A DNA stretch of 64,000 nt, taken from positions 1 to 64,000 of the IMG/VR virus record IMGVR_UViG_3300028569_000019. One strand, given 5' to 3'. The DNA is from a virus. The translations under genes and the position numbers were made by a program. Under the pieces are notes generated by a model. That model saw only the letters and a program-made list of their open reading frames with translations. It was not told the origin of the DNA and did no database searches. How positions within the stretch are numbered: the stretch's first letter is position 1; every line of letters starts with the position of its first letter. Below are positions 1 to 64,000 of the stretch, in pieces.

Positions 1-111
1 AAAAAGGGGGTATCTTTTGGTAGTGGTTATAAAAAGTGTGTATTTAACAGGTGGTAAAATTTTTCTTTGGGAAAAATCGTATATGTTGATATGTGAGTAT
101 ATTTATAAAAT
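1..111. other. Left-edge intergenic stretch with a late-type promoter
   Basis: I see no gene in the first 111 bases. The last part holds a TATATTTATA sequence at 98-107 just before the first ATG; the rest shows no clear hairpin or tRNA. Confidence 0.5.
100..107 (+). promoter_or_regulatory. Putative phage late promoter box (TATTTATA)
   Basis: TATTTATA ends 4 nt before the ATG at 112 and there is no Shine-Dalgarno between them. It belongs to a family of TA(T/C)TTAT(A/T/G) boxes found at the same distance before many genes here. Assignment to the gp55-like sigma is inference. Confidence 0.55.
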
Positions 112-381
112 ATGACAAAAATACAAGAAAACAAACTACGTGCTCTTATTAAACGTATAATAAGGGAGGAGTATTATGGAGAACCCAATGATGCTGCTGA
201 GGTAGAAAGTGATAAACTTACAGCACATTTGAGTGAGGATAGTGTGCATGATGATATCAAGGATTTGGAGATGTTGTTAAAAAATCCAGATCCTAGTCGT
301 GCTAAGGATTATGGATCTGTGGAGAATTATAAGAAGATGTTACGTGTTAAGATTGATAAATTAAAGAAGGGAGACAAGTAA
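112..381 (+). CDS. Small helical protein, possible capsid-targeted protein
   Basis: I do not recognise a named family. The 89-residue protein starts with a basic amphipathic helix (LRALIKRIIREE, residues 9-20) containing an I-x-E site, the type of site cut by T4-like prohead proteases. From residue 27 onward (DAAEVESDKLTAHLSED and further) it is nearly the same as the protein at 11032-11448, so the two are paralogues, but it lacks that protein's C-terminal extension. The ATG sits 4 nt after a late-type box, without a Shine-Dalgarno. The next gene starts 3 nt after the stop, so the two are probably co-transcribed. Packaging into the head is inference from the N-terminus and the neighbours. Confidence 0.7.
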   Translation: MTKIQENKLRALIKRIIREEYYGEPNDAAEVESDKLTAHLSEDSVHDDIKDLEMLLKNPDPSRAKDYGSVENYKKMLRVKIDKLKKGDK

Positions 382-384
382 TAT

Positions 385-1527
385 ATGAAATTTTTCAGTG
401 ATTTATTAAATGAGGTGGTGGTGGAAAACATGATGAACAAGTTTCATGCTGTTCCATTGGATCAATTTGTAAAACAAGAATTGGATGAGGCTGATATGCT
501 TGGTGCTACTACTACACCTATTAGTGCTGCGGATATGCAGGATTATTTACGTAGAACTGCTGGTGGCAGCAAGACCAAGATGGACAAGTATACGATGCCA
601 TATGTGCATAGGGGCAACATACAAATCAAAGATGAAAATGATAGAACATTTGATTTAAATAAGTTAAAGGCAGCGATCACACAACGTCCTGACAAAATTC
701 TCAAACAAAATGAGAAGATTACACATAGTGGTGGTGGCAGCACGATGTATTACAATATTGGGTTACCTGCGTTGAAGGGATTGGCTGTTAATGAGGCTAC
801 TGGTGATTTTGTTGTAGTTGATACGTGTCCTGGTGCGGGTGCTTGTAAGGTATATTGTTATGCCAAGAAGGGTGGATATGTGCAATGGAAGGCTAGTAGC
901 ATGTCACAAACTCGACAATTGAATTTTCTTTTGAATGATCCACAGGGATACAAGAGCAAGTTGGAGAGTGAGTTAAGATCTGCAGAGGCTAAGTATGGTA
1001 AAAAAGGCACCAAGCTTGTGGTGAGATGGCATGATGCTGGGGATTTCTTTAGTCCTGAGTATTTGGATTTGGCATATAGTGTTGCTAGGGATTTTCCTAA
1101 TATTGATTTTTATGCTTATACCAAGATGGCTGGAGTTGCGACTGGTGACAAGCCAAGCAATTTCAAGATGAATTTTAGCATGGGTGCTACACCTGATCAA
1201 GAAAAGCAGATTGATTTTCAAAAGACGAAACATAGTACTGTTGTACCCAAGACTATGTTTGATGATTTGATTACGAGAGATGGCGATGGCAAGGTTGTTA
1301 GAAATGACAAGGGTCAGATACAGTTTAGTGATGAAAATTTGAATATATTGAAGAAGAAGTTGGCATCTAAGTATAATATGTCTGCTGATAGTGTAATTAC
1401 GTATGATGAAATGATGAAGATACCTGTTGGTAGCGAGCCTAAGTATAATGTGATAGTTAAGCCAGGTGATGGTGATGATAGTGCTAATAGAGCTGATGTT
1501 ATTGGAACTTGGTTATTGATACATTAA
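385..1527 (+). CDS. GP88-family protein with T4-like capsid-targeting N-terminus
   Basis: 380 residues. The middle resembles the phage GP88 (gene product 88) family. There is a cysteine cluster DTCPGAGACKVYCYAKKGG around residues 147-165, and VVRWHDAGDFFSPEYLDLA followed by FYAYTKM around residues 210-245. The biochemical role of GP88 proteins is not settled; the conserved Cys residues suggest a metal or Fe-S site (inference). The N-terminus, MKFFSDLLNE followed by VVVE, looks like the short propeptides of T4 internal head proteins and Alt, which are cut after L/I-x-E. It lies between two other genes with similar N-termini, at 112 and 1531, with gaps of 3 nt on both sides. It may be packaged in the head and injected. 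Confidence 0.75.
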   Translation: MKFFSDLLNEVVVENMMNKFHAVPLDQFVKQELDEADMLGATTTPISAADMQDYLRRTAGGSKTKMDKYTMPYVHRGNIQIKDENDRTFDLNKLKAAITQRPDKILKQNEKITHSGGGSTMYYNIGLPALKGLAVNEATGDFVVVDTCPGAGACKVYCYAKKGGYVQWKASSMSQTRQLNFLLNDPQGYKSKLESELRSAEAKYGKKGTKLVVRWHDAGDFFSPEYLDLAYSVARDFPNIDFYAYTKMAGVATGDKPSNFKMNFSMGATPDQEKQIDFQKTKHSTVVPKTMFDDLITRDGDGKVVRNDKGQIQFSDENLNILKKKLASKYNMSADSVITYDEMMKIPVGSEPKYNVIVKPGDGDDSANRADVIGTWLLIH

Positions 1528-1530
1528 CAT

Positions 1531-1998
1531 ATGAAATTGATTGATATATTGACCGAGGTTAAAAGTGTAGATGTTGTGTATAGAGGAGTAAATCCTGCGT
1601 ATGGCGACGTTGGATTGGGCATCAACAGCACCAAGATTGGAGACAAGTTGGTTGCGACGTTGGGGCCTAATCACACTGATAATATTGATGTTGCTAAGCG
1701 ATTTGGCAAGCAGATTATAACAACCAAGTTGAATGGTCGTGGATTAAAGTTGGGTCATTACAATGATATAATCAAGTTGTATCAAGAGTACAAGGATATG
1801 TTAACGCCTGGAATTGCTGGAATGATTAAAAACAGCAGTGGACAGGATCAATTGGAGTATATACAACAGGCTGGCAATGAGTTGCGAGATGTATTGAGCA
1901 AGCGATATGGATATATAACAAGTCCATTGGCTGTGAGTGACGCGAGTTATTTGAGTGAAAAGGGGTTGACTGGTAATTTGTATATACCACTTCGTTGA
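1531..1998 (+). CDS. ADP-ribosyltransferase-like protein, probably packaged (copy 1)
   Basis: 155 residues. The N-terminus MKLIDILTE followed by VKS matches the pattern of T4 capsid-targeting propeptides (short, hydrophobic, ending L/I-x-E). The body begins VYRGVNPAYGD, which fits the first beta strand and Arg of the R-S-E class of ADP-ribosyltransferases. A DVAKRFGKQI segment follows (residues 55-64), as in the NAD-binding Ser region. The protein ends SEKGLTGNLYIPLR. It is a close paralogue of 10348-10818 and a distant relative, by layout, of 19816-20226. T4 Alt is a packaged ADP-ribosyltransferase that modifies host RNA polymerase at infection; a similar role here is inference. I cannot place the catalytic Glu with certainty. 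Confidence 0.6.
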   Translation: MKLIDILTEVKSVDVVYRGVNPAYGDVGLGINSTKIGDKLVATLGPNHTDNIDVAKRFGKQIITTKLNGRGLKLGHYNDIIKLYQEYKDMLTPGIAGMIKNSSGQDQLEYIQQAGNELRDVLSKRYGYITSPLAVSDASYLSEKGLTGNLYIPLR

Positions 1999-2048
1999 AA
2001 TATAATATTGTGTTTTGTTTTTAAAGTGTTATATTATTATAATACGTT

Positions 2049-3707
2049 ATGAAGATATTAAGTTTTGTTTGTGGCGAACATAGTAGTGGGTTGGCTGTTA
2101 TTGAAAATGGTCGGCCCAAGTATTGTTATGAGGAGGAACGATTCACTAGAATCAAAACCAGCACTGACTGGAAGAATTTGTTTTTTAGGCTTCCGATATT
2201 GAGTTTGTATGAATTGCAATACAAAAACAAAGAAGACATAAATAATTTTGATGTTTATTTATTTCCCAAGGTTATTGGCATAGATAATTTAACTGATGAA
2301 TTTTTGCAAAAGGTTTCTGCTCGTTGCAATTTTTTTATTGATATTGATCGTATCAAGAGCAAATCGTTTGAGTATGACCATCATGGTGCTCATTGTGCTT
2401 TGGCTTATTATACCAGTGGATTTGTTGATAAGAAGTGTTTGGTTGTGAGTATTGATGCGTTGGGATGTAACTATAGTGCCAAGTATTATTTGGGTGAAAA
2501 CAACACCATGAAGTATATTGATGGTATTGAGGTTGGTCGAGTATCATTTGGTATGTATTATGCGATGTTGACTGAATTTTTGGGTTTTCAAAGATTAAAA
2601 GATGAGGGTAAGATAGTTGGTATGAGTTCTCATGGAAAATTTCCTGATGAAATGATACCTGTATTTGAAAATGCTATAGGACAATTGGATGGTATCAAGA
2701 CTCGTAAATTGGCTGACAATTTTGAAGGAAACATGTTTATTGAGTTTTATACTGAAATTTTCAAAAAGATTGGTTCAAGATTTTATAAGAATACTGTAAC
2801 TATGAATGACATAGCTGCGGCTGGTCAGATTGTTTTTGAAAATAAAGTTTGTGAGTTGTTGAATAATTTGCATGATTTGTATCCTGAGTATGATCATGTG
2901 TGTTTGAGTGGTGGAATATTTGCAAATGTTAAGGTAAACAAGCGAATCAATGAATTGCCATGGGTTAAGGAAGTGTATATTACACCTCCTATGGGTGATG
3001 AAGGTTTGACTTTGGGATCTGGGTTGTTGTACAACAGTATCAATAAAAAACAAGATGTATTTAGATTGAATGATGTGTATTTGGGTGGGGGTTATAATGA
3101 CATTGAAATTCAAAATACTATTTTTGATGTAAAGTTCAAAGACAAGTTTGTTTGTGAAGATTTGGATGTGGATCGTGTTGCAAAATTATTGGATGAACAA
3201 CATATAGTGGGATTGTTTCAAGGTCGAATGGAGTATGGGCCTAGAGCGTTGGGCAACAGAACCATATTGGCTGATGCTAGAAGTGCGGAGGCGTATGACA
3301 AATTGAATGATCGATTAAATAGAAATGATTGTATGCCATTTGCTCCTGTGGTATTACCTGAATATGCGGATGATGTATTTAAGATACACAAGAGCAGATA
3401 TACTTCTGAATTTATGACAATGTTGTATGATACACGAATTGATTGGCATGATAGAATACCATCTGCGTTGCATCCAATTGATAAGACTGCACGTATACAA
3501 TTGGTTTATAAAGAAAAGAACGAGTTGTTGTATGATATATTAAAATCGTTTTATATTAGAACGTCTGTGCCTGTGTTGATAAATACGTCATTTAACATAC
3601 ATGAAGAGCCAATAGTATGTTGGCCTGAGAATGCTTTTGATCATTTGGTTAATGGCATTGTGGATTATTTGATTGTGGAAAACAAATTGTATAGTTTAAA
3701 GAAATAA
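2049..3707 (+). CDS. Carbamoyltransferase of the NodU/CmcH (TobZ) family
   Basis: 552 residues, close to the usual length of the family. The N-terminal Kae1-like domain shows GEHSSGLAVIENG (residues 8-20), the metal-binding YDHHGAHCALAYY (about 108-120), and CLSGGIFANVKVNKRI (about 285-300). The C-terminal YrdC-like half has GRMEYGPRALGNRTILADAR (about 396-415), FAPVVLP, and LINTSFNIHEEPIV (about 516-529). Such enzymes make carbamoyl-adenylate and carbamoylate a hydroxyl group. In phages they are associated with modified DNA, for example 5-carbamoyloxymethyl-cytosine, so DNA armour is one candidate role. Carbamoylation of a sugar or of virion glycans is the other, given the glycosyltransferases at 56-60 kb. 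Codon use is richer in TTG and GAG than in the AT-rich endonuclease genes. Confidence 0.93.
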   Translation: MKILSFVCGEHSSGLAVIENGRPKYCYEEERFTRIKTSTDWKNLFFRLPILSLYELQYKNKEDINNFDVYLFPKVIGIDNLTDEFLQKVSARCNFFIDIDRIKSKSFEYDHHGAHCALAYYTSGFVDKKCLVVSIDALGCNYSAKYYLGENNTMKYIDGIEVGRVSFGMYYAMLTEFLGFQRLKDEGKIVGMSSHGKFPDEMIPVFENAIGQLDGIKTRKLADNFEGNMFIEFYTEIFKKIGSRFYKNTVTMNDIAAAGQIVFENKVCELLNNLHDLYPEYDHVCLSGGIFANVKVNKRINELPWVKEVYITPPMGDEGLTLGSGLLYNSINKKQDVFRLNDVYLGGGYNDIEIQNTIFDVKFKDKFVCEDLDVDRVAKLLDEQHIVGLFQGRMEYGPRALGNRTILADARSAEAYDKLNDRLNRNDCMPFAPVVLPEYADDVFKIHKSRYTSEFMTMLYDTRIDWHDRIPSALHPIDKTARIQLVYKEKNELLYDILKSFYIRTSVPVLINTSFNIHEEPIVCWPENAFDHLVNGIVDYLIVENKLYSLKK

Positions 3708-3711
3708 AATT

Positions 3712-3858
3712 ATGTCACTAAGCGAATCGCAGTTAGCAATATTGAGTTGGATATTTACGACAGGATGTTCTGTATTATTGATTGCATCTACTGCAATAAT
3801 ATTGTATATGATGTATTTGTTTGTGAAGTTGGTTAAAAATTTCTCAAAAAAATATTGA
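3712..3858 (+). CDS. Small single-pass membrane protein
   Basis: A 48-residue ORF (MSLSESQLAILSWIF start) with one long hydrophobic segment from about residue 8 to 40 and a basic C-terminus (KLVKNFSKKY), so probably inserted with the C-terminus inside the cell. It starts 4 nt after the carbamoyltransferase stop, without a Shine-Dalgarno, and its stop overlaps the -35 box of the next promoter. No family recognised; a role in lysis or membrane association cannot be decided. Confidence 0.55.
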   Translation: MSLSESQLAILSWIFTTGCSVLLIASTAIILYMMYLFVKLVKNFSKKY

Positions 3859-3883
3859 CGAATATATAGTTGTGTGATATATA
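3855..3883 (+). promoter_or_regulatory. Host-type sigma70 promoter
   Basis: TTGACG at 3855-3860, a 17-nt spacer and TATATA at 3878-3883. The predicted start falls at about 3890, directly before the small leader ORF at 3891. It would drive the attenuator-like leader ahead of the first tRNA block. Confidence 0.6.
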
Positions 3884-3890
3884 TTATTAA

Positions 3891-3968
3891 ATGAGAGTCA
3901 AGTATACACATATTAAACGCTGGGATACATTTACAAATTGTGAATGTCTGGCGGTTGATATTGTATAG
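3891..3968 (+). CDS. Putative 25-residue leader peptide
   Basis: ATG to TAG ORF coding MRVKYTHIKRWDTFTNCECL followed by AVDIV. It begins at the predicted transcription start. Its second half covers the first arm (3949-3959) of a hairpin that competes with a terminator, the arrangement of translation-controlled attenuators. No run of a single regulatory codon is visible, so the sensed signal is unknown. It may also be chance. Confidence 0.35.
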   Translation: MRVKYTHIKRWDTFTNCECLAVDIV

Positions 3969-4028
3969 TATGTGAACACCTTCTTGTACAAAAAATCAAC
4001 CGCCAATCCAAAAAGATGGCGGTTTTTT
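3949..4028 (+). promoter_or_regulatory. Attenuator-like leader: antiterminator versus terminator
   Basis: Segment A, TGGCGGTTGAT at 3949-3959, is a perfect 11-nt complement of segment B, ATCAACCGCCA at 3995-4005. Segment B can instead pair with segment C, TGGCGGTT at 4017-4024, followed by a T-run, which makes a rho-independent terminator. A:B and B:C exclude each other. Segment A lies inside the small ORF 3891-3968. Confidence 0.6.
3998..4028 (+). terminator. Rho-independent terminator
   Basis: AACCGCCA / TGGCGGTT 8-bp stem with an 11-nt loop followed by TTTTTT. Confidence 0.85.
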
Positions 4029-4045
4029 GTTTTTTCGAAAAGGTG

Positions 4046-4073
4046 TTGACAAGTTGAAAAACTCATGTAAGAT
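4046..4073 (+). promoter_or_regulatory. Host-type sigma70 promoter
   Basis: TTGACA at 4046-4051, 16-nt spacer, TAAGAT at 4068-4073. It lies between the terminator and the small RNA of the first tRNA block. Confidence 0.55.
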
Positions 4074-4134
4074 AAAAGGACATTAAACGAAACTAGTAAG
4101 TGAAATCGAAGTAACTGAAAGTTTAAAATGATGA

Positions 4135-4162
4135 TTGACAATTTAAAATAGTCTGTTAGACT
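4135..4162 (+). promoter_or_regulatory. Host-type sigma70 promoter for the small RNA
   Basis: TTGACA at 4135-4140, 16-nt spacer, TAGACT at 4157-4162. The predicted start at about 4169 is 11 nt before the conserved RNA core at 4180. The same arrangement precedes the second copy of this RNA near 14033. Confidence 0.55.
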
Positions 4163-4169
4163 TAATGAA

Positions 4170-4293
4170 GATTGTGGAAGGCTTGAAACTCCATCTGTTG
4201 AGCCACCGCCAGTAACCAAAGGTAAAGACTGGGAAAATCAATTGATTGGTCCGTGGGTGTTATGCTGGAATACAGAACCCATAGGGCGATAAT
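4170..4293 (+). ncRNA. Conserved structured small RNA, copy 1
   Basis: It shares two hairpins with 14033-14137. Hairpin 1 is GGCT/AGCC (4180-4183 with 4201-4204) around a loop containing TGAAACTCCATCTG; in copy 2 the stem is GGGG/CCCC around nearly the same loop, so the stem covaries while the loop is kept. Hairpin 2 is TGGGT/ACCCA (4254-4258 with 4277-4281), enclosing GTTATGCTGGAATACAGA. Both copies end GGCGATAAT. The linker is longer here (49 nt against 29). Each copy sits after a terminator and a TTGACA promoter and immediately before a tRNA. It may be comparable to the stable non-tRNA RNAs C and D of the T4 tRNA cluster, but I do not recognise a family. Confidence 0.6.
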
Positions 4294-4342
4294 GACATAA
4301 CTGAGGTTATTGTTATTTGGTATAAGAATAAAAGATTTTTAT

Positions 4343-4417
4343 GCCTCCTAAGCATTGGTAGCGATGCAGAGGTTTTGTAAACCCCAGAGCTCGGCGCAAG
4401 CCCGGGAGGAGGCTCCA
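4343..4417 (+). tRNA. tRNA-Thr (anticodon TGT), altered D/T loops
   Basis: Acceptor GCCTCCT/AGGAGGC, discriminator T, CCA encoded. Anticodon loop TTTGTAA with one A-C mismatch in its stem. T-stem CTCGG/CCGGG with loop CGCAAGC, so positions 55-56 are GC and not TC. The D-loop TGGTAGCG places A18 G19 opposite them. 75 nt. Confidence 0.8.
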
Positions 4418-4515
4418 ATTTATAGTAATGGTGATATTGGTGTAACAGTTAGCATTTGAGTTTGTGAAACTCACGGAACGAGGGCAGCACTCGTATATCA
4501 CCCCAAATTTATAAT

Positions 4516-4594
4516 GGCCTCATCGTCTACGAATGTAATAGGATTCTGGATTCTCAATCCGGAGAACTCGGTTTGACTCCGAGTGAGGCTACCA
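4516..4594 (+). tRNA. tRNA-Glu (anticodon CTC)
   Basis: Acceptor GGCCTCA/TGAGGCT with a G1-U72 wobble, discriminator A, CCA encoded. Anticodon loop TTCTCAA. T-loop TTTGACT has T56 in place of C56, and the D-loop ACGAATGTAAT has AA and no GG, consistent with an A19-U56 replacement of G19-C56. 79 nt. Confidence 0.8.
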
Positions 4595-4601
4595 ATTTAA
4601 T

Positions 4602-4676
4602 TACCCTATCGTCTAGTAACTAGGACTAGTGTCCCGGACGACACTAACCTTGGTTTGAATCCAAGTGGGGTAACCA
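4602..4676 (+). tRNA. tRNA with an 8-nt anticodon loop, identity uncertain
   Basis: Acceptor TACCCTA/TGGGGTA, discriminator A, CCA encoded. Glu/Gln-like D-arm (TCGTCTAG...AGGAC). T-loop TTTGAAT with T56; the D-loop has AA where GG is usual. The anticodon stem AGTGT/ACACT encloses the eight bases CCCGGACG, with no U at the usual position 33. I cannot assign an anticodon; an inactive copy or a four-base-reading tRNA are both possible. Confidence 0.6.
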
Positions 4677-4682
4677 ATTTAT

Positions 4683-4760
4683 GCTGGTGTAGCTCAAATG
4701 GATTAGAGCGTTTGATTACGAATCAAAAGGTTGTAGGTTCAACTCCTACCATCAGCACCA
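4683..4760 (+). tRNA. tRNA-Arg (anticodon ACG), canonical
   Basis: Acceptor GCTGGTG/CATCAGC (one G-T pair), discriminator A, CCA encoded. D-stem GCTC/GAGC with GG in the loop. Anticodon loop TTACGAA. T-stem GTAGG/CCTAC with canonical loop TTCAACT. Confidence 0.95.
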
Positions 4761-4767
4761 TTTTAAT

Positions 4768-4842
4768 GGCCTATTCGACAACCAGCTAAGTCACTTGGCT
4801 TTCATCCAAGAGTAGCCGGGGCAGCACCGGCATAGGCTACCA
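4768..4842 (+). tRNA. tRNA-Glu (anticodon TTC), altered D/T loops
   Basis: Acceptor GGCCTAT/ATAGGCT with G1-U72, discriminator A, CCA. Anticodon stem CTTGG/CCAAG, loop CTTTCAT. T-stem GCCGG/CCGGC with loop GGCAGCA (G54 G55 C56, G58). The D-loop AACCAGCTAA reads A18 G19. Arms count to exactly 75 nt. Confidence 0.8.
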
Positions 4843-4844
4843 TT

Positions 4845-4931
4845 TTTGACGGCACTGTAGGGTGCAGTCGTAAGCAAGATCACCCCTAGCATAATCTGAA
4901 ACAGTGAAGCGTTAAGATCTTGACCGTCAAA
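4845..4931 (+). ncRNA. Structured RNA with a possible pseudoknot inside the tRNA array
   Basis: TTTGACGG at 4845-4852 pairs with CCGTCAAA at 4924-4931. Inside are ACTG/CAGT (4854-4857, 4865-4868) with the 7-nt loop TAGGGTG, and CAAGATC/GATCTTG (4875-4881, 4916-4922). The loop TAGGGTG is complementary, with one bulge, to CACCCCTA at 4881-4888. It is tRNA-sized but has no anticodon arm or CCA. It could be a decayed tRNA or a separate small RNA. Confidence 0.45.
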
Positions 4932-4939
4932 TATTTCAT

Positions 4940-5017
4940 ATCCGCCAATGTTCCAAGGATTAGGCGACAGGCTCTCCAAAAGCCCGTGGGTAAGTTCGAT
5001 TCTTACGGTGGATGCCA
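4940..5017 (+). tRNA. tRNA-Trp (anticodon CCA)
   Basis: Acceptor ATCCGCC/GGTGGAT, discriminator G as in other bacterial tRNA-Trp, CCA encoded. Anticodon loop CTCCAAA. T-stem GTAAG/CTTAC with canonical loop TTCGATT. The D-arm is poorly paired but keeps GG. Confidence 0.85.
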
Positions 5018-5042
5018 TTTTTTCAAATACATTAGGTGAAGG

Positions 5043-5204
5043 CAACGAACGTAGTTTAATTGGTAAAACAACCGCACGAATAAGCGGAAGTCATTCAGTT
5101 CGAATCTGAATCACTAGTTGAAGTAGTAAGTAATGTATTGACACTGATAGACATTGAATGTTATAATCTGACGAGGTTATAATTAGTAAGTGGAACGTTC
5201 GTTG
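5043..5204 (+). tRNA. tRNA-like element (Phe-like GAA) with displaced 3' acceptor strand
   Basis: A D-arm GTTT/AAAC with AATTGGTA loop, an anticodon-like CCGC/GCGG hairpin with the 8-nt loop ACGAATAA, and a canonical T-arm TTCAG/CTGAA with loop TTCGAAT occupy 5053-5110. The adjacent 3' bases do not pair with the 5' strand. Instead CAACGAACGT (5043-5052) is perfectly complementary to ACGTTCGTTG at 5195-5204, beyond an 84-nt segment that holds a sigma70 promoter. No CCA. It is either a decayed tRNA or an unusual precursor. Confidence 0.4.
5138..5167 (+). promoter_or_regulatory. Host-type sigma70 promoter for tRNA-Asn
   Basis: TTGACA at 5138-5143, 18-nt spacer, perfect TATAAT at 5162-5167. The next gene downstream is tRNA-Asn at 5229. 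Confidence 0.7.
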
Positions 5205-5228
5205 AAATCCAGTAAACATTTTTTTAAC

Positions 5229-5300
5229 TCCCCTGTAGTGTCAAAGTAGCACGGCTGGTTGTTACCCAGTTAGGTGAAGGTGCGAGTCCTTCTGGGGGAG
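5229..5300 (+). tRNA. tRNA-Asn (anticodon GTT), altered D/T loops, CCA not encoded
   Basis: Acceptor TCCCCTG/TGGGGGA, discriminator G, followed by CTT and not CCA. Anticodon stem GCTGG/CCAGT, loop TTGTTAC. T-stem GAAGG/CCTTC, loop TGCGAGT (T54, G55 C56). The D-loop TCAAAGTAG reads A18 G19. U1-A72 and G73 agree with bacterial tRNA-Asn. Confidence 0.8.
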
Positions 5301-5340
5301 CTTTCGTCAAAATAAAATACATTTTGACAGTTCACATCCA

Positions 5341-5348
5341 TATTTATT
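5341..5348 (+). promoter_or_regulatory. Putative late promoter box
   Basis: TATTTATT ending 3 nt before the ATG at 5352; no Shine-Dalgarno. Confidence 0.5.
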
Positions 5349-5351
5349 ATT

Positions 5352-6047
5352 ATGGATGTGAACCAAGATTTCAAATATACAATATATAAAACTACCAATA
5401 AAATTAACAACAAAGTTTATATTGGAATGCATAAAACAAAAAATCCATATGACAGTTATATGGGTTCTGGTAAATTATTCAAAAGAGCAGTAGGAAAATA
5501 TGGTGAAGAAAACTTTGTAAAAGAAGTTTTATTTATATTTGATACCGCTGAAGAAATGTTTGCGAAAGAAAAAGAAATAGTAAATCAATTATTTATTGAA
5601 TCAGATAATACATACAATATTATGGAAGGTGGATGTGGAGGTTATTCATATATAAATGAATCTGGTAAAAATTTGTATGGTCAGAACGGTGATATTAATC
5701 ACGGTGGAAAAAATTTATTAACTGGTAATAAAATAAAAGAATTTTTAATTGAAAAAGGATTATTTGAAGAATGGAAACAGAAAGTATCAACATCTTTAAA
5801 AGAAAAATGGAAACGAGATGGTTTTCATTGGACTGGTAGAAAACATAAAGATGAATCGAAAAAGAAAATGAGCGCAGATAGAAAAGGCAAATATACAGGT
5901 ATAGATAATTCAAATTATGGAAATTGTTGGGTTTATTCAGATTTAGAATCTAAGAATAAAACCATTAAAAAACAAGAATTAAATGATTACATAAATAATG
6001 GATGGAAACCGGGTATAAAAATGAAATATCATAAGAAAATTTCATAA
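5352..6047 (+). CDS. GIY-YIG homing endonuclease
   Basis: 231 residues. The N-terminal GIY-YIG nuclease motif is YTIYKTTNKINNKVYIGMH (residues 9-27), followed by a catalytic-core-like stretch ending in YNIMEGG. A NUMOD3-like DNA-binding segment, GRKHKDESKKKMS, lies around residues 164-176. Such phage proteins (T4 Seg family and relatives) are free-standing homing endonucleases that cut cognate DNA lacking the gene. It sits between two tRNA genes, with its own late-type box 3 nt before the ATG. The gene is very A-rich, unlike the structural genes, in keeping with recent mobility. Confidence 0.9.
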   Translation: MDVNQDFKYTIYKTTNKINNKVYIGMHKTKNPYDSYMGSGKLFKRAVGKYGEENFVKEVLFIFDTAEEMFAKEKEIVNQLFIESDNTYNIMEGGCGGYSYINESGKNLYGQNGDINHGGKNLLTGNKIKEFLIEKGLFEEWKQKVSTSLKEKWKRDGFHWTGRKHKDESKKKMSADRKGKYTGIDNSNYGNCWVYSDLESKNKTIKKQELNDYINNGWKPGIKMKYHKKIS

Positions 6048-6065
6048 TAATTTTTAAATTTCAAT

Positions 6066-6188
6066 TCCAGAGTAGCTCAATGGTAGAGCATGCGGCTGTG
6101 GGCCATAAAGTATTATTTAATAGAGAGTGCAAATCTCATAAGGCCAAAGTTAACCGCAGGGTTGGGGGTTCGAAACCCTCCTCTGGAG
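6066..6188 (+). tRNA. tRNA-Asn (or His) interrupted by 51 nt in the anticodon loop
   Basis: Exon 1 has acceptor TCCAGAG, D-arm GCTC/GAGC with GG, and anticodon stem TGCGG followed by CTGT. Exon 2 supplies TAA, CCGCA, T-arm GGGGG/CCCTC with loop TTCGAAA, and CTCTGGA plus discriminator G, with no CCA. Removing 6100-6150 gives loop CTGTTAA (GTT, Asn). Removing 6101-6151 gives CTGTGAA (GTG, His). U1-A72 and G73, and the sister tRNA-Asn at 5229, favour Asn. The insert is bounded by GGCC at both ends, which can pair, and holds a GAGA/TCTC hairpin. It is far too short for a group I intron. Confidence 0.65.
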
Positions 6189-6329
6189 CTCTTTCAATAG
6201 TTTTATATGATGTATGATATATGCTGATTAAGGGTTAGGCAGTTGATCAAATTGCAATAGTATGAACATAAAGTGCCTTAAGAAATTTAAATAATTTCAT
6301 TGTTCATTATACATTATATAATTTTTCAA

Positions 6330-6430
6330 TAGGGAGTAGTAATTGATAAAAAACAAGCTAGATAGATGAGCAAGTTCGAAATTGCTTGAACGGTGTGAAA
6401 TCCTAGTGTAAGTTTAGATGAACTGCCCTA
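6330..6430 (+). other. tRNA-like hairpins in a gene-free stretch
   Basis: The 250 bases between two tRNAs (6189-6439) hold no ORF. TAGGGAGT (from 6330) can pair with ACTGCCCTA (6422-6430). Inside, AGCAA/TTGCT (6369-6373, 6382-6386) encloses the 8-nt loop GTTCGAAA. There is no recognisable T-arm or CCA. Probably a decayed tRNA or an unassigned small RNA. Confidence 0.3.
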
Positions 6431-6439
6431 CTAATTTTC

Positions 6440-6526
6440 GGGAGTATCGCATAGCAGCAATTGCTGGACACTGTAAATGTCCCGGCCTAACGGCCTTCGT
6501 AGGTGCAAGTCCTACTGCTCCCACCA
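6440..6526 (+). tRNA. tRNA-Tyr (anticodon GTA), altered D/T loops
   Basis: Acceptor GGGAGTA/TGCTCCC, discriminator A, CCA encoded. Anticodon stem GGACA/TGTCC, loop CTGTAAA. Long variable arm GGCC-TAAC-GGCC, normal for bacterial Tyr. T-loop TGCAAGT (G55), D-loop with A18 G19 (CAGC). 87 nt. Confidence 0.85.
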
Positions 6527-6531
6527 TTTTT

Positions 6532-6617
6532 GGGGTATTATACTGATAAAGACGCAGAACGGTCTGTAAAACCGTTGCCTTCGGGCTGGGTAGGAGCATT
6601 ACCTACATACCCCACCA
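6532..6617 (+). tRNA. Second tRNA-Tyr (anticodon GTA), altered D/T loops
   Basis: Acceptor GGGGTAT/ATACCCC, discriminator A, CCA. Anticodon stem ACGGT/ACCGT, loop CTGTAAA. Variable arm GCC-TTCG-GGC. T-stem GTAGG/CCTAC with loop AGCATTA (A54, G55 C56, T58). D-loop ATAAAGACG with A18 G19; the D-stem is only 3 bp. Why two Tyr genes are present is unclear. Confidence 0.75.
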
Positions 6618-6624
6618 TTTCAAT

Positions 6625-6698
6625 TGACCGTTAATTCAATAGCAGAATAGACGACTGATAATCGTCCTACGCCGGAGCGTAACCGGCACGGTCAACCA
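6625..6698 (+). tRNA. tRNA-Ile (anticodon GAT), altered D/T loops
   Basis: Acceptor TGACCGT/ACGGTCA, discriminator A, CCA. D-stem ATTC/GAAT with loop AATAGCA (A18 G19). Anticodon stem GACGA/TCGTC, loop CTGATAA. T-stem GCCGG/CCGGC with loop AGCGTAA (A54, G55 C56, T58). 74 nt, all stems perfect. Confidence 0.85.
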
Positions 6699-6700
6699 AT

Positions 6701-6770
6701 TTTGTTAGTAAGTGTTGGGTTCAATCCCCTTTACTCTGTGATCACTGGTGAGAACATAACTACTAACAAA
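6701..6770 (+). other. Hairpin-bounded tRNA-like element
   Basis: TTTGTTAGTA (6701-6710) pairs perfectly with TACTAACAAA (6761-6770). Inside is a T-arm-like GGG-TTCAATC-CCC right after the 5' strand and a GTGATCAC palindrome. No anticodon arm or CCA can be placed. It could be a decayed tRNA or a small RNA. Confidence 0.35.
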
Positions 6771-6776
6771 TTCAAC

Positions 6777-6856
6777 GGATCAGTATTGGCCACGCCTTCT
6801 AAGCGATAGGTGCATAATTGGATAAGTGTTGGGTTCGACTCCCACCTGATCCACCA
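6777..6856 (+). tRNA. tRNA-Arg-like gene (TCT) with disordered arms
   Basis: Perfect acceptor GGATCAG/CTGATCC, discriminator A, CCA, and a T-arm with canonical loop TTCGACT. The anticodon-like loop CTTCTAA on a CGC/GCG stem would read AGA. The usual D-arm is missing before it, and a D-loop-like AATTGGATA follows it. The fold is therefore unusual, and I am unsure whether it is functional. Confidence 0.5.
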
Positions 6857-6896
6857 AATATTTAAAAATAAATGAAACTATTTGCTCTATACAACA

Positions 6897-6904
6897 TATT
6901 TATT
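6897..6904 (+). promoter_or_regulatory. Putative late promoter box
   Basis: TATTTATT ending 5 nt before the ATG at 6910. Confidence 0.5.
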
Positions 6905-6909
6905 TAGAT

Positions 6910-7545
6910 ATGATGAAATGTAAATGGTGTTTGATTAATTTTGATTTAAATGATAAACCTAAAGGATGGGCAGCTGCACACACAAGATGGTGTGATCACA
7001 ATCCAAAAAAACAAGAGTATATAGATAAACTAAAATCTGCAAATAGAACACATTTAATGTGTGAATCAAAAAAAATAAGCGGAAAGACAAATCAATTCAC
7101 AAAAGCAAAAGTAAACGGATTTACTTTAACTAGTAAATTAAAAGGTAGAAAAAATATTGCTCTAAAAGGAAAGAAACATTCAATTCAAAGTAAGCTGAAT
7201 ATGAGTAAAGGATCTTTAAAATCTACTCATAGAAGATTACGCAGAGGAATTATTCAATATAAAGGAATAACACTCGATTCTAGTTGGGAATTAGAATTAG
7301 CTAAAAGATTGGATGATTTAAACATTAAATGGAATAGACCTGATCCATTAAAATGGAAAGATTCCAATGGTTTAGAACACAATTATTTTCCTGATTTCTA
7401 TTTAATAGACTATAATCTATATTTAGATCCAAAAAATCCAGGAGCATATAAAGTTCAAAAATCAAAAATTGATATACTGCTTAATACTTACAATAATATT
7501 TTAATTTTAAAAACTTTAGAAGAATGCAAAGGATTTAAAATTTGA
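6910..7545 (+). CDS. Homing-type endonuclease, zinc finger plus PD-(D/E)XK-like domain
   Basis: 211 residues. An N-terminal Cys/His motif (CKWCLINF, then HTRWCDH, residues 4-29) is a probable zinc finger. A basic middle with repeated K-G-K/R segments (KLKGRKNIALKGKKHS) resembles NUMOD DNA-binding repeats. The C-terminal part has SSWELELAKRLDDLNIKW (about 124-141) and YFPDFYLIDYNLYLDPK, the layout of small PD-(D/E)XK nucleases. The protein at 16929-17786 has the same SSWELA...PDF order. It lies just after a tRNA, has its own late-type box, and is very AT-rich. It converges with the next gene, overlapping by 11 nt. Confidence 0.75.
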   Translation: MMKCKWCLINFDLNDKPKGWAAAHTRWCDHNPKKQEYIDKLKSANRTHLMCESKKISGKTNQFTKAKVNGFTLTSKLKGRKNIALKGKKHSIQSKLNMSKGSLKSTHRRLRRGIIQYKGITLDSSWELELAKRLDDLNIKWNRPDPLKWKDSNGLEHNYFPDFYLIDYNLYLDPKNPGAYKVQKSKIDILLNTYNNILILKTLEECKGFKI

Positions 7546-8317
7546 ATGCTTTTTTGAAGGCATTGCCTGTTTTTTTGGCACCATCATTAATTGCATTACC
7601 TGCATTATTTACAACATTAGTTGTTTCTTTGACGGCAGTATTTGTTACATTGGTAGTTTGTTGAACTACTGGTTGAGTTGCTTTTGCAACGGTATTAGCA
7701 TCTTTTACAACTTTATTTGTATCAATTGTAGCACTTACATCTACCTTTGCGCCAACTAATACTGCAACATCACCACTTACACCAACGGTTACTTTACCAT
7801 TGTCCATAGTGGCTTGAGCAGAACCACCGCCACCAACTTGTTCACCAACACTAACGCCTGAACCAGCGGTAACTGATGCGCCTCTTACTTTTGCAGTTCC
7901 AGAAGCGTCAACACCTACCGCATTACCAATAGAACCTTCCGCACCAACTGCAACACCTTTGTCACCGGCTTGAACATTTGCAGATGCGTTTGTACCACTG
8001 ACTGCGTAAGCGTCTGCTGTACCTGCAACGCCTACACCATTACTTTGAACTTTACCATCTACAACAACGTGAGCTTCTGTACCGCTACTATAACTTGCGT
8101 TTGCGTATACATTGTTACCATCTAGACCACCGGCAGCGGATGCTTCTGTACCAGTTTTTACTGAAGCTTCTACACCAACGGATGCGTTTTTATTTCCAAC
8201 ACTTGCGCCAGCGGATGCTTCTGCGGTATTTGTGTAAGAAACACTTGCTGAGTTTTTATCAACTGTTGCGGTTGCGGATTGGTTGATTTCTGCGGATGTA
8301 TTTGTTTGTGTTACCAT
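7535..8317 (-). CDS. Low-complexity Ala/Val/Gly/Ser-rich repeat protein
   Basis: 260 residues, on the minus strand. Residues 10-200 are a run of short Ala-Ser-Val-Gly patterns (for example SAGASVGNKNASVGVEASV) that look like a repetitive beta-rich or solenoid fold. The C-terminus (about 215-260) is Asn/Val-rich and probably helical, ending KKTGNAFKKAFKF. No signal peptide or catalytic motif. The antisense strand has no convincing gene, and Ala/Gly-rich composition in an AT-rich genome argues that it is under selection. Function unknown; a virion decoration or an internal protein are guesses. Confidence 0.65.
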   Translation of the reverse strand: MVTQTNTSAEINQSATATVDKNSASVSYTNTAEASAGASVGNKNASVGVEASVKTGTEASAAGGLDGNNVYANASYSSGTEAHVVVDGKVQSNGVGVAGTADAYAVSGTNASANVQAGDKGVAVGAEGSIGNAVGVDASGTAKVRGASVTAGSGVSVGEQVGGGGSAQATMDNGKVTVGVSGDVAVLVGAKVDVSATIDTNKVVKDANTVAKATQPVVQQTTNVTNTAVKETTNVVNNAGNAINDGAKKTGNAFKKAFKF

Positions 8318-8368
8318 ATTTGATATATATGGTAGAATAGATACAAGATTGAATTTAAAGTTTTCTTT

Positions 8369-8444
8369 GCCTTCATAGTATAAAAGTATTACACATCATT
8401 GGTAATGATGAAACGTAGGGGGGCGGTACCTACTGGAGGCTCCA
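8369..8444 (+). tRNA. tRNA-Thr (anticodon GGT), altered D/T loops
   Basis: Acceptor GCCTTCA/TGGAGGC, discriminator T, CCA encoded. Anticodon stem CATCA/TGATG, loop TTGGTAA. D-stem GTA/TAC with AAAG in the loop (A18 G19). T-stem GTAGG/CCTAC encloses nine bases, GGGGCGGTA, two more than usual; its last seven match the GGC-type loops of sister tRNAs. Confidence 0.75.
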
Positions 8445-8497
8445 TTTTAAAAATATATTTAGAAGTGTGTGGATTATATATATAGTAAAATAAATTT

Positions 8498-9301
8498 ATG
8501 GAATCTACAAACGCTCCCCAAACATTTTCGTTTACTAATAAAAAGGTATTATATGCAATAATTGCTGTAATTGTATTGGTAATTTTTGGATTATACACAT
8601 TATTTAGTTCAATGAATAGAGATAATAAAGCTCTAACTAAGAAGGTTGTTAATCAGACTGAGATTGTTGTAAATCAAAGTTTATTAATTACCAATTTAAA
8701 TCAAAAGAATGTGGAATTGGCGACGTTATTGAAGAGTTATGACAATAAATTGAGTATATTGCATACTAATTTAACTCAGTTACAAAGTATTACCGAGAAG
8801 TTAAAAGTATCATCTGATGAAAAGGATGTGAAGATTAAAGATTTGTCTCAAGAAAAAACTGCGCTTGAATCTGATTTAAAGTCTTTGCGTAATACGCTTA
8901 CAAAAATGACCAAAGAGATTGTAGATTTAGGCGACGAACTTAAAGTTGCAAAGACTGATAAAGCTCAAAATGAGCTTCTATCTAAGATTGAATTACTTAC
9001 AAAGGAACGAGATTTGTTAAAAAACAAGATAGTAGAGTATGAAAAAATTATAGAAGAATTGAAGAAAGAAAATGTGATTTTGGCTCAAAATTTGAGACAA
9101 AGTGTGAAAAAAAGTGGTTATGAATTTAAAAACAAATTGGGTGAGTGGCCAAAAGGTGGCGAGGTTTTAATGAGGATGTCAAGTTATCACACAAATAATT
9201 CTTTAAAAGAAAATAGTAATGTAAGTGAACCAAAACAAGATGAAAAACCTAAAAAAGTAGGTTTTTGGAAGCGTATTTTTGGTTCGGGTGAAACTGAATG
9301 A
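8498..9301 (+). CDS. Membrane-anchored coiled-coil protein
   Basis: 267 residues. A short N-terminal tail is followed by one transmembrane helix (VLYAIIAVIVLVIFGLYTLF, residues 17-36). A long heptad-rich coiled coil rich in Lys/Glu/Leu spans about residues 45-200. The C-terminal tail is basic and ends in VGFWKRIFGSGETE. No enzymatic motif. The topology suggests an inner-membrane protein with the coiled coil on one face. It stands alone between two tRNA genes, only 6 nt before tRNA-Thr(CGT). Function unknown. Confidence 0.75.
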   Translation: MESTNAPQTFSFTNKKVLYAIIAVIVLVIFGLYTLFSSMNRDNKALTKKVVNQTEIVVNQSLLITNLNQKNVELATLLKSYDNKLSILHTNLTQLQSITEKLKVSSDEKDVKIKDLSQEKTALESDLKSLRNTLTKMTKEIVDLGDELKVAKTDKAQNELLSKIELLTKERDLLKNKIVEYEKIIEELKKENVILAQNLRQSVKKSGYEFKNKLGEWPKGGEVLMRMSSYHTNNSLKENSNVSEPKQDEKPKKVGFWKRIFGSGETE

Positions 9302-9307
9302 TTTAAT

Positions 9308-9381
9308 GCCTATATAGCTTAAAGGTAAAGCATCAATTTCGTAAACAACGATCACAGGTTCGATTCCAGTAACAGGCTCCA
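9308..9381 (+). tRNA. Degenerate tRNA-Thr-like gene (CGT)
   Basis: D-stem GCTT/AAGC with AAAGGTA loop, anticodon-like loop TTCGTAA, T-loop TTCGATT, discriminator T and CCA are present. The acceptor GCCTATA/AACAGGC has two mismatches, the T-stem has one, and the anticodon stem hardly pairs. Probably decaying or needing an unusual fold. Confidence 0.5.
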
Positions 9382-9389
9382 ATTTTAAT

Positions 9390-9480
9390 GCACGACGACG
9401 GAGCTAGTGAACTGAGATGTCTGCAAAACATCATTGTATGAAAATACATATGCAAGGAGCGTAACCTTGGTCGTGCTCCA
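9390..9480 (+). tRNA. tRNA-Cys (anticodon GCA) with a long variable arm
   Basis: Acceptor GCACGAC/GTCGTGC, discriminator T (a Cys identity base), CCA encoded. Anticodon stem GATGT/ACATC, loop CTGCAAA. The variable region is 20 nt with a TGTAT/ATACA stem, a class II feature not normal for Cys. T-stem CAAGG/CCTTG with loop AGCGTAA (A54, G55 C56, T58); D-loop AGCTAGTGAA with A18 G19. Confidence 0.8.
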
Positions 9481-9521
9481 AAATTTGTTAAATTAATTCA
9501 CATATTATACAATACTCCATA

Positions 9522-9529
9522 TATTTATG
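9522..9529 (+). promoter_or_regulatory. Putative late promoter box
   Basis: TATTTATG ending 5 nt before the ATG at 9535. Confidence 0.5.
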
Positions 9530-9534
9530 TATAT

Positions 9535-10308
9535 ATGAATTCTATTGAATTAATTTGTAAAAATTGTAATATTAAATTTGATAAAAATATCTATTATTAT
9601 AGACAATCTCTTAAGAGAGGATATACCAACTTTTTTTGTTCAATTAAATGTTCTTCTATCTTTGCTGGCGGAATTCTTAAAGAAAAAGGTAAACAATTAA
9701 AAATTAATTGTGAAAGTTCATATTTAAAAAATCCAAAAAATTGCCCTCAGTGTCATAAATTAATTTCTTATAAAAAAAGATACAATGAGTATTGTTCAAA
9801 AAAATGTTCTGCGATTTATACACAAAAAGATAAAGGACATTGTGAATGGAGCATTGAAGATAGAGAGAAAATTTCTTTACGAGTTAAAGATTATCATAAT
9901 AAAAATCCAAAGACTAAAAAGTTAAAAATAAAAATATGTAAAAATTGTAATAATGAAATAAAAGACAAACACAAAAGAATATGCAATAGTTGTTCAGAAA
10001 AATATTATAAATTTTACAGACCATTATGTGAGTTTGATTTTATTTTAGAAAATTACCCTGATAAATTTGATTTATCTTTAATTAAAAAATACGGAAAATA
10101 TAGTCCTAAAAATAAAGGTAATAATTTAACAGGAATAAGTAGAGATCATCTTTATTCTGTAAAAGACGGATTTAAAAATAAAGTAAGTCCTGATATCATT
10201 AGACATCCAGCAAATTGTATGTTAGTAAAACATAAAGAAAATCAAAAAAAATATAACAAAAGTTCTATTTCATTAGAAGAATTAAAAAAAAGAATATTAG
10301 AATGGTAA
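9535..10308 (+). CDS. HNH homing endonuclease with zinc-ribbon repeats
   Basis: 257 residues. Four or more Cys-x2-Cys knuckles (CKNCNIKF, CPQCHK, CSKKCS, CKNCNN, CNSCS) spread over residues 8-155 are probable zinc-binding DNA-recognition units. The C-terminal HNH domain is GISRDHLYSVKDGF, then HPANCMLVKHKENQKK (about 205-242). A CSAIYTQK-GHCEWS segment (about 93-108) also occurs in the protein at 16929, so the two share their recognition module but have different nuclease domains. Own late-type box. Its stop codon falls in the remains of a tRNA T-arm. Confidence 0.85.
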   Translation: MNSIELICKNCNIKFDKNIYYYRQSLKRGYTNFFCSIKCSSIFAGGILKEKGKQLKINCESSYLKNPKNCPQCHKLISYKKRYNEYCSKKCSAIYTQKDKGHCEWSIEDREKISLRVKDYHNKNPKTKKLKIKICKNCNNEIKDKHKRICNSCSEKYYKFYRPLCEFDFILENYPDKFDLSLIKKYGKYSPKNKGNNLTGISRDHLYSVKDGFKNKVSPDIIRHPANCMLVKHKENQKKYNKSSISLEELKKRILEW

Positions 10309-10309
10309 T

Positions 10310-10325
10310 CCAACACGGGACTCCA
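10310..10325 (+). tRNA. Orphan tRNA 3' end after the HNH gene
   Basis: CCAAC followed by ACGGGAC, T and CCA looks like the 3' half of a T-stem, an acceptor strand, discriminator and CCA. No matching 5' half (GTCCCGT) is found upstream. It directly follows the HNH stop codon. Confidence 0.45.
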
Positions 10326-10334
10326 TTTTTTATA

Positions 10335-10342
10335 TATTTATT
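10335..10342 (+). promoter_or_regulatory. Putative late promoter box
   Basis: TATTTATT ending 5 nt before the ATG at 10348. Confidence 0.5.
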
Positions 10343-10347
10343 ACTAT

Positions 10348-10818
10348 ATGATATTATTAAAAGATTTATTGATAGAATCACCGTCAGTAATAACAGTATA
10401 TAGAGGTGTTAATCCTGCGTATGGTGATGTTGGTTTGGGTATCAACAGCACCAAGATAGGAGATAAATTAGTTGCAACGTTGGGGCCTAATCATACTGAT
10501 AATTTAGATGTTGCTAAACGATTTGGCAAACAGATAATAACTACTAAATTAAATGGGCCTGGATTGGAATTGTCTCATTATAATGACATAGTTAATTTAT
10601 ATAAGCAGTATGAAAATATGTTACCGCCTGGTCTTGCAAAACAAATCAAATATAGTAGTGGACAAGAACAATTGGAGTTAATACAATTAGCAGGTAAAGA
10701 GTTACGTAGTATATTGAGTAAGAAATATGGATATATTAAGAGTCCACTTGCGGTAAGTGATGCTAATTATTTAAGTCAAAAAGGATTAACAGGAGATTTG
10801 TATATACCGTTGAGATAA
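10348..10818 (+). CDS. ADP-ribosyltransferase-like protein, probably packaged (copy 2)
   Basis: 156 residues, paralogue of 1531-1998. Residues 18-60 (VYRGVNPAYGDVGLGINSTK and beyond) are nearly identical, with more change in the C-terminal half. The N-terminus, MILLKDLLIE followed by SPS, differs in sequence from copy 1 but keeps the hydrophobic pattern ending in L-I-E, as expected for a capsid-targeting propeptide. Codon choice differs (more TTA here, more TTG in copy 1), so the duplication is not recent or the two copies have diverged in base composition. Target protein unknown. Confidence 0.6.
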   Translation: MILLKDLLIESPSVITVYRGVNPAYGDVGLGINSTKIGDKLVATLGPNHTDNLDVAKRFGKQIITTKLNGPGLELSHYNDIVNLYKQYENMLPPGLAKQIKYSSGQEQLELIQLAGKELRSILSKKYGYIKSPLAVSDANYLSQKGLTGDLYIPLR

Positions 10819-10837
10819 TCAAACTACTTATTTTGGT

Positions 10838-11011
10838 ATGAATGAATTTAATCTATATCAAAAGTTTTTGGAGTTGAAGAAGGAAATAGAAAAACATAAA
10901 TGGATAGAGAGTGAAAAGAACGGTAATGATATAGGATTTGAACGTGCATTAGTTGATTGGATATCTAAACATAGAACTGGTTGGTGCGAGAATATAAAGC
11001 ATAATAAATAA
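10838..11011 (+). CDS. Small conserved-looking protein of unknown function
   Basis: 57 residues, beginning MNEFNLYQKFLELKKEIEKH and ending with ALVDWISKHRTGWCENIKHNK-like residues. A predicted helix is followed by a W-I-x-K-H-R-x-G-W motif that I have seen in small phage proteins without a known role. It lies between the ADP-ribosyltransferase-like gene and the helical protein at 11032, 20 nt from each, with no Shine-Dalgarno. Confidence 0.55.
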   Translation: MNEFNLYQKFLELKKEIEKHKWIESEKNGNDIGFERALVDWISKHRTGWCENIKHNK

Positions 11012-11019
11012 AATTAATA

Positions 11020-11027
11020 TATTTATA
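11020..11027 (+). promoter_or_regulatory. Putative late promoter box
   Basis: TATTTATA ending 4 nt before the ATG at 11032. Confidence 0.5.
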
Positions 11028-11031
11028 ACAT

Positions 11032-11448
11032 ATGACCAAAAATGATTTGAAAAAATTAATAAAAAGTTTGACAAAAGAAGTGTTAAACGAAGATTTTGAC
11101 AATGCAGCCGAAGTGGAAAGTGATAAACTTACTGCTCATTTATCCGAAGATGATACTGCTGCTAACATTAAAGATTTAGAAAAATTGTTAAAAAACCCAG
11201 ATCCAAGTAGAGCAAAAGATTATGGTTCTTTGGAAAATTATAAGAAAATGTTAATGGGTAAAATTGCTAAATTAAAGAAACAAAAGAATGAAAGCAGTGA
11301 TCCTTTTAGAGACATTGTAAAGAAGTATGCTAGTCTTTATAGAGATAGTGAACTTTCACGCAGAGAGAAGGAAGATTATTTTAAATGGTTACAAACCAAC
11401 CAACCTGAGAAATTTAAAAAGGTTGTAGATAAGCTTAAAAAGAAGTAA
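11032..11448 (+). CDS. Helical protein, paralogue of 112-381 with C-terminal extension
   Basis: 138 residues. The N-terminal helix (LKKLIKSLTKEVLNE, residues 6-20) ends in L-N-E followed by D, a T4-type prohead protease site. Residues 24-85 match the protein at 112-381 (AAEVESDKLTAHLSED, NPDPSRAKDYGS). A further 50 residues, rich in Lys and Tyr (IVKKYASLYRDSELSRREKE), are absent from the shorter copy. Both copies lie beside an ADP-ribosyltransferase-like gene, so the pair appears to have been duplicated together. Function unknown; packaging in the head is inference. Confidence 0.65.
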   Translation: MTKNDLKKLIKSLTKEVLNEDFDNAAEVESDKLTAHLSEDDTAANIKDLEKLLKNPDPSRAKDYGSLENYKKMLMGKIAKLKKQKNESSDPFRDIVKKYASLYRDSELSRREKEDYFKWLQTNQPEKFKKVVDKLKKK

Positions 11449-11474
11449 AAATAGATTTAAATTTAAACAAAGTG

Positions 11475-11510
11475 AAACGATTAATGTTAAAATTAATCGT
11501 TTTATTTTTT
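11475..11510 (+). terminator. Rho-independent terminator
   Basis: AAACGATTAAT / ATTAATCGTTT, a perfect 11-bp stem with loop GTTAAA, followed by a T-rich run. Confidence 0.8.
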
Positions 11511-11511
11511 A

Positions 11512-11539
11512 TTGACAATGAGACGTTGACAAGTATAAT
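11512..11539 (+). promoter_or_regulatory. Consensus sigma70 promoter
   Basis: TTGACA at 11512-11517, 16-nt spacer, TATAAT at 11534-11539. The predicted start is about 5 nt before the ATG at 11551. A full consensus suggests early, host-polymerase transcription. Confidence 0.8.
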
Positions 11540-11550
11540 AAAAGTATAGT

Positions 11551-11871
11551 ATGAATGAACTAAGTAAAATTGATATGGCGAATTTAGTCTTTAGTAATGA
11601 CAAAAAGGCTAAAATCAAAGATGTATTGTGTTCCAAGTATGGCGCAACTGACGTACAATATAGAGATCTAACGTATGGTATTTGTATTGATGTTGTTGGC
11701 ACTGATAGTTTTAGATTTGTAAAGAACGCAATACTAAAAACATTGGATGTGCATGAAGAAACTTTGTCCGTCTTGGGTGAAAGTAAGAGAAGTATGAAAG
11801 CTTCTTATGTTTATTTACCCGAAAAGGATAAAGTTTTGAACAAACGTCTCAAGAAGCTGAAAACTGCTTGA
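11551..11871 (+). CDS. Early protein of unknown function
   Basis: 106 residues (start MNELSKIDMANLVF). Mixed alpha/beta composition, basic C-terminus (KDKVLNKRLKKLKTA), no signal peptide, membrane segment or motif that I recognise. It is the only protein gene in the window directly behind a perfect TTGACA/TATAAT promoter, and it is isolated between two hairpins that could terminate transcription. It is therefore probably made early, possibly as a host-takeover factor (inference from position and promoter only). Confidence 0.65.
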   Translation: MNELSKIDMANLVFSNDKKAKIKDVLCSKYGATDVQYRDLTYGICIDVVGTDSFRFVKNAILKTLDVHEETLSVLGESKRSMKASYVYLPEKDKVLNKRLKKLKTA

Positions 11872-11925
11872 ATAAATAAATAAGTTCTTATAAGATTATA
11901 AAAACTATATATTGATGAACAATTT

Positions 11926-11979
11926 CGAAAAAATACATTTTATTGGTTTTTTCGGATAACGTTAAGCTGTTCTTAACGT
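11926..11979 (+). promoter_or_regulatory. Two hairpins in the leader of the outer-membrane gene
   Basis: CGAAAAAA/TTTTTTCG (11926-11933, 11947-11954) may end the previous transcript. ACGTTAAG/CTTAACGT (11959-11966, 11972-11979) is an 8-bp perfect hairpin in the 5' leader of the gene at 12021. A weak TTGATG-16-TACATT promoter (11912-11939) overlaps the first. Confidence 0.4.
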
Positions 11980-12020
11980 AGTTAGTAAACATAAACAAAC
12001 AAAATAAAGGATAGTTAAAT

Positions 12021-12731
12021 ATGAAGAAAGTATTAGTATTAGTGTCATTGTTGACCGCTCTAGCTGTATCTGCTGGAGATAATTCAAACCTCTCAGTAGA
12101 AGCTGGGTACAACAACCAATACATCGTTAATGGTGTAGCTCGTTCCGAGGGAACAGCGTTTGTTGGTGTAGGTGCTGTAAAGAGTCTAAAGTATGCAGAT
12201 GTATACTTGGGTGGCACTCTTTTGGCCAATGGCGACCTTGATCAGTCACACTGGACATTGGGTACGGGTAAGGAAGTTAGTGTATGGAAGGATGTATTTT
12301 CCGCACGTGCTGATGCTACTGTAACTCGTCACCAAGCTGGTAATTTTGGTATTCCAAACAGTACTGAGTTTGGTGTCAAGTTGGCTCTACCAAACAAGTT
12401 GGCAACTCCTTATGTACGTGGATCATTTGACATTGATCTAGATCAAAAGGGTGCATTTGTTGGTTTGGAACGTGCTCAAAAGTTGCCATTTGGATTTGTA
12501 ATCACACCTGCTGTTGAATATGGTAAGGTATTTGGTGCATCCAGTGATTACACTGCTGTAAATGCCAAGGCATCATTGACTCGTCCATTCGAAACTTCAT
12601 TTGGTGTATTGACTCCATTTGCTACTGTTGGATGGTATGATAATAATTTCAAGGTTGGCAATTATAATTGGGCAACCCGTGAATTTAGTGGAGATGTAGT
12701 ATATTCTGGTGGTTTGAGATTGACCTTCTAA
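12021..12731 (+). CDS. Outer-membrane beta-barrel protein with signal peptide
   Basis: 236 residues. A clear Sec signal peptide (MKKVLVLVSLLTALAVSA, cut before GDN), then alternating beta strands and a C-terminus GGLRLTF with terminal Phe, the signal read by the BAM complex. The pattern VEAGYNNQYIVNGVARSEG resembles proteobacterial outer-membrane proteins of the TIGR02001 type. There is a good Shine-Dalgarno (AAGGA, 9 nt before ATG), rare in this window, and a strong terminator after it. Leu is mostly CTA or TTG, as in the sheath, so high expression is likely. A phage-coded outer-membrane protein could change the surface of the infected cell, for example by blocking a receptor. That role is inference. 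Confidence 0.85.
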   Translation: MKKVLVLVSLLTALAVSAGDNSNLSVEAGYNNQYIVNGVARSEGTAFVGVGAVKSLKYADVYLGGTLLANGDLDQSHWTLGTGKEVSVWKDVFSARADATVTRHQAGNFGIPNSTEFGVKLALPNKLATPYVRGSFDIDLDQKGAFVGLERAQKLPFGFVITPAVEYGKVFGASSDYTAVNAKASLTRPFETSFGVLTPFATVGWYDNNFKVGNYNWATREFSGDVVYSGGLRLTF

Positions 12732-12753
12732 TCTAGACTACAATAGTGTATTA

Positions 12754-12785
12754 AAACCCGCTTAGAAATAAGCGGGTTTTTTATT
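12754..12785 (+). terminator. Rho-independent terminator
   Basis: AAACCCGCTT / AAGCGGGTTT stem with loop AGAAAT followed by TTT. Confidence 0.9.
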
Positions 12786-12794
12786 TTAATAGTC

Positions 12795-12802
12795 TATTTA
12801 TA
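12795..12802 (+). promoter_or_regulatory. Putative late promoter box with a Shine-Dalgarno leader
   Basis: TATTTATA 20 nt before the ATG at 12823, with a GAAAGG Shine-Dalgarno in the leader, unlike the many boxes 3-5 nt from their ATG. Confidence 0.5.
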
Positions 12803-12822
12803 ATTAAAGAAAGGTTTATTTT

Positions 12823-13794
12823 ATGTCATCAACAAGTGGATCAAGTGGTAGTAGCGGAATAGGCACTTCCTCATTAAAAACAATAGTTGTTAAATCAACG
12901 TCTGTGGTAACTAAATTTATATCTAATATATTGTTACCAAAAGTGGTACAAAGTACGATAGTGGGTAGTAGTGGTATAGGTGGCAGTAGCGGGACGGGTG
13001 GTAGTAGTGGATCTTCTGATGGTATGCGTACTAACTGGACATCGAATATCAAATCCACAGTGATAAAAATGATGGCAGCTAGCAAAGACCGCAGTTTATT
13101 CAGTGCGTTTATCCAATCTACTTTTTCTTGGGTTCGAAATTCTGCTTCTTGGGTAATATCTTATAAATGGACAGGTACTGCAGCTGGTATAAATGGACTC
13201 GGTGGTGTTGGAGGTGGAACTCTTATTACTAGCAAGCATGTCTTATTGTCTGCACACGTTCCTTATTTGACAAATTCAGAAATCTTTTTTGTTAACGATA
13301 ATAATGTGACTTTCAAGTACAACATTATCAAGATCGACAAGATTGATGGAAGTGATATTGCAATTGGAACGCTTGATCGATCAATTGATAGTAGTTTGAA
13401 GATATATTCGGTATTACCAGACAACTGGCAACAATACATCAAAACTGAAATTAATAGTGTGATGGGGGTACAATTCATAACTTTACGGTTACCTGTTTTG
13501 TTCCTCAATCAAGACAAAAAAGTTTCAATTGGAGATATGACCCGATTAATTGATGCAGTTGCTGATGTAGAAGCTTCAGTATTTGGCACATCACAGTCGT
13601 ATTATGAGACACAAAGAGGTGGTGATTCTGGAAATCCAATATTTGTGCAGGTAGGTAGTGAATTGGCACTATTGGGTACGTGGTATAAAGTTGGAGCTTT
13701 TGCTTGGCTAATCAGTAGGAAAACTCAAGTCGAGTCTATTATTGGTCAAAAACTGAACGTAATTAATATGACTGGATTTGAGAAGGTATCCTGA
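12823..13794 (+). CDS. Trypsin-like serine protease with Gly-Ser linkers
   Basis: 323 residues. The first 65 are low complexity (MSSTSGSSGSSGIGTSS, later GGSSGTGGSSGSSDG), like linkers in phage fibres. The rest is a chymotrypsin-fold protease with all three catalytic motifs: GGGTLITSKHVLLSAH (His about 144), GSDIAIGTL (Asp about 178) and RGGDSGNPIF (Ser about 268). No signal peptide, so it is not exported by the usual route. The Gly-Ser N-terminus and late-type promoter suggest a virion or tail-associated protease. A cytoplasmic processing enzyme is the alternative. It has a good Shine-Dalgarno. Confidence 0.85.
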   Translation: MSSTSGSSGSSGIGTSSLKTIVVKSTSVVTKFISNILLPKVVQSTIVGSSGIGGSSGTGGSSGSSDGMRTNWTSNIKSTVIKMMAASKDRSLFSAFIQSTFSWVRNSASWVISYKWTGTAAGINGLGGVGGGTLITSKHVLLSAHVPYLTNSEIFFVNDNNVTFKYNIIKIDKIDGSDIAIGTLDRSIDSSLKIYSVLPDNWQQYIKTEINSVMGVQFITLRLPVLFLNQDKKVSIGDMTRLIDAVADVEASVFGTSQSYYETQRGGDSGNPIFVQVGSELALLGTWYKVGAFAWLISRKTQVESIIGQKLNVINMTGFEKVS

Positions 13795-13834
13795 ACGTTA
13801 ACGAAATTTATTTAAAACTTATTAAATAATTTTA

Positions 13835-13863
13835 TTGATTTTCAATTTCAAACACTATATATT
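13835..13863 (+). promoter_or_regulatory. Host-type sigma70 promoter
   Basis: TTGATT at 13835-13840, 17-nt spacer, TATATT at 13858-13863; predicted start about 13870, next to the small ORF at 13873. Confidence 0.55.
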
Positions 13864-13872
13864 AGTACGAAT

Positions 13873-13926
13873 ATGAATTTAATTTCACAACCTAGTCAAG
13901 CCAGTCAACTCCCATCAGGAAGTTGA
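13873..13926 (+). CDS. Putative 17-residue leader peptide
   Basis: Codes MNLISQPSQASQLPSGS. It starts at the predicted transcription start and its stop codon is the end of an inner hairpin. It spans the first arm of an attenuator-like leader, as does the ORF at 3891-3968. Ser and Gln make up half of it. May be chance. Confidence 0.35.
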   Translation: MNLISQPSQASQLPSGS

Positions 13927-13988
13927 GTACGAGGTTGTTTGCTAAAAAGATCCAACCCGTCACTCTTAAAAAGAATGATGGGTTTTTG
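13887..13988 (+). promoter_or_regulatory. Attenuator-like leader with 1:2, 2:3 and 3:4 pairings
   Basis: Arm 1 ACAACCT (13887-13893) pairs with arm 2 AGGTTGT (13932-13938). Between them TCAACT/AGTTGA forms an inner hairpin. Arm 2 (GGTTG) can instead pair with CAACC at 13953-13957, which is part of the terminator stem ACCCGTCA/TGATGGGT (13955-13962, 13976-13983). This is the classical layout of a transcription attenuator. Confidence 0.55.
13955..13988 (+). terminator. Rho-independent terminator
   Basis: ACCCGTCA/TGATGGGT 8-bp stem followed by TTTTT. Confidence 0.8.
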
Positions 13989-13998
13989 ATTTTAATGG

Positions 13999-14026
13999 TT
14001 GACAATTTGACGAAGTATGGTAAATT
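13999..14026 (+). promoter_or_regulatory. Host-type sigma70 promoter for small RNA copy 2
   Basis: TTGACA at 13999-14004, 16-nt spacer, TAAATT at 14021-14026; predicted start about 14033. Confidence 0.6.
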
Positions 14027-14032
14027 AGAAAT

Positions 14033-14137
14033 ATAACGAACGGGGTTGAAACTCTATCTGATGTCCCCAACATAAGTTAAAACATTTGATCGGTCACTGG
14101 GTGTTATGCTGAAATACAGAACCCATCTGGCGATAAT
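14033..14137 (+). ncRNA. Conserved structured small RNA, copy 2
   Basis: Hairpin 1 is GGGG/CCCC (14042-14045, 14065-14068) around a loop with TGAAACTCTATCTG. Hairpin 2 is TGGGT/ACCCA (14098-14102, 14121-14125) around GTTATGCTGAAATACAGA. It ends GGCGATAAT, as copy 1 at 4170-4293 does. It sits between an attenuator-like leader plus TTGACA promoter and a tRNA, like copy 1. The loops are conserved while the first stem has compensatory changes. Confidence 0.6.
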
Positions 14138-14166
14138 TAAAATAAAGTATATAACAATTTTTAAAT

Positions 14167-14240
14167 GGGGGTTTAGTTTAAAAGCAAAACAGTAGTTTTA
14201 CACACTTCAAACGGTGGAGCATTACCATCAACCCCTACCA
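14167..14240 (+). tRNA. tRNA-Val (anticodon TAC), altered D/T loops
   Basis: Acceptor GGGGGTT/AACCCCT with G1-U72, discriminator A, CCA. D-stem GTTT/AAAC with loop AAAAGCA (A18 G19). Anticodon stem GTAGT/ACTTC (one T-T mismatch), loop TTTACAC. T-stem GGTGG/CCATC, loop AGCATTA (A54, G55 C56, T58). Confidence 0.75.
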
Positions 14241-14279
14241 TTTTTAAAATAAATTAATATTTTAATTGAACTCTTACCT

Positions 14280-14287
14280 ATTTATTA
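14280..14287 (+). promoter_or_regulatory. Putative late promoter box
   Basis: TATTTATT 21 nt before the ATG at 14309; no clear Shine-Dalgarno follows. Confidence 0.4.
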
Positions 14288-14308
14288 CCATAGACATAAT
14301 AATGTAAT

Positions 14309-15004
14309 ATGAAAAGTAAAATTTGGAATATTTCAACGGAGGAATTTAAAAAAATTATAAAAAACAATTGTTGTATGGCAGATGTTTGTAGAACTTTGAA
14401 TATGAGAAAAGAGGGTGGTAATTATAGAACTATTAAACGTAGAATTGAATTTGAAAAAATTGATACTTCACATTTTCTTTCCAAAAAAGAAATTTTTTCA
14501 ATTAAAAATGTAAATACAGTTTCAAAAGATGAACTTTTACTTAGATTAAAAGAAAATACTGACATAGAAACTGTGTGGCTTAAAAATAAATTAATAAAAT
14601 TCAATTTATTTGACAATAAATGTGCAGAATGTTCTATAAAAGATTTTTGGAATAATAAACCACTTAAATTACAATTAGATCACATTGATGGTGATCATTT
14701 TAATAATACATTATCTAATCTTAGATTATTATGTCCAAATTGTCATTCACAGACTCATACATTTTGTGGGAAATCTAAAAAAACTAAAAAATATAAATGT
14801 TCAGAATGTAACACTGAAACAAGTGGTTATACAAATATTTGTAGAACGTGTTCAATGAAAAAACTAAGAAAAGTTGAAAGACCAACAAAAGATGTTTTAC
14901 AACAAGAAATTAAAAATAATACATTTATATCACTTAGTAAAAAATACGGTGTATCAGATAATGCAATTAGAAAATGGTGTAAATATTATTCAATAGATTT
15001 TTAA
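14309..15004 (+). CDS. HNH homing endonuclease with C-terminal helix-turn-helix
   Basis: 231 residues. An HNH core lies at about residues 105-150: CAECSIKDFW, LQLDHIDGDHFNNTLSNLRL, CPNCHSQTHTF, with paired Cys for zinc. A second zinc knuckle (CSECNTE, CRTCS) follows. The C-terminus SLSKKYGVSDNAIRKWCKYY is a helix-turn-helix of the kind that gives site specificity. Paralogue of 15846-16526. It stops 1 nt before a complete tRNA-Pro, so its insertion site is at the 5' edge of that tRNA. Very AT-rich. Confidence 0.9.
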   Translation: MKSKIWNISTEEFKKIIKNNCCMADVCRTLNMRKEGGNYRTIKRRIEFEKIDTSHFLSKKEIFSIKNVNTVSKDELLLRLKENTDIETVWLKNKLIKFNLFDNKCAECSIKDFWNNKPLKLQLDHIDGDHFNNTLSNLRLLCPNCHSQTHTFCGKSKKTKKYKCSECNTETSGYTNICRTCSMKKLRKVERPTKDVLQQEIKNNTFISLSKKYGVSDNAIRKWCKYYSIDF

Positions 15005-15005
15005 T

Positions 15006-15083
15006 CCATCCGTCGCCTAACTTGGTATGGCACTTCATTTGGGGTGAAGAATAATAGGCGTTCAAATCGCCTCGGGTGGACCA
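15006..15083 (+). tRNA. tRNA-Pro (anticodon TGG), canonical
   Basis: Acceptor CCATCCG/CGGGTGG with C1-G72, discriminator A and CCA. D-stem GCC/GGC with GG. Anticodon stem CTTCA/TGAAG, loop TTTGGGG. T-stem AGGCG/CGCCT, loop TTCAAAT. Confidence 0.9.
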
Positions 15084-15090
15084 TTTTAAC

Positions 15091-15168
15091 GGCTATGTAG
15101 ACCAACTGGAAGGAGTCGTCTGTCTTAGAAACAGAATAGTATTGGTTCAAATCCAATCATAGCTACCA
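15091..15168 (+). tRNA. tRNA-Leu (anticodon TAG) copy 1, short variable loop
   Basis: Acceptor GGCTATG/CATAGCT (G1-U72), discriminator A, CCA. Anticodon stem TCTGT/ACAGA, loop CTTAGAA, so codon CUA. The variable loop is only ATAGT, five bases, whereas bacterial tRNA-Leu normally has a long arm. T-stem ATTGG/CCAAT, loop TTCAAAT. First of three tandem copies. Confidence 0.8.
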
Positions 15169-15177
15169 TTTTGTAAT

Positions 15178-15255
15178 GGCTACGTAGCCCAACTGGAAGG
15201 AGTCGTCTGTCTTAGAAACAGAATAGTATTGGTTCAAATCCAATCATAGCTACCA
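15178..15255 (+). tRNA. tRNA-Leu (anticodon TAG) copy 2, hybrid of its neighbours
   Basis: Same anticodon arm as copies 1 and 3. The 5' acceptor strand GGCTACG matches copy 3, but the 3' strand CATAGCT matches copy 1, which leaves one C-A mismatch. It looks like a recombinant between the flanking copies. Confidence 0.75.
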
Positions 15256-15264
15256 TTTTGTAAT

Positions 15265-15342
15265 GGCTACGTAGCCCAACTGGAAGGAGGCGTCTGTCTT
15301 AGAAACAGAATAGTACTGGTTCGAATCCAGTCGTAGCTACCA
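15265..15342 (+). tRNA. tRNA-Leu (anticodon TAG) copy 3
   Basis: Acceptor GGCTACG/CGTAGCT, compensatory to copy 1, discriminator A, CCA. Anticodon loop CTTAGAA; five-base variable loop; T-stem ACTGG/CCAGT, loop TTCGAAT. Confidence 0.8.
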
Positions 15343-15351
15343 ATTTTTTGT

Positions 15352-15444
15352 GGATGATAGGCAGATATAAGCTGGCTGCACTAGTCTTGAAAACTAGGTC
15401 CGTCTAAAAAACGGAGGTCCGGGCAGTACGGACATCATCCGCCA
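15352..15444 (+). tRNA. tRNA-Ser (anticodon TGA), altered D/T loops
   Basis: Acceptor GGATGAT/ATCATCC, discriminator G (Ser), CCA. D-stem GCAG/CTGC; loop ATATAAGCTGG with A18 G19. Anticodon stem CTAGT/ACTAG, loop CTTGAAA. Long variable arm CCGT/ACGG. T-stem GTCCG/CGGAC, loop GGCAGTA (G55 C56). Confidence 0.85.
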
Positions 15445-15461
15445 TTTTAATACAACTCCAC

Positions 15462-15490
15462 TTGACAATGGAACCGAAGACTGATAATAT
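15462..15490 (+). promoter_or_regulatory. Host-type sigma70 promoter
   Basis: TTGACA at 15462-15467, 17-nt spacer, TAATAT at 15485-15490, upstream of tRNA-Ser(GCT). Around it AACTCC pairs with GGAGTT (15508) and TTGACA with TGTCAA (15514), a pseudoknot-like order whose meaning is unclear. Confidence 0.5.
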
Positions 15491-15528
15491 CGTCTCTTGA
15501 AGAAATCGGAGTTTGTCAAAAGATTTAT

Positions 15529-15619
15529 GGAAAGGTGTCTGAGTGGTCTAAAGAGACAGTTTGCTAAACTGTTGTGGCCTAAAAAACCACCGAGGGTTCG
15601 AATCCCTCCCTTTCCGCCA
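15529..15619 (+). tRNA. tRNA-Ser (anticodon GCT), canonical
   Basis: Acceptor GGAAAGG/CCTTTCC, discriminator G, CCA. Anticodon stem ACAGT/ACTGT, loop TTGCTAA. Long variable arm GTGG/CCAC. T-loop TTCGAAT; GG in the D-loop. Confidence 0.95.
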
Positions 15620-15622
15620 TTT

Positions 15623-15696
15623 GCGGGTATAGCTTAGTGGTAAAGCGCCAGTCTTCCAAACTGGCAAGGTGAGTTCGATTCTCACTACCCGCTCCA
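15623..15696 (+). tRNA. tRNA-Gly (anticodon TCC), canonical
   Basis: Acceptor GCGGGTA/TACCCGC, discriminator T, CCA. D-stem GCTT/AAGC with GG. Anticodon stem CCAGT/ACTGG, loop CTTCCAA. T-stem GTGAG/CTCAC, loop TTCGATT. Its 3' acceptor strand is the same as that of the orphan tRNA fragment at 17790. Confidence 0.95.
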
Positions 15697-15703
15697 ATTT
15701 AAC

Positions 15704-15778
15704 TGGGGATTGATTGTAATAGTAGCAAATCAGACTTTGAATCTGAGAGAATCGGAGCGTAACCGGTATCCCCTGCCA
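15704..15778 (+). tRNA. tRNA-Gln (anticodon TTG), altered D/T loops
   Basis: Acceptor TGGGGAT/ATCCCCT with a terminal T-T mismatch (weak first pair is normal for Gln), discriminator G, CCA. Anticodon stem TCAGA/TCTGA, loop CTTTGAA. D-stem TTG/CAA, loop TAATAGTAG (A18 G19). T-stem ATCGG/CCGGT, loop AGCGTAA. Confidence 0.8.
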
Positions 15779-15832
15779 TTTTATTTAATTAAATATTCAA
15801 TGATAAAATCGAACTTTCATTCTGTTCTTACA

Positions 15833-15840
15833 TATTTATG
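15833..15840 (+). promoter_or_regulatory. Putative late promoter box
   Basis: TATTTATG ending 5 nt before the ATG at 15846. Confidence 0.5.
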
Positions 15841-15845
15841 TATGT

Positions 15846-16526
15846 ATGAGTAAAAAAAGAACAAGTATTATCTGGAAAATTTCAAACGAAGATTTTGCCA
15901 ACTTAGTGAAAAATAGCAAAACTATGACTGAGTTACTAAAGCACTTTGGTATGGAAAATAAAGGTGGAAATTTTAAAACGTGTAAAAAAAGAATTAATGA
16001 ATTACAAATTAATACTAGTCATTTTCTTTCTAGGACACAATCAAGTACTTGGAAGAGACAAGTTACAAAAGAAGATTTATTAAAAAAATTGACAACAAAT
16101 TCGTGTTATAATAGAACAGATTTAAAAAAACGTTTAATTAAATTTGATATAATAAAATATGAATGTGCAAATTGTAAAAATAATGGCATCTGGGGAAATA
16201 AAAAATTAACTCTTCAATTAGAACATAAAAATGGAATATCAGATGATAATAGATTTGAAAATTTAGAATTTTTATGTCCTAATTGTCATAGTCAAACGTC
16301 TACATTTGCAGGTCGTTCTCTAAATAAACACCGCATTAAACCATCGGAAATAAATCCTGATTGGAGACATCAACCAAGATATGAAAAAAGAAAAGTTGAT
16401 AGACCTTCAAAAGAAATTTTAGAAAAAGAAATTAAAGAAAATACTATGGTTAGTCTTGGGAAGAAATACGGTGTATCGGATAATTCCATAAGAAAATGGT
16501 GTAAAAATTATGGTATCAATTTATAA
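15846..16526 (+). CDS. HNH homing endonuclease, paralogue of 14309-15004
   Basis: 226 residues. The N-terminal third shares the WKIS-E-F...GGN-TCKKRI layout with 14309-15004. The HNH core is CANCKNNGIWGNKKLTLQLE, HKNGISDDNRFENLEFLCPN, CHSQTSTF (about 100-150). The C-terminus VSLGKKYGVSDNSIRKWCKN is the same helix-turn-helix with few changes. The two differ enough not to be a recent tandem copy. It follows the tRNA-Gln gene, with its own late-type box. Confidence 0.9.
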   Translation: MSKKRTSIIWKISNEDFANLVKNSKTMTELLKHFGMENKGGNFKTCKKRINELQINTSHFLSRTQSSTWKRQVTKEDLLKKLTTNSCYNRTDLKKRLIKFDIIKYECANCKNNGIWGNKKLTLQLEHKNGISDDNRFENLEFLCPNCHSQTSTFAGRSLNKHRIKPSEINPDWRHQPRYEKRKVDRPSKEILEKEIKENTMVSLGKKYGVSDNSIRKWCKNYGINL

Positions 16527-16626
16527 TGATGTGCGTGTTGGGTGGAAACGTCCAACAGCGTGAGGGACACGATACACCCCTGTATGTCTGACCCGGACGA
16601 ATCTGATCCAGATAGGATAGGGTAAA
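16527..16626 (+). other. Gene-free stretch with serial hairpins
   Basis: Between the HNH gene and the tRNA-Ala promoter there are GTTGG/CCAAC, CGTG-AGGGA-CACG, ATACA-CCCC-TGTAT and TCTG-ATC-CAGA hairpins in 100 bases. GC content is higher than in the flanking genes. No CCA, T-loop or ORF was found. Probably an unassigned structured RNA. Confidence 0.35.
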
Positions 16627-16634
16627 TTTTTAGT

Positions 16635-16663
16635 TTGACTTATACTATATATTGGTGTAAGAT
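16635..16663 (+). promoter_or_regulatory. Host-type sigma70 promoter for tRNA-Ala
   Basis: TTGACT at 16635-16640, 17-nt spacer, TAAGAT at 16658-16663. The predicted start is 1-2 nt before the tRNA at 16672. Confidence 0.6.
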
Positions 16664-16671
16664 TTTTAAAT

Positions 16672-16746
16672 GGGCTTGTGGTGCTAGTGGTAACACGACC
16701 GGTTTGCATCCGGTAATCTCCAGTTCGACCCTGGACAGGTCCACCA
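16672..16746 (+). tRNA. tRNA-Ala (anticodon TGC), canonical
   Basis: Acceptor GGGCTTG/CAGGTCC, discriminator A, CCA. Anticodon stem ACCGG/CCGGT, loop TTTGCAT. T-stem with loop TTCGACC; GG in the D-loop. Confidence 0.9.
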
Positions 16747-16795
16747 TTTTAAATTAATGTATGTTGATTAGTTTCAACTATATATTAATCATACC

Positions 16796-16871
16796 GCACT
16801 AGTAGCTCAATTGGTAGAGCGTATCGTTGCCAACGATAAGGTTGTCGGATCGTACCCGACCTAGTGCTCCA
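16796..16871 (+). tRNA. tRNA-Gly (anticodon GCC)
   Basis: Acceptor GCACTAG/CTAGTGC, discriminator T, CCA. D-stem GCTC/GAGC with AATTGGTA. Anticodon stem TATCG/CGATA, loop TTGCCAA. T-stem GTCGG/CCGAC, loop ATCGTAC: A54 with T58, but T55 C56 kept, matching the GG in the D-loop. Confidence 0.9.
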
Positions 16872-16917
16872 TCTTAATTTTGTGTGATCAAAAATCACTT
16901 TTTGCTCCGAAGACTAC

Positions 16918-16925
16918 TATTTATT
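16918..16925 (+). promoter_or_regulatory. Putative late promoter box
   Basis: TATTTATT ending 3 nt before the ATG at 16929; this spacing supports that start over an earlier in-frame ATG at 16884. Confidence 0.5.
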
Positions 16926-16928
16926 AGT

Positions 16929-17786
16929 ATGAGTAAGATACCAGTAAATTGTAAAATCTGTAATGTTGAGTTTGTAAAATATGAAAGTGAAATAAAAAGA
17001 ACTAACAATCATTTTTGTTCTAATAAATGTTCAATATTTTTTAATACTCAATTAAAAAAAATATATTTAGAAAAAAGAAAAACAGATTATTATAGCAGTC
17101 CAAAAAAATGTATAAATTGTGAAAATATAATTGATTTTGAAAATAAAATTAAAAATAAATATTGTTCTGTAAGATGTACTGCGATTTATACTCAAAAAAA
17201 TGGAGGACATTGTAAATGGTCTAACGACGATAAAAAAAGATTAGCTGAATTGGCAAAAAACAATTCTAAATTTTGTGGTTGGAATAGAAAAGAAAAAATT
17301 AAAAAAGAATGTGAGACTTGCAAAAAAGAATTTGAAGTGATACCATCTTTAAAAGATAGAAATTGTTGTTCACGACAATGTAAAAATGAATGGATAAAAA
17401 AAACAGATTATCTTAAAAATAAAGGACTCGGAGGATATCGTATAAATAGTGGAACTAGTAAAAGAGGTTGGTATAAAGGATATTTTTGTGGTAGTAGTTG
17501 GGAATTGGCGTGGGTAATATATAATTTAGAACACAATATACAATTTAAACGAAATACAGATAGTTTTGAATATACGTATAATGGAACAATCAAAAAATAT
17601 TATCCAGATTTTAAAATAGACGATGTTTATATTGAAATAAAAGGATATCATTCAAAACAATTTGACGCAAAACAATTACAATTTCCACACAAATTAAAAG
17701 TTTTTCACAAATCGGAATTAAAAGAAATTTTAAAGTATGTAAAAGATAAATATGGGAAAAATTTTACATACTTATATGGGAAGTGA
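16929..17786 (+). CDS. Homing-type endonuclease, zinc knuckles plus PD-(D/E)XK domain
   Basis: 285 residues from the chosen ATG. An earlier ATG at 16884 would add 15 residues, but it has no promoter box and overlaps the leader. Zinc-knuckle pairs (CKICNVEF, CSNKCS, CINCEN, CSVRCTAIYTQK, CETCKKEF, CSRQCK) fill residues 6-160. The C-terminal domain has CGSSWELAWVIYNLEHNI, YYPDFKIDD and VYIEIKGYH, a PD...E-x-K nuclease core. Modules are shared with 9535 (CTAIYTQK) and 6910 (SSWEL). The gene is followed 4 nt later by an orphan tRNA 3' end. Confidence 0.8.
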   Translation: MSKIPVNCKICNVEFVKYESEIKRTNNHFCSNKCSIFFNTQLKKIYLEKRKTDYYSSPKKCINCENIIDFENKIKNKYCSVRCTAIYTQKNGGHCKWSNDDKKRLAELAKNNSKFCGWNRKEKIKKECETCKKEFEVIPSLKDRNCCSRQCKNEWIKKTDYLKNKGLGGYRINSGTSKRGWYKGYFCGSSWELAWVIYNLEHNIQFKRNTDSFEYTYNGTIKKYYPDFKIDDVYIEIKGYHSKQFDAKQLQFPHKLKVFHKSELKEILKYVKDKYGKNFTYLYGK

Positions 17787-17789
17787 TGT

Positions 17790-17817
17790 GCCGGTTCGAT
17801 TCCGGCTACCCGCTCCA
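17790..17817 (+). tRNA. Orphan 3' half of a tRNA-Gly
   Basis: T-stem GCCGG/CCGGC with loop TTCGATT, then TACCCGC, T and CCA. The acceptor strand matches tRNA-Gly(TCC) at 15623, but the T-stem differs, so it is a different gene. No 5' half precedes the endonuclease gene. Confidence 0.75.
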
Positions 17818-17825
17818 ATTTTATT

Positions 17826-19157
17826 ATGACTGGTTATAATTTCCCAAATATATGGGAGTCTTGTTTACAATTTAACATTGAACAAAAACCCGAAGAATTC
17901 AAATCTTTATTGGATTTTTTGAATGCAAACTCCAAAAAAAGAATCGCACTTGAAATAGGATCTAATTATGGTGGTTTTGCAGCTGGATTGTGTGAACTTT
18001 TTGATAAAGTTATAACGATTGATATAAAGCATAATCCTAATTTTGATTTACTCAAAAATAAATATTCAAATTACGAATATATAATTTCAGATTCCACCAG
18101 CAACGATACAATTAATTATTTAAAATCTCTCAACATTAAGTTTGATTTTATTTTTATAGATGGGGATCATTCATATAATGGAGTAAAATCTGATTATTTA
18201 AAGTTTAAGCAATTATTAAATTCAGATGGTTATTTAGGATTTCACGATGTCGTATCAAGTCCCGAAAATGAAGGCAACAATATTTTTGTAAGTAAGTTTT
18301 GGAGTGAGATCAAAACTCAATATATAGACAGTTACGAATTTATATCGGATAAAGCTACGAACGATTATTCCACCGATAATTTATTTCATTCGATTATGAA
18401 GAACCAAAGATACGAATCTTGGGGTGGAATTGGAATAGTTAAAAATTATCCTGTGTCAGTATTTTCTCACAATTATCTTAAAAATGATTGGGTGTCTATA
18501 ATAAAGAATCAATTTGAAAGAGTGGTTAAGTCTGGATTATACAATAGATGTGATCATTATTTTTGCGGTGTATATTCAGAATCAGATGAAGAATATTATA
18601 ATTTTCTTAAGATAGTAGATTCTTATGATAAAGATGTAAAAATAAAAGTTGTTCGTTATACCACGAATAAATTTGAATATAATACATTAATTAATTTGCA
18701 GAATTACTGTAAGCTAAATCCTAATGGGTGTGTTTTATATCATCACTCAAAAGGAACATCTAAAGTAATACAAACAGAATCAATAAAGTCTTGGCGTGAT
18801 TGTTTAGAATATCTAAACATAGATAATTGGCAAAAATCTGTCGATGTATTAAAGACTAAAAACTATGATGTTGTAGGTGGATTGTATGTTACACATTACG
18901 TTAGTCCGCAAAAAGAATATAGAAATTATTATTCTGGCAATTTTTGGTGGGGTGATTGTGAATATATAAATAGATTGCCAAATTTATCTTTGACTTTTGT
19001 AGATACGATGTATAATGGAGATATGTCAGACCATCGTATGGCGTGTGAGTTATGGATAGGTAAAGGATGGCACCGATGGTTAAACCACTATAGTGAATAT
19101 GTGGTGGGATGGGAGACTCACATTTTTGATTCTAAGAAATATAAAGTATTTGGATAA
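17826..19157 (+). CDS. SAM methyltransferase fused to a glycosyltransferase-like domain
   Basis: 443 residues. The N-terminal half is a class I methyltransferase: IALEIGSNYGGFAAGLCELF (about 38-57, motif I), VITIDI, and FDFIFIDGDHSYNGVKSDY (about 109-127), as in the Methyltransf_24 group often found with sugar biosynthesis. The C-terminal half (about 240-443) has VLYHHSKGTSK and NYYSGNFWWGDCEYINRLP, a pattern I have seen in uncharacterised glycan-synthesis proteins. Substrate unknown; modification of virion or cell-surface glycans is plausible. It begins 8 nt after the orphan tRNA end and is followed by the tmRNA. Confidence 0.7.
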   Translation: MTGYNFPNIWESCLQFNIEQKPEEFKSLLDFLNANSKKRIALEIGSNYGGFAAGLCELFDKVITIDIKHNPNFDLLKNKYSNYEYIISDSTSNDTINYLKSLNIKFDFIFIDGDHSYNGVKSDYLKFKQLLNSDGYLGFHDVVSSPENEGNNIFVSKFWSEIKTQYIDSYEFISDKATNDYSTDNLFHSIMKNQRYESWGGIGIVKNYPVSVFSHNYLKNDWVSIIKNQFERVVKSGLYNRCDHYFCGVYSESDEEYYNFLKIVDSYDKDVKIKVVRYTTNKFEYNTLINLQNYCKLNPNGCVLYHHSKGTSKVIQTESIKSWRDCLEYLNIDNWQKSVDVLKTKNYDVVGGLYVTHYVSPQKEYRNYYSGNFWWGDCEYINRLPNLSLTFVDTMYNGDMSDHRMACELWIGKGWHRWLNHYSEYVVGWETHIFDSKKYKVFG

Positions 19158-19186
19158 TACTTATATACAGTTCTTTAAAATTTTAT

Positions 19187-19572
19187 GGGGATGTGTAGAT
19201 TCGACATAGATAAATATCTATTGTTAGGCACGTAGAGGATAATAGTTGGCCTCTTTAAAAGTTCTATTGAAAATTAACTGCTGAAGATAACGTAGTTAGC
19301 TATGACTTCTCTTATGATGACGTTGTAGCCCTTGCAGCCTAAGTTGTTGCACATTCAATACAATGAAGTCTGATAGTTGTGTTGAGTGTAAATTATTGGA
19401 CTGGACCAAATATTTGATTTGCGTAAATGGTCGAGATATTAGTAAATCTTAAGGGTAATATTTTTAGATATTTTTCATTATTACTTCCCAACAATTTAAA
19501 ATATATAAACGTGTAGTCTGGCAGTAATAATTTTTTATGGACGCGGGGTGCGACTCCCCGCCATCTCCACCA
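19187..19572 (+). ncRNA. ssrA: tmRNA (one-piece, phage-encoded)
   Basis: The 5' end GGGGATG pairs with CATCTCC before ACCA at the 3' end. The D-like region GTAGATTCGAC corresponds to TGGATTCGAC in bacterial tmRNA, and the 3' part GGACGCGGGG...CCCCGCCATCTCC matches the tRNA-like half. The tag frame starts at GCT 19280 and ends TAA 19340-19342. It codes AEDNVVSYDFSYDDVVALAA, 20 residues, ending in the classical ALAA degradation signal. The T-loop is TGCGACT (G55) and the D-loop has AG in place of GG, the same swap as in the phage tRNAs. tmRNA rescues stalled ribosomes with SmpB; no SmpB gene is in this window. Confidence 0.93.
19280..19342 (+). CDS. tmRNA tag reading frame
   Basis: Resume codon GCT after ATTAACT, then 20 codons (AEDNVVSYDFSYDDVVALAA) and TAA. 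It is twice as long as the usual 10-residue proteobacterial tag, but the ALAA end is kept, so ClpXP-type proteases should recognise it. Confidence 0.85.
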   Translation, partial: AEDNVVSYDFSYDDVVALAA

Positions 19573-19574
19573 TT

Positions 19575-19790
19575 TTATTCTGGTTCAAAATCAATGTAGC
19601 TATCAATAATCAACACTCCACTATCATTGATGTAACCTTCTTCAATTAAATACTTCGTGATTCGTTCTCTACAACAATCATCCTCGTATAGATCACATTT
19701 TTCTGGATGTCTTAGTACAACAAATCTGTTAGCCCAAACAGTTATATCGTGATTGTTTATACTAACTTGGTGAAAATTAATCTCTTCCAT
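19575..19790 (-). CDS. Small acidic protein of unknown function
   Basis: 71 residues on the minus strand (start MEEINFHQVSINNHDITVWA, end IDSYIDFEPE). Acidic, with CDLYEDDCCRERI around residues 32-44; no known motif. A TACTTATA box on the minus strand (19795-19802) ends 4 nt before its ATG, back to back with the TATTTATA box of the plus-strand gene at 19816. Its 3' end stops 3 nt from the tmRNA. Confidence 0.6.
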   Translation of the reverse strand: MEEINFHQVSINNHDITVWANRFVVLRHPEKCDLYEDDCCRERITKYLIEEGYINDSGVLIIDSYIDFEPE

Positions 19791-19794
19791 TAAC

Positions 19795-19810
19795 TATAAG
19801 TATATTTATA
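19795..19810. promoter_or_regulatory. Divergent pair of late promoter boxes
   Basis: Minus strand TACTTATA (19795-19802) serves the gene ending at 19575. Plus strand TATTTATA (19803-19810) ends 5 nt before the ATG at 19816. The two boxes abut. Confidence 0.55.
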
Positions 19811-19815
19811 CAGCA

Positions 19816-20226
19816 ATGAAAAGATATAGTTTATTATACGAATCTAGCATATATGATTATCTAGTATGGGAACCAACTGGAAAATTACAGTATATCGCCG
19901 ATGAGTTAGATAAAATTCCTACAGACAGTACTAAACTTTATAGAGGAATGTCTGAGAAAGAATATAATATTTTGAAGAGTACTGGTAAAGTTACTTCAAA
20001 AGGTAGGGGAAATACCCGAAACATTGTGGGTAGTTATCTAGCGAGTGATTTTAAATTGGCAGCTAGATTTGCCTTGGTCAATTACAGAGACAAAGGAGAA
20101 GGTATTATAGTAGTAATAGATAAAAGTAAGTTACCCGATTTAAAAAATGTAGATCCAGGTAATTATGTTACTAGTTATATACCGATAGAAGCAGTAACCA
20201 AAATTATAGACTTAAAACAGTTATGA
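19816..20226 (+). CDS. ADP-ribosyltransferase-like protein, probably packaged (third family member)
   Basis: 136 residues. N-terminus MKRYSLLYE followed by SSI, a capsid-targeting pattern ending L-Y-E. The body has KLYRGMSEKEYNILKSTGKV (Arg of the R-S-E triad), NIVGSYLASDFKLAARFAL (Ser/aromatic strand and helix) and GEGIIVVIDKSKL...VTSYIPIEAV. This order is typical of small phage and bacterial ADP-ribosyltransferase-fold proteins. It is less similar to the two other copies than they are to each other. The stop overlaps the next start (ATGA). Activity is not proven by sequence. Confidence 0.65.
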   Translation: MKRYSLLYESSIYDYLVWEPTGKLQYIADELDKIPTDSTKLYRGMSEKEYNILKSTGKVTSKGRGNTRNIVGSYLASDFKLAARFALVNYRDKGEGIIVVIDKSKLPDLKNVDPGNYVTSYIPIEAVTKIIDLKQL

Positions 20227-20408
20227 GTAATATTAAACTAACAAAGGCTGAAGCCGAAAAGAAAGTATATCAACTAACCGAAGATCTCTTACACGTTAAG
20301 AAAGACTTCAAGGATGTAGCTGCTGGCTACAAAGATCGCATGAAAGAAATTGAATCTGAAATTAAAGCGATTGTAGAAGAAGCTTCAATTGGAGATCCAA
20401 CTAAATAA
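20223..20408 (+). CDS. Small coiled-coil protein
   Basis: 61 residues, almost entirely one predicted helix rich in Lys/Glu (EAEKKVYQLTEDLLHVKKD). It starts inside the previous gene by a 4-nt ATGA overlap, so translation is probably coupled to the ADP-ribosyltransferase-like protein. No known family. Confidence 0.6.
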   Translation: MSNIKLTKAEAEKKVYQLTEDLLHVKKDFKDVAAGYKDRMKEIESEIKAIVEEASIGDPTK

Positions 20409-20411
20409 AAC

Positions 20412-20440
20412 AAAACCCGGTCTTTCGACCGGGTTTTTTA
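20412..20440. terminator. Bidirectional terminator between convergent genes
   Basis: AAAACCCGGTC-TTTC-GACCGGGTTTT, an 11-bp stem with T-runs on both strands, between the genes ending at 20408 (plus) and 20447 (minus). Confidence 0.9.
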
Positions 20441-20446
20441 TTACTG

Positions 20447-20725
20447 TTATTTAGGAGCGGGTTTAAACGTGCCGTCTTTTAAATTGAGGCTGCCATCACC
20501 GTATTTTGTAGCTAAATTATTCAATAAACCTTCTTCTAATTTTTGAATATCTTTCCATTCAGCGAGAATTGCGGTTCTTCTATCAGTTAGTTCTGTTTTG
20601 GTTTGTTCCAATTCGATTTCTTCTAATTGCAATTGACCAAGTTCAAATATTTTCTGTTGATATTTGGATTGAACGATTGCGATTTCTTGCATTTCTTGTT
20701 CTGTAAATTTAGTAACATCACTCAT
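20447..20725 (-). CDS. Coiled-coil protein of a type common in T4-like phages
   Basis: 92 residues from MSDVTKFTEQEM. An upstream in-frame ATG at 20866 would add 47 residues of unlikely composition, so I chose the later one. A long helix (Glu/Gln/Leu-rich, residues 8-70) is followed by LATKYGDGSLNLKDGTFKP, a tail pattern familiar from small conserved proteins of T4-like phages. Role unknown. It shares a bidirectional terminator with the convergent gene. Confidence 0.65.
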   Translation of the reverse strand: MSDVTKFTEQEMQEIAIVQSKYQQKIFELGQLQLEEIELEQTKTELTDRRTAILAEWKDIQKLEEGLLNNLATKYGDGSLNLKDGTFKPAPK

Positions 20726-20892
20726 AATATTTTCATATACATATGACGATTTTCTATTATTAGATTTTTTATATTTTAAAATAAAGTTGACGTAATCGCT
20801 ATTTGTATGTATTATTAGATTATGTTCTAAGGCTGGTAATCTTAGAACTCGAAAATATATTACCACGGTTAAATATTAAATTATAAATTAGT

Positions 20893-21084
20893 ATGACAGT
20901 TAAAAGTGATAGTGTTATGGATAACAATATTAAGTACGTAATCCTACGTGATGGCAGACGAGTTTCAGATTTGGAATATCCATCCAAGGATGAAGCTAAA
21001 ACTGAATATGATCATTGGTCTTCAATTCTTAAACGATGGCCAGATGGTTCTAAAATTGAAATTGTAGAAGTGAAAGGTAAATAA
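20893..21084 (+). CDS. Small protein of unknown function
   Basis: 63 residues (MTVKSDSVMDNNIKYVILRD start), probably a small beta-alpha fold, ending IEIVEVKGK. The stop codon shares one base with the next start (TAATG), so the two genes are coupled. A second in-frame ATG is nine codons in. No family recognised. Confidence 0.6.
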   Translation: MTVKSDSVMDNNIKYVILRDGRRVSDLEYPSKDEAKTEYDHWSSILKRWPDGSKIEIVEVKGK

Positions 21085-21317
21085 TGAGTGGTAATATATT
21101 TGGTCTGAAACAGAAGATTAACGCAGCTAGTACAGAAAAAGAAGTACTAGATTTGTTGCAGATAAGCAAAACATACGTAGATGCATCTCCAGAAACAATT
21201 CGTTCTTGGAAAAATGCTTCTGCGAAAAAATTACAACAGTTAAATTCGACTATTTCGTCAGTAGAAAAGGTTGAAAATGATAGTGATAAACCAGTAAAAA
21301 AGAAAAAGAAAAAGTAA
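21084..21317 (+). CDS. Small Lys-rich helical protein
   Basis: 77 residues, starting in the stop codon of the previous gene. Helical N-terminal part and a very basic C-terminus (KPVKKKKKK), which suggests nucleic acid contact. A strong terminator follows 24 nt later, closing this two-gene unit. Confidence 0.6.
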   Translation: MSGNIFGLKQKINAASTEKEVLDLLQISKTYVDASPETIRSWKNASAKKLQQLNSTISSVEKVENDSDKPVKKKKKK

Positions 21318-21340
21318 GATTTAACCAAATTGGTTCTGAA

Positions 21341-21373
21341 AAGACGTTACTTCGGTAACGTCTTTATTTTTTC
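21341..21373 (+). terminator. Rho-independent terminator with UUCG loop
   Basis: AAGACGTTAC-TTCG-GTAACGTCTT perfect 10-bp stem with a TTCG tetraloop, then a T-rich run. Confidence 0.95.
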
Positions 21374-21378
21374 CTATA

Positions 21379-21386
21379 TACTTATA
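21379..21386 (+). promoter_or_regulatory. Putative late promoter box (TACTTATA)
   Basis: TACTTATA ends 1 nt before ATG 21388 and 4 nt before the second ATG at 21391; the usual spacing favours the second. Confidence 0.45.
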
Positions 21387-21390
21387 TATG

Positions 21391-21741
21391 ATGACAGATA
21401 AATACTCTTCATTAACTTTGCCATCTGATTATGGTCAGATGGAGAGTTTGATTAAAATCAATAAAATTAAATTGATGGAACAGGTTGTTTCGTCAATATG
21501 TTATGCGGTGGAGAACAATTTGAATGCGATAGAGGTCTTTAATTTTAAAGACTCCGATTTCATAGTAGTATTAGACCGCAATTCTTTCGAAAGTAATTTA
21601 AATACTATTTATAATTACTACATCTCATCTGAGGTATATGAACATTGCGGTCGTGTTTTAAATATTAAACAACAACTAAACCAAAAAAATGAGCAAGAAA
21701 AAAGACACAAGCCCAAAGGTTCACCAAAACGAAAAAATTAG
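21391..21741 (+). CDS. Protein of unknown function upstream of phoH
   Basis: 116 residues from the second ATG (MTDKYSSLTLPSDYGQMESL). The first ATG, at 21388, is only 1 nt from the late-type box. Mixed alpha/beta; the C-terminus is very basic (KRHKPKGSPKRKN). Its last 53 bases overlap the start of phoH in another frame, an unusually long overlap for this genome. Either phoH starts later or the two are translationally coupled. No family recognised. Confidence 0.6.
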   Translation: MTDKYSSLTLPSDYGQMESLIKINKIKLMEQVVSSICYAVENNLNAIEVFNFKDSDFIVVLDRNSFESNLNTIYNYYISSEVYEHCGRVLNIKQQLNQKNEQEKRHKPKGSPKRKN

Positions 21742-22399
21742 AGAATCAGTTAGAATAGATGAACGATCTCTTACCCCAAAACAAATTGAATTATTAAATT
21801 TACTACAAAATAAAACAACCAAACTAGTCTTTATATCTGGCCCAGCTGGAACTTCCAAAACATATACATCAATATTAGCCGGTTTAAACTTATTGAATCA
21901 AAAAAGAGTGAGTGAAATAGTTTATGTACGAAGCATAGTAGAAAGTAGTGATAGCAAATTAGGATTTTTACCAGGTGAAATGGATGAAAAAATGAGTCCA
22001 TACATTCAACCATTGATCGATAAGTTAGAAGAATTATTGCCAAAACACGACATTGATAAGTTGAAAAAAGAAGAACGCATTCATGGATTTCCAATCAATT
22101 TCTTACGCGGTTTAAGTTGGAATGCTAAATGTATCGTAGCAGATGAAGCTCAAAATATGACTAAAAAAGAATTAACCACATTGATCACACGTGTTGGCGA
22201 ATTTAGTAAGTTATTTATCTGTGGCGATCCTGATCAAAGTGATATCAATAGTAAAAGTGGATTTGTACCGATGATGAACATTTTTGACGACGAAGAAAGT
22301 AGAAATAATGGCATTTATGTGTTTAAATTCGACGAAGAAGACATTGTTCGAAGCGGTTTAGTAAAATTTATATTAAAAAAACTAAAAAATGTTGGGTGA
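21689..22399 (+). CDS. phoH: PhoH-like ATPase
   Basis: 236 residues, a usual size for phage PhoH. Walker A GPAGTSKTYTS (51-61), a conserved IVYVRSIVESSDSKLGFLPG (77-96), GLSWNAKCIVADEAQNMTKK (141-160) with the Walker B Asp-Glu, and FICGDPDQSDI. PhoH is a P-loop protein common in marine and freshwater T4-like phages; its role is uncertain (RNA metabolism or phosphate response have been proposed). The first 25 residues are basic and overlap the preceding gene. Confidence 0.93.
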   Translation: MSKKKDTSPKVHQNEKIRESVRIDERSLTPKQIELLNLLQNKTTKLVFISGPAGTSKTYTSILAGLNLLNQKRVSEIVYVRSIVESSDSKLGFLPGEMDEKMSPYIQPLIDKLEELLPKHDIDKLKKEERIHGFPINFLRGLSWNAKCIVADEAQNMTKKELTTLITRVGEFSKLFICGDPDQSDINSKSGFVPMMNIFDDEESRNNGIYVFKFDEEDIVRSGLVKFILKKLKNVG

Positions 22400-22419
22400 T
22401 TAATAATTATTAATATATT

Positions 22420-24792
22420 ATGGCGATAGTATCCAATCAAGGTAGAACCGTTCCCGAATTACCAACATTAACATCTGGTAATATTGGAAACAATGATTAT
22501 TTGATCATACAAAATGTAAGTAGCAATTCAACTAAAAAATCTACTGTAAATAATTTTGTACAAAAGACCGGCGATCTTTTAACCACATTCAATAGCTTAA
22601 ATTTTGTAGGGCCAAACAACACTTATACAGGTTCTTTTAGAAGCTTTGAAAGTGATAACTATTCTGTCATAAGTCAAAAAGTACCAAATCTATTTAAAAG
22701 AGCCATAGTAAGCGATTATCTTACTATTGGATACAATCCATCCGCACCGACGTTTTTGGGAATCTATGCAAAAACGATAGATGTTAATCAGGCAACTGGA
22801 GGCGGTGGTAATATTAGCTTTACTGGAAATGCTTTAAGTAGTCAAATAACAATTTTAGATTATCCAAATGGATTGAATCTTGAAAACACGCCTTTTAAGA
22901 TTGAACAAATCACAGCTAGTATTGGTATATCAGGCAGTTTAAAAGGTCGTTTATTGGGTAATGTAACAGTTGGCACAGGTAAAAGTTCATTTAACAATGT
23001 AGACGTAAATAATGATTTATACGCTGCATATGCTGAAATAGATCTAGTCGCTGTAAACGGTGGGGCTATTGGTAGTGTAAATATAGACAATTCTCCAATT
23101 GGAACAACTACACCTTCAATTATATCTGGTTCAAAAATCTATTCTCAAAATGGATTCTCAGGAGTATTTTCTGGTAGTGGCAATATTTCAATGACTGGTA
23201 GTTTAAAAGGAAAGCTAACAGGTAATGTAACAGCTAATTCAGGTATCAGTACATTCAATAATATTTCTGCTGCTAGTATATACTCTAGTGTTTATATTGA
23301 ATCACCATCATTCGTAGGTACATCTAGTTACTCTTACAATGGAGTTGGCGAATTGTCTTCTCTATCCAGTAGCTACGCACAAACATCAAGTATGTGTATG
23401 TCAACTACTGCTGACACAGCTTCATATTTGAATTGGTCCAATCTAAGAACAAATGGTACCGCTAGTTATTCTTACAATGGAAGTGGAAAGTATTCCTCTT
23501 TCTCAAGCAGTTACGCACTTACTTCAAGTAAAGCTATAAGCAGTAGTTATTCTACAAGAACTACAAGTGCTTCATACGCATTAAGAGCTTCAACTGTACT
23601 TGGTACAGTTGATAATGCTTTGAACGCCGTAACAGCTGATTCATCTACTACTTCATTGACATCCTCTTATTTATTAAAAGGATCTTTAAATAGTTCAAGT
23701 GCTGTACCATACTTTGACAACAATAGATTAACAACATCTCCATTGTTTTATAAAAATGAGTTTGGACAAATTAATTTTTATATATCAGCTTCTGCTAAAT
23801 ATGCGCAGTCAAATCTTTTTGTAGTAAATAGAGGATCTGGCATATATAGTTCAGCTGGATTTGTATTACAAAATAAAAACAGATCAACTGCATTTCCAAA
23901 TCAAGATCAATGGTTTATATCATCTGTTACCAGTGGCAGTTTAACATTGAGTATTACTACAGGATCATATCATCTTAAAAATAGTACCATTACAACAAGA
24001 ACATCAGATTCAGGTGGGGTGATGGTTGCACTGAAACAAGTACGTAATGGTTTTTACTTCTGGCCATATATTAATACAGATTCGGCTGCAAGAGATGGTT
24101 CAGTTGGTATAGGCATACAACCTCCAGCCGAGCCAACTGGTTCTATAGACAAGTATTTACGTGCTAAGTTGCAAATCAGAATGTTTAGCGGTAGTAATCA
24201 GGCTGCTAACGTTGCTGGATCAGTATTAGCTGGTAAATTTGTTGGTGGAGCGCCTATTGGTGTAGAAAACAAACAAACAGCGATATTAGTACAATACGGA
24301 TCTAGTAGTTTTTCAAATACATTTTACGTATCTAGTAGCGGTGATATGCGGGCATATGGATCTATTAGCGGCAGTAAAATATATTCATATGGAAACATCA
24401 AAGTTGATAATGGATCGTATATTTCTAAAACAGATAGTGCTATCATAACAGGATCTTTTAAAGGAAATTATCAAAAAGATTATACTACCGTGAGTGCAAC
24501 TGTTGCAGCTGCAACCACAAATTTGAGTTTTGATGATTATGATATGATTTATCTAACAGCTACAGCTGCTCAAACATTTAATGTAAATCTTACACAGAAA
24601 AAAGTGTGTTATTTATATTTCTATAATAATAGTGGCGGAACATCATTTACTTGGAGTACAGGCACACCTAATTCATTAAAATGGCCAGGTGGATCGGCAA
24701 CCAATCCATCAAATGGTGCTAGAGATCTATATTCTATAGTATTAATGGGAAGTGAAATTCTTATTAATAGAATCGGAGCTTCTTATTCTTAA
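22420..24792 (+). CDS. Tail fibre or adhesin with Ser-Gly repeat modules
   Basis: 790 residues. The N-terminal domain (NDYLIIQNVSSNSTKKSTVN, about 26-45) resembles the first 60 residues of the next two proteins and is probably the shared virion-attachment part. The middle is built from S-x-S-G-S-L-K-G-x-L and A-S-Y-S-Y-N-G-x-G repeats and long Ser-rich runs (SSFSSSYALTSSKAISSSYS), a pattern of beta-helical fibres in environmental T4-like phages. The last 150 residues (from about 640) look like a separate globular tip. No S74 chaperone domain is seen at its end. Receptor binding is inferred. Confidence 0.75.
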   Translation: MAIVSNQGRTVPELPTLTSGNIGNNDYLIIQNVSSNSTKKSTVNNFVQKTGDLLTTFNSLNFVGPNNTYTGSFRSFESDNYSVISQKVPNLFKRAIVSDYLTIGYNPSAPTFLGIYAKTIDVNQATGGGGNISFTGNALSSQITILDYPNGLNLENTPFKIEQITASIGISGSLKGRLLGNVTVGTGKSSFNNVDVNNDLYAAYAEIDLVAVNGGAIGSVNIDNSPIGTTTPSIISGSKIYSQNGFSGVFSGSGNISMTGSLKGKLTGNVTANSGISTFNNISAASIYSSVYIESPSFVGTSSYSYNGVGELSSLSSSYAQTSSMCMSTTADTASYLNWSNLRTNGTASYSYNGSGKYSSFSSSYALTSSKAISSSYSTRTTSASYALRASTVLGTVDNALNAVTADSSTTSLTSSYLLKGSLNSSSAVPYFDNNRLTTSPLFYKNEFGQINFYISASAKYAQSNLFVVNRGSGIYSSAGFVLQNKNRSTAFPNQDQWFISSVTSGSLTLSITTGSYHLKNSTITTRTSDSGGVMVALKQVRNGFYFWPYINTDSAARDGSVGIGIQPPAEPTGSIDKYLRAKLQIRMFSGSNQAANVAGSVLAGKFVGGAPIGVENKQTAILVQYGSSSFSNTFYVSSSGDMRAYGSISGSKIYSYGNIKVDNGSYISKTDSAIITGSFKGNYQKDYTTVSATVAAATTNLSFDDYDMIYLTATAAQTFNVNLTQKKVCYLYFYNNSGGTSFTWSTGTPNSLKWPGGSATNPSNGARDLYSIVLMGSEILINRIGASYS

Positions 24793-24799
24793 TACTTTA

Positions 24800-24807
24800 T
24801 ATTTATA
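24800..24807 (+). promoter_or_regulatory. Putative late promoter box
   Basis: TATTTATA ending 4 nt before the ATG at 24812. Confidence 0.5.
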
Positions 24808-24811
24808 AAAT

Positions 24812-25351
24812 ATGGCAACTCCGTGCAATAGTTTAAATGTTCAATTAATAAAGGTCAGTGATCTTACGAGCTATACTAGTATAAAAGACGCAGATCAACT
24901 GATGCTTATAGAAAATACAGCTGGTTCAAAATATTCTAGAAAATCTACTCTATCAGATTTAAAGGATTATGTTAATTCAGATGGTATATCTGGTTATACA
25001 ACCTCTTTGTTTAATACCACAACTGATTCAAATAGTTTTTATACACGCAATTCAAATGTCTTTTCTTTTTCACATGGATTTTCATCGATTCCATCTATAG
25101 TCAGAGTGGTTTTAAGCTGTCAAGCAAATGATGGTAGATTTGTTATTAATCAAGAAATTGATACATTTTCATTTTTTAATAATCAAACCAAACCAATTTG
25201 TAGTATTGTTTCGAGTTCTAGTAATGTATTGGTCATAGTTCCTACATACACTAGTATTACAACATATGATTATAATAGTAGTACTAGTGTTGTGAGTGAA
25301 TACAGCATCGATCCAACCAAATGGTACATTAAAATATACGCCTGGAAGTAA
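24812..25351 (+). CDS. Short virion-attachment-domain protein
   Basis: 179 residues. The first 60 (VQLIKVSDLTSYTSIKDADQ then LIENTAGSKYSRKSTLSDL) match the N-terminus of the next protein (KVSDLLRY, YSRKSTFGDI). The remaining 110 residues are beta-rich without repeats (FSHGFSSIPSIVRVVLSCQA), probably a small receptor-binding or collar domain. The gene has its own late-type box and its stop is 2 nt before the next ATG. Confidence 0.65.
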   Translation: MATPCNSLNVQLIKVSDLTSYTSIKDADQLMLIENTAGSKYSRKSTLSDLKDYVNSDGISGYTTSLFNTTTDSNSFYTRNSNVFSFSHGFSSIPSIVRVVLSCQANDGRFVINQEIDTFSFFNNQTKPICSIVSSSSNVLVIVPTYTSITTYDYNSSTSVVSEYSIDPTKWYIKIYAWK

Positions 25352-25353
25352 TT

Positions 25354-26844
25354 ATGTCAACCACCTGCAATTTAATACAACAAGTAAAAGTTAGTGATTT
25401 ATTAAGATATAATACACTAACAGCTAAAGATTTAATATTAACAATTGAATCTGGTTCGTCAAATGATCTATATTCTCGAAAGAGTACATTTGGCGATATT
25501 GTAACGTTTTTAAAATCGGTAACAGGTTCATACACAGGAAGTTTTTCAGGATCTGCAAAAACATTAAGCGGTAAATTTACAGGTAGTTTTACAGGCAGTT
25601 TCAAAGGAAAACATTCAGGCAGTTTTAGTGGTAATTTTAATGGCAGTAATACAGGCAGTTTCACTGGAAGTTTTAAAGGCTCGACCACAGGCAGATCCAA
25701 AACATCTGGATCATTGAGTGGCAGTTTTAGTGGTTATATATTGACCAAAAAAGCAAATGCTAGTGGTAGTTTTAGTGGAAGTTTGTATGGTACTATAATT
25801 AGTAAAAACTCTAAATTGACTGGTAGTTTCAATGGAACTTCAAGAGGTCGTTTTTCAGGAAGTGTTTCGGCTAGTATACAGGGTTATATCAGTGCGTCAA
25901 ATCATTATAATGCTAATAGAAAAGTAGCATTTTATGGTACAGCTAGTTGTGCTAAAACAGCATCTTATGCTTTAAATTCAGGTGGAAACATAACGGGTAC
26001 AGGTACTACCAATCAATTTTCATATTGGTCAGGAACAAGTGCATTGGGATCTACCAATTATATTGTAAGAAATAGTACTATTAATAATTTAGGTAGTATG
26101 CCTGCAGGTAGAATTACAGTTAATAACCCTTTACAATTTTCCGCTGTAGGCGAACAGATTATTCAAAACTCTTCATCTGGACAATCTATATCTGGATTGG
26201 GATTGCAAACTTCTAATAATTATTTAAGAGCCGCTGCTAATTTTGCAATTTATTATTCAGGATCTCATGTAAATACATCGGCTTTACCAGGCAGAGATGT
26301 AATTTGGCAATCAGGTAAATCTGGATGGGGAGTATTGGGTGTAAGACAAAGACTATTAAGTATAGGCAATATAGTAAGTTCTGATAATGTAAATGCTCAA
26401 TTGCACTTACATTTAAGCGGATCTACTGGTTGGCCAACAGGATACAATCCAAATTCAAATGTATTTTTGATCACATCGGGAAGTAGTCAGACCAAATTAT
26501 TACGTGTGAGTGGTAGCGGTCAGTTGGATGTAAGAGGTGATATAGTTGCACTATCCACATTCGCTTCGTCAGATATAAGACTCAAAGATAACATCAAACC
26601 TATAGAAAACGCTTTATCCAAAGTTAATCAGATAAATCCAATTGAATTTAATTGGAAATCAAATGGAAAACAAGATTTTGGTGTTAGTGCTCAACAAATC
26701 GAAGAACTATATCCTGACTTGGTAACTGAAAATATCGAGGGATATAAAGTTGTAAAGTATAATCCACTTATCGCATTGTTACTAAAATCTATTCAAGAAC
26801 TACACAAAGAAGTTCAAGAACTAAAAAATAATATCGAATCTTAA
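25354..26844 (+). CDS. Tail fibre with GSF repeats and Peptidase_S74 chaperone
   Basis: 496 residues. The N-terminal attachment domain (KVSDLLRYNTLTAKDLILTI) is shared with 24812. Residues 55-150 are a run of G-S-F-(S/T/K)-G repeats. The C-terminus is an intramolecular chaperone of the Peptidase_S74 type: FASSDIRLKDNIKPIENALS (about 404-423, with the Ser-Asp...Arg-x-Lys signature), FNWKSNGKQDFGVSAQQIEE, and a final coiled coil. Such domains fold trimeric fibres and then cut themselves off. This is probably a distal host-recognition fibre. Confidence 0.88.
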   Translation: MSTTCNLIQQVKVSDLLRYNTLTAKDLILTIESGSSNDLYSRKSTFGDIVTFLKSVTGSYTGSFSGSAKTLSGKFTGSFTGSFKGKHSGSFSGNFNGSNTGSFTGSFKGSTTGRSKTSGSLSGSFSGYILTKKANASGSFSGSLYGTIISKNSKLTGSFNGTSRGRFSGSVSASIQGYISASNHYNANRKVAFYGTASCAKTASYALNSGGNITGTGTTNQFSYWSGTSALGSTNYIVRNSTINNLGSMPAGRITVNNPLQFSAVGEQIIQNSSSGQSISGLGLQTSNNYLRAAANFAIYYSGSHVNTSALPGRDVIWQSGKSGWGVLGVRQRLLSIGNIVSSDNVNAQLHLHLSGSTGWPTGYNPNSNVFLITSGSSQTKLLRVSGSGQLDVRGDIVALSTFASSDIRLKDNIKPIENALSKVNQINPIEFNWKSNGKQDFGVSAQQIEELYPDLVTENIEGYKVVKYNPLIALLLKSIQELHKEVQELKNNIES

Positions 26845-26858
26845 TATATATAGGATAT

Positions 26859-28814
26859 ATGCCTGTCAATATATTAAACAGATTTGGCCCGTTGAGTTTC
26901 AAAAGCGAAACAAATAACAGCGAAAATCTTTCGATCAATAGTTTATTAAGTAACTTTTATAATCCAGGTTCAAATAACTTTTCTATATCACAAAGTTATT
27001 ATCAATTGGAAAATAGAATTGGCAATTCAAACTCCGATTCACGAACGATTAATATCACAAAAGCTTTAGGCGTTGGATTCATAAATAAAGACAATAGACG
27101 ACCAATAAAGTTTAGTGAATTTTATGGAGCTTCTTATATAAGTAGTTCGTTCAATGTAGCTGCGTCTACCGGTGTCGCTACTGTTAAAATTTATTCTCCA
27201 AGTGTAGTACAAAATAATAACTTTTTGACCAATAATATACAGGATAAAATTTATCAATACACATTATACTCTAAGTCAGATGTTACCACGCCTATTGTAG
27301 ATTCTGGATGGAATAAGATGTTTTCTTATGCTAAATCCGGTGATAATGTTGAATTATTTTATAATTTAGTTGATACAAAAGCGTATAAATTGGTTTCTAA
27401 AGATTGTTTGTCAAATGCATTTACATCTAGTATGTTCATAGGTACATGTGCAAGTGCAGTTGTTGATAATACAACATACACATACACAATGTCCGCATCA
27501 GATTTACCAACTGCGGCTTCTTTATTGTTTCAAACAATAAATAATGATAAAACGGCTAATGGATATACAAATGTCAAGATAACAGATTTGTCTAATATAT
27601 TGAATAACCTAAATAGTTTATTGCAAAATCCAAATATTACGACTTATAAATCAAGTGGACAACTTTTGCCAGTTATATCTTATAAAGACAATTTAGGATA
27701 CAATAGAACTTTGACTTTTGACGGATTGATTTTGCAAAAATCAGCCACACCGGATGGTTCACTTGGATATTTTTACACTGGATTGGTAACCGCTACTAGT
27801 TCGGGCGGAACAAATCCTACATATGCATATTCTTTTGAAAATACATCTACATTTGGTCAAATTGCACTTTACATTTTAGGCACTCAAGATTCAAGCTCGA
27901 CATCGTGTGCGACATCACCAACACTGGTTGGTAATTTTCCAACCAATATTTCGTTTACAGGCCCAAGATGTGGTTATTTAGATTGTGGTGATGGTTATAC
28001 TCAACCAGTGTGTAATCCAACTTCTACCACTCAAATAAAACATAGTGGTAGCTTCATAATCACGAATAATAACAATGCAGAGATGTTAGCCACTATCAGT
28101 CCAACTTGGACTAACTTGGATGGAACTCCTTTAAATTCGTTAATTAGTACCGTTAATTTTACCCCAACCGGTATGTTTTCTGTTTCGGCTAACAGTACAC
28201 GTAAAATTAGTATTGGTTTTGGGTTGTCTAATTATCAAAATACACTTCAACCAAAAACATTTACAGCTAAAGGTTCAGTTAATTTAACCTTACCATTAGG
28301 GTATTCTCCGCAATCGCAAAATTGTGAAATTATAGCTAATTTTGATAAAAATTCGTGTGTGATTTCACCAGTAACGCCTCCTGTAGTTACGCCTGTAACA
28401 AGTAATTTAGGATGTATAAGTTATAATCCTAGTATGCTTGAAAGTTGGACGCAAATAAAACTTAGAACGGTGGTAACAATTGCGTATAAAACTGGTACAT
28501 CAGCTGATAAAACTTTTGCCAAAGCAGTTGTTAATGCTTTGCCAAATTCAGGATGTACACTACCAACAAGTATAACACAAGATGGTTATTCAGTCAGTAT
28601 CAATTGGATTTTGGATCCTGCGGGTGGACAAGAATATGTGTGTACACCAGGCACATCAGGTCAATTTTCAGGCACTTATACAGTTGAAACAACAAATTCC
28701 ATATTAGGAAGTGCAAATTTTTATATATTGTTCTTAAGAAAAAACAATAATAATGTAGACGCTGAAAGTTACATTAATTTGTGTCAAACAGGCGGAGTTT
28801 CGTCGGTTGGATAA
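26859..28814 (+). CDS. Large virion protein, probably fibre-associated
   Basis: 651 residues. N-terminus PVNILNRFGPLSFKSETNNS, then a segment with IKFSEFYGAS (about 86-95) that I have seen at the start of structural proteins in similar phages. The body is beta-rich with about a dozen Cys scattered through residues 180-640, some close together (CGYLDCGDGYTQPVC), unusual for a cytoplasmic phage protein and suggestive of metal or disulfide stabilisation. It ends the fibre cluster. No enzyme motif. Confidence 0.65.
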   Translation: MPVNILNRFGPLSFKSETNNSENLSINSLLSNFYNPGSNNFSISQSYYQLENRIGNSNSDSRTINITKALGVGFINKDNRRPIKFSEFYGASYISSSFNVAASTGVATVKIYSPSVVQNNNFLTNNIQDKIYQYTLYSKSDVTTPIVDSGWNKMFSYAKSGDNVELFYNLVDTKAYKLVSKDCLSNAFTSSMFIGTCASAVVDNTTYTYTMSASDLPTAASLLFQTINNDKTANGYTNVKITDLSNILNNLNSLLQNPNITTYKSSGQLLPVISYKDNLGYNRTLTFDGLILQKSATPDGSLGYFYTGLVTATSSGGTNPTYAYSFENTSTFGQIALYILGTQDSSSTSCATSPTLVGNFPTNISFTGPRCGYLDCGDGYTQPVCNPTSTTQIKHSGSFIITNNNNAEMLATISPTWTNLDGTPLNSLISTVNFTPTGMFSVSANSTRKISIGFGLSNYQNTLQPKTFTAKGSVNLTLPLGYSPQSQNCEIIANFDKNSCVISPVTPPVVTPVTSNLGCISYNPSMLESWTQIKLRTVVTIAYKTGTSADKTFAKAVVNALPNSGCTLPTSITQDGYSVSINWILDPAGGQEYVCTPGTSGQFSGTYTVETTNSILGSANFYILFLRKNNNNVDAESYINLCQTGGVSSVG

Positions 28815-28820
28815 AAAATA

Positions 28821-28851
28821 TTGACATTTTTCTGAATTTATGTCATATATA
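28821..28851 (+). promoter_or_regulatory. Possible sigma70 promoter before hsp20
   Basis: TTGACA at 28821-28826, followed 17-19 nt later by the AT-rich TATATA region (28846-28851). The spacing is slightly long. The 95-nt leader that follows includes a CACTATAGTG palindrome and an AAAGG Shine-Dalgarno. Confidence 0.45.
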
Positions 28852-28946
28852 TTCTTGAATGACACAGATGTGTTATTCACTATAGTGCTCGAGTGAGGCT
28901 ATTAGGTTAATAAGTTCAATAGAATTATTAAAAGAAAGGTAAATAT

Positions 28947-29429
28947 ATGTCAGTAATTAAATATAGTCCGTTTGCATTGCGACACATTGATCGTGATGAG
29001 TTTTTAACACCATTTGACCGCGTATTCGATGAAGTATTTGCGGCACATTTCCCAGAACTAAATAAAGAGTTAGGTGTTGGTTTTTTTGAAAAACAAAGTT
29101 ATCCCCGTGTAGATGTTGTTGATTACAATGACCGTGTAGAAATTCTAGCTGAAATTCCTGGTCTATCCAAAGATGAAGTATCTGTGGATGTACAAGAGAA
29201 CGTGCTTACCATTAGTGGTCAAAAGATTAAAAATGTCGATGGTAGAGAATCAACTGGAAAGTATATTCGTAGGGAGTTGAAACATAGTAGCTTTAAACGA
29301 AGTTTTACTTTGGGAGATCAAATCGATAGAAACAATCCTAGTGCAAAGTTTGAAAATGGGTTGTTGAAGGTGACTTTATCAAAGGTCAAACCAACAATTC
29401 CTGAAACCAAGAAAGTAAAGATTGATTAA
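28947..29429 (+). CDS. Small heat-shock protein (Hsp20/alpha-crystallin)
   Basis: 160 residues, a normal length. The alpha-crystallin domain spans about 50-140: PRVDVVDYNDRVEILAEIPG, LSKDEVSVDVQENVLTISGQ, YIRRELKHSSFKRSFTL, and AKFENGLLKVTLSK, with the G-L-L-x-V/I-x-L closing motif. The C-terminal PTIPETKKV contains the I-x-P type tail used in oligomer assembly. Hsp20 genes are standard in cyanophage-like T4 relatives, where they may protect virion proteins. It has a Shine-Dalgarno (AAAGG) and a strong terminator, so it forms its own transcription unit. Confidence 0.95.
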   Translation: MSVIKYSPFALRHIDRDEFLTPFDRVFDEVFAAHFPELNKELGVGFFEKQSYPRVDVVDYNDRVEILAEIPGLSKDEVSVDVQENVLTISGQKIKNVDGRESTGKYIRRELKHSSFKRSFTLGDQIDRNNPSAKFENGLLKVTLSKVKPTIPETKKVKID

Positions 29430-29449
29430 TAATCAGTCAAGGTTATATT

Positions 29450-29480
29450 AACCCCGCCATTAAATTGGCGGGGTTTTTTA
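29450..29480 (+). terminator. Rho-independent terminator
   Basis: AACCCCGCCA/TGGCGGGGTT 10-bp stem followed by TTTTT. Confidence 0.95.
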
Positions 29481-29488
29481 TTTCTATC

Positions 29489-29496
29489 TATTTATA
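29489..29496 (+). promoter_or_regulatory. Putative late promoter box
   Basis: TATTTATA ending 3 nt before the ATG at 29500. Confidence 0.5.
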
Positions 29497-29499
29497 GAT

Positions 29500-30543
29500 A
29501 TGATAAAATTTCATCATTTGGTAATAGCAACATCTTTTTTAATTGCAGGATGTGCTGCGTATTTCAGTGTATATGGTATTGGATTGTTATTTTCAGGCGC
29601 AACCATCGCAGCTATGATTATGGCTGGATCTTTAGAACTCGGAAAGTTGGTAACAACTAGTTGGTTATTTAGATACTGGAATAAAGTCAATTTTCTAATG
29701 AAGACATATATGATAATTGCAGTATTTGCATTGATGGCTATAACATCATTGGGTGTATTTGGATTTTTAACTGCTGCTTTTCAAAAATCATCATTAGAAA
29801 CCGAATTGTCATTGAATAAAATTTCTACATTAGAGTCTCAAAAAAAAGAAGAGATTAATAAGATCGAATCCACAAAAAAATCTATAGAAAAACTCTATGC
29901 GTTAAGAAATAGTCAAGAAAATAGATTAAATGAAGTACTCACAAACGCATTAATCGCTCGTAATCCAATTCAACTACAAAATATTCAAAATCAAATTAAC
30001 GATCAAATCACAGATCTTAACAAACAGTTAGAAAACGAAAATGACAAAATTAAAACCTATAGTGCTAAATCTACATCTATAGACGATGATATTTTCAAGT
30101 TGAAAGTGGATAATAGTCAGAAAAAAGACATTACAACCTTTAAATTCGTAGCGGATCAATTTAGTACAACCATTCAAAACGTAGTGAAATGGTTTATTGT
30201 AGTACTTATTACAGTATTTGATCCACTCGCCGTTGTACTATTATTGGCATATAATATAAGCACGAATAAAATTTATTCAGAAGATGACAAAAATTACGAA
30301 TTGTATAAAAAACAAGAAAAGCCTACTGATGAATCTAACGTTGATCCAATTGCACCAACTCAAACCGTAGTGGAAAAAATTGTTGAGAAGCCTGTTGAGG
30401 TTGAAAAGATAGTGGAAAAAATTATTGAAAAACCAGTTGAAGTTGAGAAAATAGTTGAGAAGCCTGTTGAGGTTGAAAAGATAGTGGAGAAAATAGTCGC
30501 GCGAAAAGGCAAGGCGGGAGTAAGAGGAATGTTTAGTTTTTAA
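29500..30543 (+). CDS. Multi-pass membrane coiled-coil protein with EKIVEKPVEV repeats
   Basis: 347 residues. Transmembrane segments at about 5-25, 27-47 and 67-90, then a coiled coil (about 95-200, KISTLESQKKEEINKIESTK), and another transmembrane stretch (WFIVVLITVFDPLAVVLLLA, about 229-248). The C-terminal tail is a tandem repeat of VEKIVEKPVEVEKIVEK-type units (about 287-335). Similar membrane proteins occur near the late sigma gene in environmental T4-like phages, but the function is unknown to me. Tail repeats of this kind vary in number by slippage. Confidence 0.75.
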   Translation: MIKFHHLVIATSFLIAGCAAYFSVYGIGLLFSGATIAAMIMAGSLELGKLVTTSWLFRYWNKVNFLMKTYMIIAVFALMAITSLGVFGFLTAAFQKSSLETELSLNKISTLESQKKEEINKIESTKKSIEKLYALRNSQENRLNEVLTNALIARNPIQLQNIQNQINDQITDLNKQLENENDKIKTYSAKSTSIDDDIFKLKVDNSQKKDITTFKFVADQFSTTIQNVVKWFIVVLITVFDPLAVVLLLAYNISTNKIYSEDDKNYELYKKQEKPTDESNVDPIAPTQTVVEKIVEKPVEVEKIVEKIIEKPVEVEKIVEKPVEVEKIVEKIVARKGKAGVRGMFSF

Positions 30544-30590
30544 CAATTAAAATAATTCTTTTATAATTTTGTAGTCGGTTCATATATATG

Positions 30591-30598
30591 TACTTATA
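30591..30598 (+). promoter_or_regulatory. Putative late promoter box (TACTTATA)
   Basis: TACTTATA ending 3 nt before the ATG at 30602. Confidence 0.45.
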
Positions 30599-30601
30599 AG
30601 T

Positions 30602-30745
30602 ATGGATGAAACTGAACTTAAAGAATTGTATAAATTGATCAAAAGATCATACGACGAATCGTGTTGGAAAACCTTGAATGACGCTTTAGATTATATTTCG
30701 GAATTTGTGGAAGTGGACGAAGAACTACCTACAGACAATGATTGA
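30602..30745 (+). CDS. Small acidic protein
   Basis: 47 residues (MDETELKELYKLIKRSYDES start), acidic C-terminus (EFVEVDEELPTDND). Predicted helical. It has its own late-type box, and its end overlaps the start of the next gene by 8 nt, so the two are translated together. No family recognised. Confidence 0.55.
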   Translation: MDETELKELYKLIKRSYDESCWKTLNDALDYISEFVEVDEELPTDND

Positions 30746-31019
30746 AATTTTGTTATTAATATTACTGTTTGCATCAGTATCGGTTAATGTGTTTTTATTA
30801 ATCACACTAAAAAAGTTATTTAGCCAGGTTGATATCTTAGAAGACTGGATAATAAACTTTAAAAAATCTGTAGAAAATACTTTTAATAAATTGAAAGACA
30901 TTGATAACCGTGGTATCTTTGAAAAAGATGACGACGTTGGTTTTCTTTTTTCCGATTTAAAACAAATAATCGAATCTTTAAATAAAAAGGTAAAAGAAGA
31001 AGAAACCGATAACGTTTGA
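30738..31019 (+). CDS. Small membrane-anchored protein
   Basis: 93 residues from ATG 30738. An earlier in-frame ATG at 30705 would overlap the previous gene by 41 nt and spoil the hydrophobic N-terminus. Residues 1-28 form a transmembrane anchor (MIEILLLILLFASVSVNVFL); the rest is a charged helix (KKSVENTFNKLKDIDNRGIF). Function unknown. The sigma factor gene starts 13 nt later. Confidence 0.6.
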   Translation: MIEILLLILLFASVSVNVFLLITLKKLFSQVDILEDWIINFKKSVENTFNKLKDIDNRGIFEKDDDVGFLFSDLKQIIESLNKKVKEEETDNV

Positions 31020-31032
31020 TATTATTACTTGA

Positions 31033-32043
31033 ATGAAACAAACAAAAAAAAGTAAAGTCGCAAATAAAAAAACGACTAAAGTAGTAAAAGTTAAAAAACG
31101 TAAAATTACTTCTATGGTAAAAAGTGTTGATAAAAAAATCAAAAAGCCAACTAAGATAACATCTTTTAAAAAGATAGTTAAAAATGAAACACCTAAAAAA
31201 AATAAAAAACTAAAATTAGATATTACGTATGAATCTAAGAAGATATCTGAGATAACAGTTCCAAGAAATATTACAGATAAAGATATAATAGTAATCAATG
31301 ATTTAAATGCTATTAATAAAGAAGTAGAAGAGTTAACAGACGTAAGAAAAAAACGTCGTGGTAGAAACAAGAAAGAAAAGATTTATTTTTCTAAAAAAAC
31401 TGAAGAAGCAATTGTTGAATATAATTTAGAATCAGATATTGCAAAGAGAAATGAAATATATGAGAATCGTATAAAGTACAGTTTTGACAAATTAGTTGAG
31501 AACATATTCAATACATTCAAATTCACTTATTTTGATAATAGTCCATTAGAAATTCAAAAAGAAACTGTAACGCATTTGGTTTCAAATATGCATAAATTTG
31601 AAGCCGGTAAAGGTAAAGCTTTTAGTTATTTCAGTATTGTAGCCAAAAACTATTTGATATTTCATAATAATAACAATTATAAACGATTCAATCAACACGT
31701 AGACATTAGTGAAACTCCAGGAGAAGATGGTGTCTGTTTACAAACAGAAGACGCTCATCATAAGACTATTCAAACCCAAGAGTTTATGAAATTGTTAATT
31801 AATTACTGGGAAAAAAATATAACAAAGATATTCACCAAACAAAAAGATCTTAATATAGCATATGCGGTAATCGAATTATTTCGTAGTAGCGATAGAATAG
31901 AGAATTTTAATAAAAAAACACTGTATCTTTATATCAGAGAATTGAGTAATTGTAAAACACAACAAATTACTAAAATCATTAATAAGATGAAATCCTATCA
32001 AAATGTAGTTATGAAAAATTACATAGACAGTGGTAAAGTATAA
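31033..32043 (+). CDS. 55: Late sigma factor, T4 gp55-like
   Basis: 336 residues, much longer than T4 gp55 (185). The first 115 residues are an unusually Lys-rich extension (KKSKVANKKTTKVVKVKKRK), probably disordered and able to bind nucleic acid. The sigma domain follows: IVEYNLESDIAKRNEIYENR, FDKLVENIFNTFKF, then KGKAFSYFSIVAKNYLIFHN (about 198-217), matching region 2 of phage late sigma factors. T4 gp55 directs host RNA polymerase to late promoters; this protein is the best candidate to read the TA(T/C)TTAT boxes of the window. A terminator follows. Confidence 0.88.
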   Translation: MKQTKKSKVANKKTTKVVKVKKRKITSMVKSVDKKIKKPTKITSFKKIVKNETPKKNKKLKLDITYESKKISEITVPRNITDKDIIVINDLNAINKEVEELTDVRKKRRGRNKKEKIYFSKKTEEAIVEYNLESDIAKRNEIYENRIKYSFDKLVENIFNTFKFTYFDNSPLEIQKETVTHLVSNMHKFEAGKGKAFSYFSIVAKNYLIFHNNNNYKRFNQHVDISETPGEDGVCLQTEDAHHKTIQTQEFMKLLINYWEKNITKIFTKQKDLNIAYAVIELFRSSDRIENFNKKTLYLYIRELSNCKTQQITKIINKMKSYQNVVMKNYIDSGKV

Positions 32044-32060
32044 CACAAAACAAAACAAAT

Positions 32061-32086
32061 AAACCACTCCAAACGGAGTGGTTTTT
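32061..32086 (+). terminator. Rho-independent terminator
   Basis: AAACCACTCC-AAAC-GGAGTGGTTT stem followed by TTT. Confidence 0.9.
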
Positions 32087-32087
32087 C

Positions 32088-32095
32088 TATTTATA
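32088..32095 (+). promoter_or_regulatory. Putative late promoter box for the baseplate operon
   Basis: TATTTATA ending 5 nt before the ATG at 32101, the first gene of the tightly packed baseplate run. Confidence 0.55.
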
Positions 32096-32100
32096 GATAT

Positions 32101-32442
32101 ATGGACTTAAATTTTGAAATTTACAAAGGAAAGAATTTTTCGGGTCTTTGTAAGGACATAGTGAAAAATTCCGAGAGCAAAAAGGATCAGATTGATATTC
32201 TGATATCAGAGTTACGAAGCTTGATAAAAACCATCAATGATGCTACCATCATCGTTCCTATGATCAAAGATTATTACGATGTAGGCATCAAAAACGACGA
32301 ACAATTGGTTAAATTAGCCGCTGTTGTACAACGTTTAGTAGCTAAAGGCGAAGCTAGTGGTGAAGGAACTTCTATGGTTTTAAGTGAAGACGAACGTAAA
32401 CAATTGATGGATGAAGTTATAACAATCAGTAAAGGTGAATAA
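32101..32442 (+). CDS. Conserved small protein at the head of the baseplate operon
   Basis: 113 residues, mainly helical (IVKNSESKKDQIDILISELR, VQRLVAKGEASGEGTSMVLS). No named family. Its place directly before the spike-type protein, 1 nt away, suggests a baseplate or chaperone role (inference). Confidence 0.65.
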   Translation: MDLNFEIYKGKNFSGLCKDIVKNSESKKDQIDILISELRSLIKTINDATIIVPMIKDYYDVGIKNDEQLVKLAAVVQRLVAKGEASGEGTSMVLSEDERKQLMDEVITISKGE

Positions 32443-32443
32443 T

Positions 32444-34120
32444 ATGGTAAGCACGGACATATCTAAATCAAATAAATCTCCTCAACTAAATGATCAACAA
32501 ATAAAAGATTTGGTTGATGTTCGTTCACCCATACAACTTGCTGTAGTAGTCGATGTAATTTTTGATGAAACTCATATAAAATTACAAGATGCTTATAAAC
32601 AAAAAATAAATCCACAAACCGTTCCGCTTAATTATAAAAATGAAGCCGCAAATGAAAATGATGTGGATTTTTCTTATATAGGCCGAGCTAAAGTAAGAAT
32701 ATTATCTCAAGAAAAAAAGTCATCGGTCGAAAAATTACCTTGGGCTATACCACTTGAACAAACTATCACACAATATCCATTGGTCAATGAATTGGTATTG
32801 GTACAAAAGGTTGGAAACAATTATTACTATAGCAAACCATTAAACAAATTCAATTTCCCCAATAATATCGATTATACAGTTGAAACCGTATATAGCGAAA
32901 ATGGAAAGCCAGCTGTACCTTTTTATTTTGATGGTACTAGAGCAACTTATACATCTGCTCCAATTTATTCAAAGTACAATAATATAGGATACGTAGGACA
33001 ATATTTCATTTCAAATCCATTTATAAGATTGGTTAAGAAAAATGAAGGTGACACTGTAATAGAAAGTAGATTTGGTCAATCAATTCGATTTAGTGCATAT
33101 GATGATAACAGACAAAATGATAAAGGTGTATATCCATCTTACGATTTAAATGGCAATTTATTGAAAGACTCAAGCGGCGGTGGATATGGTAATCCTAAAG
33201 TTACTATTAGAAATAGACAACGAAATATTGCTTTGGATGAACCGCAACAATTACACCCTAAGTTACCACCTATTCCTAAAATTACACCTATTGAAAAGAA
33301 TTTCGGTGGTCAAATACAAGAAGATATTAATAACGATGGATCCACTATTCAGTTAACAAGTGGCAGAACATCGAGCGATTGGAAAACTACAGTTTATAAA
33401 AGTACATTTGGCAAAACATCAAATGGAGAGCCAACTGAAGAACAAGTAAGATTCAATCCAAAAAATTCCACTCCATTTGTATTTCCAACTTTAAACGGCG
33501 ATCAAATCGTAATAAATACTGATAGATTGGTGCTGAGTAGTAGATTTGCAGAAACACTACATTTTAGTAAAAAACGTTATGCCGTAACTACTGATAGCGA
33601 ATACACAGTAGACGCTAATGATAATGTAGTTATAACTACAAATAACACTGCTACTATAAATGCTCCACAAATATTTTTGGGTCAATATGGTGAAACTAAT
33701 GAACCAGCATTATTGGGTCAAACAACTGTAGATTGGATGTATGATCTTTGTAATTGGTTATTGGATCACGTTCACTGGCATCATCACGTACACCCACATC
33801 CTCATACACATCCTAGATCAGGTGCTGCCACTCCAGAAAATACAAAGGATGCTAATCCGGATCAAACGCAAATACCAGTACAACAAATTAAACTACAATT
33901 ATTAAGAGATAATTTACACAAGACACTAAGTAGACGAGTATTCGTTACTGGAGGCGGTTATGCGCCTGGCAGTAACGGAGTTAAACCAACTGGAAGTGGC
34001 GGAGAGTGTAAAGATCCAGTAGTAATTAATACAGTTACAGGAGCTGGAGTTGTCGGTGATTTCAAAGGTAGAAATCGTCGTGAAGGTCCAGTACAAGTTG
34101 AATTTGAATTTGAGAATTAA
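32444..34120 (+). CDS. Baseplate hub/spike protein (gp5-like position), His-rich
   Basis: 558 residues from ATG 32444; an in-frame GTG at 32435 would overlap the previous gene, and neighbours start 1-3 nt after stops. Residues 75-130 (YIGRAKVRILSQEKKSSVEK, PLVNELVLVQKVGNNYYYSK) resemble the OB-like start of phage hub proteins. A beta-rich core with FGQSIRFSAYDDN follows. Residues about 437-458 hold HVHWHHHVHPHPHTHPR, at least nine His, of the sort that binds a metal at spike tips. No lysozyme domain is seen, unlike T4 gp5. Confidence 0.7.
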   Translation: MVSTDISKSNKSPQLNDQQIKDLVDVRSPIQLAVVVDVIFDETHIKLQDAYKQKINPQTVPLNYKNEAANENDVDFSYIGRAKVRILSQEKKSSVEKLPWAIPLEQTITQYPLVNELVLVQKVGNNYYYSKPLNKFNFPNNIDYTVETVYSENGKPAVPFYFDGTRATYTSAPIYSKYNNIGYVGQYFISNPFIRLVKKNEGDTVIESRFGQSIRFSAYDDNRQNDKGVYPSYDLNGNLLKDSSGGGYGNPKVTIRNRQRNIALDEPQQLHPKLPPIPKITPIEKNFGGQIQEDINNDGSTIQLTSGRTSSDWKTTVYKSTFGKTSNGEPTEEQVRFNPKNSTPFVFPTLNGDQIVINTDRLVLSSRFAETLHFSKKRYAVTTDSEYTVDANDNVVITTNNTATINAPQIFLGQYGETNEPALLGQTTVDWMYDLCNWLLDHVHWHHHVHPHPHTHPRSGAATPENTKDANPDQTQIPVQQIKLQLLRDNLHKTLSRRVFVTGGGYAPGSNGVKPTGSGGECKDPVVINTVTGAGVVGDFKGRNRREGPVQVEFEFEN

Positions 34121-34122
34121 TT

Positions 34123-35631
34123 ATGAGTGATTATTATATAGCTTATGAAGAAACTGTACCTTGGAATGGTAGCGTTTTTAATGCTAACGAATATAGAAGA
34201 GCTATAAACTCATTCTATTCAAAAGTTGATCTTGTACAACCAAATGTAATAGTGGAGGATGGTGCTCCAACCCCAAATATTTCTGTAAAAAATTTGTCTC
34301 CAGATGCGAATTTTCCCAACGAATTGAATTTTAGTTTAAGTGGAAAATTTTCAACATCAAAACGTGATCAATTAACGGGAAATTACTTAGCAAATGTTAC
34401 TTTAAGTGGAGACGTTAAGGTTCCAAGACAAACATCTAGTGGAAAAACACTGAAAGCTATTATAGCATCTTCTTTTAAAACTACGACTGCTTTTGGAAAG
34501 ACTCCAGGTGAAGCTTTCAATAATGCTTTTAAAGAACTAAGAGAATCTTTGTTACAAACTTTAGCTGATCAAGTTGGTGGTTCTGGTAAGGGAATTAAAG
34601 TGGAACGACAAGATCCATTTACCGATCCAGATCCTGCTTTAGTAGGACCACCTACACAAACGATATCAGGAGTTACAAATAAAGCTCCTGTGGTAGACAA
34701 TCCTAACATAAAACTTCCAACACAAGAAGTAAAGGGGTTAGATGCAAATGCAGCACAACAAGCAGCCTCAAAAGCCCAGGACGCAGCGAGTAGTGCTACA
34801 TCTCAAGTTAAAAGTGCAGCTGGAGGATTAACATCACAGGTTCAAGGAGCTGCTGGACAGGCACAAGGTGCATTACAAGGAGCTGCTGGACAAGCACAAG
34901 GTGCAATTGGTGGTGCTCAAGAATCCGCAGGTGGAATACTTAGTAATCTTTCATCTGGGGTTAAAGGTGCAATTGGCGGAGGTGCTTTAGGGGCTGGTAT
35001 TGGAGCATTGGCAGGTGGAGGAAAAGGCGCATTGATTGGTGCTGGTGCTGGATTGGTAGCAGGTGGTGTAGCCGGTAAAGTATTTGATAAACTCAATCCA
35101 AAAGGTATAACACCAGATGGTTTGGGTAAGGATTGGTCGCCTGATAAGTTTAGTCCTGAATCTATAGCTGGAAATGATACAATTGTTAATGCAAAAACTG
35201 GAACAATTAGTTCAACCTCTAAATTAGCAGCTGGATTAAAAGGTGGAGTATTAGGTGGCGCTCTAGGTGCTGGAGTAGGCGCATTGGCTGGGGGAGGAAA
35301 AGGAGCTTTAATAGGTGGTTTAAGCGGTACTGCACTCGGCGCTGGTTTATCTGTTGGCGGAGTAACAGGCGGAGCCTTGGCTGGAGGTGGGTTGGGTGCT
35401 GGTATAGGCGGAATAGTTGGGGGTGGAAAAGGAGCTGTAATTGGTGCTGTTTCTGGAGGTGCAATTGGTGCAGCTGCGGCTAAATTAGCCAGTATACAGA
35501 AGGATATGCCTAAACCAAATATACCCAAACCACCTAGTACACCTCGTATTAAGACAGTAAAGATACCAAGACCATCTGATACAAAAGGAGCACAAGCATT
35601 ATTAAATTTACCTAAATCTCGTTTGGGTTAA
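34123..35631 (+). CDS. Glycine-zipper repeat protein, possible ejection or hub protein
   Basis: 502 residues. The N-terminal 160 are a folded domain (YYIAYEETVPWNGSVFNANE). Residues 210-275 are an Ala/Gln-rich helix (GAAGQAQGALQGAAGQAQGA). Then come three blocks of the type GALGAGIGALAGGGKGALIG (about 286-310, 378-400, 420-445), each able to form a glycine-zipper transmembrane hairpin. The C-terminus is Pro-rich and basic. In a baseplate operon this suggests a protein that inserts into the host membrane during DNA ejection, but that is inference. The repeats could also be structural. Confidence 0.65.
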   Translation: MSDYYIAYEETVPWNGSVFNANEYRRAINSFYSKVDLVQPNVIVEDGAPTPNISVKNLSPDANFPNELNFSLSGKFSTSKRDQLTGNYLANVTLSGDVKVPRQTSSGKTLKAIIASSFKTTTAFGKTPGEAFNNAFKELRESLLQTLADQVGGSGKGIKVERQDPFTDPDPALVGPPTQTISGVTNKAPVVDNPNIKLPTQEVKGLDANAAQQAASKAQDAASSATSQVKSAAGGLTSQVQGAAGQAQGALQGAAGQAQGAIGGAQESAGGILSNLSSGVKGAIGGGALGAGIGALAGGGKGALIGAGAGLVAGGVAGKVFDKLNPKGITPDGLGKDWSPDKFSPESIAGNDTIVNAKTGTISSTSKLAAGLKGGVLGGALGAGVGALAGGGKGALIGGLSGTALGAGLSVGGVTGGALAGGGLGAGIGGIVGGGKGAVIGAVSGGAIGAAAAKLASIQKDMPKPNIPKPPSTPRIKTVKIPRPSDTKGAQALLNLPKSRLG

Positions 35632-35648
35632 TAATTATATATAATAAT

Positions 35649-36116
35649 ATGAAAATAGACGTATTAAAAGAATTTATCAAGAAAACAGTACAACAAGAGG
35701 TACGAAGTGTAGTACAAGCTGAACTTAAGCTTCAATTGGCAGAAATATTTTCTAAAGAAGTTCTTCAAGCCAAGAAAAAATCATCTGATTCTGATTTGGA
35801 ACAACAGATTCTAAAAGAATTGGAAACTATGAATGAATCTGTTGTTGAAGAGCCAATTAAACCCGTAAAGAAGTTTGTCAAATATACAAGTAACCCAATG
35901 TTAAATGATATTTTGAATCAAACTACCGGTGGAATACCACAAGAGGGCGGTATGGTTAATATGATGGGTGGATTTGGTGGTGCAACTCAAACTACAATAA
36001 ATGAGACCAAAGTTCCAGAAAATGCTCCTGCACCGGTAAAATCTGTGTATTCAGCAATGAATAGAGATTATAGATCTTTAATGAAAGCAGTAGATAGTAA
36101 AAAATCCAAAGTTTAA
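35649..36116 (+). CDS. Baseplate-associated coiled-coil protein
   Basis: 155 residues. An N-terminal coiled coil (FIKKTVQQEVRSVVQAELKL, 9-28) is followed by a linker and a conserved-looking segment NPMLNDILNQTTGGIPQEGG (about 82-101), with a basic C-terminus. I have seen this NPML-x-DIL motif in T4-like environmental phages before gp25, without a known role. The next gene starts 2 nt after the stop. Confidence 0.65.
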   Translation: MKIDVLKEFIKKTVQQEVRSVVQAELKLQLAEIFSKEVLQAKKKSSDSDLEQQILKELETMNESVVEEPIKPVKKFVKYTSNPMLNDILNQTTGGIPQEGGMVNMMGGFGGATQTTINETKVPENAPAPVKSVYSAMNRDYRSLMKAVDSKKSKV

Positions 36117-36118
36117 TT

Positions 36119-36520
36119 ATGGCTAAAAAAGCACTAGGACTTAAAATACCGTTTAGATTGGGTCAAGATGGTTATTTTGAAACAAATGTTGATACTATTT
36201 CACAAGTTTCTAGTAATATAAAGAATCTTTTATTAACTAAACCAGGAGAACGCAGATTTAATAATGCGTTTGGTTCTTCATTATATAAAGTTTTGTTTGA
36301 TCAAAATGAATTGGGTGAAATGTTACCTATGTTAGTAAATCTCATTCAAAATGATGTAAATAGATTTATGAACGGTGTAATAGTTGAAGATGTTAAAGTT
36401 CAATTATTGGAAAATGATGTTGTAAATAATGATTATAATAAAATATTTATAAAAGTAGCCTTTAGTTACAAAGAATTAAAGTCAACCACTGAAGTGATTA
36501 TCACAAACAACAATATATAA
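36119..36520 (+). CDS. 25: Baseplate wedge protein, gp25-like
   Basis: 133 residues, the same size as T4 gp25 (132). The diagnostic stretch is LLLTKPGERRFNNAFGSSLY (about 36-55), the L-x-T-x-x-G-E-R motif of the gp25/TssE family. T4 gp25 binds gp6 and starts sheath assembly. Its stop shares one base with the start of the gp6-like gene (TAATG), so the two are coupled. Confidence 0.93.
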   Translation: MAKKALGLKIPFRLGQDGYFETNVDTISQVSSNIKNLLLTKPGERRFNNAFGSSLYKVLFDQNELGEMLPMLVNLIQNDVNRFMNGVIVEDVKVQLLENDVVNNDYNKIFIKVAFSYKELKSTTEVIITNNNI

Positions 36521-38505
36521 TGCAACAATTAATTAACAAAACATTTAAAGCTAATACAAAAGACGTTTTGTATTTAAATCGTGATTTCACTTCTTTAAAA
36601 CAACAACTCATTGATTTTACCAAGCAGTATTATCCACAAAGTTATAAAGATTTTAGTGAAAGTTCACCAGGCCAAATCTTTATTGAACAAGCTTCTTTCG
36701 TTGGGGATGTATTATCATACTATACTGATTATCAATTCAAAGAAAGTTTTATTCAATTTGCAGGTGAACGTAAAAATATTATAAACCAAGCTCAGTTTTT
36801 GGGATATAAGCCAAAGGTATCTTCAGTATCATCTACATATGTAGAGTTGTTTCAATTGTTGCCCGCAACTCGTACTTCGGGTGTTAATGGTGAATATATA
36901 CCAGATGAAAGATATTGTTTGATTTTAAAACCATATACACAACTATCCAGTGTATCAGGTGTATCATTTATAGTTGAAGAAAGTGTAGATTTTAGTCAAG
37001 ATACCTTATTCTCCCCAAGACAAATAAGTGTTTATAATCGTGACAACACAGGTGCTCCTTTATTTTACTTGGTGAAGAAAACTGCACAATGTTACTCTGG
37101 TCGAATAACTTCAAAAACATTTAGTATTGGCGACCCACAAGCATTTTTAAAAATAAAGTTAGATGAAACCGATGTAGTTAAGATAATCAGTGTGGTAGAT
37201 TCTAATGGTAATAATTACTATGAAACTCAGTATCTAGCACAAGATACAATTCCACTATTAATCGATAATGTACCTCTTAATAATCAAACATTATCACCAT
37301 ATAGAAATGAAACTCCTAAGATTTTAAAGTATCTACGAACTGAACGCAGATTCATCACAACAGTAGATCAAAATAATTTCACTTATATTCAATTTGGTGC
37401 AAATACGGAAAACTATGAAAACACTGTTATTATACCAAATCCAACTAATGTTGGCGTTGCATTATCCAATCTAAAGAATTTAAATATATCTTTGGATGGT
37501 ACAAACGTATTGAAAGCCAATTCATACGGTGTATCTCCATCAAATACAACATTGACCGTTAATTATGTTGTTGGCGGTGGTTTGGATTCAAATGTAAATT
37601 CTGAAGAAATAAATAAGATTGCTAGTACCGATTATTTAAATGACGTAACCAGTTTAACTGACAGTGAAGTTATTTTATTAAACAACATTAAAAATTCACT
37701 AAGAGTAAACAATCCACTTTCATCAACTGGTGGTAATGATGCAGAAACAGATGAAGAAATTCGTCAAAATGCTATATTAAACTTTTCTGCTCAAAACAGA
37801 ATGGTTACTTCCGAAGATATTCTACTAAGAGTATACTCATTACCAACTTACTTGGGTAACATTTCAAAGGCATATGTTGAAAGTAATTCTAATAGACGCA
37901 TTCAATACAACCAATTAATACAAGGTGTAGTAACTGAAGGTGGCAATGAAGCTTTGGATCTAAATCCATTAAATCCATTGGATAGAAGAAAGTTTTTGGA
38001 AGCAAGTAATCCATTTACTAACAATCTTTATTTGTTGGGATACGATGTCAATAAAAATTTAACAAAGTTGAATCCTGCCACATTACAAAATTTAATAAGT
38101 TATCTTAATAACTTCAAGATACTCACAGATAAGATCAATATTATTGACGGTTATATTATCAATTTAGGGTTGGACTTTAAAATTACAGTATTTACCGGCT
38201 TCAATAAACGAGACGTATTAAATAACTGTATTCAGTCTGTAAAAAACTATTTGAATATTGATAATATGAGTTTTAACCAACCAATAAATCTCAGTCAGCT
38301 CAATTTCGAAATAATGAAAAACGAAGGAGTTCAATCTGTAATTGAGTTGAAGATTAAGAATTTGACAATTGATGATGGGGATTATTCACCTATAGCATAT
38401 AACGTAAGTATTGCTACACAAAATAATATTCTCTATCCATCAAAAGACCCATCAGTATTTGAAATTAAATATCCTGATAACGATATAAAAGGATTGGTAG
38501 TATAA
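36520..38505 (+). CDS. 6: Baseplate wedge protein, gp6-like
   Basis: 661 residues, close to T4 gp6 (660). N-terminal signature YLNRDFTSLKQQLIDFTKQY then DFSESSPGQIFIEQASFVGD (about 19-68), the LNRDF...SPG...GD pattern shared by T4-like gp6. A baseplate J-like part includes GGNDAETDEEIRQNAILNFS (about 406-425), common to contractile-tail wedges. Gp6 dimers form the inner ring that joins baseplate wedges. It directly follows gp25-like, as in T4-related gene orders. Confidence 0.92.
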   Translation: MQQLINKTFKANTKDVLYLNRDFTSLKQQLIDFTKQYYPQSYKDFSESSPGQIFIEQASFVGDVLSYYTDYQFKESFIQFAGERKNIINQAQFLGYKPKVSSVSSTYVELFQLLPATRTSGVNGEYIPDERYCLILKPYTQLSSVSGVSFIVEESVDFSQDTLFSPRQISVYNRDNTGAPLFYLVKKTAQCYSGRITSKTFSIGDPQAFLKIKLDETDVVKIISVVDSNGNNYYETQYLAQDTIPLLIDNVPLNNQTLSPYRNETPKILKYLRTERRFITTVDQNNFTYIQFGANTENYENTVIIPNPTNVGVALSNLKNLNISLDGTNVLKANSYGVSPSNTTLTVNYVVGGGLDSNVNSEEINKIASTDYLNDVTSLTDSEVILLNNIKNSLRVNNPLSSTGGNDAETDEEIRQNAILNFSAQNRMVTSEDILLRVYSLPTYLGNISKAYVESNSNRRIQYNQLIQGVVTEGGNEALDLNPLNPLDRRKFLEASNPFTNNLYLLGYDVNKNLTKLNPATLQNLISYLNNFKILTDKINIIDGYIINLGLDFKITVFTGFNKRDVLNNCIQSVKNYLNIDNMSFNQPINLSQLNFEIMKNEGVQSVIELKIKNLTIDDGDYSPIAYNVSIATQNNILYPSKDPSVFEIKYPDNDIKGLVV

Positions 38506-38506
38506 T

Positions 38507-40174
38507 ATGCATATTTTCATTTATCCATCTCAAGACACTTATATTAACAATTCCGACAAATTCCAAAACAAAAATTTTGGAATAGACGAAATATTAGAAA
38601 TATATGCGTCAAACGCAGGCAAAAAAACTGTTTACACAGATCCAAATTGGCACACTCCGCCTCTTACCGCCTCTTCATACGGTAATAATGGATGGTTGGC
38701 ATACACCACTTCTTCATTGTTCATTTATTCTGGCAGTAAGTGGTATGCTTTTAATCTCACATCTTCTGTAATACCAAATACATCATTTATTGCTAATTTT
38801 ACAGGTAGATTGTCTAACGTAAACACCAGTCCGAGAAAACCTCTATATATTTCTGGGTCAGCAACATTTGCGTCTGGTTCATTTGTTGGAAGCATTACTG
38901 GATCTAACTGTGTAAGCAGATCTTTTAGTGGTAGTTTTTCGAGTTCAAGTTTTAGATCGATTATTAACACAAATACGTCTAGTGTATCTTACTACGTAGA
39001 TGTCAGAAATTTTGCCGGTTACTTTAAAGGTAGATATAGTGGATCTTTTCAAGCTCCTTCGACAGCCACATACTTAAACTATCCAGAGTTTAGTAGAACA
39101 TTAATTAAGTTTGATTTAACCACATTGAGTCAGTCTATTTCCAAGAACGAAATTAGTAGTTCAAAATTAAAATTTACACTCAATTTAAAAGCATGTGGTA
39201 TGAGAAATCTTCCTCTCAATTATTCCATATATGCTTATCCAATAAGTCAAAGTTGGGAAAATGGAAATGGTAGATATGCAGATGATGGTTCTCAACTAGG
39301 AGCTACTTGGAACAATAGAAGTTATTCGGGTAGTAATTTGTGGTATGGTAATAAAATCACAAATAGTTATCAACAAGTAAATTATTTATTAACAGCTTCA
39401 TATTCAAGCGCTAGTTTTCAAAATCAAGGTGGTACTTGGTATTATAAAGTTCCAGCTTCTTATACAAACAAGCCAAAATGGATTTGCAACTCCACTCCGT
39501 TTCCATCATTAGTCAACAGCGGATTGATTTGCAGTCAGTCATTTACTTATGGTAAACAAAGTGACATATCAATGGACATCACGCAAATTGTCCGTTCTTG
39601 GTTATGTGGATGCATTCCAAATCAAGGACTTATGTTATTGAGTTCATTTGAAATAAGTACACCTCCTCTTCAACCAACCAATGGATTGTTACAGTTTTTT
39701 AGTAAAGATACCAATACCATTTATAGTCCATATATTGATGTAGGGTGGAATGACACTGTATTTAGTACAGGTAGTTTAAAGCCTGTGTCATCTTCTATAC
39801 AAAATCTAATTACTTTACAGTCATTAAATAGTGCATATAAAGCTGGCAGTGTTGCTAAAATATTTGTTTTTGCGAGAGACAAATATCCTCTAAAGACATT
39901 TAATAAAGCATATCAACAACCAGCAATGGTCACTCCTAAGTATTTGCCAACTTCTTCTTATTATATGGTAAAAGATGCTGAGTCTGAGGAGGTCTTGGTT
40001 AACTTCGACGAATATACTAAGTTAAGTTGTGATGCTTTGTATGGTAATTATTTTAAATTAAATACTAATGGATTGCCTCAAGAACGTTATTTGACAGTAT
40101 TTATTAAGGTAGAGTACAAGGATGGTACAATTGACATCGTTGATACTGGAAAAATATTTAAAATAACTCGTTAG
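38507..40174 (+). CDS. Baseplate or fibre protein with DNRLRE-like domain
   Basis: 555 residues. The N-terminus IFIYPSQDTYINNSDKFQNK resembles the start of DNRLRE domains, as do LIKFDLTTLSQS (about 198-209), SWENGNGRYADDGSQLGATW and ISMDITQIVRSWLCG (about 360-374). These beta-rich domains occur in secreted and virion adhesins. An insertion (about 95-185) has G-S-F-x-G repeats like the tail fibres. The C-terminal 100 residues are a separate beta domain. Its place between gp6-like and the giant protein suggests a wedge-peripheral role. Confidence 0.75.
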   Translation: MHIFIYPSQDTYINNSDKFQNKNFGIDEILEIYASNAGKKTVYTDPNWHTPPLTASSYGNNGWLAYTTSSLFIYSGSKWYAFNLTSSVIPNTSFIANFTGRLSNVNTSPRKPLYISGSATFASGSFVGSITGSNCVSRSFSGSFSSSSFRSIINTNTSSVSYYVDVRNFAGYFKGRYSGSFQAPSTATYLNYPEFSRTLIKFDLTTLSQSISKNEISSSKLKFTLNLKACGMRNLPLNYSIYAYPISQSWENGNGRYADDGSQLGATWNNRSYSGSNLWYGNKITNSYQQVNYLLTASYSSASFQNQGGTWYYKVPASYTNKPKWICNSTPFPSLVNSGLICSQSFTYGKQSDISMDITQIVRSWLCGCIPNQGLMLLSSFEISTPPLQPTNGLLQFFSKDTNTIYSPYIDVGWNDTVFSTGSLKPVSSSIQNLITLQSLNSAYKAGSVAKIFVFARDKYPLKTFNKAYQQPAMVTPKYLPTSSYYMVKDAESEEVLVNFDEYTKLSCDALYGNYFKLNTNGLPQERYLTVFIKVEYKDGTIDIVDTGKIFKITR

Positions 40175-40175
40175 T

Positions 40176-40652
40176 ATGGCAAATATACCATTAGTATATA
40201 ACGTATCATTAAGTGATATACAAACATTTAAAGACTTTGGTACATTTCAAAATAACTTTGATGATTTTGGAAATGACCAATTGGTTTACAATATATCACA
40301 ATCGTTTGATGGCAAATTCAATTATATTAAATTGCCAATTAAAAGTTTTTTATATAACCAAAACAAAATTGCCGATACATCTACTGTAGAATTCACCGAA
40401 TTACAAACGTCTGCGGTTGAAGAAAAAAGAAATTTGACAGATGTTATAATTCAGTATAATAATTTGATTGAGGAAAATAGAATCTTAAATCAAACAGTAA
40501 ATAGCTTGGTAGAGAAATATGAAAACAACGATGACAAACAAGTTATCGCCGCTATGAAAAACGAAATTATTGGTTTGCGAATCAAACTAGGTCAAGGAAA
40601 AGTTCCTTCGGATTTTGGTGACGACTATCCATTTTTACCATTAACTTCTTAA
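40176..40652 (+). CDS. Small baseplate operon protein
   Basis: 158 residues. N-terminal part beta-rich (IPLVYNVSLSDIQTFKDFGT), then a coiled coil (about 75-140, VTDVIIQYNNLIEENRI-like) and a short acidic tail. No named family. It is separated by 1 nt from both neighbours. Confidence 0.6.
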   Translation: MANIPLVYNVSLSDIQTFKDFGTFQNNFDDFGNDQLVYNISQSFDGKFNYIKLPIKSFLYNQNKIADTSTVEFTELQTSAVEEKRNLTDVIIQYNNLIEENRILNQTVNSLVEKYENNDDKQVIAAMKNEIIGLRIKLGQGKVPSDFGDDYPFLPLTS

Positions 40653-40653
40653 T

Positions 40654-43600
40654 ATGCCTTACGACTATTTGACAATAAACGATAATGATTTAAATAAGGG
40701 CATTACAAGTGCGTCTTATTTGAATGCTAATTTACAGTCTTTGTACGAACAAAAATTGGTCAATGAGGATATATTTTATGGAGAATCCGATGATGACTTG
40801 TTTGAGTTTACTCTTTATAATAACAATCAACAACTAGTAAGTTTTAACAGAGTAGTTCCTTCAGTTACGTATTCTGTATTACAAGGAAGCTATAGAGATA
40901 TTAATAACGTATTGCGATCATACAGATTTGCAAACCCATTTACAAATATTGTATCTTATAAGAATGATATTTTATTACATCCACAATTTGATTTAAATGC
41001 AAGTGGAGTGGGTCCTGGTTTATATTATTTGTTGTATAACCCAGTTAGAAATATAGCTGGTAATCCAACGAACAGATTAGTTATAAAAGAGATATCTCCT
41101 AGTAGAACTGAAATACGATTATCTTACGCATTTGACACAACTAAAAATGAATCATCTAGATTAGATGCTGTTAAGATAACATCTTTTGCGGATAAAAAAT
41201 ATTTGCTATTAAGAATCTATCAAGATTTAATCGCTATTATTAAAAATAATCCAATTGAACAAGACTTTTTATTAAATAAAGACAAGTATAATTATGCGGA
41301 TATTTGTTTAAAGTTGGGACTTAAAAGCGAAGCCGAATTGCAAGAGTTTATAACATCAACTTACGTTGGGTACAATACAGTTATAAAATTAAATAACGAT
41401 ACAGATAATGCAATTTTACAGACAAGTAAATTTTCAGGTGTACAAGAACAAATTAATAATTTTATTTACACATACAACAACGTAGAATTTACCAGTGAAG
41501 ACATATTGGAGTCTTTTAGAATAATCACACTAAAAGTATCTCAAGATAGAGTGTTGCAAAAAAGCTCTATAAATGACATTGATTTACAAAATATATTGGG
41601 GTTGTTTGAACAAACAATTTATACCGATTGGATATTGCCACAGGTAACTAATTTACTTGAAAATTATAAAACAAAATATTACGGTTATTACAAGAATGCT
41701 TTGAATTTCGACAATGGAAATTTGATAAAAATTCTGGATCATACAAACTATTTGAATCCAACGGATGATACTTTTAACATCCAAGTAAAATTAGATGCAC
41801 CGTTACCTTTGCAGTACAATGTAAAAACGACTTGTTGGATATCAAATATATCAATTGCGCCAATTTATTTCAAAGCTAACTTGTTTACATCAAAAATATC
41901 AAGAAAAGTATTTTTAAACGATATAAACTTTGATGTACAGGTAAATGCTGTAAACTCCTCTACTCAAAAATTCGATAGTAATGATGCGTTTACATTGGAT
42001 AAAGCAACGATAAGATTAAAAGAAAAGTATAATGATTTGTATATCGATTATACAGATTTTAACAATTTCATTAATTATTCATCCGCTGAATTACGTACTA
42101 AGATCGCTAAGAATAAGATTAAGGATTATAATCAACTTGAATCCGTTAAGAAATCAACGATCACATCTTCGTTGAATACAAACGCTTTAATTTCGTCTTC
42201 TTACAGTCAATTAGTAAATCAAAAAACAACACAACAAATCACATTACTGGATACATTCGATGAGTACGAATCCTATTTGTTTTTCAATTCATCGAGTATA
42301 GATGATAAAATTGATGAAGCTATTACATATGATTCGGATAACTATAATAGTTTAGTATATCAACTTCCTGAGTATGTAAAGGACGATTCCGATTCAGCTG
42401 ATTATATAAAATTCACAGCAATGGTTGGTCATTTCTTTGATAATATATTAGTCTTTATCAAGAAGTTTCCAAAAGCATATCCTATTTCTAACAATGATTC
42501 AAACTACTATCCAAAGAATTATATAGACGAATTGTTGAATAGTTTTAGTTGGAATATTGATATTGATAAATTTTCTCAGAGTGATTTGAATCAATTGTAT
42601 TTCAATAACCAAGAAATTGCAGGTTATAATTCTGCATCTTATTTTGATTATACAAAATCAATTTTAAATAGATTCGCAAATAATATTTCATCGGTATATA
42701 AATCCAAGGGTACGGTCAATTCATTCGAAATGATACGTACTATGTTTGGCATTCCAGCTGGAATAATATCAACCAGAGAATACGGAAGCGCTGATGCTTT
42801 TTCTAACCGTGATAATTACTTTGTATACGATGATATTATTTATATGACAGATTTCAAGGAAAATAATTTCTTGAATTTTGAACATACCAGTAGTGATTTT
42901 ATTTATACCACTAGTAGTTATTATGCGTCCGGCTCCAATATTAATACACTCACCAGTAGTGTTGAATACGCTTCACGATTTAACGGCATATCTACAATAG
43001 AATTTTCTTTAAGATTTAAGTCTACGGATTATAACTTTGGTGATAAAATACAATTGTTGTCAAAGTACAGAAATAAAAAATCCGATTGGAATTTATTTGT
43101 TAAAAAATCAAAACAGGTTGAGTCAGGTCAATTAATATTTGAAATTCACCCCTATGAATTAGGCAATACAACATCTAGTTTGGTGTTGAATGAAATGCCT
43201 TTGTTAAACGGTAACATTTTTACAGTGATGTTAAAACGTGAACCTATCGCTGGTGATTTTGATAAATTGAATATAAGTTCAAGTAAAATTATAAATCAAG
43301 TTACGCCGTTTATTATAGAAGACGACGGAGATTTCGTGGTTGAAGATGATAATGATTTTGTAACATTAGCGTCTCAAAAAACAACTTTAACTTCATCATA
43401 TTTCGTCAATTCAACAAAAGAATATATTCCATACGTTTATAGTCTATCTATTAATCAATACGATGGTAGTACTAAGAATTTTTCATCAACTAAACGTAAA
43501 ATTATAAGCCATACCGCTAATAGAAACTTTTCATCAGGCAGTTATTATATAGGTAATTATTCATCTTCAGTTTCATTTATAGGAAATTTGGATAAAATCA

Positions 43601-45279
43601 AAGTTTTAAAAGACCCACTTGATAATCAATATTTTGATGAGCATTCCTATAATTTAGACTCAATATCAATACCAAATAAGGAAGATGTTTATTCCAATTT
43701 GTTTTATTTATGGAGTTTTGATACGCCTGTAGATTTGTATTCACCTTCATCTATCCGTACATCTGTAGATAATCAAAATATTTATTATCAGACACAATTC
43801 TTTGCTTATAATTTTGGTCAAAAAGAAAAATATTTTAGTTATCCAACTTGTTCCAATGTATTGATAAATCAATTTCCATATCAGTTTGATAAAATCAATG
43901 TTAAACAAACTATAAATACAAATAATTTTGGGCCAAATTATAAGATTAACAGTAAGATAAACAAAATAACAGAAACTGCGTTGTCTAATTTAACACCATA
44001 CGATTATTCAACACGTATTCAGGACAGTTTGGGTGATGATTCCATCTTATCTGGATTTTTTATAAGTCCATATAACTATTTGAATCAAAAAATAGAGAAT
44101 TTTATAGGTTTAGATGGTATAGCAGATATCATCGGTGAACCTGAAAATCTAACTAAACAAAATTATGTTGGTTTAACTACCTTACAACGTGAATTTGGAA
44201 AAATCAATGAAAAATATGTATATCCACAAGAATTTTACAGTACGTATAAATTCTATATTGATTTTTCTGTATTTGACGTTGTACAAAATTTAAAACCAGC
44301 TAGATCCAATTTATTAACAGGAGTTTTATTGGAGCCAAGCTTATTTGAACGTAAAAAGTTTAACTATAGAGATGTAGAGTTTGTAACAAATAATGAATTT
44401 AATTTATATTTTAATAATAAAGCTACATTTACATCTTCATTAATAAATACGAACAATACTTCAAGCTTTACTATAGTAACTAGTTCACGTGTTAATGACA
44501 TTACATCTGATAAAAATACATACAACTATTCTCGTCTCGAAATTAAAGATGCAATAGATGATCGTGATTTTATTTATGCAAAATATGGGAAGTATGTATT
44601 TGTTGATCCAAATGGATACAATGTACGTGACACCGTTAATGTATCAAGAAATGATTATTATCAATGCGTTAATAATGATGGATTTGTAGTAACATTTACA
44701 TCTTCGTTTGATGAAGTTCAAGTTATTGGGTCTGGGTCAGGATATTCAACAGGTACATCTGGCACAGCAGGTTCTTCTGGTACATCTGGTACATCCGGAA
44801 CATCAGGCACTTCAGGCACATCTGGTACAAACTATATAGGATTTAATGTTCAAGTTACAGGAAGTAAGTACTTAAAAAACTACTATAAAGGTGTGTTTAA
44901 TACAGGATATTCTAATAGACATTTAAGTAAGTTCTCATTTGTTGGAAGTAGAACTAAATATCAAGCAGTAAGTGGTTCTAAGACGCAACTTTTGAATGGA
45001 CTAAAGTTGAATTCAAAAGGCGATATTACATATTATACTTATACCAAGGGTAAAAATGATCAAAATAGTACTGTAAATAGAGATGGCATTACAAATGGAA
45101 GTGCGCCTGTTATTACTATACCTGGATTTTTAAGTTTGAATATCGAAACTAATAATGCTCCTATATATGGCGACACAACTGGATCAATTGGTAGTCCAGA
45201 CTCACTATTCACGCAATTACCACTAACCGCTTCTTTACTAACCAGTGCAAGTTTGGAAAGATACATAATGAATTTATAA
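40654..45279 (+). CDS. Giant baseplate protein (gp7-like position) with LamG-like domain and GTS repeats
   Basis: 1541 residues, larger than T4 gp7 (1032), with which it shares position after gp6 but no clear motif I can verify. Residues 770-880 (SRFNGISTIEFSLRFKSTDY, LIFEIHPYELG) look like a LamG/concanavalin-like lectin domain. Near residue 1370 there is a collagen-like run of GTSG units (GTAGSSGTSGTSGTSG), a flexible linker before the C-terminal 150 residues. It probably makes the outer arm of the baseplate and may bind glycans. A 46-nt gap, the largest in this operon, separates it from the next gene. Confidence 0.7.
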   Translation: MPYDYLTINDNDLNKGITSASYLNANLQSLYEQKLVNEDIFYGESDDDLFEFTLYNNNQQLVSFNRVVPSVTYSVLQGSYRDINNVLRSYRFANPFTNIVSYKNDILLHPQFDLNASGVGPGLYYLLYNPVRNIAGNPTNRLVIKEISPSRTEIRLSYAFDTTKNESSRLDAVKITSFADKKYLLLRIYQDLIAIIKNNPIEQDFLLNKDKYNYADICLKLGLKSEAELQEFITSTYVGYNTVIKLNNDTDNAILQTSKFSGVQEQINNFIYTYNNVEFTSEDILESFRIITLKVSQDRVLQKSSINDIDLQNILGLFEQTIYTDWILPQVTNLLENYKTKYYGYYKNALNFDNGNLIKILDHTNYLNPTDDTFNIQVKLDAPLPLQYNVKTTCWISNISIAPIYFKANLFTSKISRKVFLNDINFDVQVNAVNSSTQKFDSNDAFTLDKATIRLKEKYNDLYIDYTDFNNFINYSSAELRTKIAKNKIKDYNQLESVKKSTITSSLNTNALISSSYSQLVNQKTTQQITLLDTFDEYESYLFFNSSSIDDKIDEAITYDSDNYNSLVYQLPEYVKDDSDSADYIKFTAMVGHFFDNILVFIKKFPKAYPISNNDSNYYPKNYIDELLNSFSWNIDIDKFSQSDLNQLYFNNQEIAGYNSASYFDYTKSILNRFANNISSVYKSKGTVNSFEMIRTMFGIPAGIISTREYGSADAFSNRDNYFVYDDIIYMTDFKENNFLNFEHTSSDFIYTTSSYYASGSNINTLTSSVEYASRFNGISTIEFSLRFKSTDYNFGDKIQLLSKYRNKKSDWNLFVKKSKQVESGQLIFEIHPYELGNTTSSLVLNEMPLLNGNIFTVMLKREPIAGDFDKLNISSSKIINQVTPFIIEDDGDFVVEDDNDFVTLASQKTTLTSSYFVNSTKEYIPYVYSLSINQYDGSTKNFSSTKRKIISHTANRNFSSGSYYIGNYSSSVSFIGNLDKIKVLKDPLDNQYFDEHSYNLDSISIPNKEDVYSNLFYLWSFDTPVDLYSPSSIRTSVDNQNIYYQTQFFAYNFGQKEKYFSYPTCSNVLINQFPYQFDKINVKQTINTNNFGPNYKINSKINKITETALSNLTPYDYSTRIQDSLGDDSILSGFFISPYNYLNQKIENFIGLDGIADIIGEPENLTKQNYVGLTTLQREFGKINEKYVYPQEFYSTYKFYIDFSVFDVVQNLKPARSNLLTGVLLEPSLFERKKFNYRDVEFVTNNEFNLYFNNKATFTSSLINTNNTSSFTIVTSSRVNDITSDKNTYNYSRLEIKDAIDDRDFIYAKYGKYVFVDPNGYNVRDTVNVSRNDYYQCVNNDGFVVTFTSSFDEVQVIGSGSGYSTGTSGTAGSSGTSGTSGTSGTSGTSGTNYIGFNVQVTGSKYLKNYYKGVFNTGYSNRHLSKFSFVGSRTKYQAVSGSKTQLLNGLKLNSKGDITYYTYTKGKNDQNSTVNRDGITNGSAPVITIPGFLSLNIETNNAPIYGDTTGSIGSPDSLFTQLPLTASLLTSASLERYIMNL

Positions 45280-45325
45280 TTCATATTTTTGAGTAAAAAT
45301 TAAAACTTATCAATAATTATTATAT

Positions 45326-45967
45326 ATGGCATATTTAAATAACAACATTCTTACAGTGAATGCTGTATTGACTAAAAAGGGAAGAGAAATCCTCGCAAAA
45401 ACGGGTGGATTAAACATTACAGCCTTTGCTTTGGCTGACGATGAAATTGATTACACGCAGTTTAATCCAAATCATCCACTAGGTAGTGCATATTACGACA
45501 TAGCTATTCGTAACACTCCTATTATGGAACCTATTACGGATGAGTCACAATCAATGAAGTATAAGTTAGTAACTTTAAATGACGGAGTAACGTCTGTGCC
45601 AACAATAAGTGTAGCACAAAGTGTAATTACTGTAGATAGAGATTATACAGGCGAACTCTTAATTAGTCCTAGTACAAACCCAACTTACAATGTTACCCTT
45701 GGGTATACCGCAATTTTGGCAAATAAAAACGTTGGCACATTGGTTGTGACCGAAACAAATAGTTTGAATTCAACCAGTGCTACAATTCCTACTTTCTCAG
45801 GAGATTTAACTTCACAAACTTCTCAAGTAGTAGTAGGTAACAAATTTAGATTTGTTCCAAATGCTGGTTTGTCTAAAACTACAACCACTAATATTACAAT
45901 TATTGGCAATGAAAGTGGTGGTAATACATCCATTACAGTGACAGTTAAAGTTCCAACAACAACATAA
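45326..45967 (+). CDS. Baseplate/tail structural protein
   Basis: 213 residues. N-terminus AYLNNNILTVNAVLTKKGRE then LAKTGGLNITAFALADDEID (about 26-45), a start I recognise from structural proteins of T4-like environmental phages: an N-terminal domain that reads as a virion-assembly module. The C-terminal 100 residues are an Ig-like Thr/Val-rich beta domain (TNITIIGNESGGNTSITVTV), as in surface decoration proteins. Role in attachment of peripheral fibres inferred. Confidence 0.65.
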   Translation: MAYLNNNILTVNAVLTKKGREILAKTGGLNITAFALADDEIDYTQFNPNHPLGSAYYDIAIRNTPIMEPITDESQSMKYKLVTLNDGVTSVPTISVAQSVITVDRDYTGELLISPSTNPTYNVTLGYTAILANKNVGTLVVTETNSLNSTSATIPTFSGDLTSQTSQVVVGNKFRFVPNAGLSKTTTTNITIIGNESGGNTSITVTVKVPTTT

Positions 45968-45969
45968 TT

Positions 45970-47088
45970 ATGATATTTAGTAAATTTAATAATGACGACA
46001 TCGTAGTGGGTAGAATAAATCAAGTATCTTCTGGTTTATTTGGAACTGGCAGTTTATTTGTTAGTCAATCTACGTTTGTAACACAATCAGGTGTTACTGG
46101 TCAAGCTAATCAACTTACTGGTTCCAGTCCATATGATGTGAGAAATGGTCAATATTATCTTGATATTTACTCAGGTGGCGACTTATATTTTGATGTAGCA
46201 TATGGCGATTATGCAAATAGTGGTAGTTCACTTTTCGATGTCACTACTTATACAACTCCAGTATTGACAAATGAAACAAAAGTCATCTATTCTCAATACA
46301 AAAATACGCTCTTACAACCAGGTGATACTTTATTTAGTTTTGCATCTGGAAGCGTGGATAATATCGTGGATAGTGAAGCTATTTATGTAATTAGTTATGC
46401 CGCCGACAAATTTAAAGATCAAACAGACCCTGGGCAAATACAAATTTCTTTCAGTGGATCAGTTGGACCAAAGAAATTTACATTTATCGATGATTCACAA
46501 GTTGTAAATAAACAACAAAATTCATACAATTTAATTTCCGGATCAATTGTAAATGGAATCGCTACGCCTTATTTGAAAAATGGATCGCCTGTTTATGCAG
46601 GCATCGGTCTACTATATCCATCGAATGGCGTTATCGTATTTAATGCTATAAACCTAGATAGGTACGTTGGAATTACAGCTGGTCAACAAATTTTAAATAG
46701 AAAAAACTATTCCAATAGTGTAACTACCACAAATCGAAGTGGATACTGGAAAGTTTGGACAAGAGATTTTTATAATTCTTTAAGAAGATCCAAATCAACT
46801 ATGGGTGTTAGAAAGTCTGAATTTGTACCTTCTACAAATTACTTCGTTCGTGTTAAAAATAAAGAATTTAATTATAGCAACAATCCAACTTTTGTTTCTG
46901 ATGGAACTGATGGTTTGACTAAAGGAACTATTATTTATCAAGATTTGATTAATAATCCAAGAACCTATATTACCTCGGTTGGTTTATATAATGATAATAA
47001 CGAACTATTGGCAATTGGTAAAATTAGTCAGCCTACAATGAAATCCTTTGATAACGAATTATTGATTAAGGTGCGGATTGATTTCTAA
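45970..47088 (+). CDS. Baseplate peripheral protein
   Basis: 372 residues. N-terminus IFSKFNNDDIVVGRINQVSS; mostly beta with G-S-L-F-V-S motifs. The C-terminus YITSVGLYNDNNELLAIGKI (about 333-352) matches the C-terminus of 47825-50401 (ITTVGLYSGCDLVAVAKLAQ), so the two share a terminal domain, probably for docking onto the same baseplate site. No enzymatic motif. Confidence 0.65.
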   Translation: MIFSKFNNDDIVVGRINQVSSGLFGTGSLFVSQSTFVTQSGVTGQANQLTGSSPYDVRNGQYYLDIYSGGDLYFDVAYGDYANSGSSLFDVTTYTTPVLTNETKVIYSQYKNTLLQPGDTLFSFASGSVDNIVDSEAIYVISYAADKFKDQTDPGQIQISFSGSVGPKKFTFIDDSQVVNKQQNSYNLISGSIVNGIATPYLKNGSPVYAGIGLLYPSNGVIVFNAINLDRYVGITAGQQILNRKNYSNSVTTTNRSGYWKVWTRDFYNSLRRSKSTMGVRKSEFVPSTNYFVRVKNKEFNYSNNPTFVSDGTDGLTKGTIIYQDLINNPRTYITSVGLYNDNNELLAIGKISQPTMKSFDNELLIKVRIDF

Positions 47089-47111
47089 TATATAATAGTT
47101 TGTTTTTATTC

Positions 47112-47119
47112 TATTTATA
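47112..47119 (+). promoter_or_regulatory. Putative late promoter box inside the tail operon
   Basis: TATTTATA ending 5 nt before the ATG at 47125, in the 36-nt gap after the previous stop. Confidence 0.5.
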
Positions 47120-47124
47120 ATAGA

Positions 47125-47823
47125 ATGATCAAATTTTTTAAAACACAAGACGTACTGGTTACCAGATTTACTGTTTCCAAAGAAAAGACGTTTAATAACG
47201 TTTTAAATAATCTTCTTTTTGGCACAGACGGTACTGATGACAGTGCATTTCCGATACAATTGTCTTACGTTTCGTGCGATAATAATAAGTCTGGAAGTTG
47301 TGAGGGAGTTACTTTTGACGATGTATATTTAGCAATTACACAATTTGAAGAATCGTCTCAAATTGATTTTTCAGTGGGTAAATATGTAAATTCTAGCTCT
47401 GTTTTTTATCCGTCGTCAAGTGCTAAATGGAATCCGGTGGTTAATCCTGTAAATGTTAACGGTACATACAAAGGACAGGTTTATAACACTGTAAATAAAA
47501 TGTATTATAATAACTACAATAATAGTTATAACATATTTGGCTTTGACGATTACGATAACCAACGTACAAAATTAGATTTGACTAATGATTTTTCTTTATA
47601 TAGATTAGCCGTTGATCAAACCGGTGATGGAATTAAAAGAAATTCAGTTGTGATATATAATCAATCAGGAGATATAGTTTCCAACATACTCGACGATGGA
47701 AATCATAATTTGATATTGGGTGGTACTTATTTCATTAATAGTTACGAATTTACTACTGGAAGCAAAGATACTGTAGAAAACCGTGGTACTTATGGTTTGG
47801 GTTATTATTTATTGAATACATAG
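47125..47823 (+). CDS. Tail structural protein
   Basis: 232 residues (IKFFKTQDVLVTRFTVSKEK start). Beta-rich, Tyr/Asn-rich (YNTVNKMYYNNYNNSYNIFG), no known motif. It begins a new late transcription unit with the beta-propeller protein that follows after 1 nt. Its first line, FFKTQDVLVTRF, is like the FSKFNNDDIVVGRI start of the preceding protein, suggesting a shared N-terminal docking strand. Confidence 0.6.
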   Translation: MIKFFKTQDVLVTRFTVSKEKTFNNVLNNLLFGTDGTDDSAFPIQLSYVSCDNNKSGSCEGVTFDDVYLAITQFEESSQIDFSVGKYVNSSSVFYPSSSAKWNPVVNPVNVNGTYKGQVYNTVNKMYYNNYNNSYNIFGFDDYDNQRTKLDLTNDFSLYRLAVDQTGDGIKRNSVVIYNQSGDIVSNILDDGNHNLILGGTYFINSYEFTTGSKDTVENRGTYGLGYYLLNT

Positions 47824-47824
47824 T

Positions 47825-50401
47825 ATGAGTTTAATTAACATATATAACGAACGATATGGTACCTCTGTTGCTACTAACGGTAATATAATAGCAATAGGAA
47901 ATCCCCCAACTAAAAACTGGAGTTATTCAGAGGGATTTTCCCGCAGAGGACAAATATTGTTGGTTCGTAAAAATCAATTTGAATCAAACTATGAAGTGAT
48001 TAAAACTTTATTCAATGAAAACGATAATTTGTTAACTCCATATTACACAGAACAAAGTAGTAGTATGGTAAACACAAGTTCTTTAATTGCTAATAGTGGC
48101 AGTTTACCAAATGTAAATGCATCGTGTAGTTATTTAACAGTTGAAAACGATACCAAATTTGTTTATCAGAGCAAGTACGGAGAATCTTTGGACGTTAGTG
48201 ATTATTTTCTCGCAGCAAGCGACATTTCACTAACGCAAAGTGTCGATAATAGAAACCTCTTCACACAAAATCAAGTAAACATATATGAAATCGATCCAAA
48301 TTACGTATATGAAAGCGGAAGTATAAGAGCCAAATCCACTGAGTTTACCAAGGAAACTATAAGTACCTATCAAATAAGTTCGACTCCGATTGCTTATTTA
48401 ACATCATCGATAAATTCCCAATTTGGTAAAGCTGTTAGCATTTCAAACAATTATTTAGCGGTGGGTGCGCCGGGTTATAACAATGGCAGAGGATGTGTTT
48501 ATGTTTTTAAGAATGTAAACAATAACTACAATTTTGTGCAAACATTAAGTAGTAGTGTTACTTTAGATCCATATCAATCCGCATTTGGATTCAGTGTTTG
48601 TATAGACAAATATTCTGAAAATAAGTTGGCGGTGGGATGTAACCAAGTGTCCGCTAGCAAAGTGTTTTTATTTACATCTGGTTCAGGTGGATGGAGACTG
48701 TCTCAGAGATTTCAAAATATAACTGGATCTGAATATTTGAAATTGGAAGGTTTTGAATTTGATTTGTATCCATCTGGAAGTTTATCAGCCGCTCAGAAAA
48801 ACAATAGATTTGGTTATTCTGTGTCTTTACATAAAAACGTTCTAGCAATAGGTTCTCCCAATGATCTTTTGTATTATGAATATTCAGGATCAAATCTGTT
48901 AAGACAAAGAGGAGCAACTTATATTTATGAAAACGGATTGTGTCCAACCGGATCCAATCAATATTTGTTTATTGAAAAACTTTATGGCGATGAAATAACC
49001 TTTAAAGATAATATGATGGGTTATTCTGTATCAACATACAATAATAAAGTATTAATAGGATCCCCAAAGCCATATTTCCCATTTAGCTCACTTTACATTT
49101 CTAGTTCAGTTAGATACTATGATAAATTTTATGACGTAAATGATTACGGGGAATCAAGTTACTGTGGTCAATGTTTATATTATAACGTCAGTAATTCTAT
49201 TGTAACGCAGATTACTACAGATCCTATTGCTAAACGAAAAGAGTATAATAAACCATTTAGTGCATTTGGATATTCAGTAGCTTTATCAGAACCAAATTTA
49301 ATTGTTGGATCTCCTATTCCATTAAATGACGATTTATACTTAAGTATACCATTGATAACAGAATCAGGCAGTTACAGTGATCCTAATTATGCAAAAACAT
49401 CATCGTTTAATCCTGAAAACTGTACTGAGTCCGCTGATGTGGTATATTTTCAAATAGAAGACACAGTTTATGGAAGTGGTAGCGTTGAAGCAAAAATTGC
49501 TTTACAAATGGAGGCAGAAACATATACCGATATAGTTGGTAAAGCTTATATTTATGACAATTTAGATTTAAAAACAAATTATCCCGTTGGTAATATTTTT
49601 TATAACAACAATAGTTTGGTTTTGAATAACACAGGCAGTGTACTGAATTTGTTGACAAGAGATCCTGTTAACCCCGACCAACCATCTTTGTATATGGATT
49701 ATAGGACTCTCATAACAACTTATGAAAAGCAGTATATTTGCACAATAATGCCTGGGGAATTTAATATATCAACGAATCCTACAGCTACAACTTCATCACT
49801 GATAAATTATTGTGTATTTAACAAGAGCACATTTAATTTCGAAAATTTGGATATCATTTTAAGATATATAAACTATAAGAACGTTGTACCTGGTTCTGAA
49901 AAATGGTATTTAAATATGATATCAAATGATGTAGAACAAAACATTTTTGGGTTCTACACTTCGTCTTATTTAAATTATAACACCAATTTACTAACATCTG
50001 ATTTGAAAAATATATTGGCAGAAAAGAATTTGGATGTGGATAATGATGGTAAAGTAGATGTTTACGACGGTAAAATGATGTGGAAGTATTTCATTGAAAA
50101 ATTAAACTTCACCAATTATAAATCTTATTTGAACACCTTAAGCAATCGAAATAACTACGATGACATTATTAGATTCTTGGATAACCAAACAGGTAAATCA
50201 ATCAAGAATTATGTCAAACAACCATTTTTCAATTATCAATATAGTTCATCAATTGATCCAACGGGATCTTACTTAGCACCATATATAACTACAGTTGGAT
50301 TATACAGTGGATGTGACTTGGTTGCAGTGGCTAAATTAGCACAACCAATTAAAAATACGGGAGAAATTCCAATAAATATTTCTGTTAAATGGGACACTTA
50401 A
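47825..50401 (+). CDS. FG-GAP beta-propeller tail protein with EF-hand-like loop
   Basis: 858 residues. At least five FG-GAP repeats: FGKAVSISNNYLAVGAPG (about 199-216), FGFSVCIDKYSENKLAVG, FGYSVSLHKNVLAIGSP, MGYSVSTYNNKVLIGSP and FGYSVALSEPNLIVGSP (about 485). The N-terminal YGTSVATNGNIIAIGNPP may be a sixth blade. This is the integrin-alpha-type propeller. Residues about 737-753, DVDNDGKVDVYDGKMMW, form a Ca-binding EF-hand or dockerin-type loop. The C-terminus (ITTVGLYSGCDLVAVAKLAQ) is the docking domain shared with 45970-47088. Probably an adhesin or receptor-binding arm. Confidence 0.85.
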   Translation: MSLINIYNERYGTSVATNGNIIAIGNPPTKNWSYSEGFSRRGQILLVRKNQFESNYEVIKTLFNENDNLLTPYYTEQSSSMVNTSSLIANSGSLPNVNASCSYLTVENDTKFVYQSKYGESLDVSDYFLAASDISLTQSVDNRNLFTQNQVNIYEIDPNYVYESGSIRAKSTEFTKETISTYQISSTPIAYLTSSINSQFGKAVSISNNYLAVGAPGYNNGRGCVYVFKNVNNNYNFVQTLSSSVTLDPYQSAFGFSVCIDKYSENKLAVGCNQVSASKVFLFTSGSGGWRLSQRFQNITGSEYLKLEGFEFDLYPSGSLSAAQKNNRFGYSVSLHKNVLAIGSPNDLLYYEYSGSNLLRQRGATYIYENGLCPTGSNQYLFIEKLYGDEITFKDNMMGYSVSTYNNKVLIGSPKPYFPFSSLYISSSVRYYDKFYDVNDYGESSYCGQCLYYNVSNSIVTQITTDPIAKRKEYNKPFSAFGYSVALSEPNLIVGSPIPLNDDLYLSIPLITESGSYSDPNYAKTSSFNPENCTESADVVYFQIEDTVYGSGSVEAKIALQMEAETYTDIVGKAYIYDNLDLKTNYPVGNIFYNNNSLVLNNTGSVLNLLTRDPVNPDQPSLYMDYRTLITTYEKQYICTIMPGEFNISTNPTATTSSLINYCVFNKSTFNFENLDIILRYINYKNVVPGSEKWYLNMISNDVEQNIFGFYTSSYLNYNTNLLTSDLKNILAEKNLDVDNDGKVDVYDGKMMWKYFIEKLNFTNYKSYLNTLSNRNNYDDIIRFLDNQTGKSIKNYVKQPFFNYQYSSSIDPTGSYLAPYITTVGLYSGCDLVAVAKLAQPIKNTGEIPINISVKWDT

Positions 50402-50404
50402 TTA

Positions 50405-50412
50405 TATTTATT
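50405..50412 (+). promoter_or_regulatory. Putative late promoter box
   Basis: TATTTATT 18 nt before the ATG at 50431. Confidence 0.4.
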
Positions 50413-50430
50413 ATATAATAGAACAAATAT

Positions 50431-50736
50431 ATGGCAACATCACCAGACGCAAAAGTAATTGACCGTGAATCATTGAAGACCAATTTGGAAGCTAGATATT
50501 TAGCTAAACAAAAAGCTGGTGGCACATTCAATGCGTATAAATCTGATGCAGCTACGCCTGGTAATATGTTGGAAGGCTTGCAAGGTGGACTCGGATATAC
50601 ACAAAAATCACGTGCTTGGACCACTGAACCAGGGTTTAAGACAAAATCTCAGACTATGCAAGAAAATTTCAACGAGAAAGCTTTGAATTACTCTGACACT
50701 TTGCCAGGATTTAATACGAAACGATATTATCGTTGA
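50431..50736 (+). CDS. Small structural-type protein
   Basis: 101 residues (ATSPDAKVIDRESLKTNLEA start), Gly/Thr-rich and mostly extended (GGLGYTQKSRAWTTEPGFKT), ending RYYR. No known family. Composition and late-type leader suggest a minor virion protein; it closes the tail gene run before the DNA-metabolism genes. Confidence 0.6.
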   Translation: MATSPDAKVIDRESLKTNLEARYLAKQKAGGTFNAYKSDAATPGNMLEGLQGGLGYTQKSRAWTTEPGFKTKSQTMQENFNEKALNYSDTLPGFNTKRYYR

Positions 50737-50748
50737 TATGTATTTTAA

Positions 50749-51261
50749 ATGGTTATATTAGGTTTAGATTCATCTACATCAGTTACAGGTTGGGCATTTA
50801 GTAAAGACGGAAAAGTCTTGGATGCTGGTTATATTGATACCAAAAAGTTTGAAACAACAAAAGAAAAAACTTATTTTGTTATATCTGAACTGGAAAAGAA
50901 TTCGTTAATTAAAGATGTCACTGATATTAATTTGGAAGCAGCTCTTAGTGGTTTCGCCGGCGGATTCACATCCCAACAAGTTATAATCACATTAGCCCGT
51001 CACAATGCAGTGTTTGCTTACATTATAGAAGAACACTTCAAAGTCAAGGTAAATCTGTTATCGGTTAACACTATGCGCAAACAGTTGTTTGGTAAGTGTA
51101 GAATCAAGGGAATTAAATCAAAAGACTTTGTGAGAATTGAGCTTGAAAAGATGTTGCCCGAAGTCACCAAGTTCACAGTACTAAATAAAAAAGGCAATTG
51201 GGATGAACGAAACGGCGATATGTACGATGGAATAGTCTGCTCTCTATATAAAAAGTTGTAA
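50749..51261 (+). CDS. RuvC-like Holliday junction resolvase
   Basis: 170 residues, a usual RuvC length. RNase H-fold motifs: VILGLDSSTSVTGWAFSKDG (catalytic Asp 7), INLEAALSGFAGG (Glu about 64), and a C-terminal GDMYDGIVCSLYKK with acidic residues about 157-161. RuvC-type nucleases resolve branched DNA in recombination and before packaging. It precedes the primase and the Mre11-Rad50 protein, which fits a recombination-replication cluster. Confidence 0.88.
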   Translation: MVILGLDSSTSVTGWAFSKDGKVLDAGYIDTKKFETTKEKTYFVISELEKNSLIKDVTDINLEAALSGFAGGFTSQQVIITLARHNAVFAYIIEEHFKVKVNLLSVNTMRKQLFGKCRIKGIKSKDFVRIELEKMLPEVTKFTVLNKKGNWDERNGDMYDGIVCSLYKKL

Positions 51262-51290
51262 ACTACAAAATCTGTGTTATACTGTTTAAA

Positions 51291-52202
51291 ATGACTGTAG
51301 TTGACACTCTATCAAGATTATTTAAACAAAAGGTTCACATCCAAAAAGGCGGTGAAGAAATTCTTGTTTTTTGTCCCAATTGCAAACATCATAAACGAAA
51401 GTTAAACATAAATACCAAAACTGGTTTTTACCAATGTTGGGTATGTAACTTTAGCGGAAAAAGTTTTCATAGTCTTCTTAAAAAAGTAAAAGCGCCCAAA
51501 GAATATTATGACGTTTTATGTAAAGATGTACCAAAACGAAATAACGTCGAAGTAAAAGAAGAAAAAAAGATATTAAGTTTGCCTGAGGAGTTTAAACCGT
51601 TGTGTAAACCAAATAGTGATATTGAATATAAACGTGCTTTGAGTTATTGTTTAAATAGAAATATAACTACACTTGATATAGTTAGATACAATATTGGTTA
51701 TTGCAATAGTGGTGCATTTATAAATAGAGTAATTGTGCCATCATATGACTCCACAGGAAAACTTAACTTTTATTGTGGTAGATCATTTTATGATGGATAT
51801 CTCAAATATAGATTGTGTGATGGTAGCAAGGACATCGTAGGGTTTGAGTTGTTTACAGATTTTAATAAACCGATTACTTTGGTTGAAGGTGTATTTGATG
51901 CTATGTCTGTGAAATATAACGCAATACCTCTTTTTGGGAAAACCTTATCCAAAACACTCAGAATGAAGTTGATGGATAATAAACCACCTAGAGTAAATGT
52001 GCTTTTGGATAACGATGCATTATCATCAAGTCTGAAAATTTGTGATTTTTTACTTGCCAACAATATAGAAACTTATTTGGTACGACTTGATGGTAAAGAT
52101 CCAAATGAATTGGGTCACGAAAAGACTTGGCAAACCATACACAACAGTGTTAGAATGAATGAGAGTCTACTGTACAAGTTTAAATTAACGGTTAAATTAT
52201 GA
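51291..52202 (+). CDS. DNA primase (zinc finger plus TOPRIM)
   Basis: 303 residues, compact. The N-terminal zinc ribbon is CPNCKHHKRKLNINTKTGFY then CWVC (about 29-51), as in DnaG and T4 gp61. A TOPRIM part has ITLVEGVFDAMSVKY (about 195-209, catalytic Glu) and VNVLLDNDALSSSLK (about 237-251, D-x-D-type). It lacks a helicase domain. Its stop overlaps the next start by 4 nt (ATGA), so primase and the recombination nuclease are coupled. Confidence 0.85.
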   Translation: MTVVDTLSRLFKQKVHIQKGGEEILVFCPNCKHHKRKLNINTKTGFYQCWVCNFSGKSFHSLLKKVKAPKEYYDVLCKDVPKRNNVEVKEEKKILSLPEEFKPLCKPNSDIEYKRALSYCLNRNITTLDIVRYNIGYCNSGAFINRVIVPSYDSTGKLNFYCGRSFYDGYLKYRLCDGSKDIVGFELFTDFNKPITLVEGVFDAMSVKYNAIPLFGKTLSKTLRMKLMDNKPPRVNVLLDNDALSSSLKICDFLLANNIETYLVRLDGKDPNELGHEKTWQTIHNSVRMNESLLYKFKLTVKL

Positions 52203-55200
52203 TTATACTAAAAAATACCGACGATAAAATCAACTGCGTGATGCATGTTGCAGATATTCACATTCGTCTAACAAAACGACACGACGAATATACATCTGTA
52301 TTTGATCGGTTTTATAATGCTTTAGATAAAGCTAAATCATTAAATGCAATCTTAGTTATTGCTGGCGATGTTTTTCACAATAAATCAGATTTAAGTCCCG
52401 AGTGTGTTAAAATTGGAAGCGACTTTCTAAAAAGTTGTGCTGATCGTGTACCCGTAATTTTAACAGCTGGTAACCACGATGCTACGTTAGCAAACAAGTC
52501 AAGATTGGATTGTTTAACTCCAATTGTACAGGCATTAAATCACCCAAACCTTTACTATCTAAAAGATACCGAAGTATATCGTTATCAAAACATCTTATTT
52601 AATAATTTCAGTGTATTTGATGATCCTGATAAGTATATTCGATATAAGGATATTCCATCTAAACATCGTGTGGAAACCGATCATCACATTGCATTATTCC
52701 ACGGTCCAGTAAACCACGCTGTTACTGATGTTGGATATACTGTAAGTAATCGTGCTATTACAAATCAACTATTTGATGGACATCACATTGCAATGTTGGG
52801 TGACATTCATAAACATCAAATTCTACAAGAATATGATGAAACTGAAGGTAAGCCTGTAATTGTATACGCCGGATCTATGATTCAACAGAATCACGGCGAA
52901 GATCTTAAAGGACACGGATTTTTGATGTGGGATCTAAAGAGAAAAGTTTATAAACACTATGAACTAAAGAATGATTATGGCTTTTATACAATTGAAATCA
53001 ATAAAGGTAAGTTGATAACTGATATCAGTGACATCCCAAAAAAAGTTCGTATTCGTACACTTTGTTGTGAATCTATTCCATCTCAGGTAAAAGAAATTAT
53101 CAATGAAGTTAAGAATAAGTGCGATATTATCGAGACCACATTTAATCGAATTGATGAACCCACAACAGATTTGACTTTAAAATCCGGTCAAATATTTGAT
53201 ATCCATAACATCTTTGATGTAGACTATCAAAATAAACTGATTGAAGAAAATCTTCTATCAAAGAACGTTTCAACTGATTTGATTTATAAAGTCAAAGAGT
53301 TGAATAAAACTATTAATTTAGAAATACCAAAAGATAAAGCTCCAAAGAATATTCGTTGGAAGCCAAAGATTTTTGAATTTGATAATATGTTTAGTTATGG
53401 TGAAGGAAACTTAATTGACTTTACCAAATTGAAAGGTACAATTGGACTATTTGCACCTAATGCTAGTGGTAAGTCTAGTATTATGGACGCATTGGCATTT
53501 TGTGTATTCGATAAGTTTAGCAAAGGATACAAAGCTGTACATGTATTGAATACTCAGAAAATGAGTTTTCGTTGTAAGTTCAACTTTGAAGTAAATGGAG
53601 TCGATTATTTCATTGAACGAGACGGCAAGGCTGATAAAAAAGGAAATGTCAAAGTAGATGTCAAGTTTTATAAAATTGAAAATGGCAATGAAGTACCATT
53701 GAATGGTGAAGCTCGTCGTAGTACCAACGATATTATCAGAGATTATGTTGGTACATATGAAGACTTTATTCTTACAGTATTAAGTATTCAAAATAGTAAA
53801 ACTGGATCATTTATTGATTTGGGTCAGACTGAACGTAAAGACTTATTGTGTCAATTTATGGGTCTAACTGTATTTGATCAATTATACACTATTGCAAATG
53901 ATAAGTTTAAGGAAACAAATACACTACTTAAGAATATAAGCAAAGATAGTTTAATTGAAGATTTACAAAATGTTTCTGGTAGCATTGATCTAAATAATAA
54001 AAATATATCACAGTATAATTGTGATATTAAAGATTTAGAGGTCAAGAAAGAAGATCAGAATAATAAGCTTCTAGAGTTGTCTAATAATATCATTAAAACA
54101 GCTAATTTTGATTTTGATATCACCAAATTAGAATCTGAAAAGACACAGTTGGAATCTAAGATCAATGCATTTGAAACTGATATAAACCAGAAAAAAACTA
54201 AGTTTTCATCAATTGAAACTCAACTTTCAGATTTATCTTCTTCTTTGAAGAGTTGTGAAAATATAGAAAGTGATTATGATCAATATAAAATCTGTAAAGA
54301 TAACGAGTCTAAAAAGTCTTCTGAAATAGAAAAACTTAAGGTAGTAGTTAAGAATAAAATTGATAAGTTGAAAAAGTTAGAGGAACACAAGTATGATCCT
54401 AATTGCACGTACTGCGTAAATAACGTATTCGTAAAAGATGCTATTAAAACTAAGGAAGAACTTGAACTTGATAAAAACAAGGGCAAAATCTTAGTAGAAG
54501 AATTTAATGTCATCAAATCTAAGTTGGATTCATTTGGAGATATTGAATCTCGTTATAAGGAATGTCAACGTGTAGATGCCGAAAAAGTTAAATTAGAAAA
54601 GACCAAAGAAGTTTTATCTACGGCAATATTACGTGATGAAAATTTCAAGATCCGATTGCAAAATGATTTGAATGGGGTAATTCAAAACATTGAAACTTTT
54701 TATAAGAACAAGGATATTATTGAAAACAATTCCAAACTACTTGTTAGTGTTAATGAAGTAAAAACTATTGTTAAGAATATTGAATCGGAGATTAAATCGG
54801 TCAATAATAAATTGTTTAACTCTTCCACTGAAAAGGGCAAGTTGGAATTGCAATATAAAAATACTACGGAACAACTAAATAAAGTTAAAGAACTTGAAGC
54901 TTCATACGAGGCTTATAAGTTGTATACTAATATTATTAGTCGAGACGGTATTCCATATGAAATCATCACCAAAACATTGCCTGAAATTGAAAAAGAGGTA
55001 AATAATATTCTACAACAACTTGTTGAATTTACCATCACTCTTCAGACAGACGGCAAGAACATTATGACTAACATTGTTTACGATGATAAGCGTTGGCCAT
55101 TAGAAATGGCCAGTGGTATGGAGAAGTTCGTCAGTGGTTTGGCTATCAGAGTATCATTAATCAATATTAGCAATTTACCAAGACCAAATATCATTTGTAT

Positions 55201-55384
55201 TGATGAAGGATTTGGCTGCGCTGATAGTGATCATTTGGGACAAATGGGTGCTTTATTTAGTTATTTGAAACATCAATTTGATTTTATTTGGGTGATTAGT
55301 CATTTGGATCAAATGCGAGATATGGTAGATGAACAAATCGAAATAAAAAAAGAAAATGGATTTAGTAAGGTAGTATATATTTAA
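52199..55384 (+). CDS. Fused recombination nuclease-ATPase (gp47-gp46, Mre11-Rad50)
   Basis: 1061 residues in one open frame. The N-terminal 340 are an Mre11/SbcD-type phosphoesterase: MHVADIHIRL (about 15), LVIAGDVFHNKSD, VILTAGNHDAT, ALFHGPVNH and HIAMLGDIHKHQ. The rest is Rad50/SbcC: Walker A GLFAPNASGKSSIMDALAF (about 414-432), a long coiled coil with the zinc hook CTYC (about 736-739) at its middle, and the C-terminal ATPase half with SGMEKFVSGLAIRVSL and NIICIDEGFGCADSDH (about 995-1010). In T4 these are separate genes 47 and 46. The enzyme resects DNA ends for recombination-dependent replication. Confidence 0.95.
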   Translation: MIILKNTDDKINCVMHVADIHIRLTKRHDEYTSVFDRFYNALDKAKSLNAILVIAGDVFHNKSDLSPECVKIGSDFLKSCADRVPVILTAGNHDATLANKSRLDCLTPIVQALNHPNLYYLKDTEVYRYQNILFNNFSVFDDPDKYIRYKDIPSKHRVETDHHIALFHGPVNHAVTDVGYTVSNRAITNQLFDGHHIAMLGDIHKHQILQEYDETEGKPVIVYAGSMIQQNHGEDLKGHGFLMWDLKRKVYKHYELKNDYGFYTIEINKGKLITDISDIPKKVRIRTLCCESIPSQVKEIINEVKNKCDIIETTFNRIDEPTTDLTLKSGQIFDIHNIFDVDYQNKLIEENLLSKNVSTDLIYKVKELNKTINLEIPKDKAPKNIRWKPKIFEFDNMFSYGEGNLIDFTKLKGTIGLFAPNASGKSSIMDALAFCVFDKFSKGYKAVHVLNTQKMSFRCKFNFEVNGVDYFIERDGKADKKGNVKVDVKFYKIENGNEVPLNGEARRSTNDIIRDYVGTYEDFILTVLSIQNSKTGSFIDLGQTERKDLLCQFMGLTVFDQLYTIANDKFKETNTLLKNISKDSLIEDLQNVSGSIDLNNKNISQYNCDIKDLEVKKEDQNNKLLELSNNIIKTANFDFDITKLESEKTQLESKINAFETDINQKKTKFSSIETQLSDLSSSLKSCENIESDYDQYKICKDNESKKSSEIEKLKVVVKNKIDKLKKLEEHKYDPNCTYCVNNVFVKDAIKTKEELELDKNKGKILVEEFNVIKSKLDSFGDIESRYKECQRVDAEKVKLEKTKEVLSTAILRDENFKIRLQNDLNGVIQNIETFYKNKDIIENNSKLLVSVNEVKTIVKNIESEIKSVNNKLFNSSTEKGKLELQYKNTTEQLNKVKELEASYEAYKLYTNIISRDGIPYEIITKTLPEIEKEVNNILQQLVEFTITLQTDGKNIMTNIVYDDKRWPLEMASGMEKFVSGLAIRVSLINISNLPRPNIICIDEGFGCADSDHLGQMGALFSYLKHQFDFIWVISHLDQMRDMVDEQIEIKKENGFSKVVYI

Positions 55385-55385
55385 T

Positions 55386-56348
55386 ATGTCCTTTACCGAT
55401 ACCATTTATTTAGAAAAATTTGGCAAATTAACTATCAATATTTCAGATGATGGAATATTTCAAACTATAAACGACGGCTCTATTAATTGTGAATTCTTAA
55501 TAACACTAAGAAGTTTGGATTCTAATCTGATTTCAAACGTAATGTATCACCACTGCACAGTTGGATATGATCTATGGACATATAATAACCCTATATATTA
55601 CATTCAAAATATTGTAAAAAAAATTCATCCTGGTTTTTCTATAGAAATACACGATGTAATTACAAATGATCTTTTGTTTAGTAAAAATTATCACAGTGCC
55701 AAAAAGTTTAGATGTTTAGATTTGAAATCTAAAGATGGAGATGTTACATATCCATCGTATCATACGTTTTTTTATGATGATCATTTTCTAGATAATTTTA
55801 ACATAAAAGACGGAGATGTTGTTTATGATATGGGAGCTAATATAGGAGCATTCTCAATTGCATGTTCAAACTATAATGTTAAAAAAATATATGCATTTGA
55901 GCCACATCCAGAAATATTTGACCACTTAAGCTATAACTTGGACAGATATGGAAAAAATGCAACATCATTTAATAATGCAATTGCAGGAACGTTTTCAAAA
56001 GTAAAATTTGGTACCAAAGAAACTACCGTTGGATCTAGCATCAGTGACAATGGAACGTTCGAAGTTGATACTATTAATTTAGAAAAGTTTGTATCTTCTA
56101 ATAATTTGGAATTGCCAACCTATCTTAAAATCGACATTGAGGGTGCCGAATATGATTTTTTTGAAAATACCAGTGATGATTTCTTTAAAAACGTTCGTAG
56201 TATATTTTTTGAATTTCACCATAATAACGGCTCAAATGTTTCGAAAATAATTGATAGATTTAAAAATTTAGGATACACGTTGAGTCACAAAGAAAATGCT
56301 TTAGATCATAATCTATCCCATATGAATACCATCTATCTCAATAAGTAA
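55386..56348 (+). CDS. FkbM-family methyltransferase
   Basis: 320 residues. The C-terminal 190 are a FkbM-type SAM methyltransferase: VVYDMGANIGAFSIACSNYN (about 143-162, motif I), IYAFEPHPEIFDHLSYNL, VDTINLEKF and YLKIDIEGAEYDFFEN (about 242-257). The N-terminal 115 residues are an extra domain. FkbM enzymes O-methylate sugars. It heads a three-gene glycan block with 1-3 nt spacing, so it may methylate sugars that the following glycosyltransferases attach. Confidence 0.88.
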   Translation: MSFTDTIYLEKFGKLTINISDDGIFQTINDGSINCEFLITLRSLDSNLISNVMYHHCTVGYDLWTYNNPIYYIQNIVKKIHPGFSIEIHDVITNDLLFSKNYHSAKKFRCLDLKSKDGDVTYPSYHTFFYDDHFLDNFNIKDGDVVYDMGANIGAFSIACSNYNVKKIYAFEPHPEIFDHLSYNLDRYGKNATSFNNAIAGTFSKVKFGTKETTVGSSISDNGTFEVDTINLEKFVSSNNLELPTYLKIDIEGAEYDFFENTSDDFFKNVRSIFFEFHHNNGSNVSKIIDRFKNLGYTLSHKENALDHNLSHMNTIYLNK

Positions 56349-56351
56349 ATT

Positions 56352-58364
56352 ATGAAAAAAATATTGTTTATAGCTCCCCATCTTTCCACAGGCGGATTAC
56401 CTCAGTTTTTATTAAAGAAGATACAATCACTAATAAATGATTATGAAGTATATTGTGTAGAGTATGATGATATCACAGGAGGAGTTTTAGTTGTACAAAG
56501 AAAACAACTTCAAAAAATCTGTGGTAAAAGATTTTATACATTATCATCAAATAAGTTTGAGTTATTCAAACTAATCGATGACATAAAGCCTGACATTATT
56601 CATCTTGAAGAAATGCCTGAGTATTTTATGGATGTTAATTTAGCAACCAAACTCTATAATAAAGACAGAGAATATCTAATTGTAGAGACATCCCACGATA
56701 GTAGTTTTGATCCTAAAAGAAAAAGAGTTTTTCCAGACCAATTTACCTTTGTCAGTAATTATCAAAAACAAAATCTGGAATCTCTTAATGTAAGTACGGA
56801 TGTTATTGAGTATCCAATTGCGGTTAAATGTAGAAAAAATAGAACTGAAGGTCTGAAGTTTTTGGGATTGGATGAAAACAAAAAACACGTATTGCATGTT
56901 GGATTATTTACTCCACGTAAAAATCAAAAAGAATTTATAGAATATGCTCGAGCAATGGAAAAAGAAAATGTTCAATTTCATTGTTTGGGTAATATGGCTG
57001 ATAACTTTAAAACCTATTGGCAACCATTATTAGAAAATTTGCCAAAGAATGTAAAAGTTTGGGGTGAAAGAAAAGATGTAGAAAACTTCTATAGTTGTAT
57101 GGATCTGTTTCTGTTCACCAGTAGAGGACACGCTACCGATAAAGAAACAGCTCCAATCGTAATTAAAGAAGCTATATCTTATAATATACCATCTTTATTA
57201 TATAACTTGCCTGTTTATCTTAATCGATATAAGGTATTTGAGACTATCAAGTATTTGGACGAAACCAATTTTAATCGTAATGTAAAACTTATAAAAAATC
57301 AATTAGGAATGATCTCTGATTTGGAGGTTGTCAATTTGGTTTCAAATAAAACCGCAAGTAAAGATACAGTGGTTGTTATATCAACACATCCAAATTTTAA
57401 AGCTATAGAAGATACAACATTAGAATCAATTAACCAAGCTAAAAAAGCTGGTTATAAAGTTTTATTGACATCACACTATCCAGCTAGTGTAATCTTACAA
57501 CAAGCAGCTGACCACTATGTTTATGACTCAAATAATCCTATTTTAAAACACAACTTTTATAATAGATGGACGTATGATTCAAATAATACCAAGATTAATT
57601 TGTATTTCCCACCATCTGATTGTGACAATTATCACGGACTCGCTGTATTAATAAATTATTATAATGGTATATCTTTAGCAAACAAAATTGGATATAAAAA
57701 TGCAATTTGTTTCAATTATGATATGATTATTTCAGATTCGGATTTTTCAAAGTTATATGACGTTGATGAAATACTCTCAAATAAGAAAGCATTTTTCTTT
57801 TATGATAAGGCGCTTGAGGGAGATACATTTAAAACAGTATTTCACGGAATTAATACTCAATTCTTTTTGGAAAATTTTGAATATTATACACCTGAAACGT
57901 ATATGAATTTTGTTACCACAAAGAATATTTCAAACGGGTTAGAACAATTTTATTATAATAGACTAATTTCTCATAAAAATATTTTACATATAGATTATGC
58001 AAATAATGAAGAAACATATTTGAGTAATAGTAAGAATAATTTATTTTCAATGGTGGAATATCTATCTGTATTGAGAATGAAAAATGTAAATAAGTTTGGT
58101 GTTTTAACTTATATCAATAATAAGATAGATGGTAGAATAAATGAAATCATAATTAAAAAGAACGGAGAGATTATTAACAAATACTCTTACGACGTAGTGG
58201 ACAAAGTTTGCTTTTATTTGGCAAATGATTTTGAAAATGATAACTTTTATGAAATTGAAAACAGTTTGTACGATCAAAATAAAATTTTATTGAAGAGTTA
58301 TAAAAAGTCGTTTAGACGGTTAGAAGACATAGATATTAACGGTTCTATTGAAGTTACACAATGA
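56352..58364 (+). CDS. GT4-type glycosyltransferase with extra C-terminal domain
   Basis: 670 residues. Residues 1-330 are a GT-B glycosyltransferase: ILFIAPHLSTGGLPQFLLKK (3-22) with the Gly-rich donor loop, HVLHVGLFTPRKNQKEFIEY (about 177-196), and FLFTSRGHATDKETAPIVIK (about 255-274), the E-x7-E region. Residues 340-670 form a second domain (VVISTHPNFKAIEDTTLESI) that I do not recognise, perhaps a second transferase. It overlaps the next gene by 4 nt. Probably cytoplasmic, modifying virion proteins, DNA or cell glycans. Confidence 0.8.
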   Translation: MKKILFIAPHLSTGGLPQFLLKKIQSLINDYEVYCVEYDDITGGVLVVQRKQLQKICGKRFYTLSSNKFELFKLIDDIKPDIIHLEEMPEYFMDVNLATKLYNKDREYLIVETSHDSSFDPKRKRVFPDQFTFVSNYQKQNLESLNVSTDVIEYPIAVKCRKNRTEGLKFLGLDENKKHVLHVGLFTPRKNQKEFIEYARAMEKENVQFHCLGNMADNFKTYWQPLLENLPKNVKVWGERKDVENFYSCMDLFLFTSRGHATDKETAPIVIKEAISYNIPSLLYNLPVYLNRYKVFETIKYLDETNFNRNVKLIKNQLGMISDLEVVNLVSNKTASKDTVVVISTHPNFKAIEDTTLESINQAKKAGYKVLLTSHYPASVILQQAADHYVYDSNNPILKHNFYNRWTYDSNNTKINLYFPPSDCDNYHGLAVLINYYNGISLANKIGYKNAICFNYDMIISDSDFSKLYDVDEILSNKKAFFFYDKALEGDTFKTVFHGINTQFFLENFEYYTPETYMNFVTTKNISNGLEQFYYNRLISHKNILHIDYANNEETYLSNSKNNLFSMVEYLSVLRMKNVNKFGVLTYINNKIDGRINEIIIKKNGEIINKYSYDVVDKVCFYLANDFENDNFYEIENSLYDQNKILLKSYKKSFRRLEDIDINGSIEVTQ

Positions 58365-60505
58365 AAATTATACAAGTTAATCTGGGGTTATTGCCTATTC
58401 CACCTAATGGATGGGGAGCAATTGAAAAAATTATTTGGGATTATTATCAATTATTAAATAATAAGGGATTGGAATGTCAGATAAAATATCTCAATGAAAT
58501 TCAATATGCAGATGACGTAATTGTACACGTTCACGTAGCAAATCTTGCCAACGAGTGTCATAAACGTGGCATACCATATATATTCAGTTTACACGATCAT
58601 CACGCTTACTTGTATGGTAAAAACTCCGTTGTTTATAAAGAGAATCTAGAAGCAATTGAGAACAGTGTAATATCAACTTGTCCGGCCAAATATTTAGTTG
58701 ATTATTTTGGTAGTAAGAAACTGCGTTACTTTTCGCATGCGGTTAATACAACTGTATTCAAATGTAGAAATAATAAAAATCCAGTAAATAAATTGTTATG
58801 TGTTGCAAATAATGGATATGCCAATGACAAGTCCTATGATAGAAAAGGATTTACATATGCAATCAAAGCTGCTAAAGAATTAGGATATCCAATCACAATC
58901 GCTGGTCCGTCGAATAATAAAAAATTCTTTGATACGTTGGATGCTGAATTAAATCAGTATGATAAACTTACTAAATTATTTGATTTAAATGAAGAACAAT
59001 TAATCGATTTATACAATGACCACTCTATATTTTTACATCCATCTGAATTGGAAGCTGGACATCCAAATTTAACTTTGTTAGAAGCAATGAGTTGTGGTTT
59101 ACCTATAGTAGGCACATTTGAAGAAAAATCATATGATGGTATGATTGTTGTCGAACGTAATGTAGAACAAATAAAATCCGCTATACAAAATATAGTCAGT
59201 GACTACGACACATATAAAAATAAAGCACTTCAAACTGCTAATGTAAATTCTTATTTTAATCGTGTAGATCAACTAATCGATTTATACGATCAGTATACTG
59301 AAAGATTATTTGCTATCCGACATATTAATGTTTATGAAAATATAAAAAAGAATAACAAGAGTATTAAAACAAATGCTGTATTTAAGTATTCTTTTAACGA
59401 TAATGCAAAAATAGAAGTTGATAATCCAATTGATACAGAACAAAGTTTTCACGTTACATTCTATAATAGTGACGATAATACTATTAAATACGAAACAGAT
59501 TTAAAACACAATTGGTGGGGAAGTTGTAATTTTACATATTACATTCCTTACGAAGTTCATATCAAGGATAATAAGACAAATGAATTGGTAGAAACTTATA
59601 AATTCAATTTGAAAAATAAGAAGGTATTAGTTGAATATGAAAGTTTTTCTTTGGGAGATCAATTGGCTTGGATGCCTATCATTGAACAATTCAGAAAGAA
59701 ACACGAATGCGATCTTTATGTAAAGTTGCCTTTAAAAAACATTTTTGAAAGCAAATATCCTGAAATTAAGTTTGTTAACCATAACAAATATGTATCAGAT
59801 GCTTTTGCTACTTACAAGTTGGGATTTTATGTTGATGAAAATGGGACAAATAATGATAGATGTAAATCTGATCCTAGAAAACAACCATTGCAAAAAATAG
59901 CAAGCGATTATTTGGGGTTGCCATACGAACCAGAGTTACCTCTAATTGACTTTAAAGTAAAAGAACGTCCACTAAAGAAACGATATGTTACTATTGCAAC
60001 GCAAAGTACGTGTCAAGCAAAGTATTGGAATAATAAAGGTGGGTGGGAAAAAGTAGTGGAATATCTAAAGTCAAAAGACTTTGAAGTAATTTGTATCGAT
60101 AAACATAAAGTATTTGGTAATGGAAAAGATTGTGTCAACAATATGCCATCAAATGCTTTGGATTATACAGGAGATAAACCTCTTGAAGATCGTATGAATC
60201 AAATATACCACAGTGAATTTTTTATTGGACTGCCATCTGGTTTATCTTGGTTAGCTTGGGCAGTTAAAAAGCCAGTGGTATTAATCAGTGGGTTTTCTTA
60301 TCCATACACCGAATTTGAGACCCCATATAGAGTACAAAATCATTCAGTATGTACAGGATGTTGGAATGATTCGTTATTTGACAAGGGAGATTGGAAGTGG
60401 TGTCCAAAATCAGATAAAAGAGAAGAATTTGAATGTACCAAACAAATAACTCCAAAAATGGTTATTGATGTTATTGATCAATTATTAATAGAACAAAATA
60501 TTTAA
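58361..60505 (+). CDS. GT4 plus TibC-like heptosyltransferase fusion
   Basis: 714 residues. The N-terminal half is a GT4 transferase: IPPNGWGAIEKIIWDYYQLL (13-32), HPSELEAGHPNLTLLEAMSC (about 226-245). The C-terminal half is heptosyltransferase-like (GT9): LVEYESFSLGDQLAWMPIIE (about 425-444), FFIGLPSGLSWLAWAVKKP (about 621-639), and a Cys set CTGC...WCP...ECTK (about 665-695). Together these resemble autotransporter O-heptosyltransferases of the TibC group, which bind iron through four Cys and glycosylate protein Ser residues. With Ser-rich tail proteins and the sheath next door, protein O-glycosylation of the virion is a good hypothesis. Confidence 0.82.
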   Translation: MKIIQVNLGLLPIPPNGWGAIEKIIWDYYQLLNNKGLECQIKYLNEIQYADDVIVHVHVANLANECHKRGIPYIFSLHDHHAYLYGKNSVVYKENLEAIENSVISTCPAKYLVDYFGSKKLRYFSHAVNTTVFKCRNNKNPVNKLLCVANNGYANDKSYDRKGFTYAIKAAKELGYPITIAGPSNNKKFFDTLDAELNQYDKLTKLFDLNEEQLIDLYNDHSIFLHPSELEAGHPNLTLLEAMSCGLPIVGTFEEKSYDGMIVVERNVEQIKSAIQNIVSDYDTYKNKALQTANVNSYFNRVDQLIDLYDQYTERLFAIRHINVYENIKKNNKSIKTNAVFKYSFNDNAKIEVDNPIDTEQSFHVTFYNSDDNTIKYETDLKHNWWGSCNFTYYIPYEVHIKDNKTNELVETYKFNLKNKKVLVEYESFSLGDQLAWMPIIEQFRKKHECDLYVKLPLKNIFESKYPEIKFVNHNKYVSDAFATYKLGFYVDENGTNNDRCKSDPRKQPLQKIASDYLGLPYEPELPLIDFKVKERPLKKRYVTIATQSTCQAKYWNNKGGWEKVVEYLKSKDFEVICIDKHKVFGNGKDCVNNMPSNALDYTGDKPLEDRMNQIYHSEFFIGLPSGLSWLAWAVKKPVVLISGFSYPYTEFETPYRVQNHSVCTGCWNDSLFDKGDWKWCPKSDKREEFECTKQITPKMVIDVIDQLLIEQNI

Positions 60506-60544
60506 AGATATAATAAATAGTTGGTTCTTGGATTTTTTCAGTTA

Positions 60545-60552
60545 TATTTATA
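60545..60552 (+). promoter_or_regulatory. Late promoter box with Shine-Dalgarno leader for the sheath
   Basis: TATTTATA 33 nt before the ATG at 60586, with GAAAGGA in the leader. The sheath is thus expressed from a leadered mRNA, unlike the 3-5 nt class. Confidence 0.6.
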
Positions 60553-60585
60553 ATTTAAATATAACTTTGAAAGGATATTAATATT

Positions 60586-63500
60586 ATGGCAATACAAGAA
60601 GGCGGTAGATTCGCCCCAACACAAAATATAGTAAGCCCAGGTGTATTCACACGTGAAAATGACCTCTCCGGTCTGGCTCAAGGAGTAGCAAACATTGGAG
60701 GAGCAATTATAGCTCCATTCGCTGATGGACCAGCGTTTTTTCCAAATACAATAACCGACGTAGCTGACTTGGAAACAAGATTCGGTGTCGCTGATGGTGT
60801 GTATTATGGACCATACACAGCCAAAGAATATCTACTACAACAAGGCATCGTTACTGTTGTTCGTGTAGGTGGTCTAACTGGTTACTGGCAAAAGAATCCA
60901 TTGATTGTATATGCTCAACCAGGTATCTGGGACAGAGACGCTGATAAAGGTGCTATCACCACAGCTTCATTTATGTATATTGACACTGCAGATTATACAT
61001 CAAATGTAATATATCAACAAACTAGTACTCCTATTAGTATTACCGGTTCAGCTGCAATTAAAGGTTCAGTTGGTAGTGGTATAACAGGATCTGCTACATT
61101 TACAAGAGCAACAACCGCTGAAATTGCTTCTTTCTTAGCTACAGTTGGAAGTGTTGTTGGAATTAATTCACTTTCAGCTTCTTTGTCAATTTCATCCAGC
61201 TTTGGCAAAGTATTTAAAGTGGTTTCTACAAGACATTATGAATTGTTTAGCAGTTCAGTAGTAGCTAGAGGTGGTAAAGTAGCAAAACTAGGTAGTTCCA
61301 CCGACCACTCATTGGCCGCATTTGATTTTGAAAAATCAAATATAAATGGTAGTGTTACAGTTGGCGGCGCATCATCAGCTAAGCTAAAATTAACATTTGA
61401 TACCAGCACCTCCAATAGTTATTTGACATCTTCTTTTAATGCTCCAAATACATTCGGACTAGTGTTTGCTAAAGCCGCAAATCAAAATACATCCTTTGCA
61501 ACCGCAAGTTTAAGTGGAGCAGGATTAAGTTCTTCTATTCAGTTGACACAACGTATTGATATTTCAACAATGACAATCAGTGGGTCATTGAATGTTAAAT
61601 TTGGATCCGCAACTCTAACAAGTGGCGTAACCGCAGATGACGTTGATGGTGTAGGTAAGTTGAGTGGTAGTATCTTGTACGCCAATAAAACAGTTGATAT
61701 CGGTTCAGTTTCTTCTGGATTATTGGTACGTAAATTCAGTACTGCAACTCTTGCCAATGGCAATGCAAAACCAGTCGGTACTAAATTCTTCTTGTTAACT
61801 TCAAGTCTACAAGGTTCAAATATTGATGCCGAAACAGCAATTGCTACCGCTTTTGATGAAAGCACAACAACTGTTGATCTAGTAAGTTCATCTTACTTCA
61901 ATGGTAATATCGCTTACAATCTAACAAACTTCAATGTGGAAGCAGCTACAACACTAACACTTCAAAGTGGTAGTTTCCATTCACTACGTGGTGTTGGAAC
62001 TTGTGTAGCTGGTCTACAAGTAAGAGGTGTAGTAAGTGGTGATTTCGGTAAATATACCGGTGGATTTACAAGTCAAGATAATGCAAGTCCAGATCAATGT
62101 AATCCAGTACTAACAGGTCGCCAAAAGTTGATCTTGTCAGTATTAGCAAATACTCAAAATGCTTCATCACAATTCACCAGTGATTATCAAGTATTTGGTT
62201 TCAATACCTCAACATTAAGCCAACTAACAAGTAGCACATTCCCATATAAGGGTGTAATTAATCCTAATGAAAATGTTTACAACTTGGCATTGAAATATAG
62301 CTATACAAATCCAGCTGGTGGCACTAGTGCCGGTACATATGGTTACTACGACTTCAGTTTGAATGAAAATGATAATAACTATATCAAAGAAGTATTCGGT
62401 GTAGATCCAACCGTTGGTAATCCTAACAAACAAGTTGCTGGTCAAAAAGTTGAAGCTGCTTATAACTACGTTCTATTCGAAGATAGCATCAAGAAGTTCG
62501 TAGCTGAAAAGACAAGTGCTTATGGATGGAGACTACAAGTAGGTACAAGTAATCTATCAGGAAGTTCTATTGTCGGTGAACCTCTAAAGTTCGTTGATCA
62601 ATATAGTACTGATTTGAATAACGGCGATAGTCAATTCAGCATCACAAATGCTTCTACCCCTTGGATCTACAGTCAAAAGATTGCTCCATTCAAAGGTAGT
62701 GCTGATGTAGCCGCTCAACCAACTAAGTTCAAGTTGTTCAAAGTTCACACCTTGAGCGATGGTACACTAAGTAACACTAAGTTTAAGATTGAAATTAGCA
62801 ACGTTAAGTTGGCTGGTACTGTTCCAGGCAGCGACTGGGGTAGTTTCACACTAGCAGTACGTGCTTATAGTGATACTGATAAGAAGCCAAAGTATTTGGA
62901 AATCTACCAAAACTTGAATTTGGATCCAGAGTCTGCAAATTATGTTGCTCGTAGAATTGGTAACAGATATGCATATATCACTTACGCTGGTAAATTGATT
63001 CAATTTGGTGATTTCACCACATTGAGCAAATATATCAGAATTGAAGCCAGTGACGTTTCTTACCCAGTAAGTTGCGTACCATACGGATTCGAATCATATA
63101 GTACACCAATTGATAGTACCGCAAGTAACTATGTACCTGCTATACAATACAGTAAAGCAAGTATCTATGGTCTAGGTCCTGGTAAGTATCCATCTGGTAC
63201 AGTATTTGGAAGTGTTCCAGGCACCGACAGTGAAATTCAAGCTCTATACCCAACATCTTCATTTGGTGTAGGTGTAGACAATAACACCAAACAATACTTC
63301 AAACCACTACCATACTATGGTACATCTGATAGCAATGGTACTAATATCGACTTCGATTTAGAAGATAAGGTATGGGGTACAACAAATAGTAAATTCTATG
63401 CTCAAGGCACATACGTGAGTACTGGATCACTACTATCTCCAACATTGAGTGGTAGTATTCCAAGTGTTTACGATGCTGTAAATGAATCTACATATGTCAA

Positions 63501-64000
63501 ACTACGTAAGTTTGTACTTGGATTCCAAGGTGGATTTGAAGGTCAATGGCCAGCAATTCCAATCAATGTAGGTGGTAATATTACAGCTGGTAATACACAA
63601 GGTCTAGATTGTACAAATATCAATAGCCCAGGTAGTATCGCTTATAAGCAAGCAATTGCTGCAATCGGTAATCCTGATGAATTTGATATCAACTTGATCG
63701 TAACTCCAGGTATCTTCCGTGAACAACACAGTTATGTTACCGAATTGGTAATTGATATGTGTGAAACTCGTCAAGATTGTTTCTACATTATGGATAACGT
63801 AGTGTTCCCAGCAAGCAATCAAACTGTAGGATTGATTGATGCAGCAATTAATACTGTTGCTACAATTGACAGTAACTATGTAGGTACTTATTATCCTTGG
63901 GTTAAGATCCTAGATACTAATACCAACAAGATTATTAGTGTTCCTCCTTCAGTAGTATTGCCAGCAGTTTATGCTGCTAACGATAACTCCGCTGCTGAAT
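60586..64000 (+). CDS. 18: Tail sheath protein (gp18-like), partial at right edge
   Basis: At least 1138 residues and still open at the window end; T4 gp18 has 659. The N-terminus FAPTQNIVSPGVFTREND (about 8-25) is the sheath signature, followed by GAIIAPFADGPAFFPNTI and YLLQQGIVTVVRVGGLTGYW. A long Ser/Ala/Gly-rich insertion (about 130-480, units such as ITGSATFT and SLSISSS) accounts for much of the extra length and probably projects from the sheath surface. Conserved sheath parts return near the end (FVLGFQGGFEGQWPAIPINV, about 978-997). Leu is strongly biased to CTA, matching the three tRNA-Leu(UAG) genes. It has a Shine-Dalgarno. Confidence 0.93.
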   Translation, partial: MAIQEGGRFAPTQNIVSPGVFTRENDLSGLAQGVANIGGAIIAPFADGPAFFPNTITDVADLETRFGVADGVYYGPYTAKEYLLQQGIVTVVRVGGLTGYWQKNPLIVYAQPGIWDRDADKGAITTASFMYIDTADYTSNVIYQQTSTPISITGSAAIKGSVGSGITGSATFTRATTAEIASFLATVGSVVGINSLSASLSISSSFGKVFKVVSTRHYELFSSSVVARGGKVAKLGSSTDHSLAAFDFEKSNINGSVTVGGASSAKLKLTFDTSTSNSYLTSSFNAPNTFGLVFAKAANQNTSFATASLSGAGLSSSIQLTQRIDISTMTISGSLNVKFGSATLTSGVTADDVDGVGKLSGSILYANKTVDIGSVSSGLLVRKFSTATLANGNAKPVGTKFFLLTSSLQGSNIDAETAIATAFDESTTTVDLVSSSYFNGNIAYNLTNFNVEAATTLTLQSGSFHSLRGVGTCVAGLQVRGVVSGDFGKYTGGFTSQDNASPDQCNPVLTGRQKLILSVLANTQNASSQFTSDYQVFGFNTSTLSQLTSSTFPYKGVINPNENVYNLALKYSYTNPAGGTSAGTYGYYDFSLNENDNNYIKEVFGVDPTVGNPNKQVAGQKVEAAYNYVLFEDSIKKFVAEKTSAYGWRLQVGTSNLSGSSIVGEPLKFVDQYSTDLNNGDSQFSITNASTPWIYSQKIAPFKGSADVAAQPTKFKLFKVHTLSDGTLSNTKFKIEISNVKLAGTVPGSDWGSFTLAVRAYSDTDKKPKYLEIYQNLNLDPESANYVARRIGNRYAYITYAGKLIQFGDFTTLSKYIRIEASDVSYPVSCVPYGFESYSTPIDSTASNYVPAIQYSKASIYGLGPGKYPSGTVFGSVPGTDSEIQALYPTSSFGVGVDNNTKQYFKPLPYYGTSDSNGTNIDFDLEDKVWGTTNSKFYAQGTYVSTGSLLSPTLSGSIPSVYDAVNESTYVKLRKFVLGFQGGFEGQWPAIPINVGGNITAGNTQGLDCTNINSPGSIAYKQAIAAIGNPDEFDINLIVTPGIFREQHSYVTELVIDMCETRQDCFYIMDNVVFPASNQTVGLIDAAINTVATIDSNYVGTYYPWVKILDTNTNKIISVPPSVVLPAVYAANDNSAAE

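What the first reader, a model, noticed from the sequence alone, without database searches (positions are those of the whole stretch)
4343..19572. Coordinated swap of the D-loop/T-loop contact in about half the phage tRNAs and in its tmRNA
In normal tRNA, G18 pairs with U55, G19 with C56, and U54 with A58. Reading each gene by arms, I find three consistent classes. (1) GG in the D-loop with T55 C56: Arg(ACG), Trp, Pro, Leu x3, Ser(GCT), Gly x2, Ala. (2) A18 G19 with G55 C56: Thr(TGT), Thr(GGT), Glu(TTC), Tyr x2, Ile, Cys, Val, Ser(TGA), Gln, Asn; T-loops AGCGTAA, AGCATTA, GGCAGTA, GGCAGCA, TGCGAGT, TGCAAGT, CGCAAGC. (3) AA with T55 T56: Glu(CTC) and the 4602 tRNA. Within class 2, position 54/58 also changes together (A54 with T58, T54 with A58, G54 with G58). 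The tmRNA shows class 2 as well: TAGATTCGAC in place of TGGATTCGAC, and T-loop TGCGACT. Stems are intact, so this is not decay. It removes the sites of pseudouridine 55 (TruB) and, in many, m5U54 (TrmA). It might hide phage tRNAs from a T-arm-directed host nuclease or modification enzyme. I know of no described system with this set.
Basis: partly seen in the sequence, partly recalled or inferred. Interest (0 to 1): 0.92.

Follow-up and report, generated by a model that had tools for sequence, protein, structure and literature searches.

The report
Phage tRNAs with rewritten elbow lock
About half of this phage's transfer RNAs, and its rescue RNA, hold their L-shape together with a different but matching set of bases at the elbow, and the same alternative lock turns up in many other phages and in spare tRNA sets of bacteria beside RNA-repair genes, which suggests a second, so far overlooked tRNA design.

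Summary
It is neither chance nor decay: in 278 tRNAs with fixed D-loop geometry, not picked by my pattern, 18 against 55 reads 155/3/1/105, and tmRNAs of relatives carry both canonical or both swapped loops (4 versus 4). The swap is not phage-only. It is common in IMG/VR contigs, is the only Thr-GGT gene found in 19 of 32 genomes of a marine alphaproteobacterial family, and fills tRNA arrays in Verrucomicrobiota; 17 of 21 genomes examined (10 chosen for Ro60) have RtcB and/or Ro60 RNA-repair genes beside it. Chthoniobacter flavus carries such an array on top of a dispersed canonical set. I read it as an isosteric second elbow: the exposed 19-56 pair is kept, the buried 18-55/54-58 lock rewritten. 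Protection from enzymes that need the canonical T-loop is inferred. My literature searches showed no such natural class; laboratory suppressor tRNAs with G54-G58 are a recalled precedent. ARAGORN misses 334 of 725 such genes.

The parts
4343..4417 (+). tRNA-Thr(TGT), class 2; T-loop CGCAAGC
   Evidence: same gene in relatives
4516..4594 (+). tRNA-Glu(CTC), AA/UU elbow (U55-U56)
4602..4676 (+). tRNA-like gene with 8-nt anticodon loop, AA/UU elbow (T-loop TTTGAAT)
   Evidence: by eye; not listed by ARAGORN or by Rfam at E<=1
4768..4842 (+). tRNA-Glu(TTC), class 2; T-loop GGCAGCA
5229..5301 (+). tRNA-Asn(GTT), class 2; T-loop TGCGAGT; no encoded CCA
6440..6526 (+). tRNA-Tyr(GTA), class 2; T-loop TGCAAGT
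6532..6617 (+). second tRNA-Tyr(GTA), class 2; T-loop AGCATTA
   Evidence: by eye; not listed by ARAGORN or Rfam at E<=1
6625..6698 (+). tRNA-Ile(GAT), class 2; D-loop AATAGCA, T-loop AGCGTAA
8369..8444 (+). tRNA-Thr(GGT), class 2 in relatives (GGCGGTA); window copy has two extra G in the T-arm
9390..9480 (+). tRNA-Cys(GCA), class 2; T-loop AGCGTAA, long variable arm
14167..14240 (+). tRNA-Val(TAC), class 2; D-loop AAAAGCA, T-loop AGCATTA
15352..15444 (+). tRNA-Ser(TGA), class 2; D-loop ATATAAGCTGG, T-loop GGCAGTA
15704..15778 (+). tRNA-Gln(TTG), class 2; T-loop AGCGTAA
19187..19572 (+). tmRNA, class 2 elbow: UAGAUUCGAC with T-loop UGCGACU
   Evidence: Rfam RF00023, 101.6 bits; co-switch in relatives
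4683..4760 (+). tRNA-Arg(ACG), canonical elbow (in-genome control)
4940..5017 (+). tRNA-Trp(CCA), canonical elbow (in-genome control)
15006..15342 (+). canonical tRNA-Pro and three tRNA-Leu(TAG) (in-genome controls)
15529..15696 (+). canonical tRNA-Ser(GCT) and tRNA-Gly(TCC); Ser(GCT) is class 2 in relatives L273 and L279
16672..16871 (+). canonical tRNA-Ala(TGC); tRNA-Gly(GCC) with canonical 18/55 but A54-U58 (ATCGTAC)

Best explanation
These are working tRNAs (and a tmRNA) with a second, self-consistent elbow. The base threaded into the T-loop is A18 instead of G18 and meets G55 instead of U55; G19-C56 is kept (or, in related forms, replaced by A19-U56 or U19-A56); the 54-58 pair that closes the loop is exchanged among U-A, A-U, G-G and C-A. 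So the buried lock is rewritten while the exposed 19-56 pair, on which RNase P and the L1 stalk stack, stays the same. Shown: co-variation, intact stems, identity elements kept in Ala and mostly in His, a Thr-GGT gene with no canonical partner found in one bacterial family, and redundant arrays that often lie beside RtcB/Ro60. Inferred: (a) the fold is isosteric with the normal elbow; (b) phages and bacteria keep such tRNAs as a parallel supply for when the normal pool is damaged or under-modified; (c) the likely gain is freedom from enzymes that must open the canonical T-loop, meaning modification enzymes such as TruB and possibly tRNA-damaging effectors.
For: 18/55 after removing pattern-selected tRNAs: 155/3/1/105, odds ratio 5425. 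19/56: G-C 268, A-U 7, G-U 1, U-C 2. 54/58 mutual information 0.69 bits against at most 0.018 in 500 shuffles; 1.07 within G55 tRNAs. tmRNAs of window and relatives 4 versus 4. In relatives 8 of 29 anticodons occur in both classes. Pattern hits fold as cloverleafs in 83 of 83 (80 listed viral loci of 120 stretches) and 77 of 85 (80 listed cellular loci of 118 stretches). G3:U70 in 13 of 13 cellular class-2 tRNA-Ala; G-1:C73 in 25 of 38 class-2 tRNA-His against 14 of 20 canonical ones. Class-2 Thr-GGT in 19 of 32 genomes of one family and no canonical Thr-GGT found in these 19. RtcB on the contig of a class-2 tRNA in 11 of 21 and TROVE in 11 of 21 genomes, either in 17. C. flavus: 27 of 27 tRNAs read in the 30 best-scoring loci and 16 of 16 in the lower-scoring dispersed ones are canonical, against 13 of 14 array tRNAs with G55-C56.
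Against: No expression, aminoacylation, modification or structure data. Most loci were fetched because they hold a class-2 tRNA, and sequences are related, so the counts are not independent. Ten of the 21 genomes were chosen because they had a TROVE match; among the other 11, RtcB is near in 6 and TROVE in 1. Five TROVE-RtcB pairs in the same genomes (G026 C41, G030 C465, G032 C43, G037 C110, G040 C1) lie on contigs without a pattern-matched class-2 tRNA, so the repair operon does not need such an array. In phage arrays class-2 and canonical tRNAs are mixed, so no whole-set replacement is seen there. The Thr-GGT case shows that the elbow can persist without any obvious damage setting. The arrays are patchy: 10 of 288 sampled Verrucomicrobiota genomes by a narrow pattern, with 8 matches of the reversed control pattern. 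13 of 38 class-2 tRNA-His lack G-1:C73. Rare forms (G55-A56, G55-G56, mostly Arg) are not explained.
Confidence: 0.6

Rival explanations
1. A purely neutral structural alternative: A18-G55 is simply another way to lock the elbow, reached repeatedly through compensatory change and spread by horizontal transfer, without any protective role.
For: Class 2 is the only Thr-GGT found in 19 of 32 genomes of a marine alphaproteobacterial family; 54/58 swaps (A-U, A-A, G-G) also occur with the canonical 18/55 pair; related phages differ in class at 8 of 29 anticodons.
Against: Concentration in phage arrays and in redundant bacterial arrays often beside RtcB/Ro60 is not expected of a neutral state: in C. 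flavus 13 of 14 array tRNAs read against 0 of 43 dispersed ones read; one genome only was examined this way.
Confidence: 0.3
2. Modification-free tRNAs: the swap makes tRNAs fold well without pseudouridine 55, m5U54 and Gm18, useful when many tRNAs are made in a burst (infection, stress) and modifying enzymes are limiting.
For: U55 is absent by definition and G18 nearly so (3 of 112 fixed-geometry G55 tRNAs); phage and stress-type arrays are burst settings; the Anabaena trn array is induced by translation inhibitors (PMC10272220).
Against: U54 is kept in most G55 tRNAs (T-A 318 of 558); no measurement of stability or modification.
Confidence: 0.3
3. Stealth against a specific T-arm-directed nuclease, modification toxin or phage-defence effector.
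For: Arrays next to RtcB/Ro60, i.e. genes that answer RNA damage; one array beside DndC/DndD; phage tRNAs are proposed to escape anticodon nucleases by loop changes (PMC10264068, abstract and passages).
Against: No such effector found; PADLOC gave hits only for the Dnd pair among 10 proteins scanned; the Thr-GGT case needs no attacker.
Confidence: 0.3
4. Decoys or sponges (tRNA-like RNAs not used in translation).
For: Odd genes in the window: an 8-nt anticodon loop at 4602, an insert in the Asn gene at 6066; 13 of 38 class-2 tRNA-His lack G-1:C73.
Against: Ala identity pair kept in 13 of 13; eight rich array loci span 9 to 16 amino acids each; only Thr-GGT found in 19 of 32 genomes of a family.
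Confidence: 0.05
5. Misalignment or decayed genes.
For: Thr(CGT) at 9308 has broken stems; Thr(TGT) D-loop is ambiguous.
Against: Fixed-geometry test, Rfam alignment, 83 of 83 cloverleafs.
Confidence: 0.01

Closest known systems
Canonical tRNA elbow (G18-Psi55, G19-C56, U54-A58), review PMC7912444 (passages read)
   Same: same cloverleaf, same positions, G19-C56 kept, R57 kept
   Different: A18-G55 instead of G18-U55; 54/58 exchanged in step. The same review mentions A54-A58 in eukaryotic initiator tRNA, so a single 54/58 exchange is known in nature
Laboratory-selected suppressor tRNAs with non-standard 54-58 (Zagryadskaya, Doyon, Steinberg 2003; seen in the reference list of PMC7912444, paper not held; content recalled)
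   Same: as recalled, G54-G58 and other purine pairs replace U54-A58 and stay functional
   Different: those are selected artificial libraries; here a natural, widespread class with the 18/55 swap
Anabaena PCC 7120 trn operon (PMC10272220, first of 8 parts and passages read)
   Same: a redundant tRNA array on top of a housekeeping set; rtcB and a slipin gene rise with it in the trcR mutant, like the RtcB and Band_7 genes beside the C. flavus array
   Different: elbow type of its tRNAs not checked (plasmid record not held); in 194 Cyanobacteria genomes 4 matched a narrow class-2 pattern, one of them tRNA-like, with 4 control matches
Phage tRNAs that evade anticodon nucleases (PMC10264068, abstract and passages; PMC11555353, search listing only)
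   Same: phage-encoded replacement tRNAs whose sequence departs from the host's
   Different: changes described there lie in the anticodon loop, not in the elbow; 'T-loop', 'T-arm' and 'D-loop' do not occur in the held text of PMC10264068
Interdigitated T-loops of RNase P, L1 stalk and T-box (PMC4810234, one section read)
   Same: a base inserted between residues 4 and 5 of a T-loop contacts its residue 2, the same places as 18 on 55
   Different: these are recognition modules that bind tRNA, not tRNAs

Membership tests
tRNA | cloverleaf with paired acceptor, D, anticodon and T stems | tested here: met
tRNA | elbow contact between D- and T-loops at 18/55, 19/56, 54/58 | tested here: met
   all three co-vary, with non-standard letters at 18/55; contact itself not seen
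tRNA | canonical letters G18-U55 | tested here: not met
   A18-G55 in class 2
tRNA | aminoacylation identity elements kept | tested here: met
   G3:U70 in 13 of 13 cellular class-2 Ala; G-1:C73 in 25 of 38 class-2 His (14 of 20 canonical); other amino acids not tested
tRNA | expressed and charged | not testable with these tools
   no RNA data
tmRNA | Rfam RF00023 score above gathering | tested here: met
   101.6 bits against 47
stress-induced redundant tRNA array (Anabaena trn type) | second tRNA set besides a housekeeping set | tested here: met
   C. flavus: 11 of 13 anticodons read in the array recur among the dispersed canonical tRNAs; not tested for the phage, whose host is unknown
stress-induced redundant tRNA array (Anabaena trn type) | linked or co-regulated with rtcB | tested here: inconclusive
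   linkage in 11 of 21 Verrucomicrobiota genomes; regulation not testable; phage array not tested for RtcB
stress-induced redundant tRNA array (Anabaena trn type) | silent, induced by translation inhibitors | not testable with these tools
   no expression data
nuclease-evading phage tRNA | escape from a named host tRNA nuclease | not testable with these tools
   no nuclease identified
tRNA-like decoy | loss of anticodon-loop or identity features | tested here: not met
   with 13 of 38 His lacking G-1:C73

The most novel reading that the evidence does not exclude
A second elbow code marks a parallel tRNA system shared by phages and by bacterial RNA-repair operons: reserve tRNAs (and tmRNA) whose buried D/T-loop lock is rewritten so that enzymes which must open or read the canonical T-loop, including tRNA-damaging effectors, cannot act on them, while ribosome and RNase P still accept them through the unchanged 19-56 face.
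Probability: 0.35. Interest if true: 0.95.

Novelty: new variant of a known kind. Interest (0 to 1): 0.87.

Why it matters
The G18-U55 contact is taught as near universal. A large natural class that replaces it in a coordinated way shows which elbow contacts translation really needs, and provides a ready-made test of what pseudouridine 55 and TruB are for. Gene finders are blind to much of it: with the same artificial flanks ARAGORN finds 790 of 801 canonical but only 391 of 725 class-2 tRNAs, so phage tRNA counts and codon-supply arguments may be biased. Linkage of such arrays to RtcB and Ro60 would tie reserve tRNA sets, RNA repair and phage tRNAs into one testable picture. Bacillus phages SP8 and SPO1L4 carry a stretch, without annotation, that reads by eye as a full class-2 tRNA (anticodon CAT), so a laboratory system exists.

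Tried and rejected
Chance or misalignment: rejected by the stem scan, fixed-geometry counts and Rfam alignment. Phage-only trait: rejected by cellular hits. Prophage contamination as the whole explanation of cellular hits: the L178 array lies beside ilvC, UbiA and HAD genes on a 290-kb contig, and C. flavus is a named strain; other cellular contigs were not checked one by one. Known defence genes beside arrays: only DndC/DndD at L264 among 10 proteins scanned. Plasmid origin of the C. flavus array: no match in PLSDB. Nearest named phage Mel-JY01: no tRNA at score 22 or more in the 90 kb examined of 190 kb. Class-2 queries against named phages: two gave nothing; one matched parts of 63 records, many annotated tRNA-Ile, not examined further; one gave SP8 and SPO1L4; one gave a tRNA-Lys with GG and A54-U58 in phage BUCT-ZZ01, overlapping a 'hypothetical protein'. 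Folds of five of six odd elements in the array are no better than shuffles (z -1.2 to 0.8); the Asn gene with insert has z -2.0. One search used a pattern with a wrong spacer and is void; one search repeats it correctly. On re-checking I found that the first C. flavus sample was the 30 best-scoring loci, which favours canonical genes, so I read the 16 lower-scoring dispersed ones too: all 16 have the canonical T-loop. The three canonical Thr-GGT pattern matches in the genomes that matter (one in G048, two in G552) are not tRNAs by ARAGORN or Rfam; two in G545, which lacks the class-2 gene, were not examined. I did not test TruB presence, host identity, RNA ligases in the phage beyond 10 ORFs (none found), or the number of independent switches on a tree.

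Papers: the listings of 10 searches and the passages I read showed no natural tRNA class with A18-G55; the library lacks most subscription papers, and three sought papers were not held.

Full report
WHAT THE WINDOW IS. The window is the first 64 kb of a 96,779-base linear IMG/VR virus record, a T4-like myovirus: Gp20 portal and Gp23 capsid, baseplate and SbcCD-like proteins. The nearest named phage found with a baseplate protein is Microcystis phage Mel-JY01, 40.6% identical. A protein search gave 29 related viral contigs; of 25 searched, 16 carry tRNAs above the Rfam cut-off.

THE OBSERVATION. ARAGORN sees 12 tRNAs in the window, only two of them class 2 (Asn 5229, Tyr 6440). A scanner that scores stems, loop lengths, CCA and U33 finds 18 genes on the + strand, none on the - strand and 0.45 per shuffle. 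Adding genes outside its rules gives 12 class-2 tRNAs plus the tmRNA; the second Tyr rests on reading by eye.

IT IS COORDINATED. To avoid alignment freedom I used only D-loops of exactly 7 nt with 4-bp stems, where positions 18 and 19 are fixed by geometry, and dropped the 195 tRNAs that match my own search pattern. Of 1,414 remaining tRNAs from the 286 sequences then held, 278 qualify: 18/55 is G-U 155, A-G 105, G-C 7, C-G 4, G-G 3, U-U 2, A-U 1, A-C 1; 19/56 is G-C 268, A-U 7, U-C 2, G-U 1. The 2x2 table of 18 against 55 is 155/3/1/105. The sample is biased: most loci were fetched because they hold at least one class-2 tRNA, and related sequences are not independent, so the p-value (4e-69) should not be read literally; the near absence of mismatched combinations is the point. 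Over all 1,414 tRNAs 54/58 is U-A 1100, A-U 114, G-G 104, C-A 54, A-A 22, others 20, with mutual information 0.69 bits against at most 0.018 in 500 shuffles. Changes at 54/58 also occur with canonical U55 (A-U 43, A-A 15, G-G 8 of 844), so the two swaps are separable.

RELATED GENES SWITCH AS A UNIT. In the relatives, 8 of 29 anticodons occur in both classes. The tmRNA is the cleanest case: window, L270, L275 and L277 have AG in the D-loop and UGC in the T-loop; L273, L274, L276 and L279 have GG and UUC. This may be as few as one switch, because some of these contigs are close. Further pairs in relatives show Watson-Crick exchange at 19/56: Val(TAC) AGTTGATA with TTTAAAT or TTTGAAT, and Arg(TCT) AATTGTATA with TTAGAGT.

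NOT PHAGE-ONLY. Viral contigs: 120 stretches, 80 listed, 83 matches in these, all 83 with at least 17 of 21 possible pairs. Genome contigs: 118 stretches, 80 listed, 85 matches, 77 with at least 17 pairs and 8 with 10 or fewer. By record titles the cellular hits are mainly Verrucomicrobiota and Alphaproteobacteria (marine and gut), then Patescibacteria, Bacilli and others.

IT WORKS IN TRANSLATION (INFERENCE). In the family of a genome labelled Pelagibacteraceae (another record with the hit is labelled HIMB59), 19 of 32 genomes have an identical class-2 Thr-GGT stretch. A canonical Thr-GGT pattern with T32 matches in 2 of 32 genomes, one of them (G552) among the 19, and both its matches are not tRNAs. 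In the 8 genomes also searched without fixing position 32, one canonical-looking match (G048) is not a tRNA either; that looser pattern matched no more often than its control in several genomes, so only the repeated identical stretch is meaningful. Genomes may be incomplete, and a canonical gene with C32 was not excluded in the other 11 of the 19. So class 2 is the only Thr-GGT found there. Identity elements: G3:U70 in 13 of 13 cellular class-2 tRNA-Ala; G-1:C73 in 25 of 38 class-2 tRNA-His, against 14 of 20 canonical ones.

RESERVE ARRAYS BESIDE RNA REPAIR. Many Verrucomicrobiota hits lie in dense arrays; eight rich ones that I tabulated hold 13 to 19 class-2-type genes (55-56 GC, GA or GG) spanning 9 to 16 amino acids within 8 kb. 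Chthoniobacter flavus Ellin428 has 63 tRNA hits: 16 in the array zone of contig C52, one weak hit that is no tRNA, and 46 elsewhere. In the 30 best-scoring loci a strict scan reads 27 distinct tRNAs, all canonical; the 16 lower-scoring dispersed ones are also all canonical; 13 of 14 array tRNAs read are G55-C56 and one is G55-A56; 11 of 13 array anticodons recur in the dispersed set. Beside the array lie a TROVE/Ro60 reading frame in pieces, a Band_7 protein and RtcB. In 21 genomes, RtcB lies on the same contig as a pattern-matched class-2 tRNA in 11 (ten at 2-5 kb, C. flavus at 16 kb, about 9.5 kb from the last tRNA hit of the array), TROVE in 11, either in 17. Ten of the 21 were chosen for a TROVE match; of the other 11, RtcB is near in 6, TROVE in 1, either in 7. 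Against a strict link: five TROVE-RtcB pairs in these genomes lie on contigs without a pattern match. The arrays are accessory: 13 of 288 sampled genomes of the phylum match a narrow pattern, 10 of these tRNA-like by eye, with 8 matches of the reversed control pattern. In Cyanobacteria 4 of 194 match, one tRNA-like, with 4 control matches.

MECHANISM. Reviews describe G18 stacked in the T-loop and paired with U55, and a D/T-loop pair as the flat outer face that ribosome, RNase P and T-boxes stack on (PMC7912444 passages; PMC4810234 start of abstract, passages and one section; PMC13254310 passages, with its own numbering). In class 2 the outer 19-56 pair is kept and the buried part is rewritten. 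In interdigitated T-loops an inserted base also contacts residue 2 of the T-loop, so an A on G at this place is plausible; this is reasoning, not a model. What selects for it is open. TruB cannot act where U55 is absent. U54 is kept in 318 of 558 G55 tRNAs as U-A, so escape from TrmA is not general. The setting (phage arrays, redundant arrays at repair genes) points to supply under tRNA damage or shortage. I put stealth, modification independence and neutrality at about equal weight; the first two do not exclude each other.

COMPARISON. The closest described system is the Anabaena trn operon: 26 tRNAs, silent, induced by translation inhibitors, repressed by TrcR together with rtcB, with a slipin gene also raised in the mutant (PMC10272220). 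Its tRNAs could not be checked. Phage tRNAs proposed to escape anticodon nucleases are described (PMC10264068), with changes in the anticodon loop. Jumbo phages with RtcB and TROVE are described (PMC7824862 passages). Laboratory suppressor tRNAs with altered 54-58 are recalled (Zagryadskaya 2003; seen only in a reference list). The listings of my 10 paper searches showed no natural A18-G55 class.

WHY IT WAS OVERLOOKED. Given identical artificial flanks, ARAGORN finds 790 of 801 canonical but 391 of 725 class-2 tRNAs. SP8 and SPO1L4, phages of B. subtilis, carry a stretch without annotation that reads by eye as a class-2 tRNA with anticodon CAT and no encoded CCA, which offers a laboratory test.

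VERDICT. Real, widespread, coordinated and, as far as I could search, not described as a natural class. Structure and use in translation are strongly supported by sequence; the benefit is inferred.

Noticed in passing
window 6066-6188: tRNA-Asn with an insert of about 54 nt inside the anticodon loop, seen in several relatives with the same length and Rfam score (52.5 bits); fold z-score -2.0. Possible mini-intron or protective extension.
   Followed up: partly
window 6776-6855: tRNA-like gene whose anticodon-arm-like hairpin (TCT) comes before a D-arm-like stretch: permuted order or large rearrangement; fold not better than shuffles.
   Followed up: partly
window 4602-4676: tRNA-like gene with an 8-nt anticodon loop CCCGGACG, possible frameshift suppressor.
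   Followed up: no
window 15091-15342: three near-identical tRNA-Leu(TAG) genes with a short variable loop instead of the long arm usual for Leu (the rule is recalled).
   Followed up: no
window 4180-4290 and 14035-14135: two similar non-coding elements sharing GGTGTTATGCTG(G/A)AATACAGAACCCA; further structured-looking stretches at 4848-4928, 15467-15517 and 16528-16640. Folding gave no support for the four that were folded (15467-15517 was not).
   Followed up: partly
1,105 held tRNAs with 4-bp D-stems: Positions 8/14 also co-vary: T8-A14 914, A8-T14 40, A8-A14 60, T8-T14 24, others 67; a second coordinated core swap (A8, T14, often G21) seen in Thr and Lys genes.
   Followed up: partly
cellular loci such as L160:4272, L177:2565, L179:5858: Rare T-loops with G55-A56 or G55-G56, many in tRNA-Arg (Arg is 25 of 37 cellular tRNAs outside the two main classes), with unusual D-loops; pairing logic not worked out.
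   Followed up: no
L001:13399-16347 (record 73399-76347): T4-like portal protein Gp20 with an intein that has a weak HNH match.
   Followed up: no
L002:8307-10085 (- strand): Ankyrin-repeat protein with a weak adenylate/guanylate cyclase domain match in a phage genome.
   Followed up: no
L264:577-3938: DndC and DndD genes directly beside a Verrucomicrobial class-2 tRNA array.
   Followed up: no
window 14309-15004 and 15846-16526: HNH endonuclease genes placed among the tRNAs; four more ORFs there (5352, 6910, 9535, 16884) have no Pfam match.
   Followed up: partly

Follow-up and report, generated by a model that had tools for sequence, protein, structure and literature searches.

A tRNA-Asn gene in the analyzed window (64,000 nucleotides of viral DNA, the 64-kb part of a 96.8-kb IMG/VR fragment) is interrupted in its anticodon loop by a 51-nt insert that is itself tRNA-like, folding as a truncated tRNA with an acceptor-like helix, a T-stem, a canonical T-loop, and a 4-nt tail. 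The insert is neither a random sequence nor a group I intron. The recurrence of similar inserts in many unrelated phages suggests an as yet undescribed form of intron removal by tRNA-trimming enzymes. Both the tRNA-likeness and the wide spread among phages were missed by the original prediction, which had described two well-paired tRNA halves separated within the anticodon, and had proposed either a new removal mechanism or a deliberately inactive tRNA.

The interruption itself and the good pairing of the halves were confirmed. With introns allowed, ARAGORN called a tRNA-Asn(gtt) with a 51-nt anticodon-loop insert at 6066-6189, and the Rfam tRNA model matched 6066-6188 (52.5 bits, E = 2e-8). 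The outer stems are fully paired (acceptor 7/7, anticodon 5/5, T 5/5). When the mature loop is taken as CUGUUAA, the insert lies between U35 and U36 (CUGU/GGGCC...AAAGU/UAA), and its junctions are flush, leaving the 7-nt loop CTGTTAA (e5+d = 11). A repeated T lets the insert slide by one base (CUG/U...G/UUAA), and the insertion site is fixed at 35/36 by relatives that lack this repeated T (L190, L209, L213, L228, and L231). The anticodon had been read as GTT (Asn) or, shifted by one base, GTG (His), and only the first of these stands. Excision leaves a cloverleaf with a GUU anticodon, U33, A37, and G73 (ARAGORN and Rfam, with G73 taken from the sequence), and G is the base at position 73 in bacterial tRNA-Asn. 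A His identity was rejected because G-1 is missing, base 73 is G, and the relatives fix the register.

The intact tRNA-Asn that had been reported upstream is present, and a Seg-like homing endonuclease gene lies between the two tRNA-Asn genes (Table 1). This gene is probably not part of the intron, since some relatives lack it and have the two tRNAs next to each other; a bypassing or homing element linked to the neighboring endonuclease gene was likewise rejected as a general cause, the tRNA-Asn genes adjoining in several relatives such as L003 and L008. Other RNA features of the window include a tRNA-Tyr at 6440-6526 accompanied by several degenerate CCA-ended tRNA-like sequences that neither ARAGORN nor Rfam calls (6340-6860), three tandem near-identical tRNA-Leu(UAG) genes (15091-15342), and a phage-encoded tmRNA (19187-19572, Rfam 101.6 bits). 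The fragment encodes a T4-like portal gp20 and the major capsid protein gp23. The portal gene contains an intein, which carries an HNH endonuclease domain (L252:9390-12344). By capsid, the closest isolates are Microcystis phage Mel-JY01 and Flavobacterium phage immuto, at about 50% identity, and a major capsid protein search for a more complete relative returned fragments only.

Table 1. Features of the two tRNA-Asn genes and of the insert (positions in the window).
Feature	Position	Strand	Basis or remark
Second tRNA-Asn(GUU), uninterrupted	5229..5301	+	Also matched by Rfam
Seg-like homing endonuclease gene	5352..6047	+	blastn to annotated phage homing endonucleases
5' exon of tRNA-Asn(GUU): acceptor 5' strand, D-arm, anticodon-stem 5' strand, loop CUGU (32-35)	6066..6099	+	ARAGORN, Rfam
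Putative tRNA-like intron, 51 nt (junctions CUGU/G and U/UAA)	6100..6150	+	ARAGORN; near-invariant in 13 further contigs
Inner acceptor-like 5' strand GGGCCAU (positions 1-7)	6100..6106	+	5/7 pairs with 6140-6146; GGCC/GGCC in MFE fold
16-nt linker replacing D and anticodon arms	6107..6122	+	
Inner T-arm GAGAG[UGCAAAU]CUCAU	6123..6139	+	
Inner acceptor-like 3' strand AAGGCCA (positions 66-72)	6140..6146	+	
Inner tail N73-N76 (AAGU)	6147..6150	+	Other class members: ACCA, UCCA or AAAG
3' exon of tRNA-Asn: UAA (36-38), anticodon-stem 3' strand, variable loop, T-arm, acceptor 3' strand, G73	6151..6188	+	ARAGORN, Rfam

The inner acceptor-like helix of the window insert has two mismatches, G1-A72, which is common to several relatives, and A6-A67; in the inner T-arm, the G49-U65 pair of the window is G49-C65 in most relatives. 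With five of the seven acceptor pairs, four of the five T-stem pairs, and the T-loop UGCAAAU, the insert has the architecture of the phage-wide class described below, more weakly than most members. None of 300,000 shuffles of the insert passed the combined test of inner T-arm, helix, and register, a test that was devised after the structure had been seen. The pairing of the GGCC ends that had been noted earlier is real and belongs to a larger tRNA-like structure.

Exact searches, along the lines that had been suggested for related phage tRNAs, recovered the same insert in 13 other IMG/VR viral contigs and a variant of it in L174. Across these relatives the insert is near-invariant, varying at a few positions only: a T or C at insert position 65 keeps the G49-U/C65 pair, and in L174 two inner G-C pairs are changed to G-U. 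The outer tRNA is more variable in a compensatory manner. In L014 and L174, the anticodon stem is changed from TGCGG/CCGCA to TTCGG/CCGAA and the outer T-stem is recoded from GGGGG/CCCTC to GAAGG/CCTTC; in L003 and L007, an outer acceptor pair is changed from A-T to T-G. Because the outer tRNA changes compensatorily around a fixed insert, the gene is probably not dead. The window phage and several relatives also retain the intact second tRNA-Asn.

Two patterns were used to search for the wider class, one requiring an additional T-arm between the D-arm and T-arm of a tRNA and the other specific for Asn. The acceptor helix as such was absent from the search patterns, and the Asn-specific pattern fixed just two bases of the 5' strand. 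The first generic pattern also returned tandem tRNAs and a different class of insert, which were set aside, and because the intron mode of ARAGORN yields false positives, inserts were kept only if they passed the minihelix test. The searches yielded many unrelated phage tRNAs whose inserts measure 43-76 nt and are alike in architecture but not in sequence. In the shared layout, the seven bases next to the 5' junction pair with the seven that follow a 5-bp T-stem with its canonical T-loop. Some inserts have D and anticodon arms, and in the others a short linker takes their place; either one base (N73) or four (N73-N76, sometimes ACCA or UCCA) stand between the inner helix and the 3' exon. Excising the inner element, from its first base to N73 or N76, almost always restores a 7-nt loop and a sensible anticodon (Asn GUU, Lys UUU, Thr UGU, Val UAC, Ile UAU, or Arg UCU). 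All of these anticodons except Val have U36 and read codons starting with A.

Among 23 non-redundant inserts, 140 of 161 acceptor pairs are formed at the register defined by the exons, and in 20,000 permutations, with 5' strands swapped between inserts, the mean was 84.8 pairs and the maximum 104. Shifting the 5' strand by 1-3 nt reduces the mean number of pairs per insert from 6.1 to 3.3-4.2. Pairs 2-71 to 5-68 are each represented by several base-pair types in these inserts. The best tail length is uniquely 4 nt in 14 of the 23 and uniquely 1 nt in 4, and ACCA or UCCA is located exactly at the 3' exon in L032, L034, L060, L125, L189, and L217. Three inserts hold a full tRNA: a complete tRNA-Gly(UCC) is nested in a tRNA-Asn (L125), a complete tRNA-Phe in a tRNA-Arg(UCU) (L058), and the anticodon loop of a tRNA-Ile(UAU) holds a complete tRNA(CTA) resembling an amber suppressor (L465, complement 11693-11769). 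In the introns of the Lak type and in L219, L227, and L079, a 5' leader precedes the minihelix.

When 84,980 bacterial and archaeal species genomes were searched in a similar way, restricted by anticodon, 30 pattern matches were obtained, nearly all of them tandem-tRNA artefacts, with L342 as the sole credible nested-like case. Among named phages, a whole interrupted gene matching the concatenated query was found only in Atu_ph07. The literature searched, a body with most subscription journals and bioRxiv outside it, apparently contained no description of the general class, its exact register, the mechanism proposed here, or the presence of such inserts in T4-like and jumbo phages, one of them cultured.

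The different class of short phage tRNA insert sits either at 33/34 or within the anticodon-stem 5' strand (L105, L106, L151, L159, L156, L147, L116, L135, L136, L047, and L083). Its motifs resemble CCUGU...ACAGCAA or GUUACUU, and at five of the loci (L105, L106, L151, L047, and L083) Rfam returned tRNA only. At L069, L118, L119, L082, and L093, a 5' tRNA half (acceptor, D-arm, and the start of an insert of this kind) is directly followed by a complete tRNA; these are possibly split tRNA genes.

An interrupted gene may be the only one with its anticodon. In 10 other phage records scanned for duplicate anticodons (Atu_ph07, G002, G004, G007, G014, G017, G018, G021, G023, and G025), no uninterrupted tRNA shares its anticodon with an interrupted one; G002, G004, and G007 belong to the window's own clade. 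The published tRNA set of Atu_ph07, a cultured Agrobacterium phage, covers every amino acid but Asn and Thr (PMC6102473). The record of this phage contains an unannotated interrupted tRNA-Asn and an interrupted tRNA-Lys(UUU). A further tRNA in it, whose insert is a 33-nt hairpin, is a probable interrupted Thr gene: it reads Thr(UGU), or Ile(UAU) with a one-base shift. RnlA is annotated in this phage.

From the comparative evidence we infer excision of the insert, the enzymes involved, and ligation of the halves. The insert is probably a genuine intron, from which cuts of the RNase P and RNase Z type would free the minihelix and a phage Rnl1-type ligase would join the tRNA halves. The recognition signal would be the miniature tRNA, i.e., the acceptor-like helix and T-arm, standing in the outer anticodon loop. 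Host RNase P would cut at the first insert base, between U35 and G1; acceptor/T-stem minihelices are substrates of bacterial RNase P (PMC11221534). A 3'-tRNA-processing endonuclease, most simply RNase Z/BN, would cut after N73 or N76, immediately before U36; RNase Z of E. coli and T. maritima is able to cut after an encoded CCA (PMC7479834). The ends made by both cuts should be 3'-OH and 5'-phosphate; the outer cloverleaf would keep them together for sealing by a T4 Rnl1-type RNA ligase from the phage, with a normal tRNA-Asn(GUU) as the end product. Such ends in an anticodon loop are a substrate of T4 Rnl1, and ligases of this type normally reseal cut anticodon loops. A canonical RNase Z cut of the window insert is uncertain because of its five of seven acceptor pairs, the G1-A72 mismatch, and a tail of AAGU instead of CCA. 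RNase P alone cannot set the 5' junction of the Lak-type introns and of L219, L227, and L079, because of their 5' leader.

Rnl1 (PF09511) was found in 9 of 11 insert-bearing records larger than 150 kb vs. 4 of 15 comparators (P = 0.015, Fisher's exact test, on a small sample and with kinship ignored), and Rnl2-type matches are common in both groups. The near-absence of the inserts from bacterial chromosomes fits a ligase supplied by the phage. An RNA ligase elsewhere in the genome, which had been proposed as a check, was looked for and not found in the window's record, a fragment with mainly structural genes, nor in its clade, which is represented by fragments no longer than 134 kb. The intact tRNA-Asn that the window phage also has counts against the proposed mechanism. 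Between removal and deliberate inactivity, the comparative evidence favors removal, because the cloverleaf is kept compensatorily, the boundaries are exact, and the interrupted gene is the sole one for its anticodon in the 10 other records sampled.

The intron could also be real and be released by a dedicated phage endonuclease that recognizes the minihelix and cuts both junctions before a ligase joins the halves. Non-CCA tails (AAAG, AAGU, and AGAU) and the frequent mismatches at 1-72 would be unusual for RNase Z, the 5' leader of the Lak type means that one enzyme set must handle two layouts, and near-absence from bacterial chromosomes suggests a phage factor. However, several inserts end exactly in CCA and some hold complete tRNAs, which host enzymes would process anyway, and the ligase by itself can explain the restriction to phages; we regard a dedicated endonuclease as rather unlikely. 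A gene that is never spliced, whether a pseudogene or a nested, decaying tRNA gene inserted by recombination, is improbable. The full tRNAs nested in L058, L125, and G018 make tRNA-gene insertion plausible as an origin, and an intact tRNA-Asn is retained by several relatives as well as the window, but decay does not agree with an outer tRNA that changes compensatorily while the insert is retained, with an exact 7-nt loop after excision, or with the lack, in the other sampled records, of any intact gene sharing the anticodon.

Phage tRNAs are targets of host defences, and the insert hides the anticodon and displays a second T-loop, so the unspliced molecule might itself be functional, e.g., as a decoy that occupies anticodon nucleases or tRNA-processing enzymes of the host. 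Such a role, which we consider very unlikely, does not predict the exact exon register, the sensible restored anticodons, or the missing intact genes for the same anticodon elsewhere. Least credible is a miniature or remnant self-splicing group I intron. Bacterial group I tRNA introns are also located in the anticodon loop, but the conserved structure here is an acceptor helix and a T-arm, and the insert, which at 51 nt had rightly been judged too short for self-splicing, has no group I or group II match among the Rfam covariance models at the gathering threshold in the window. A bulge-helix-bulge intron was rejected because the geometry is wrong, the GGCC/GGCC helix being flanked by 5 and 8 unpaired loop bases.

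To our knowledge, bacteria are thought to remove tRNA introns by self-splicing only. We place at about even the chance that the inserts constitute a separate, essentially phage-confined intron class with its own tRNA-like signal, with host RNase P and RNase Z doing the excision and a phage RNA ligase sealing the gap. If so, phages would possess a splicing route built from ordinary tRNA-trimming enzymes and a repair ligase, and protein-dependent tRNA splicing would occur in bacteria. Nested genes of the L058, L125, and G018 type would then yield two working tRNAs each, the "enigmatic" introns of megaphages would be explained, and phage Rnl1 would gain a second role. Phage tRNA sets would also be under-annotated, since standard bacterial tRNA finders miss interrupted genes, e.g., in Atu_ph07.

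The phenomenon has already been seen in one phage group. Lak megaphages have tRNAs with conserved "enigmatic" introns, one of which, in Thr(TGT), possibly encodes a tRNA (Devoto et al. 2019; PMC6784885); the main text of that paper gives no removal mechanism. In our scan of Lak-A1, three interrupted tRNAs have inserts with a 7-bp acceptor and T-arm behind a hairpin-bearing leader of about 28-34 nt. Lak introns resemble the window class in being short and highly conserved with an inner acceptor and T-arm, and differ in being longer (79-114 nt) and in their 5' hairpin leader, whereas the window insert is flush and starts directly with the helix. The position in the anticodon loop is shared with group I introns of bacterial and phage tRNA genes, but the window insert is far shorter and has neither a catalytic core nor an Rfam match. 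The bulge-helix-bulge tRNA introns of archaea and eukaryotes (EndA/TSEN plus ligase) are also short, located in the anticodon loop, and removed by cutting and ligation. Their signal is a 4-bp helix between two 3-nt bulges and their ends are a 2',3'-cyclic phosphate and a 5'-OH, whereas the window insert has a tRNA minihelix as its signal and predicted 3'-OH and 5'-phosphate ends. In T4 repair by Rnl1 and Pnkp, a ligase of the type found in most large insert-bearing relatives seals a cut anticodon loop. That system repairs host damage to an uninterrupted tRNA, whereas here the ligase would complete intron removal and Pnkp would be unneeded.
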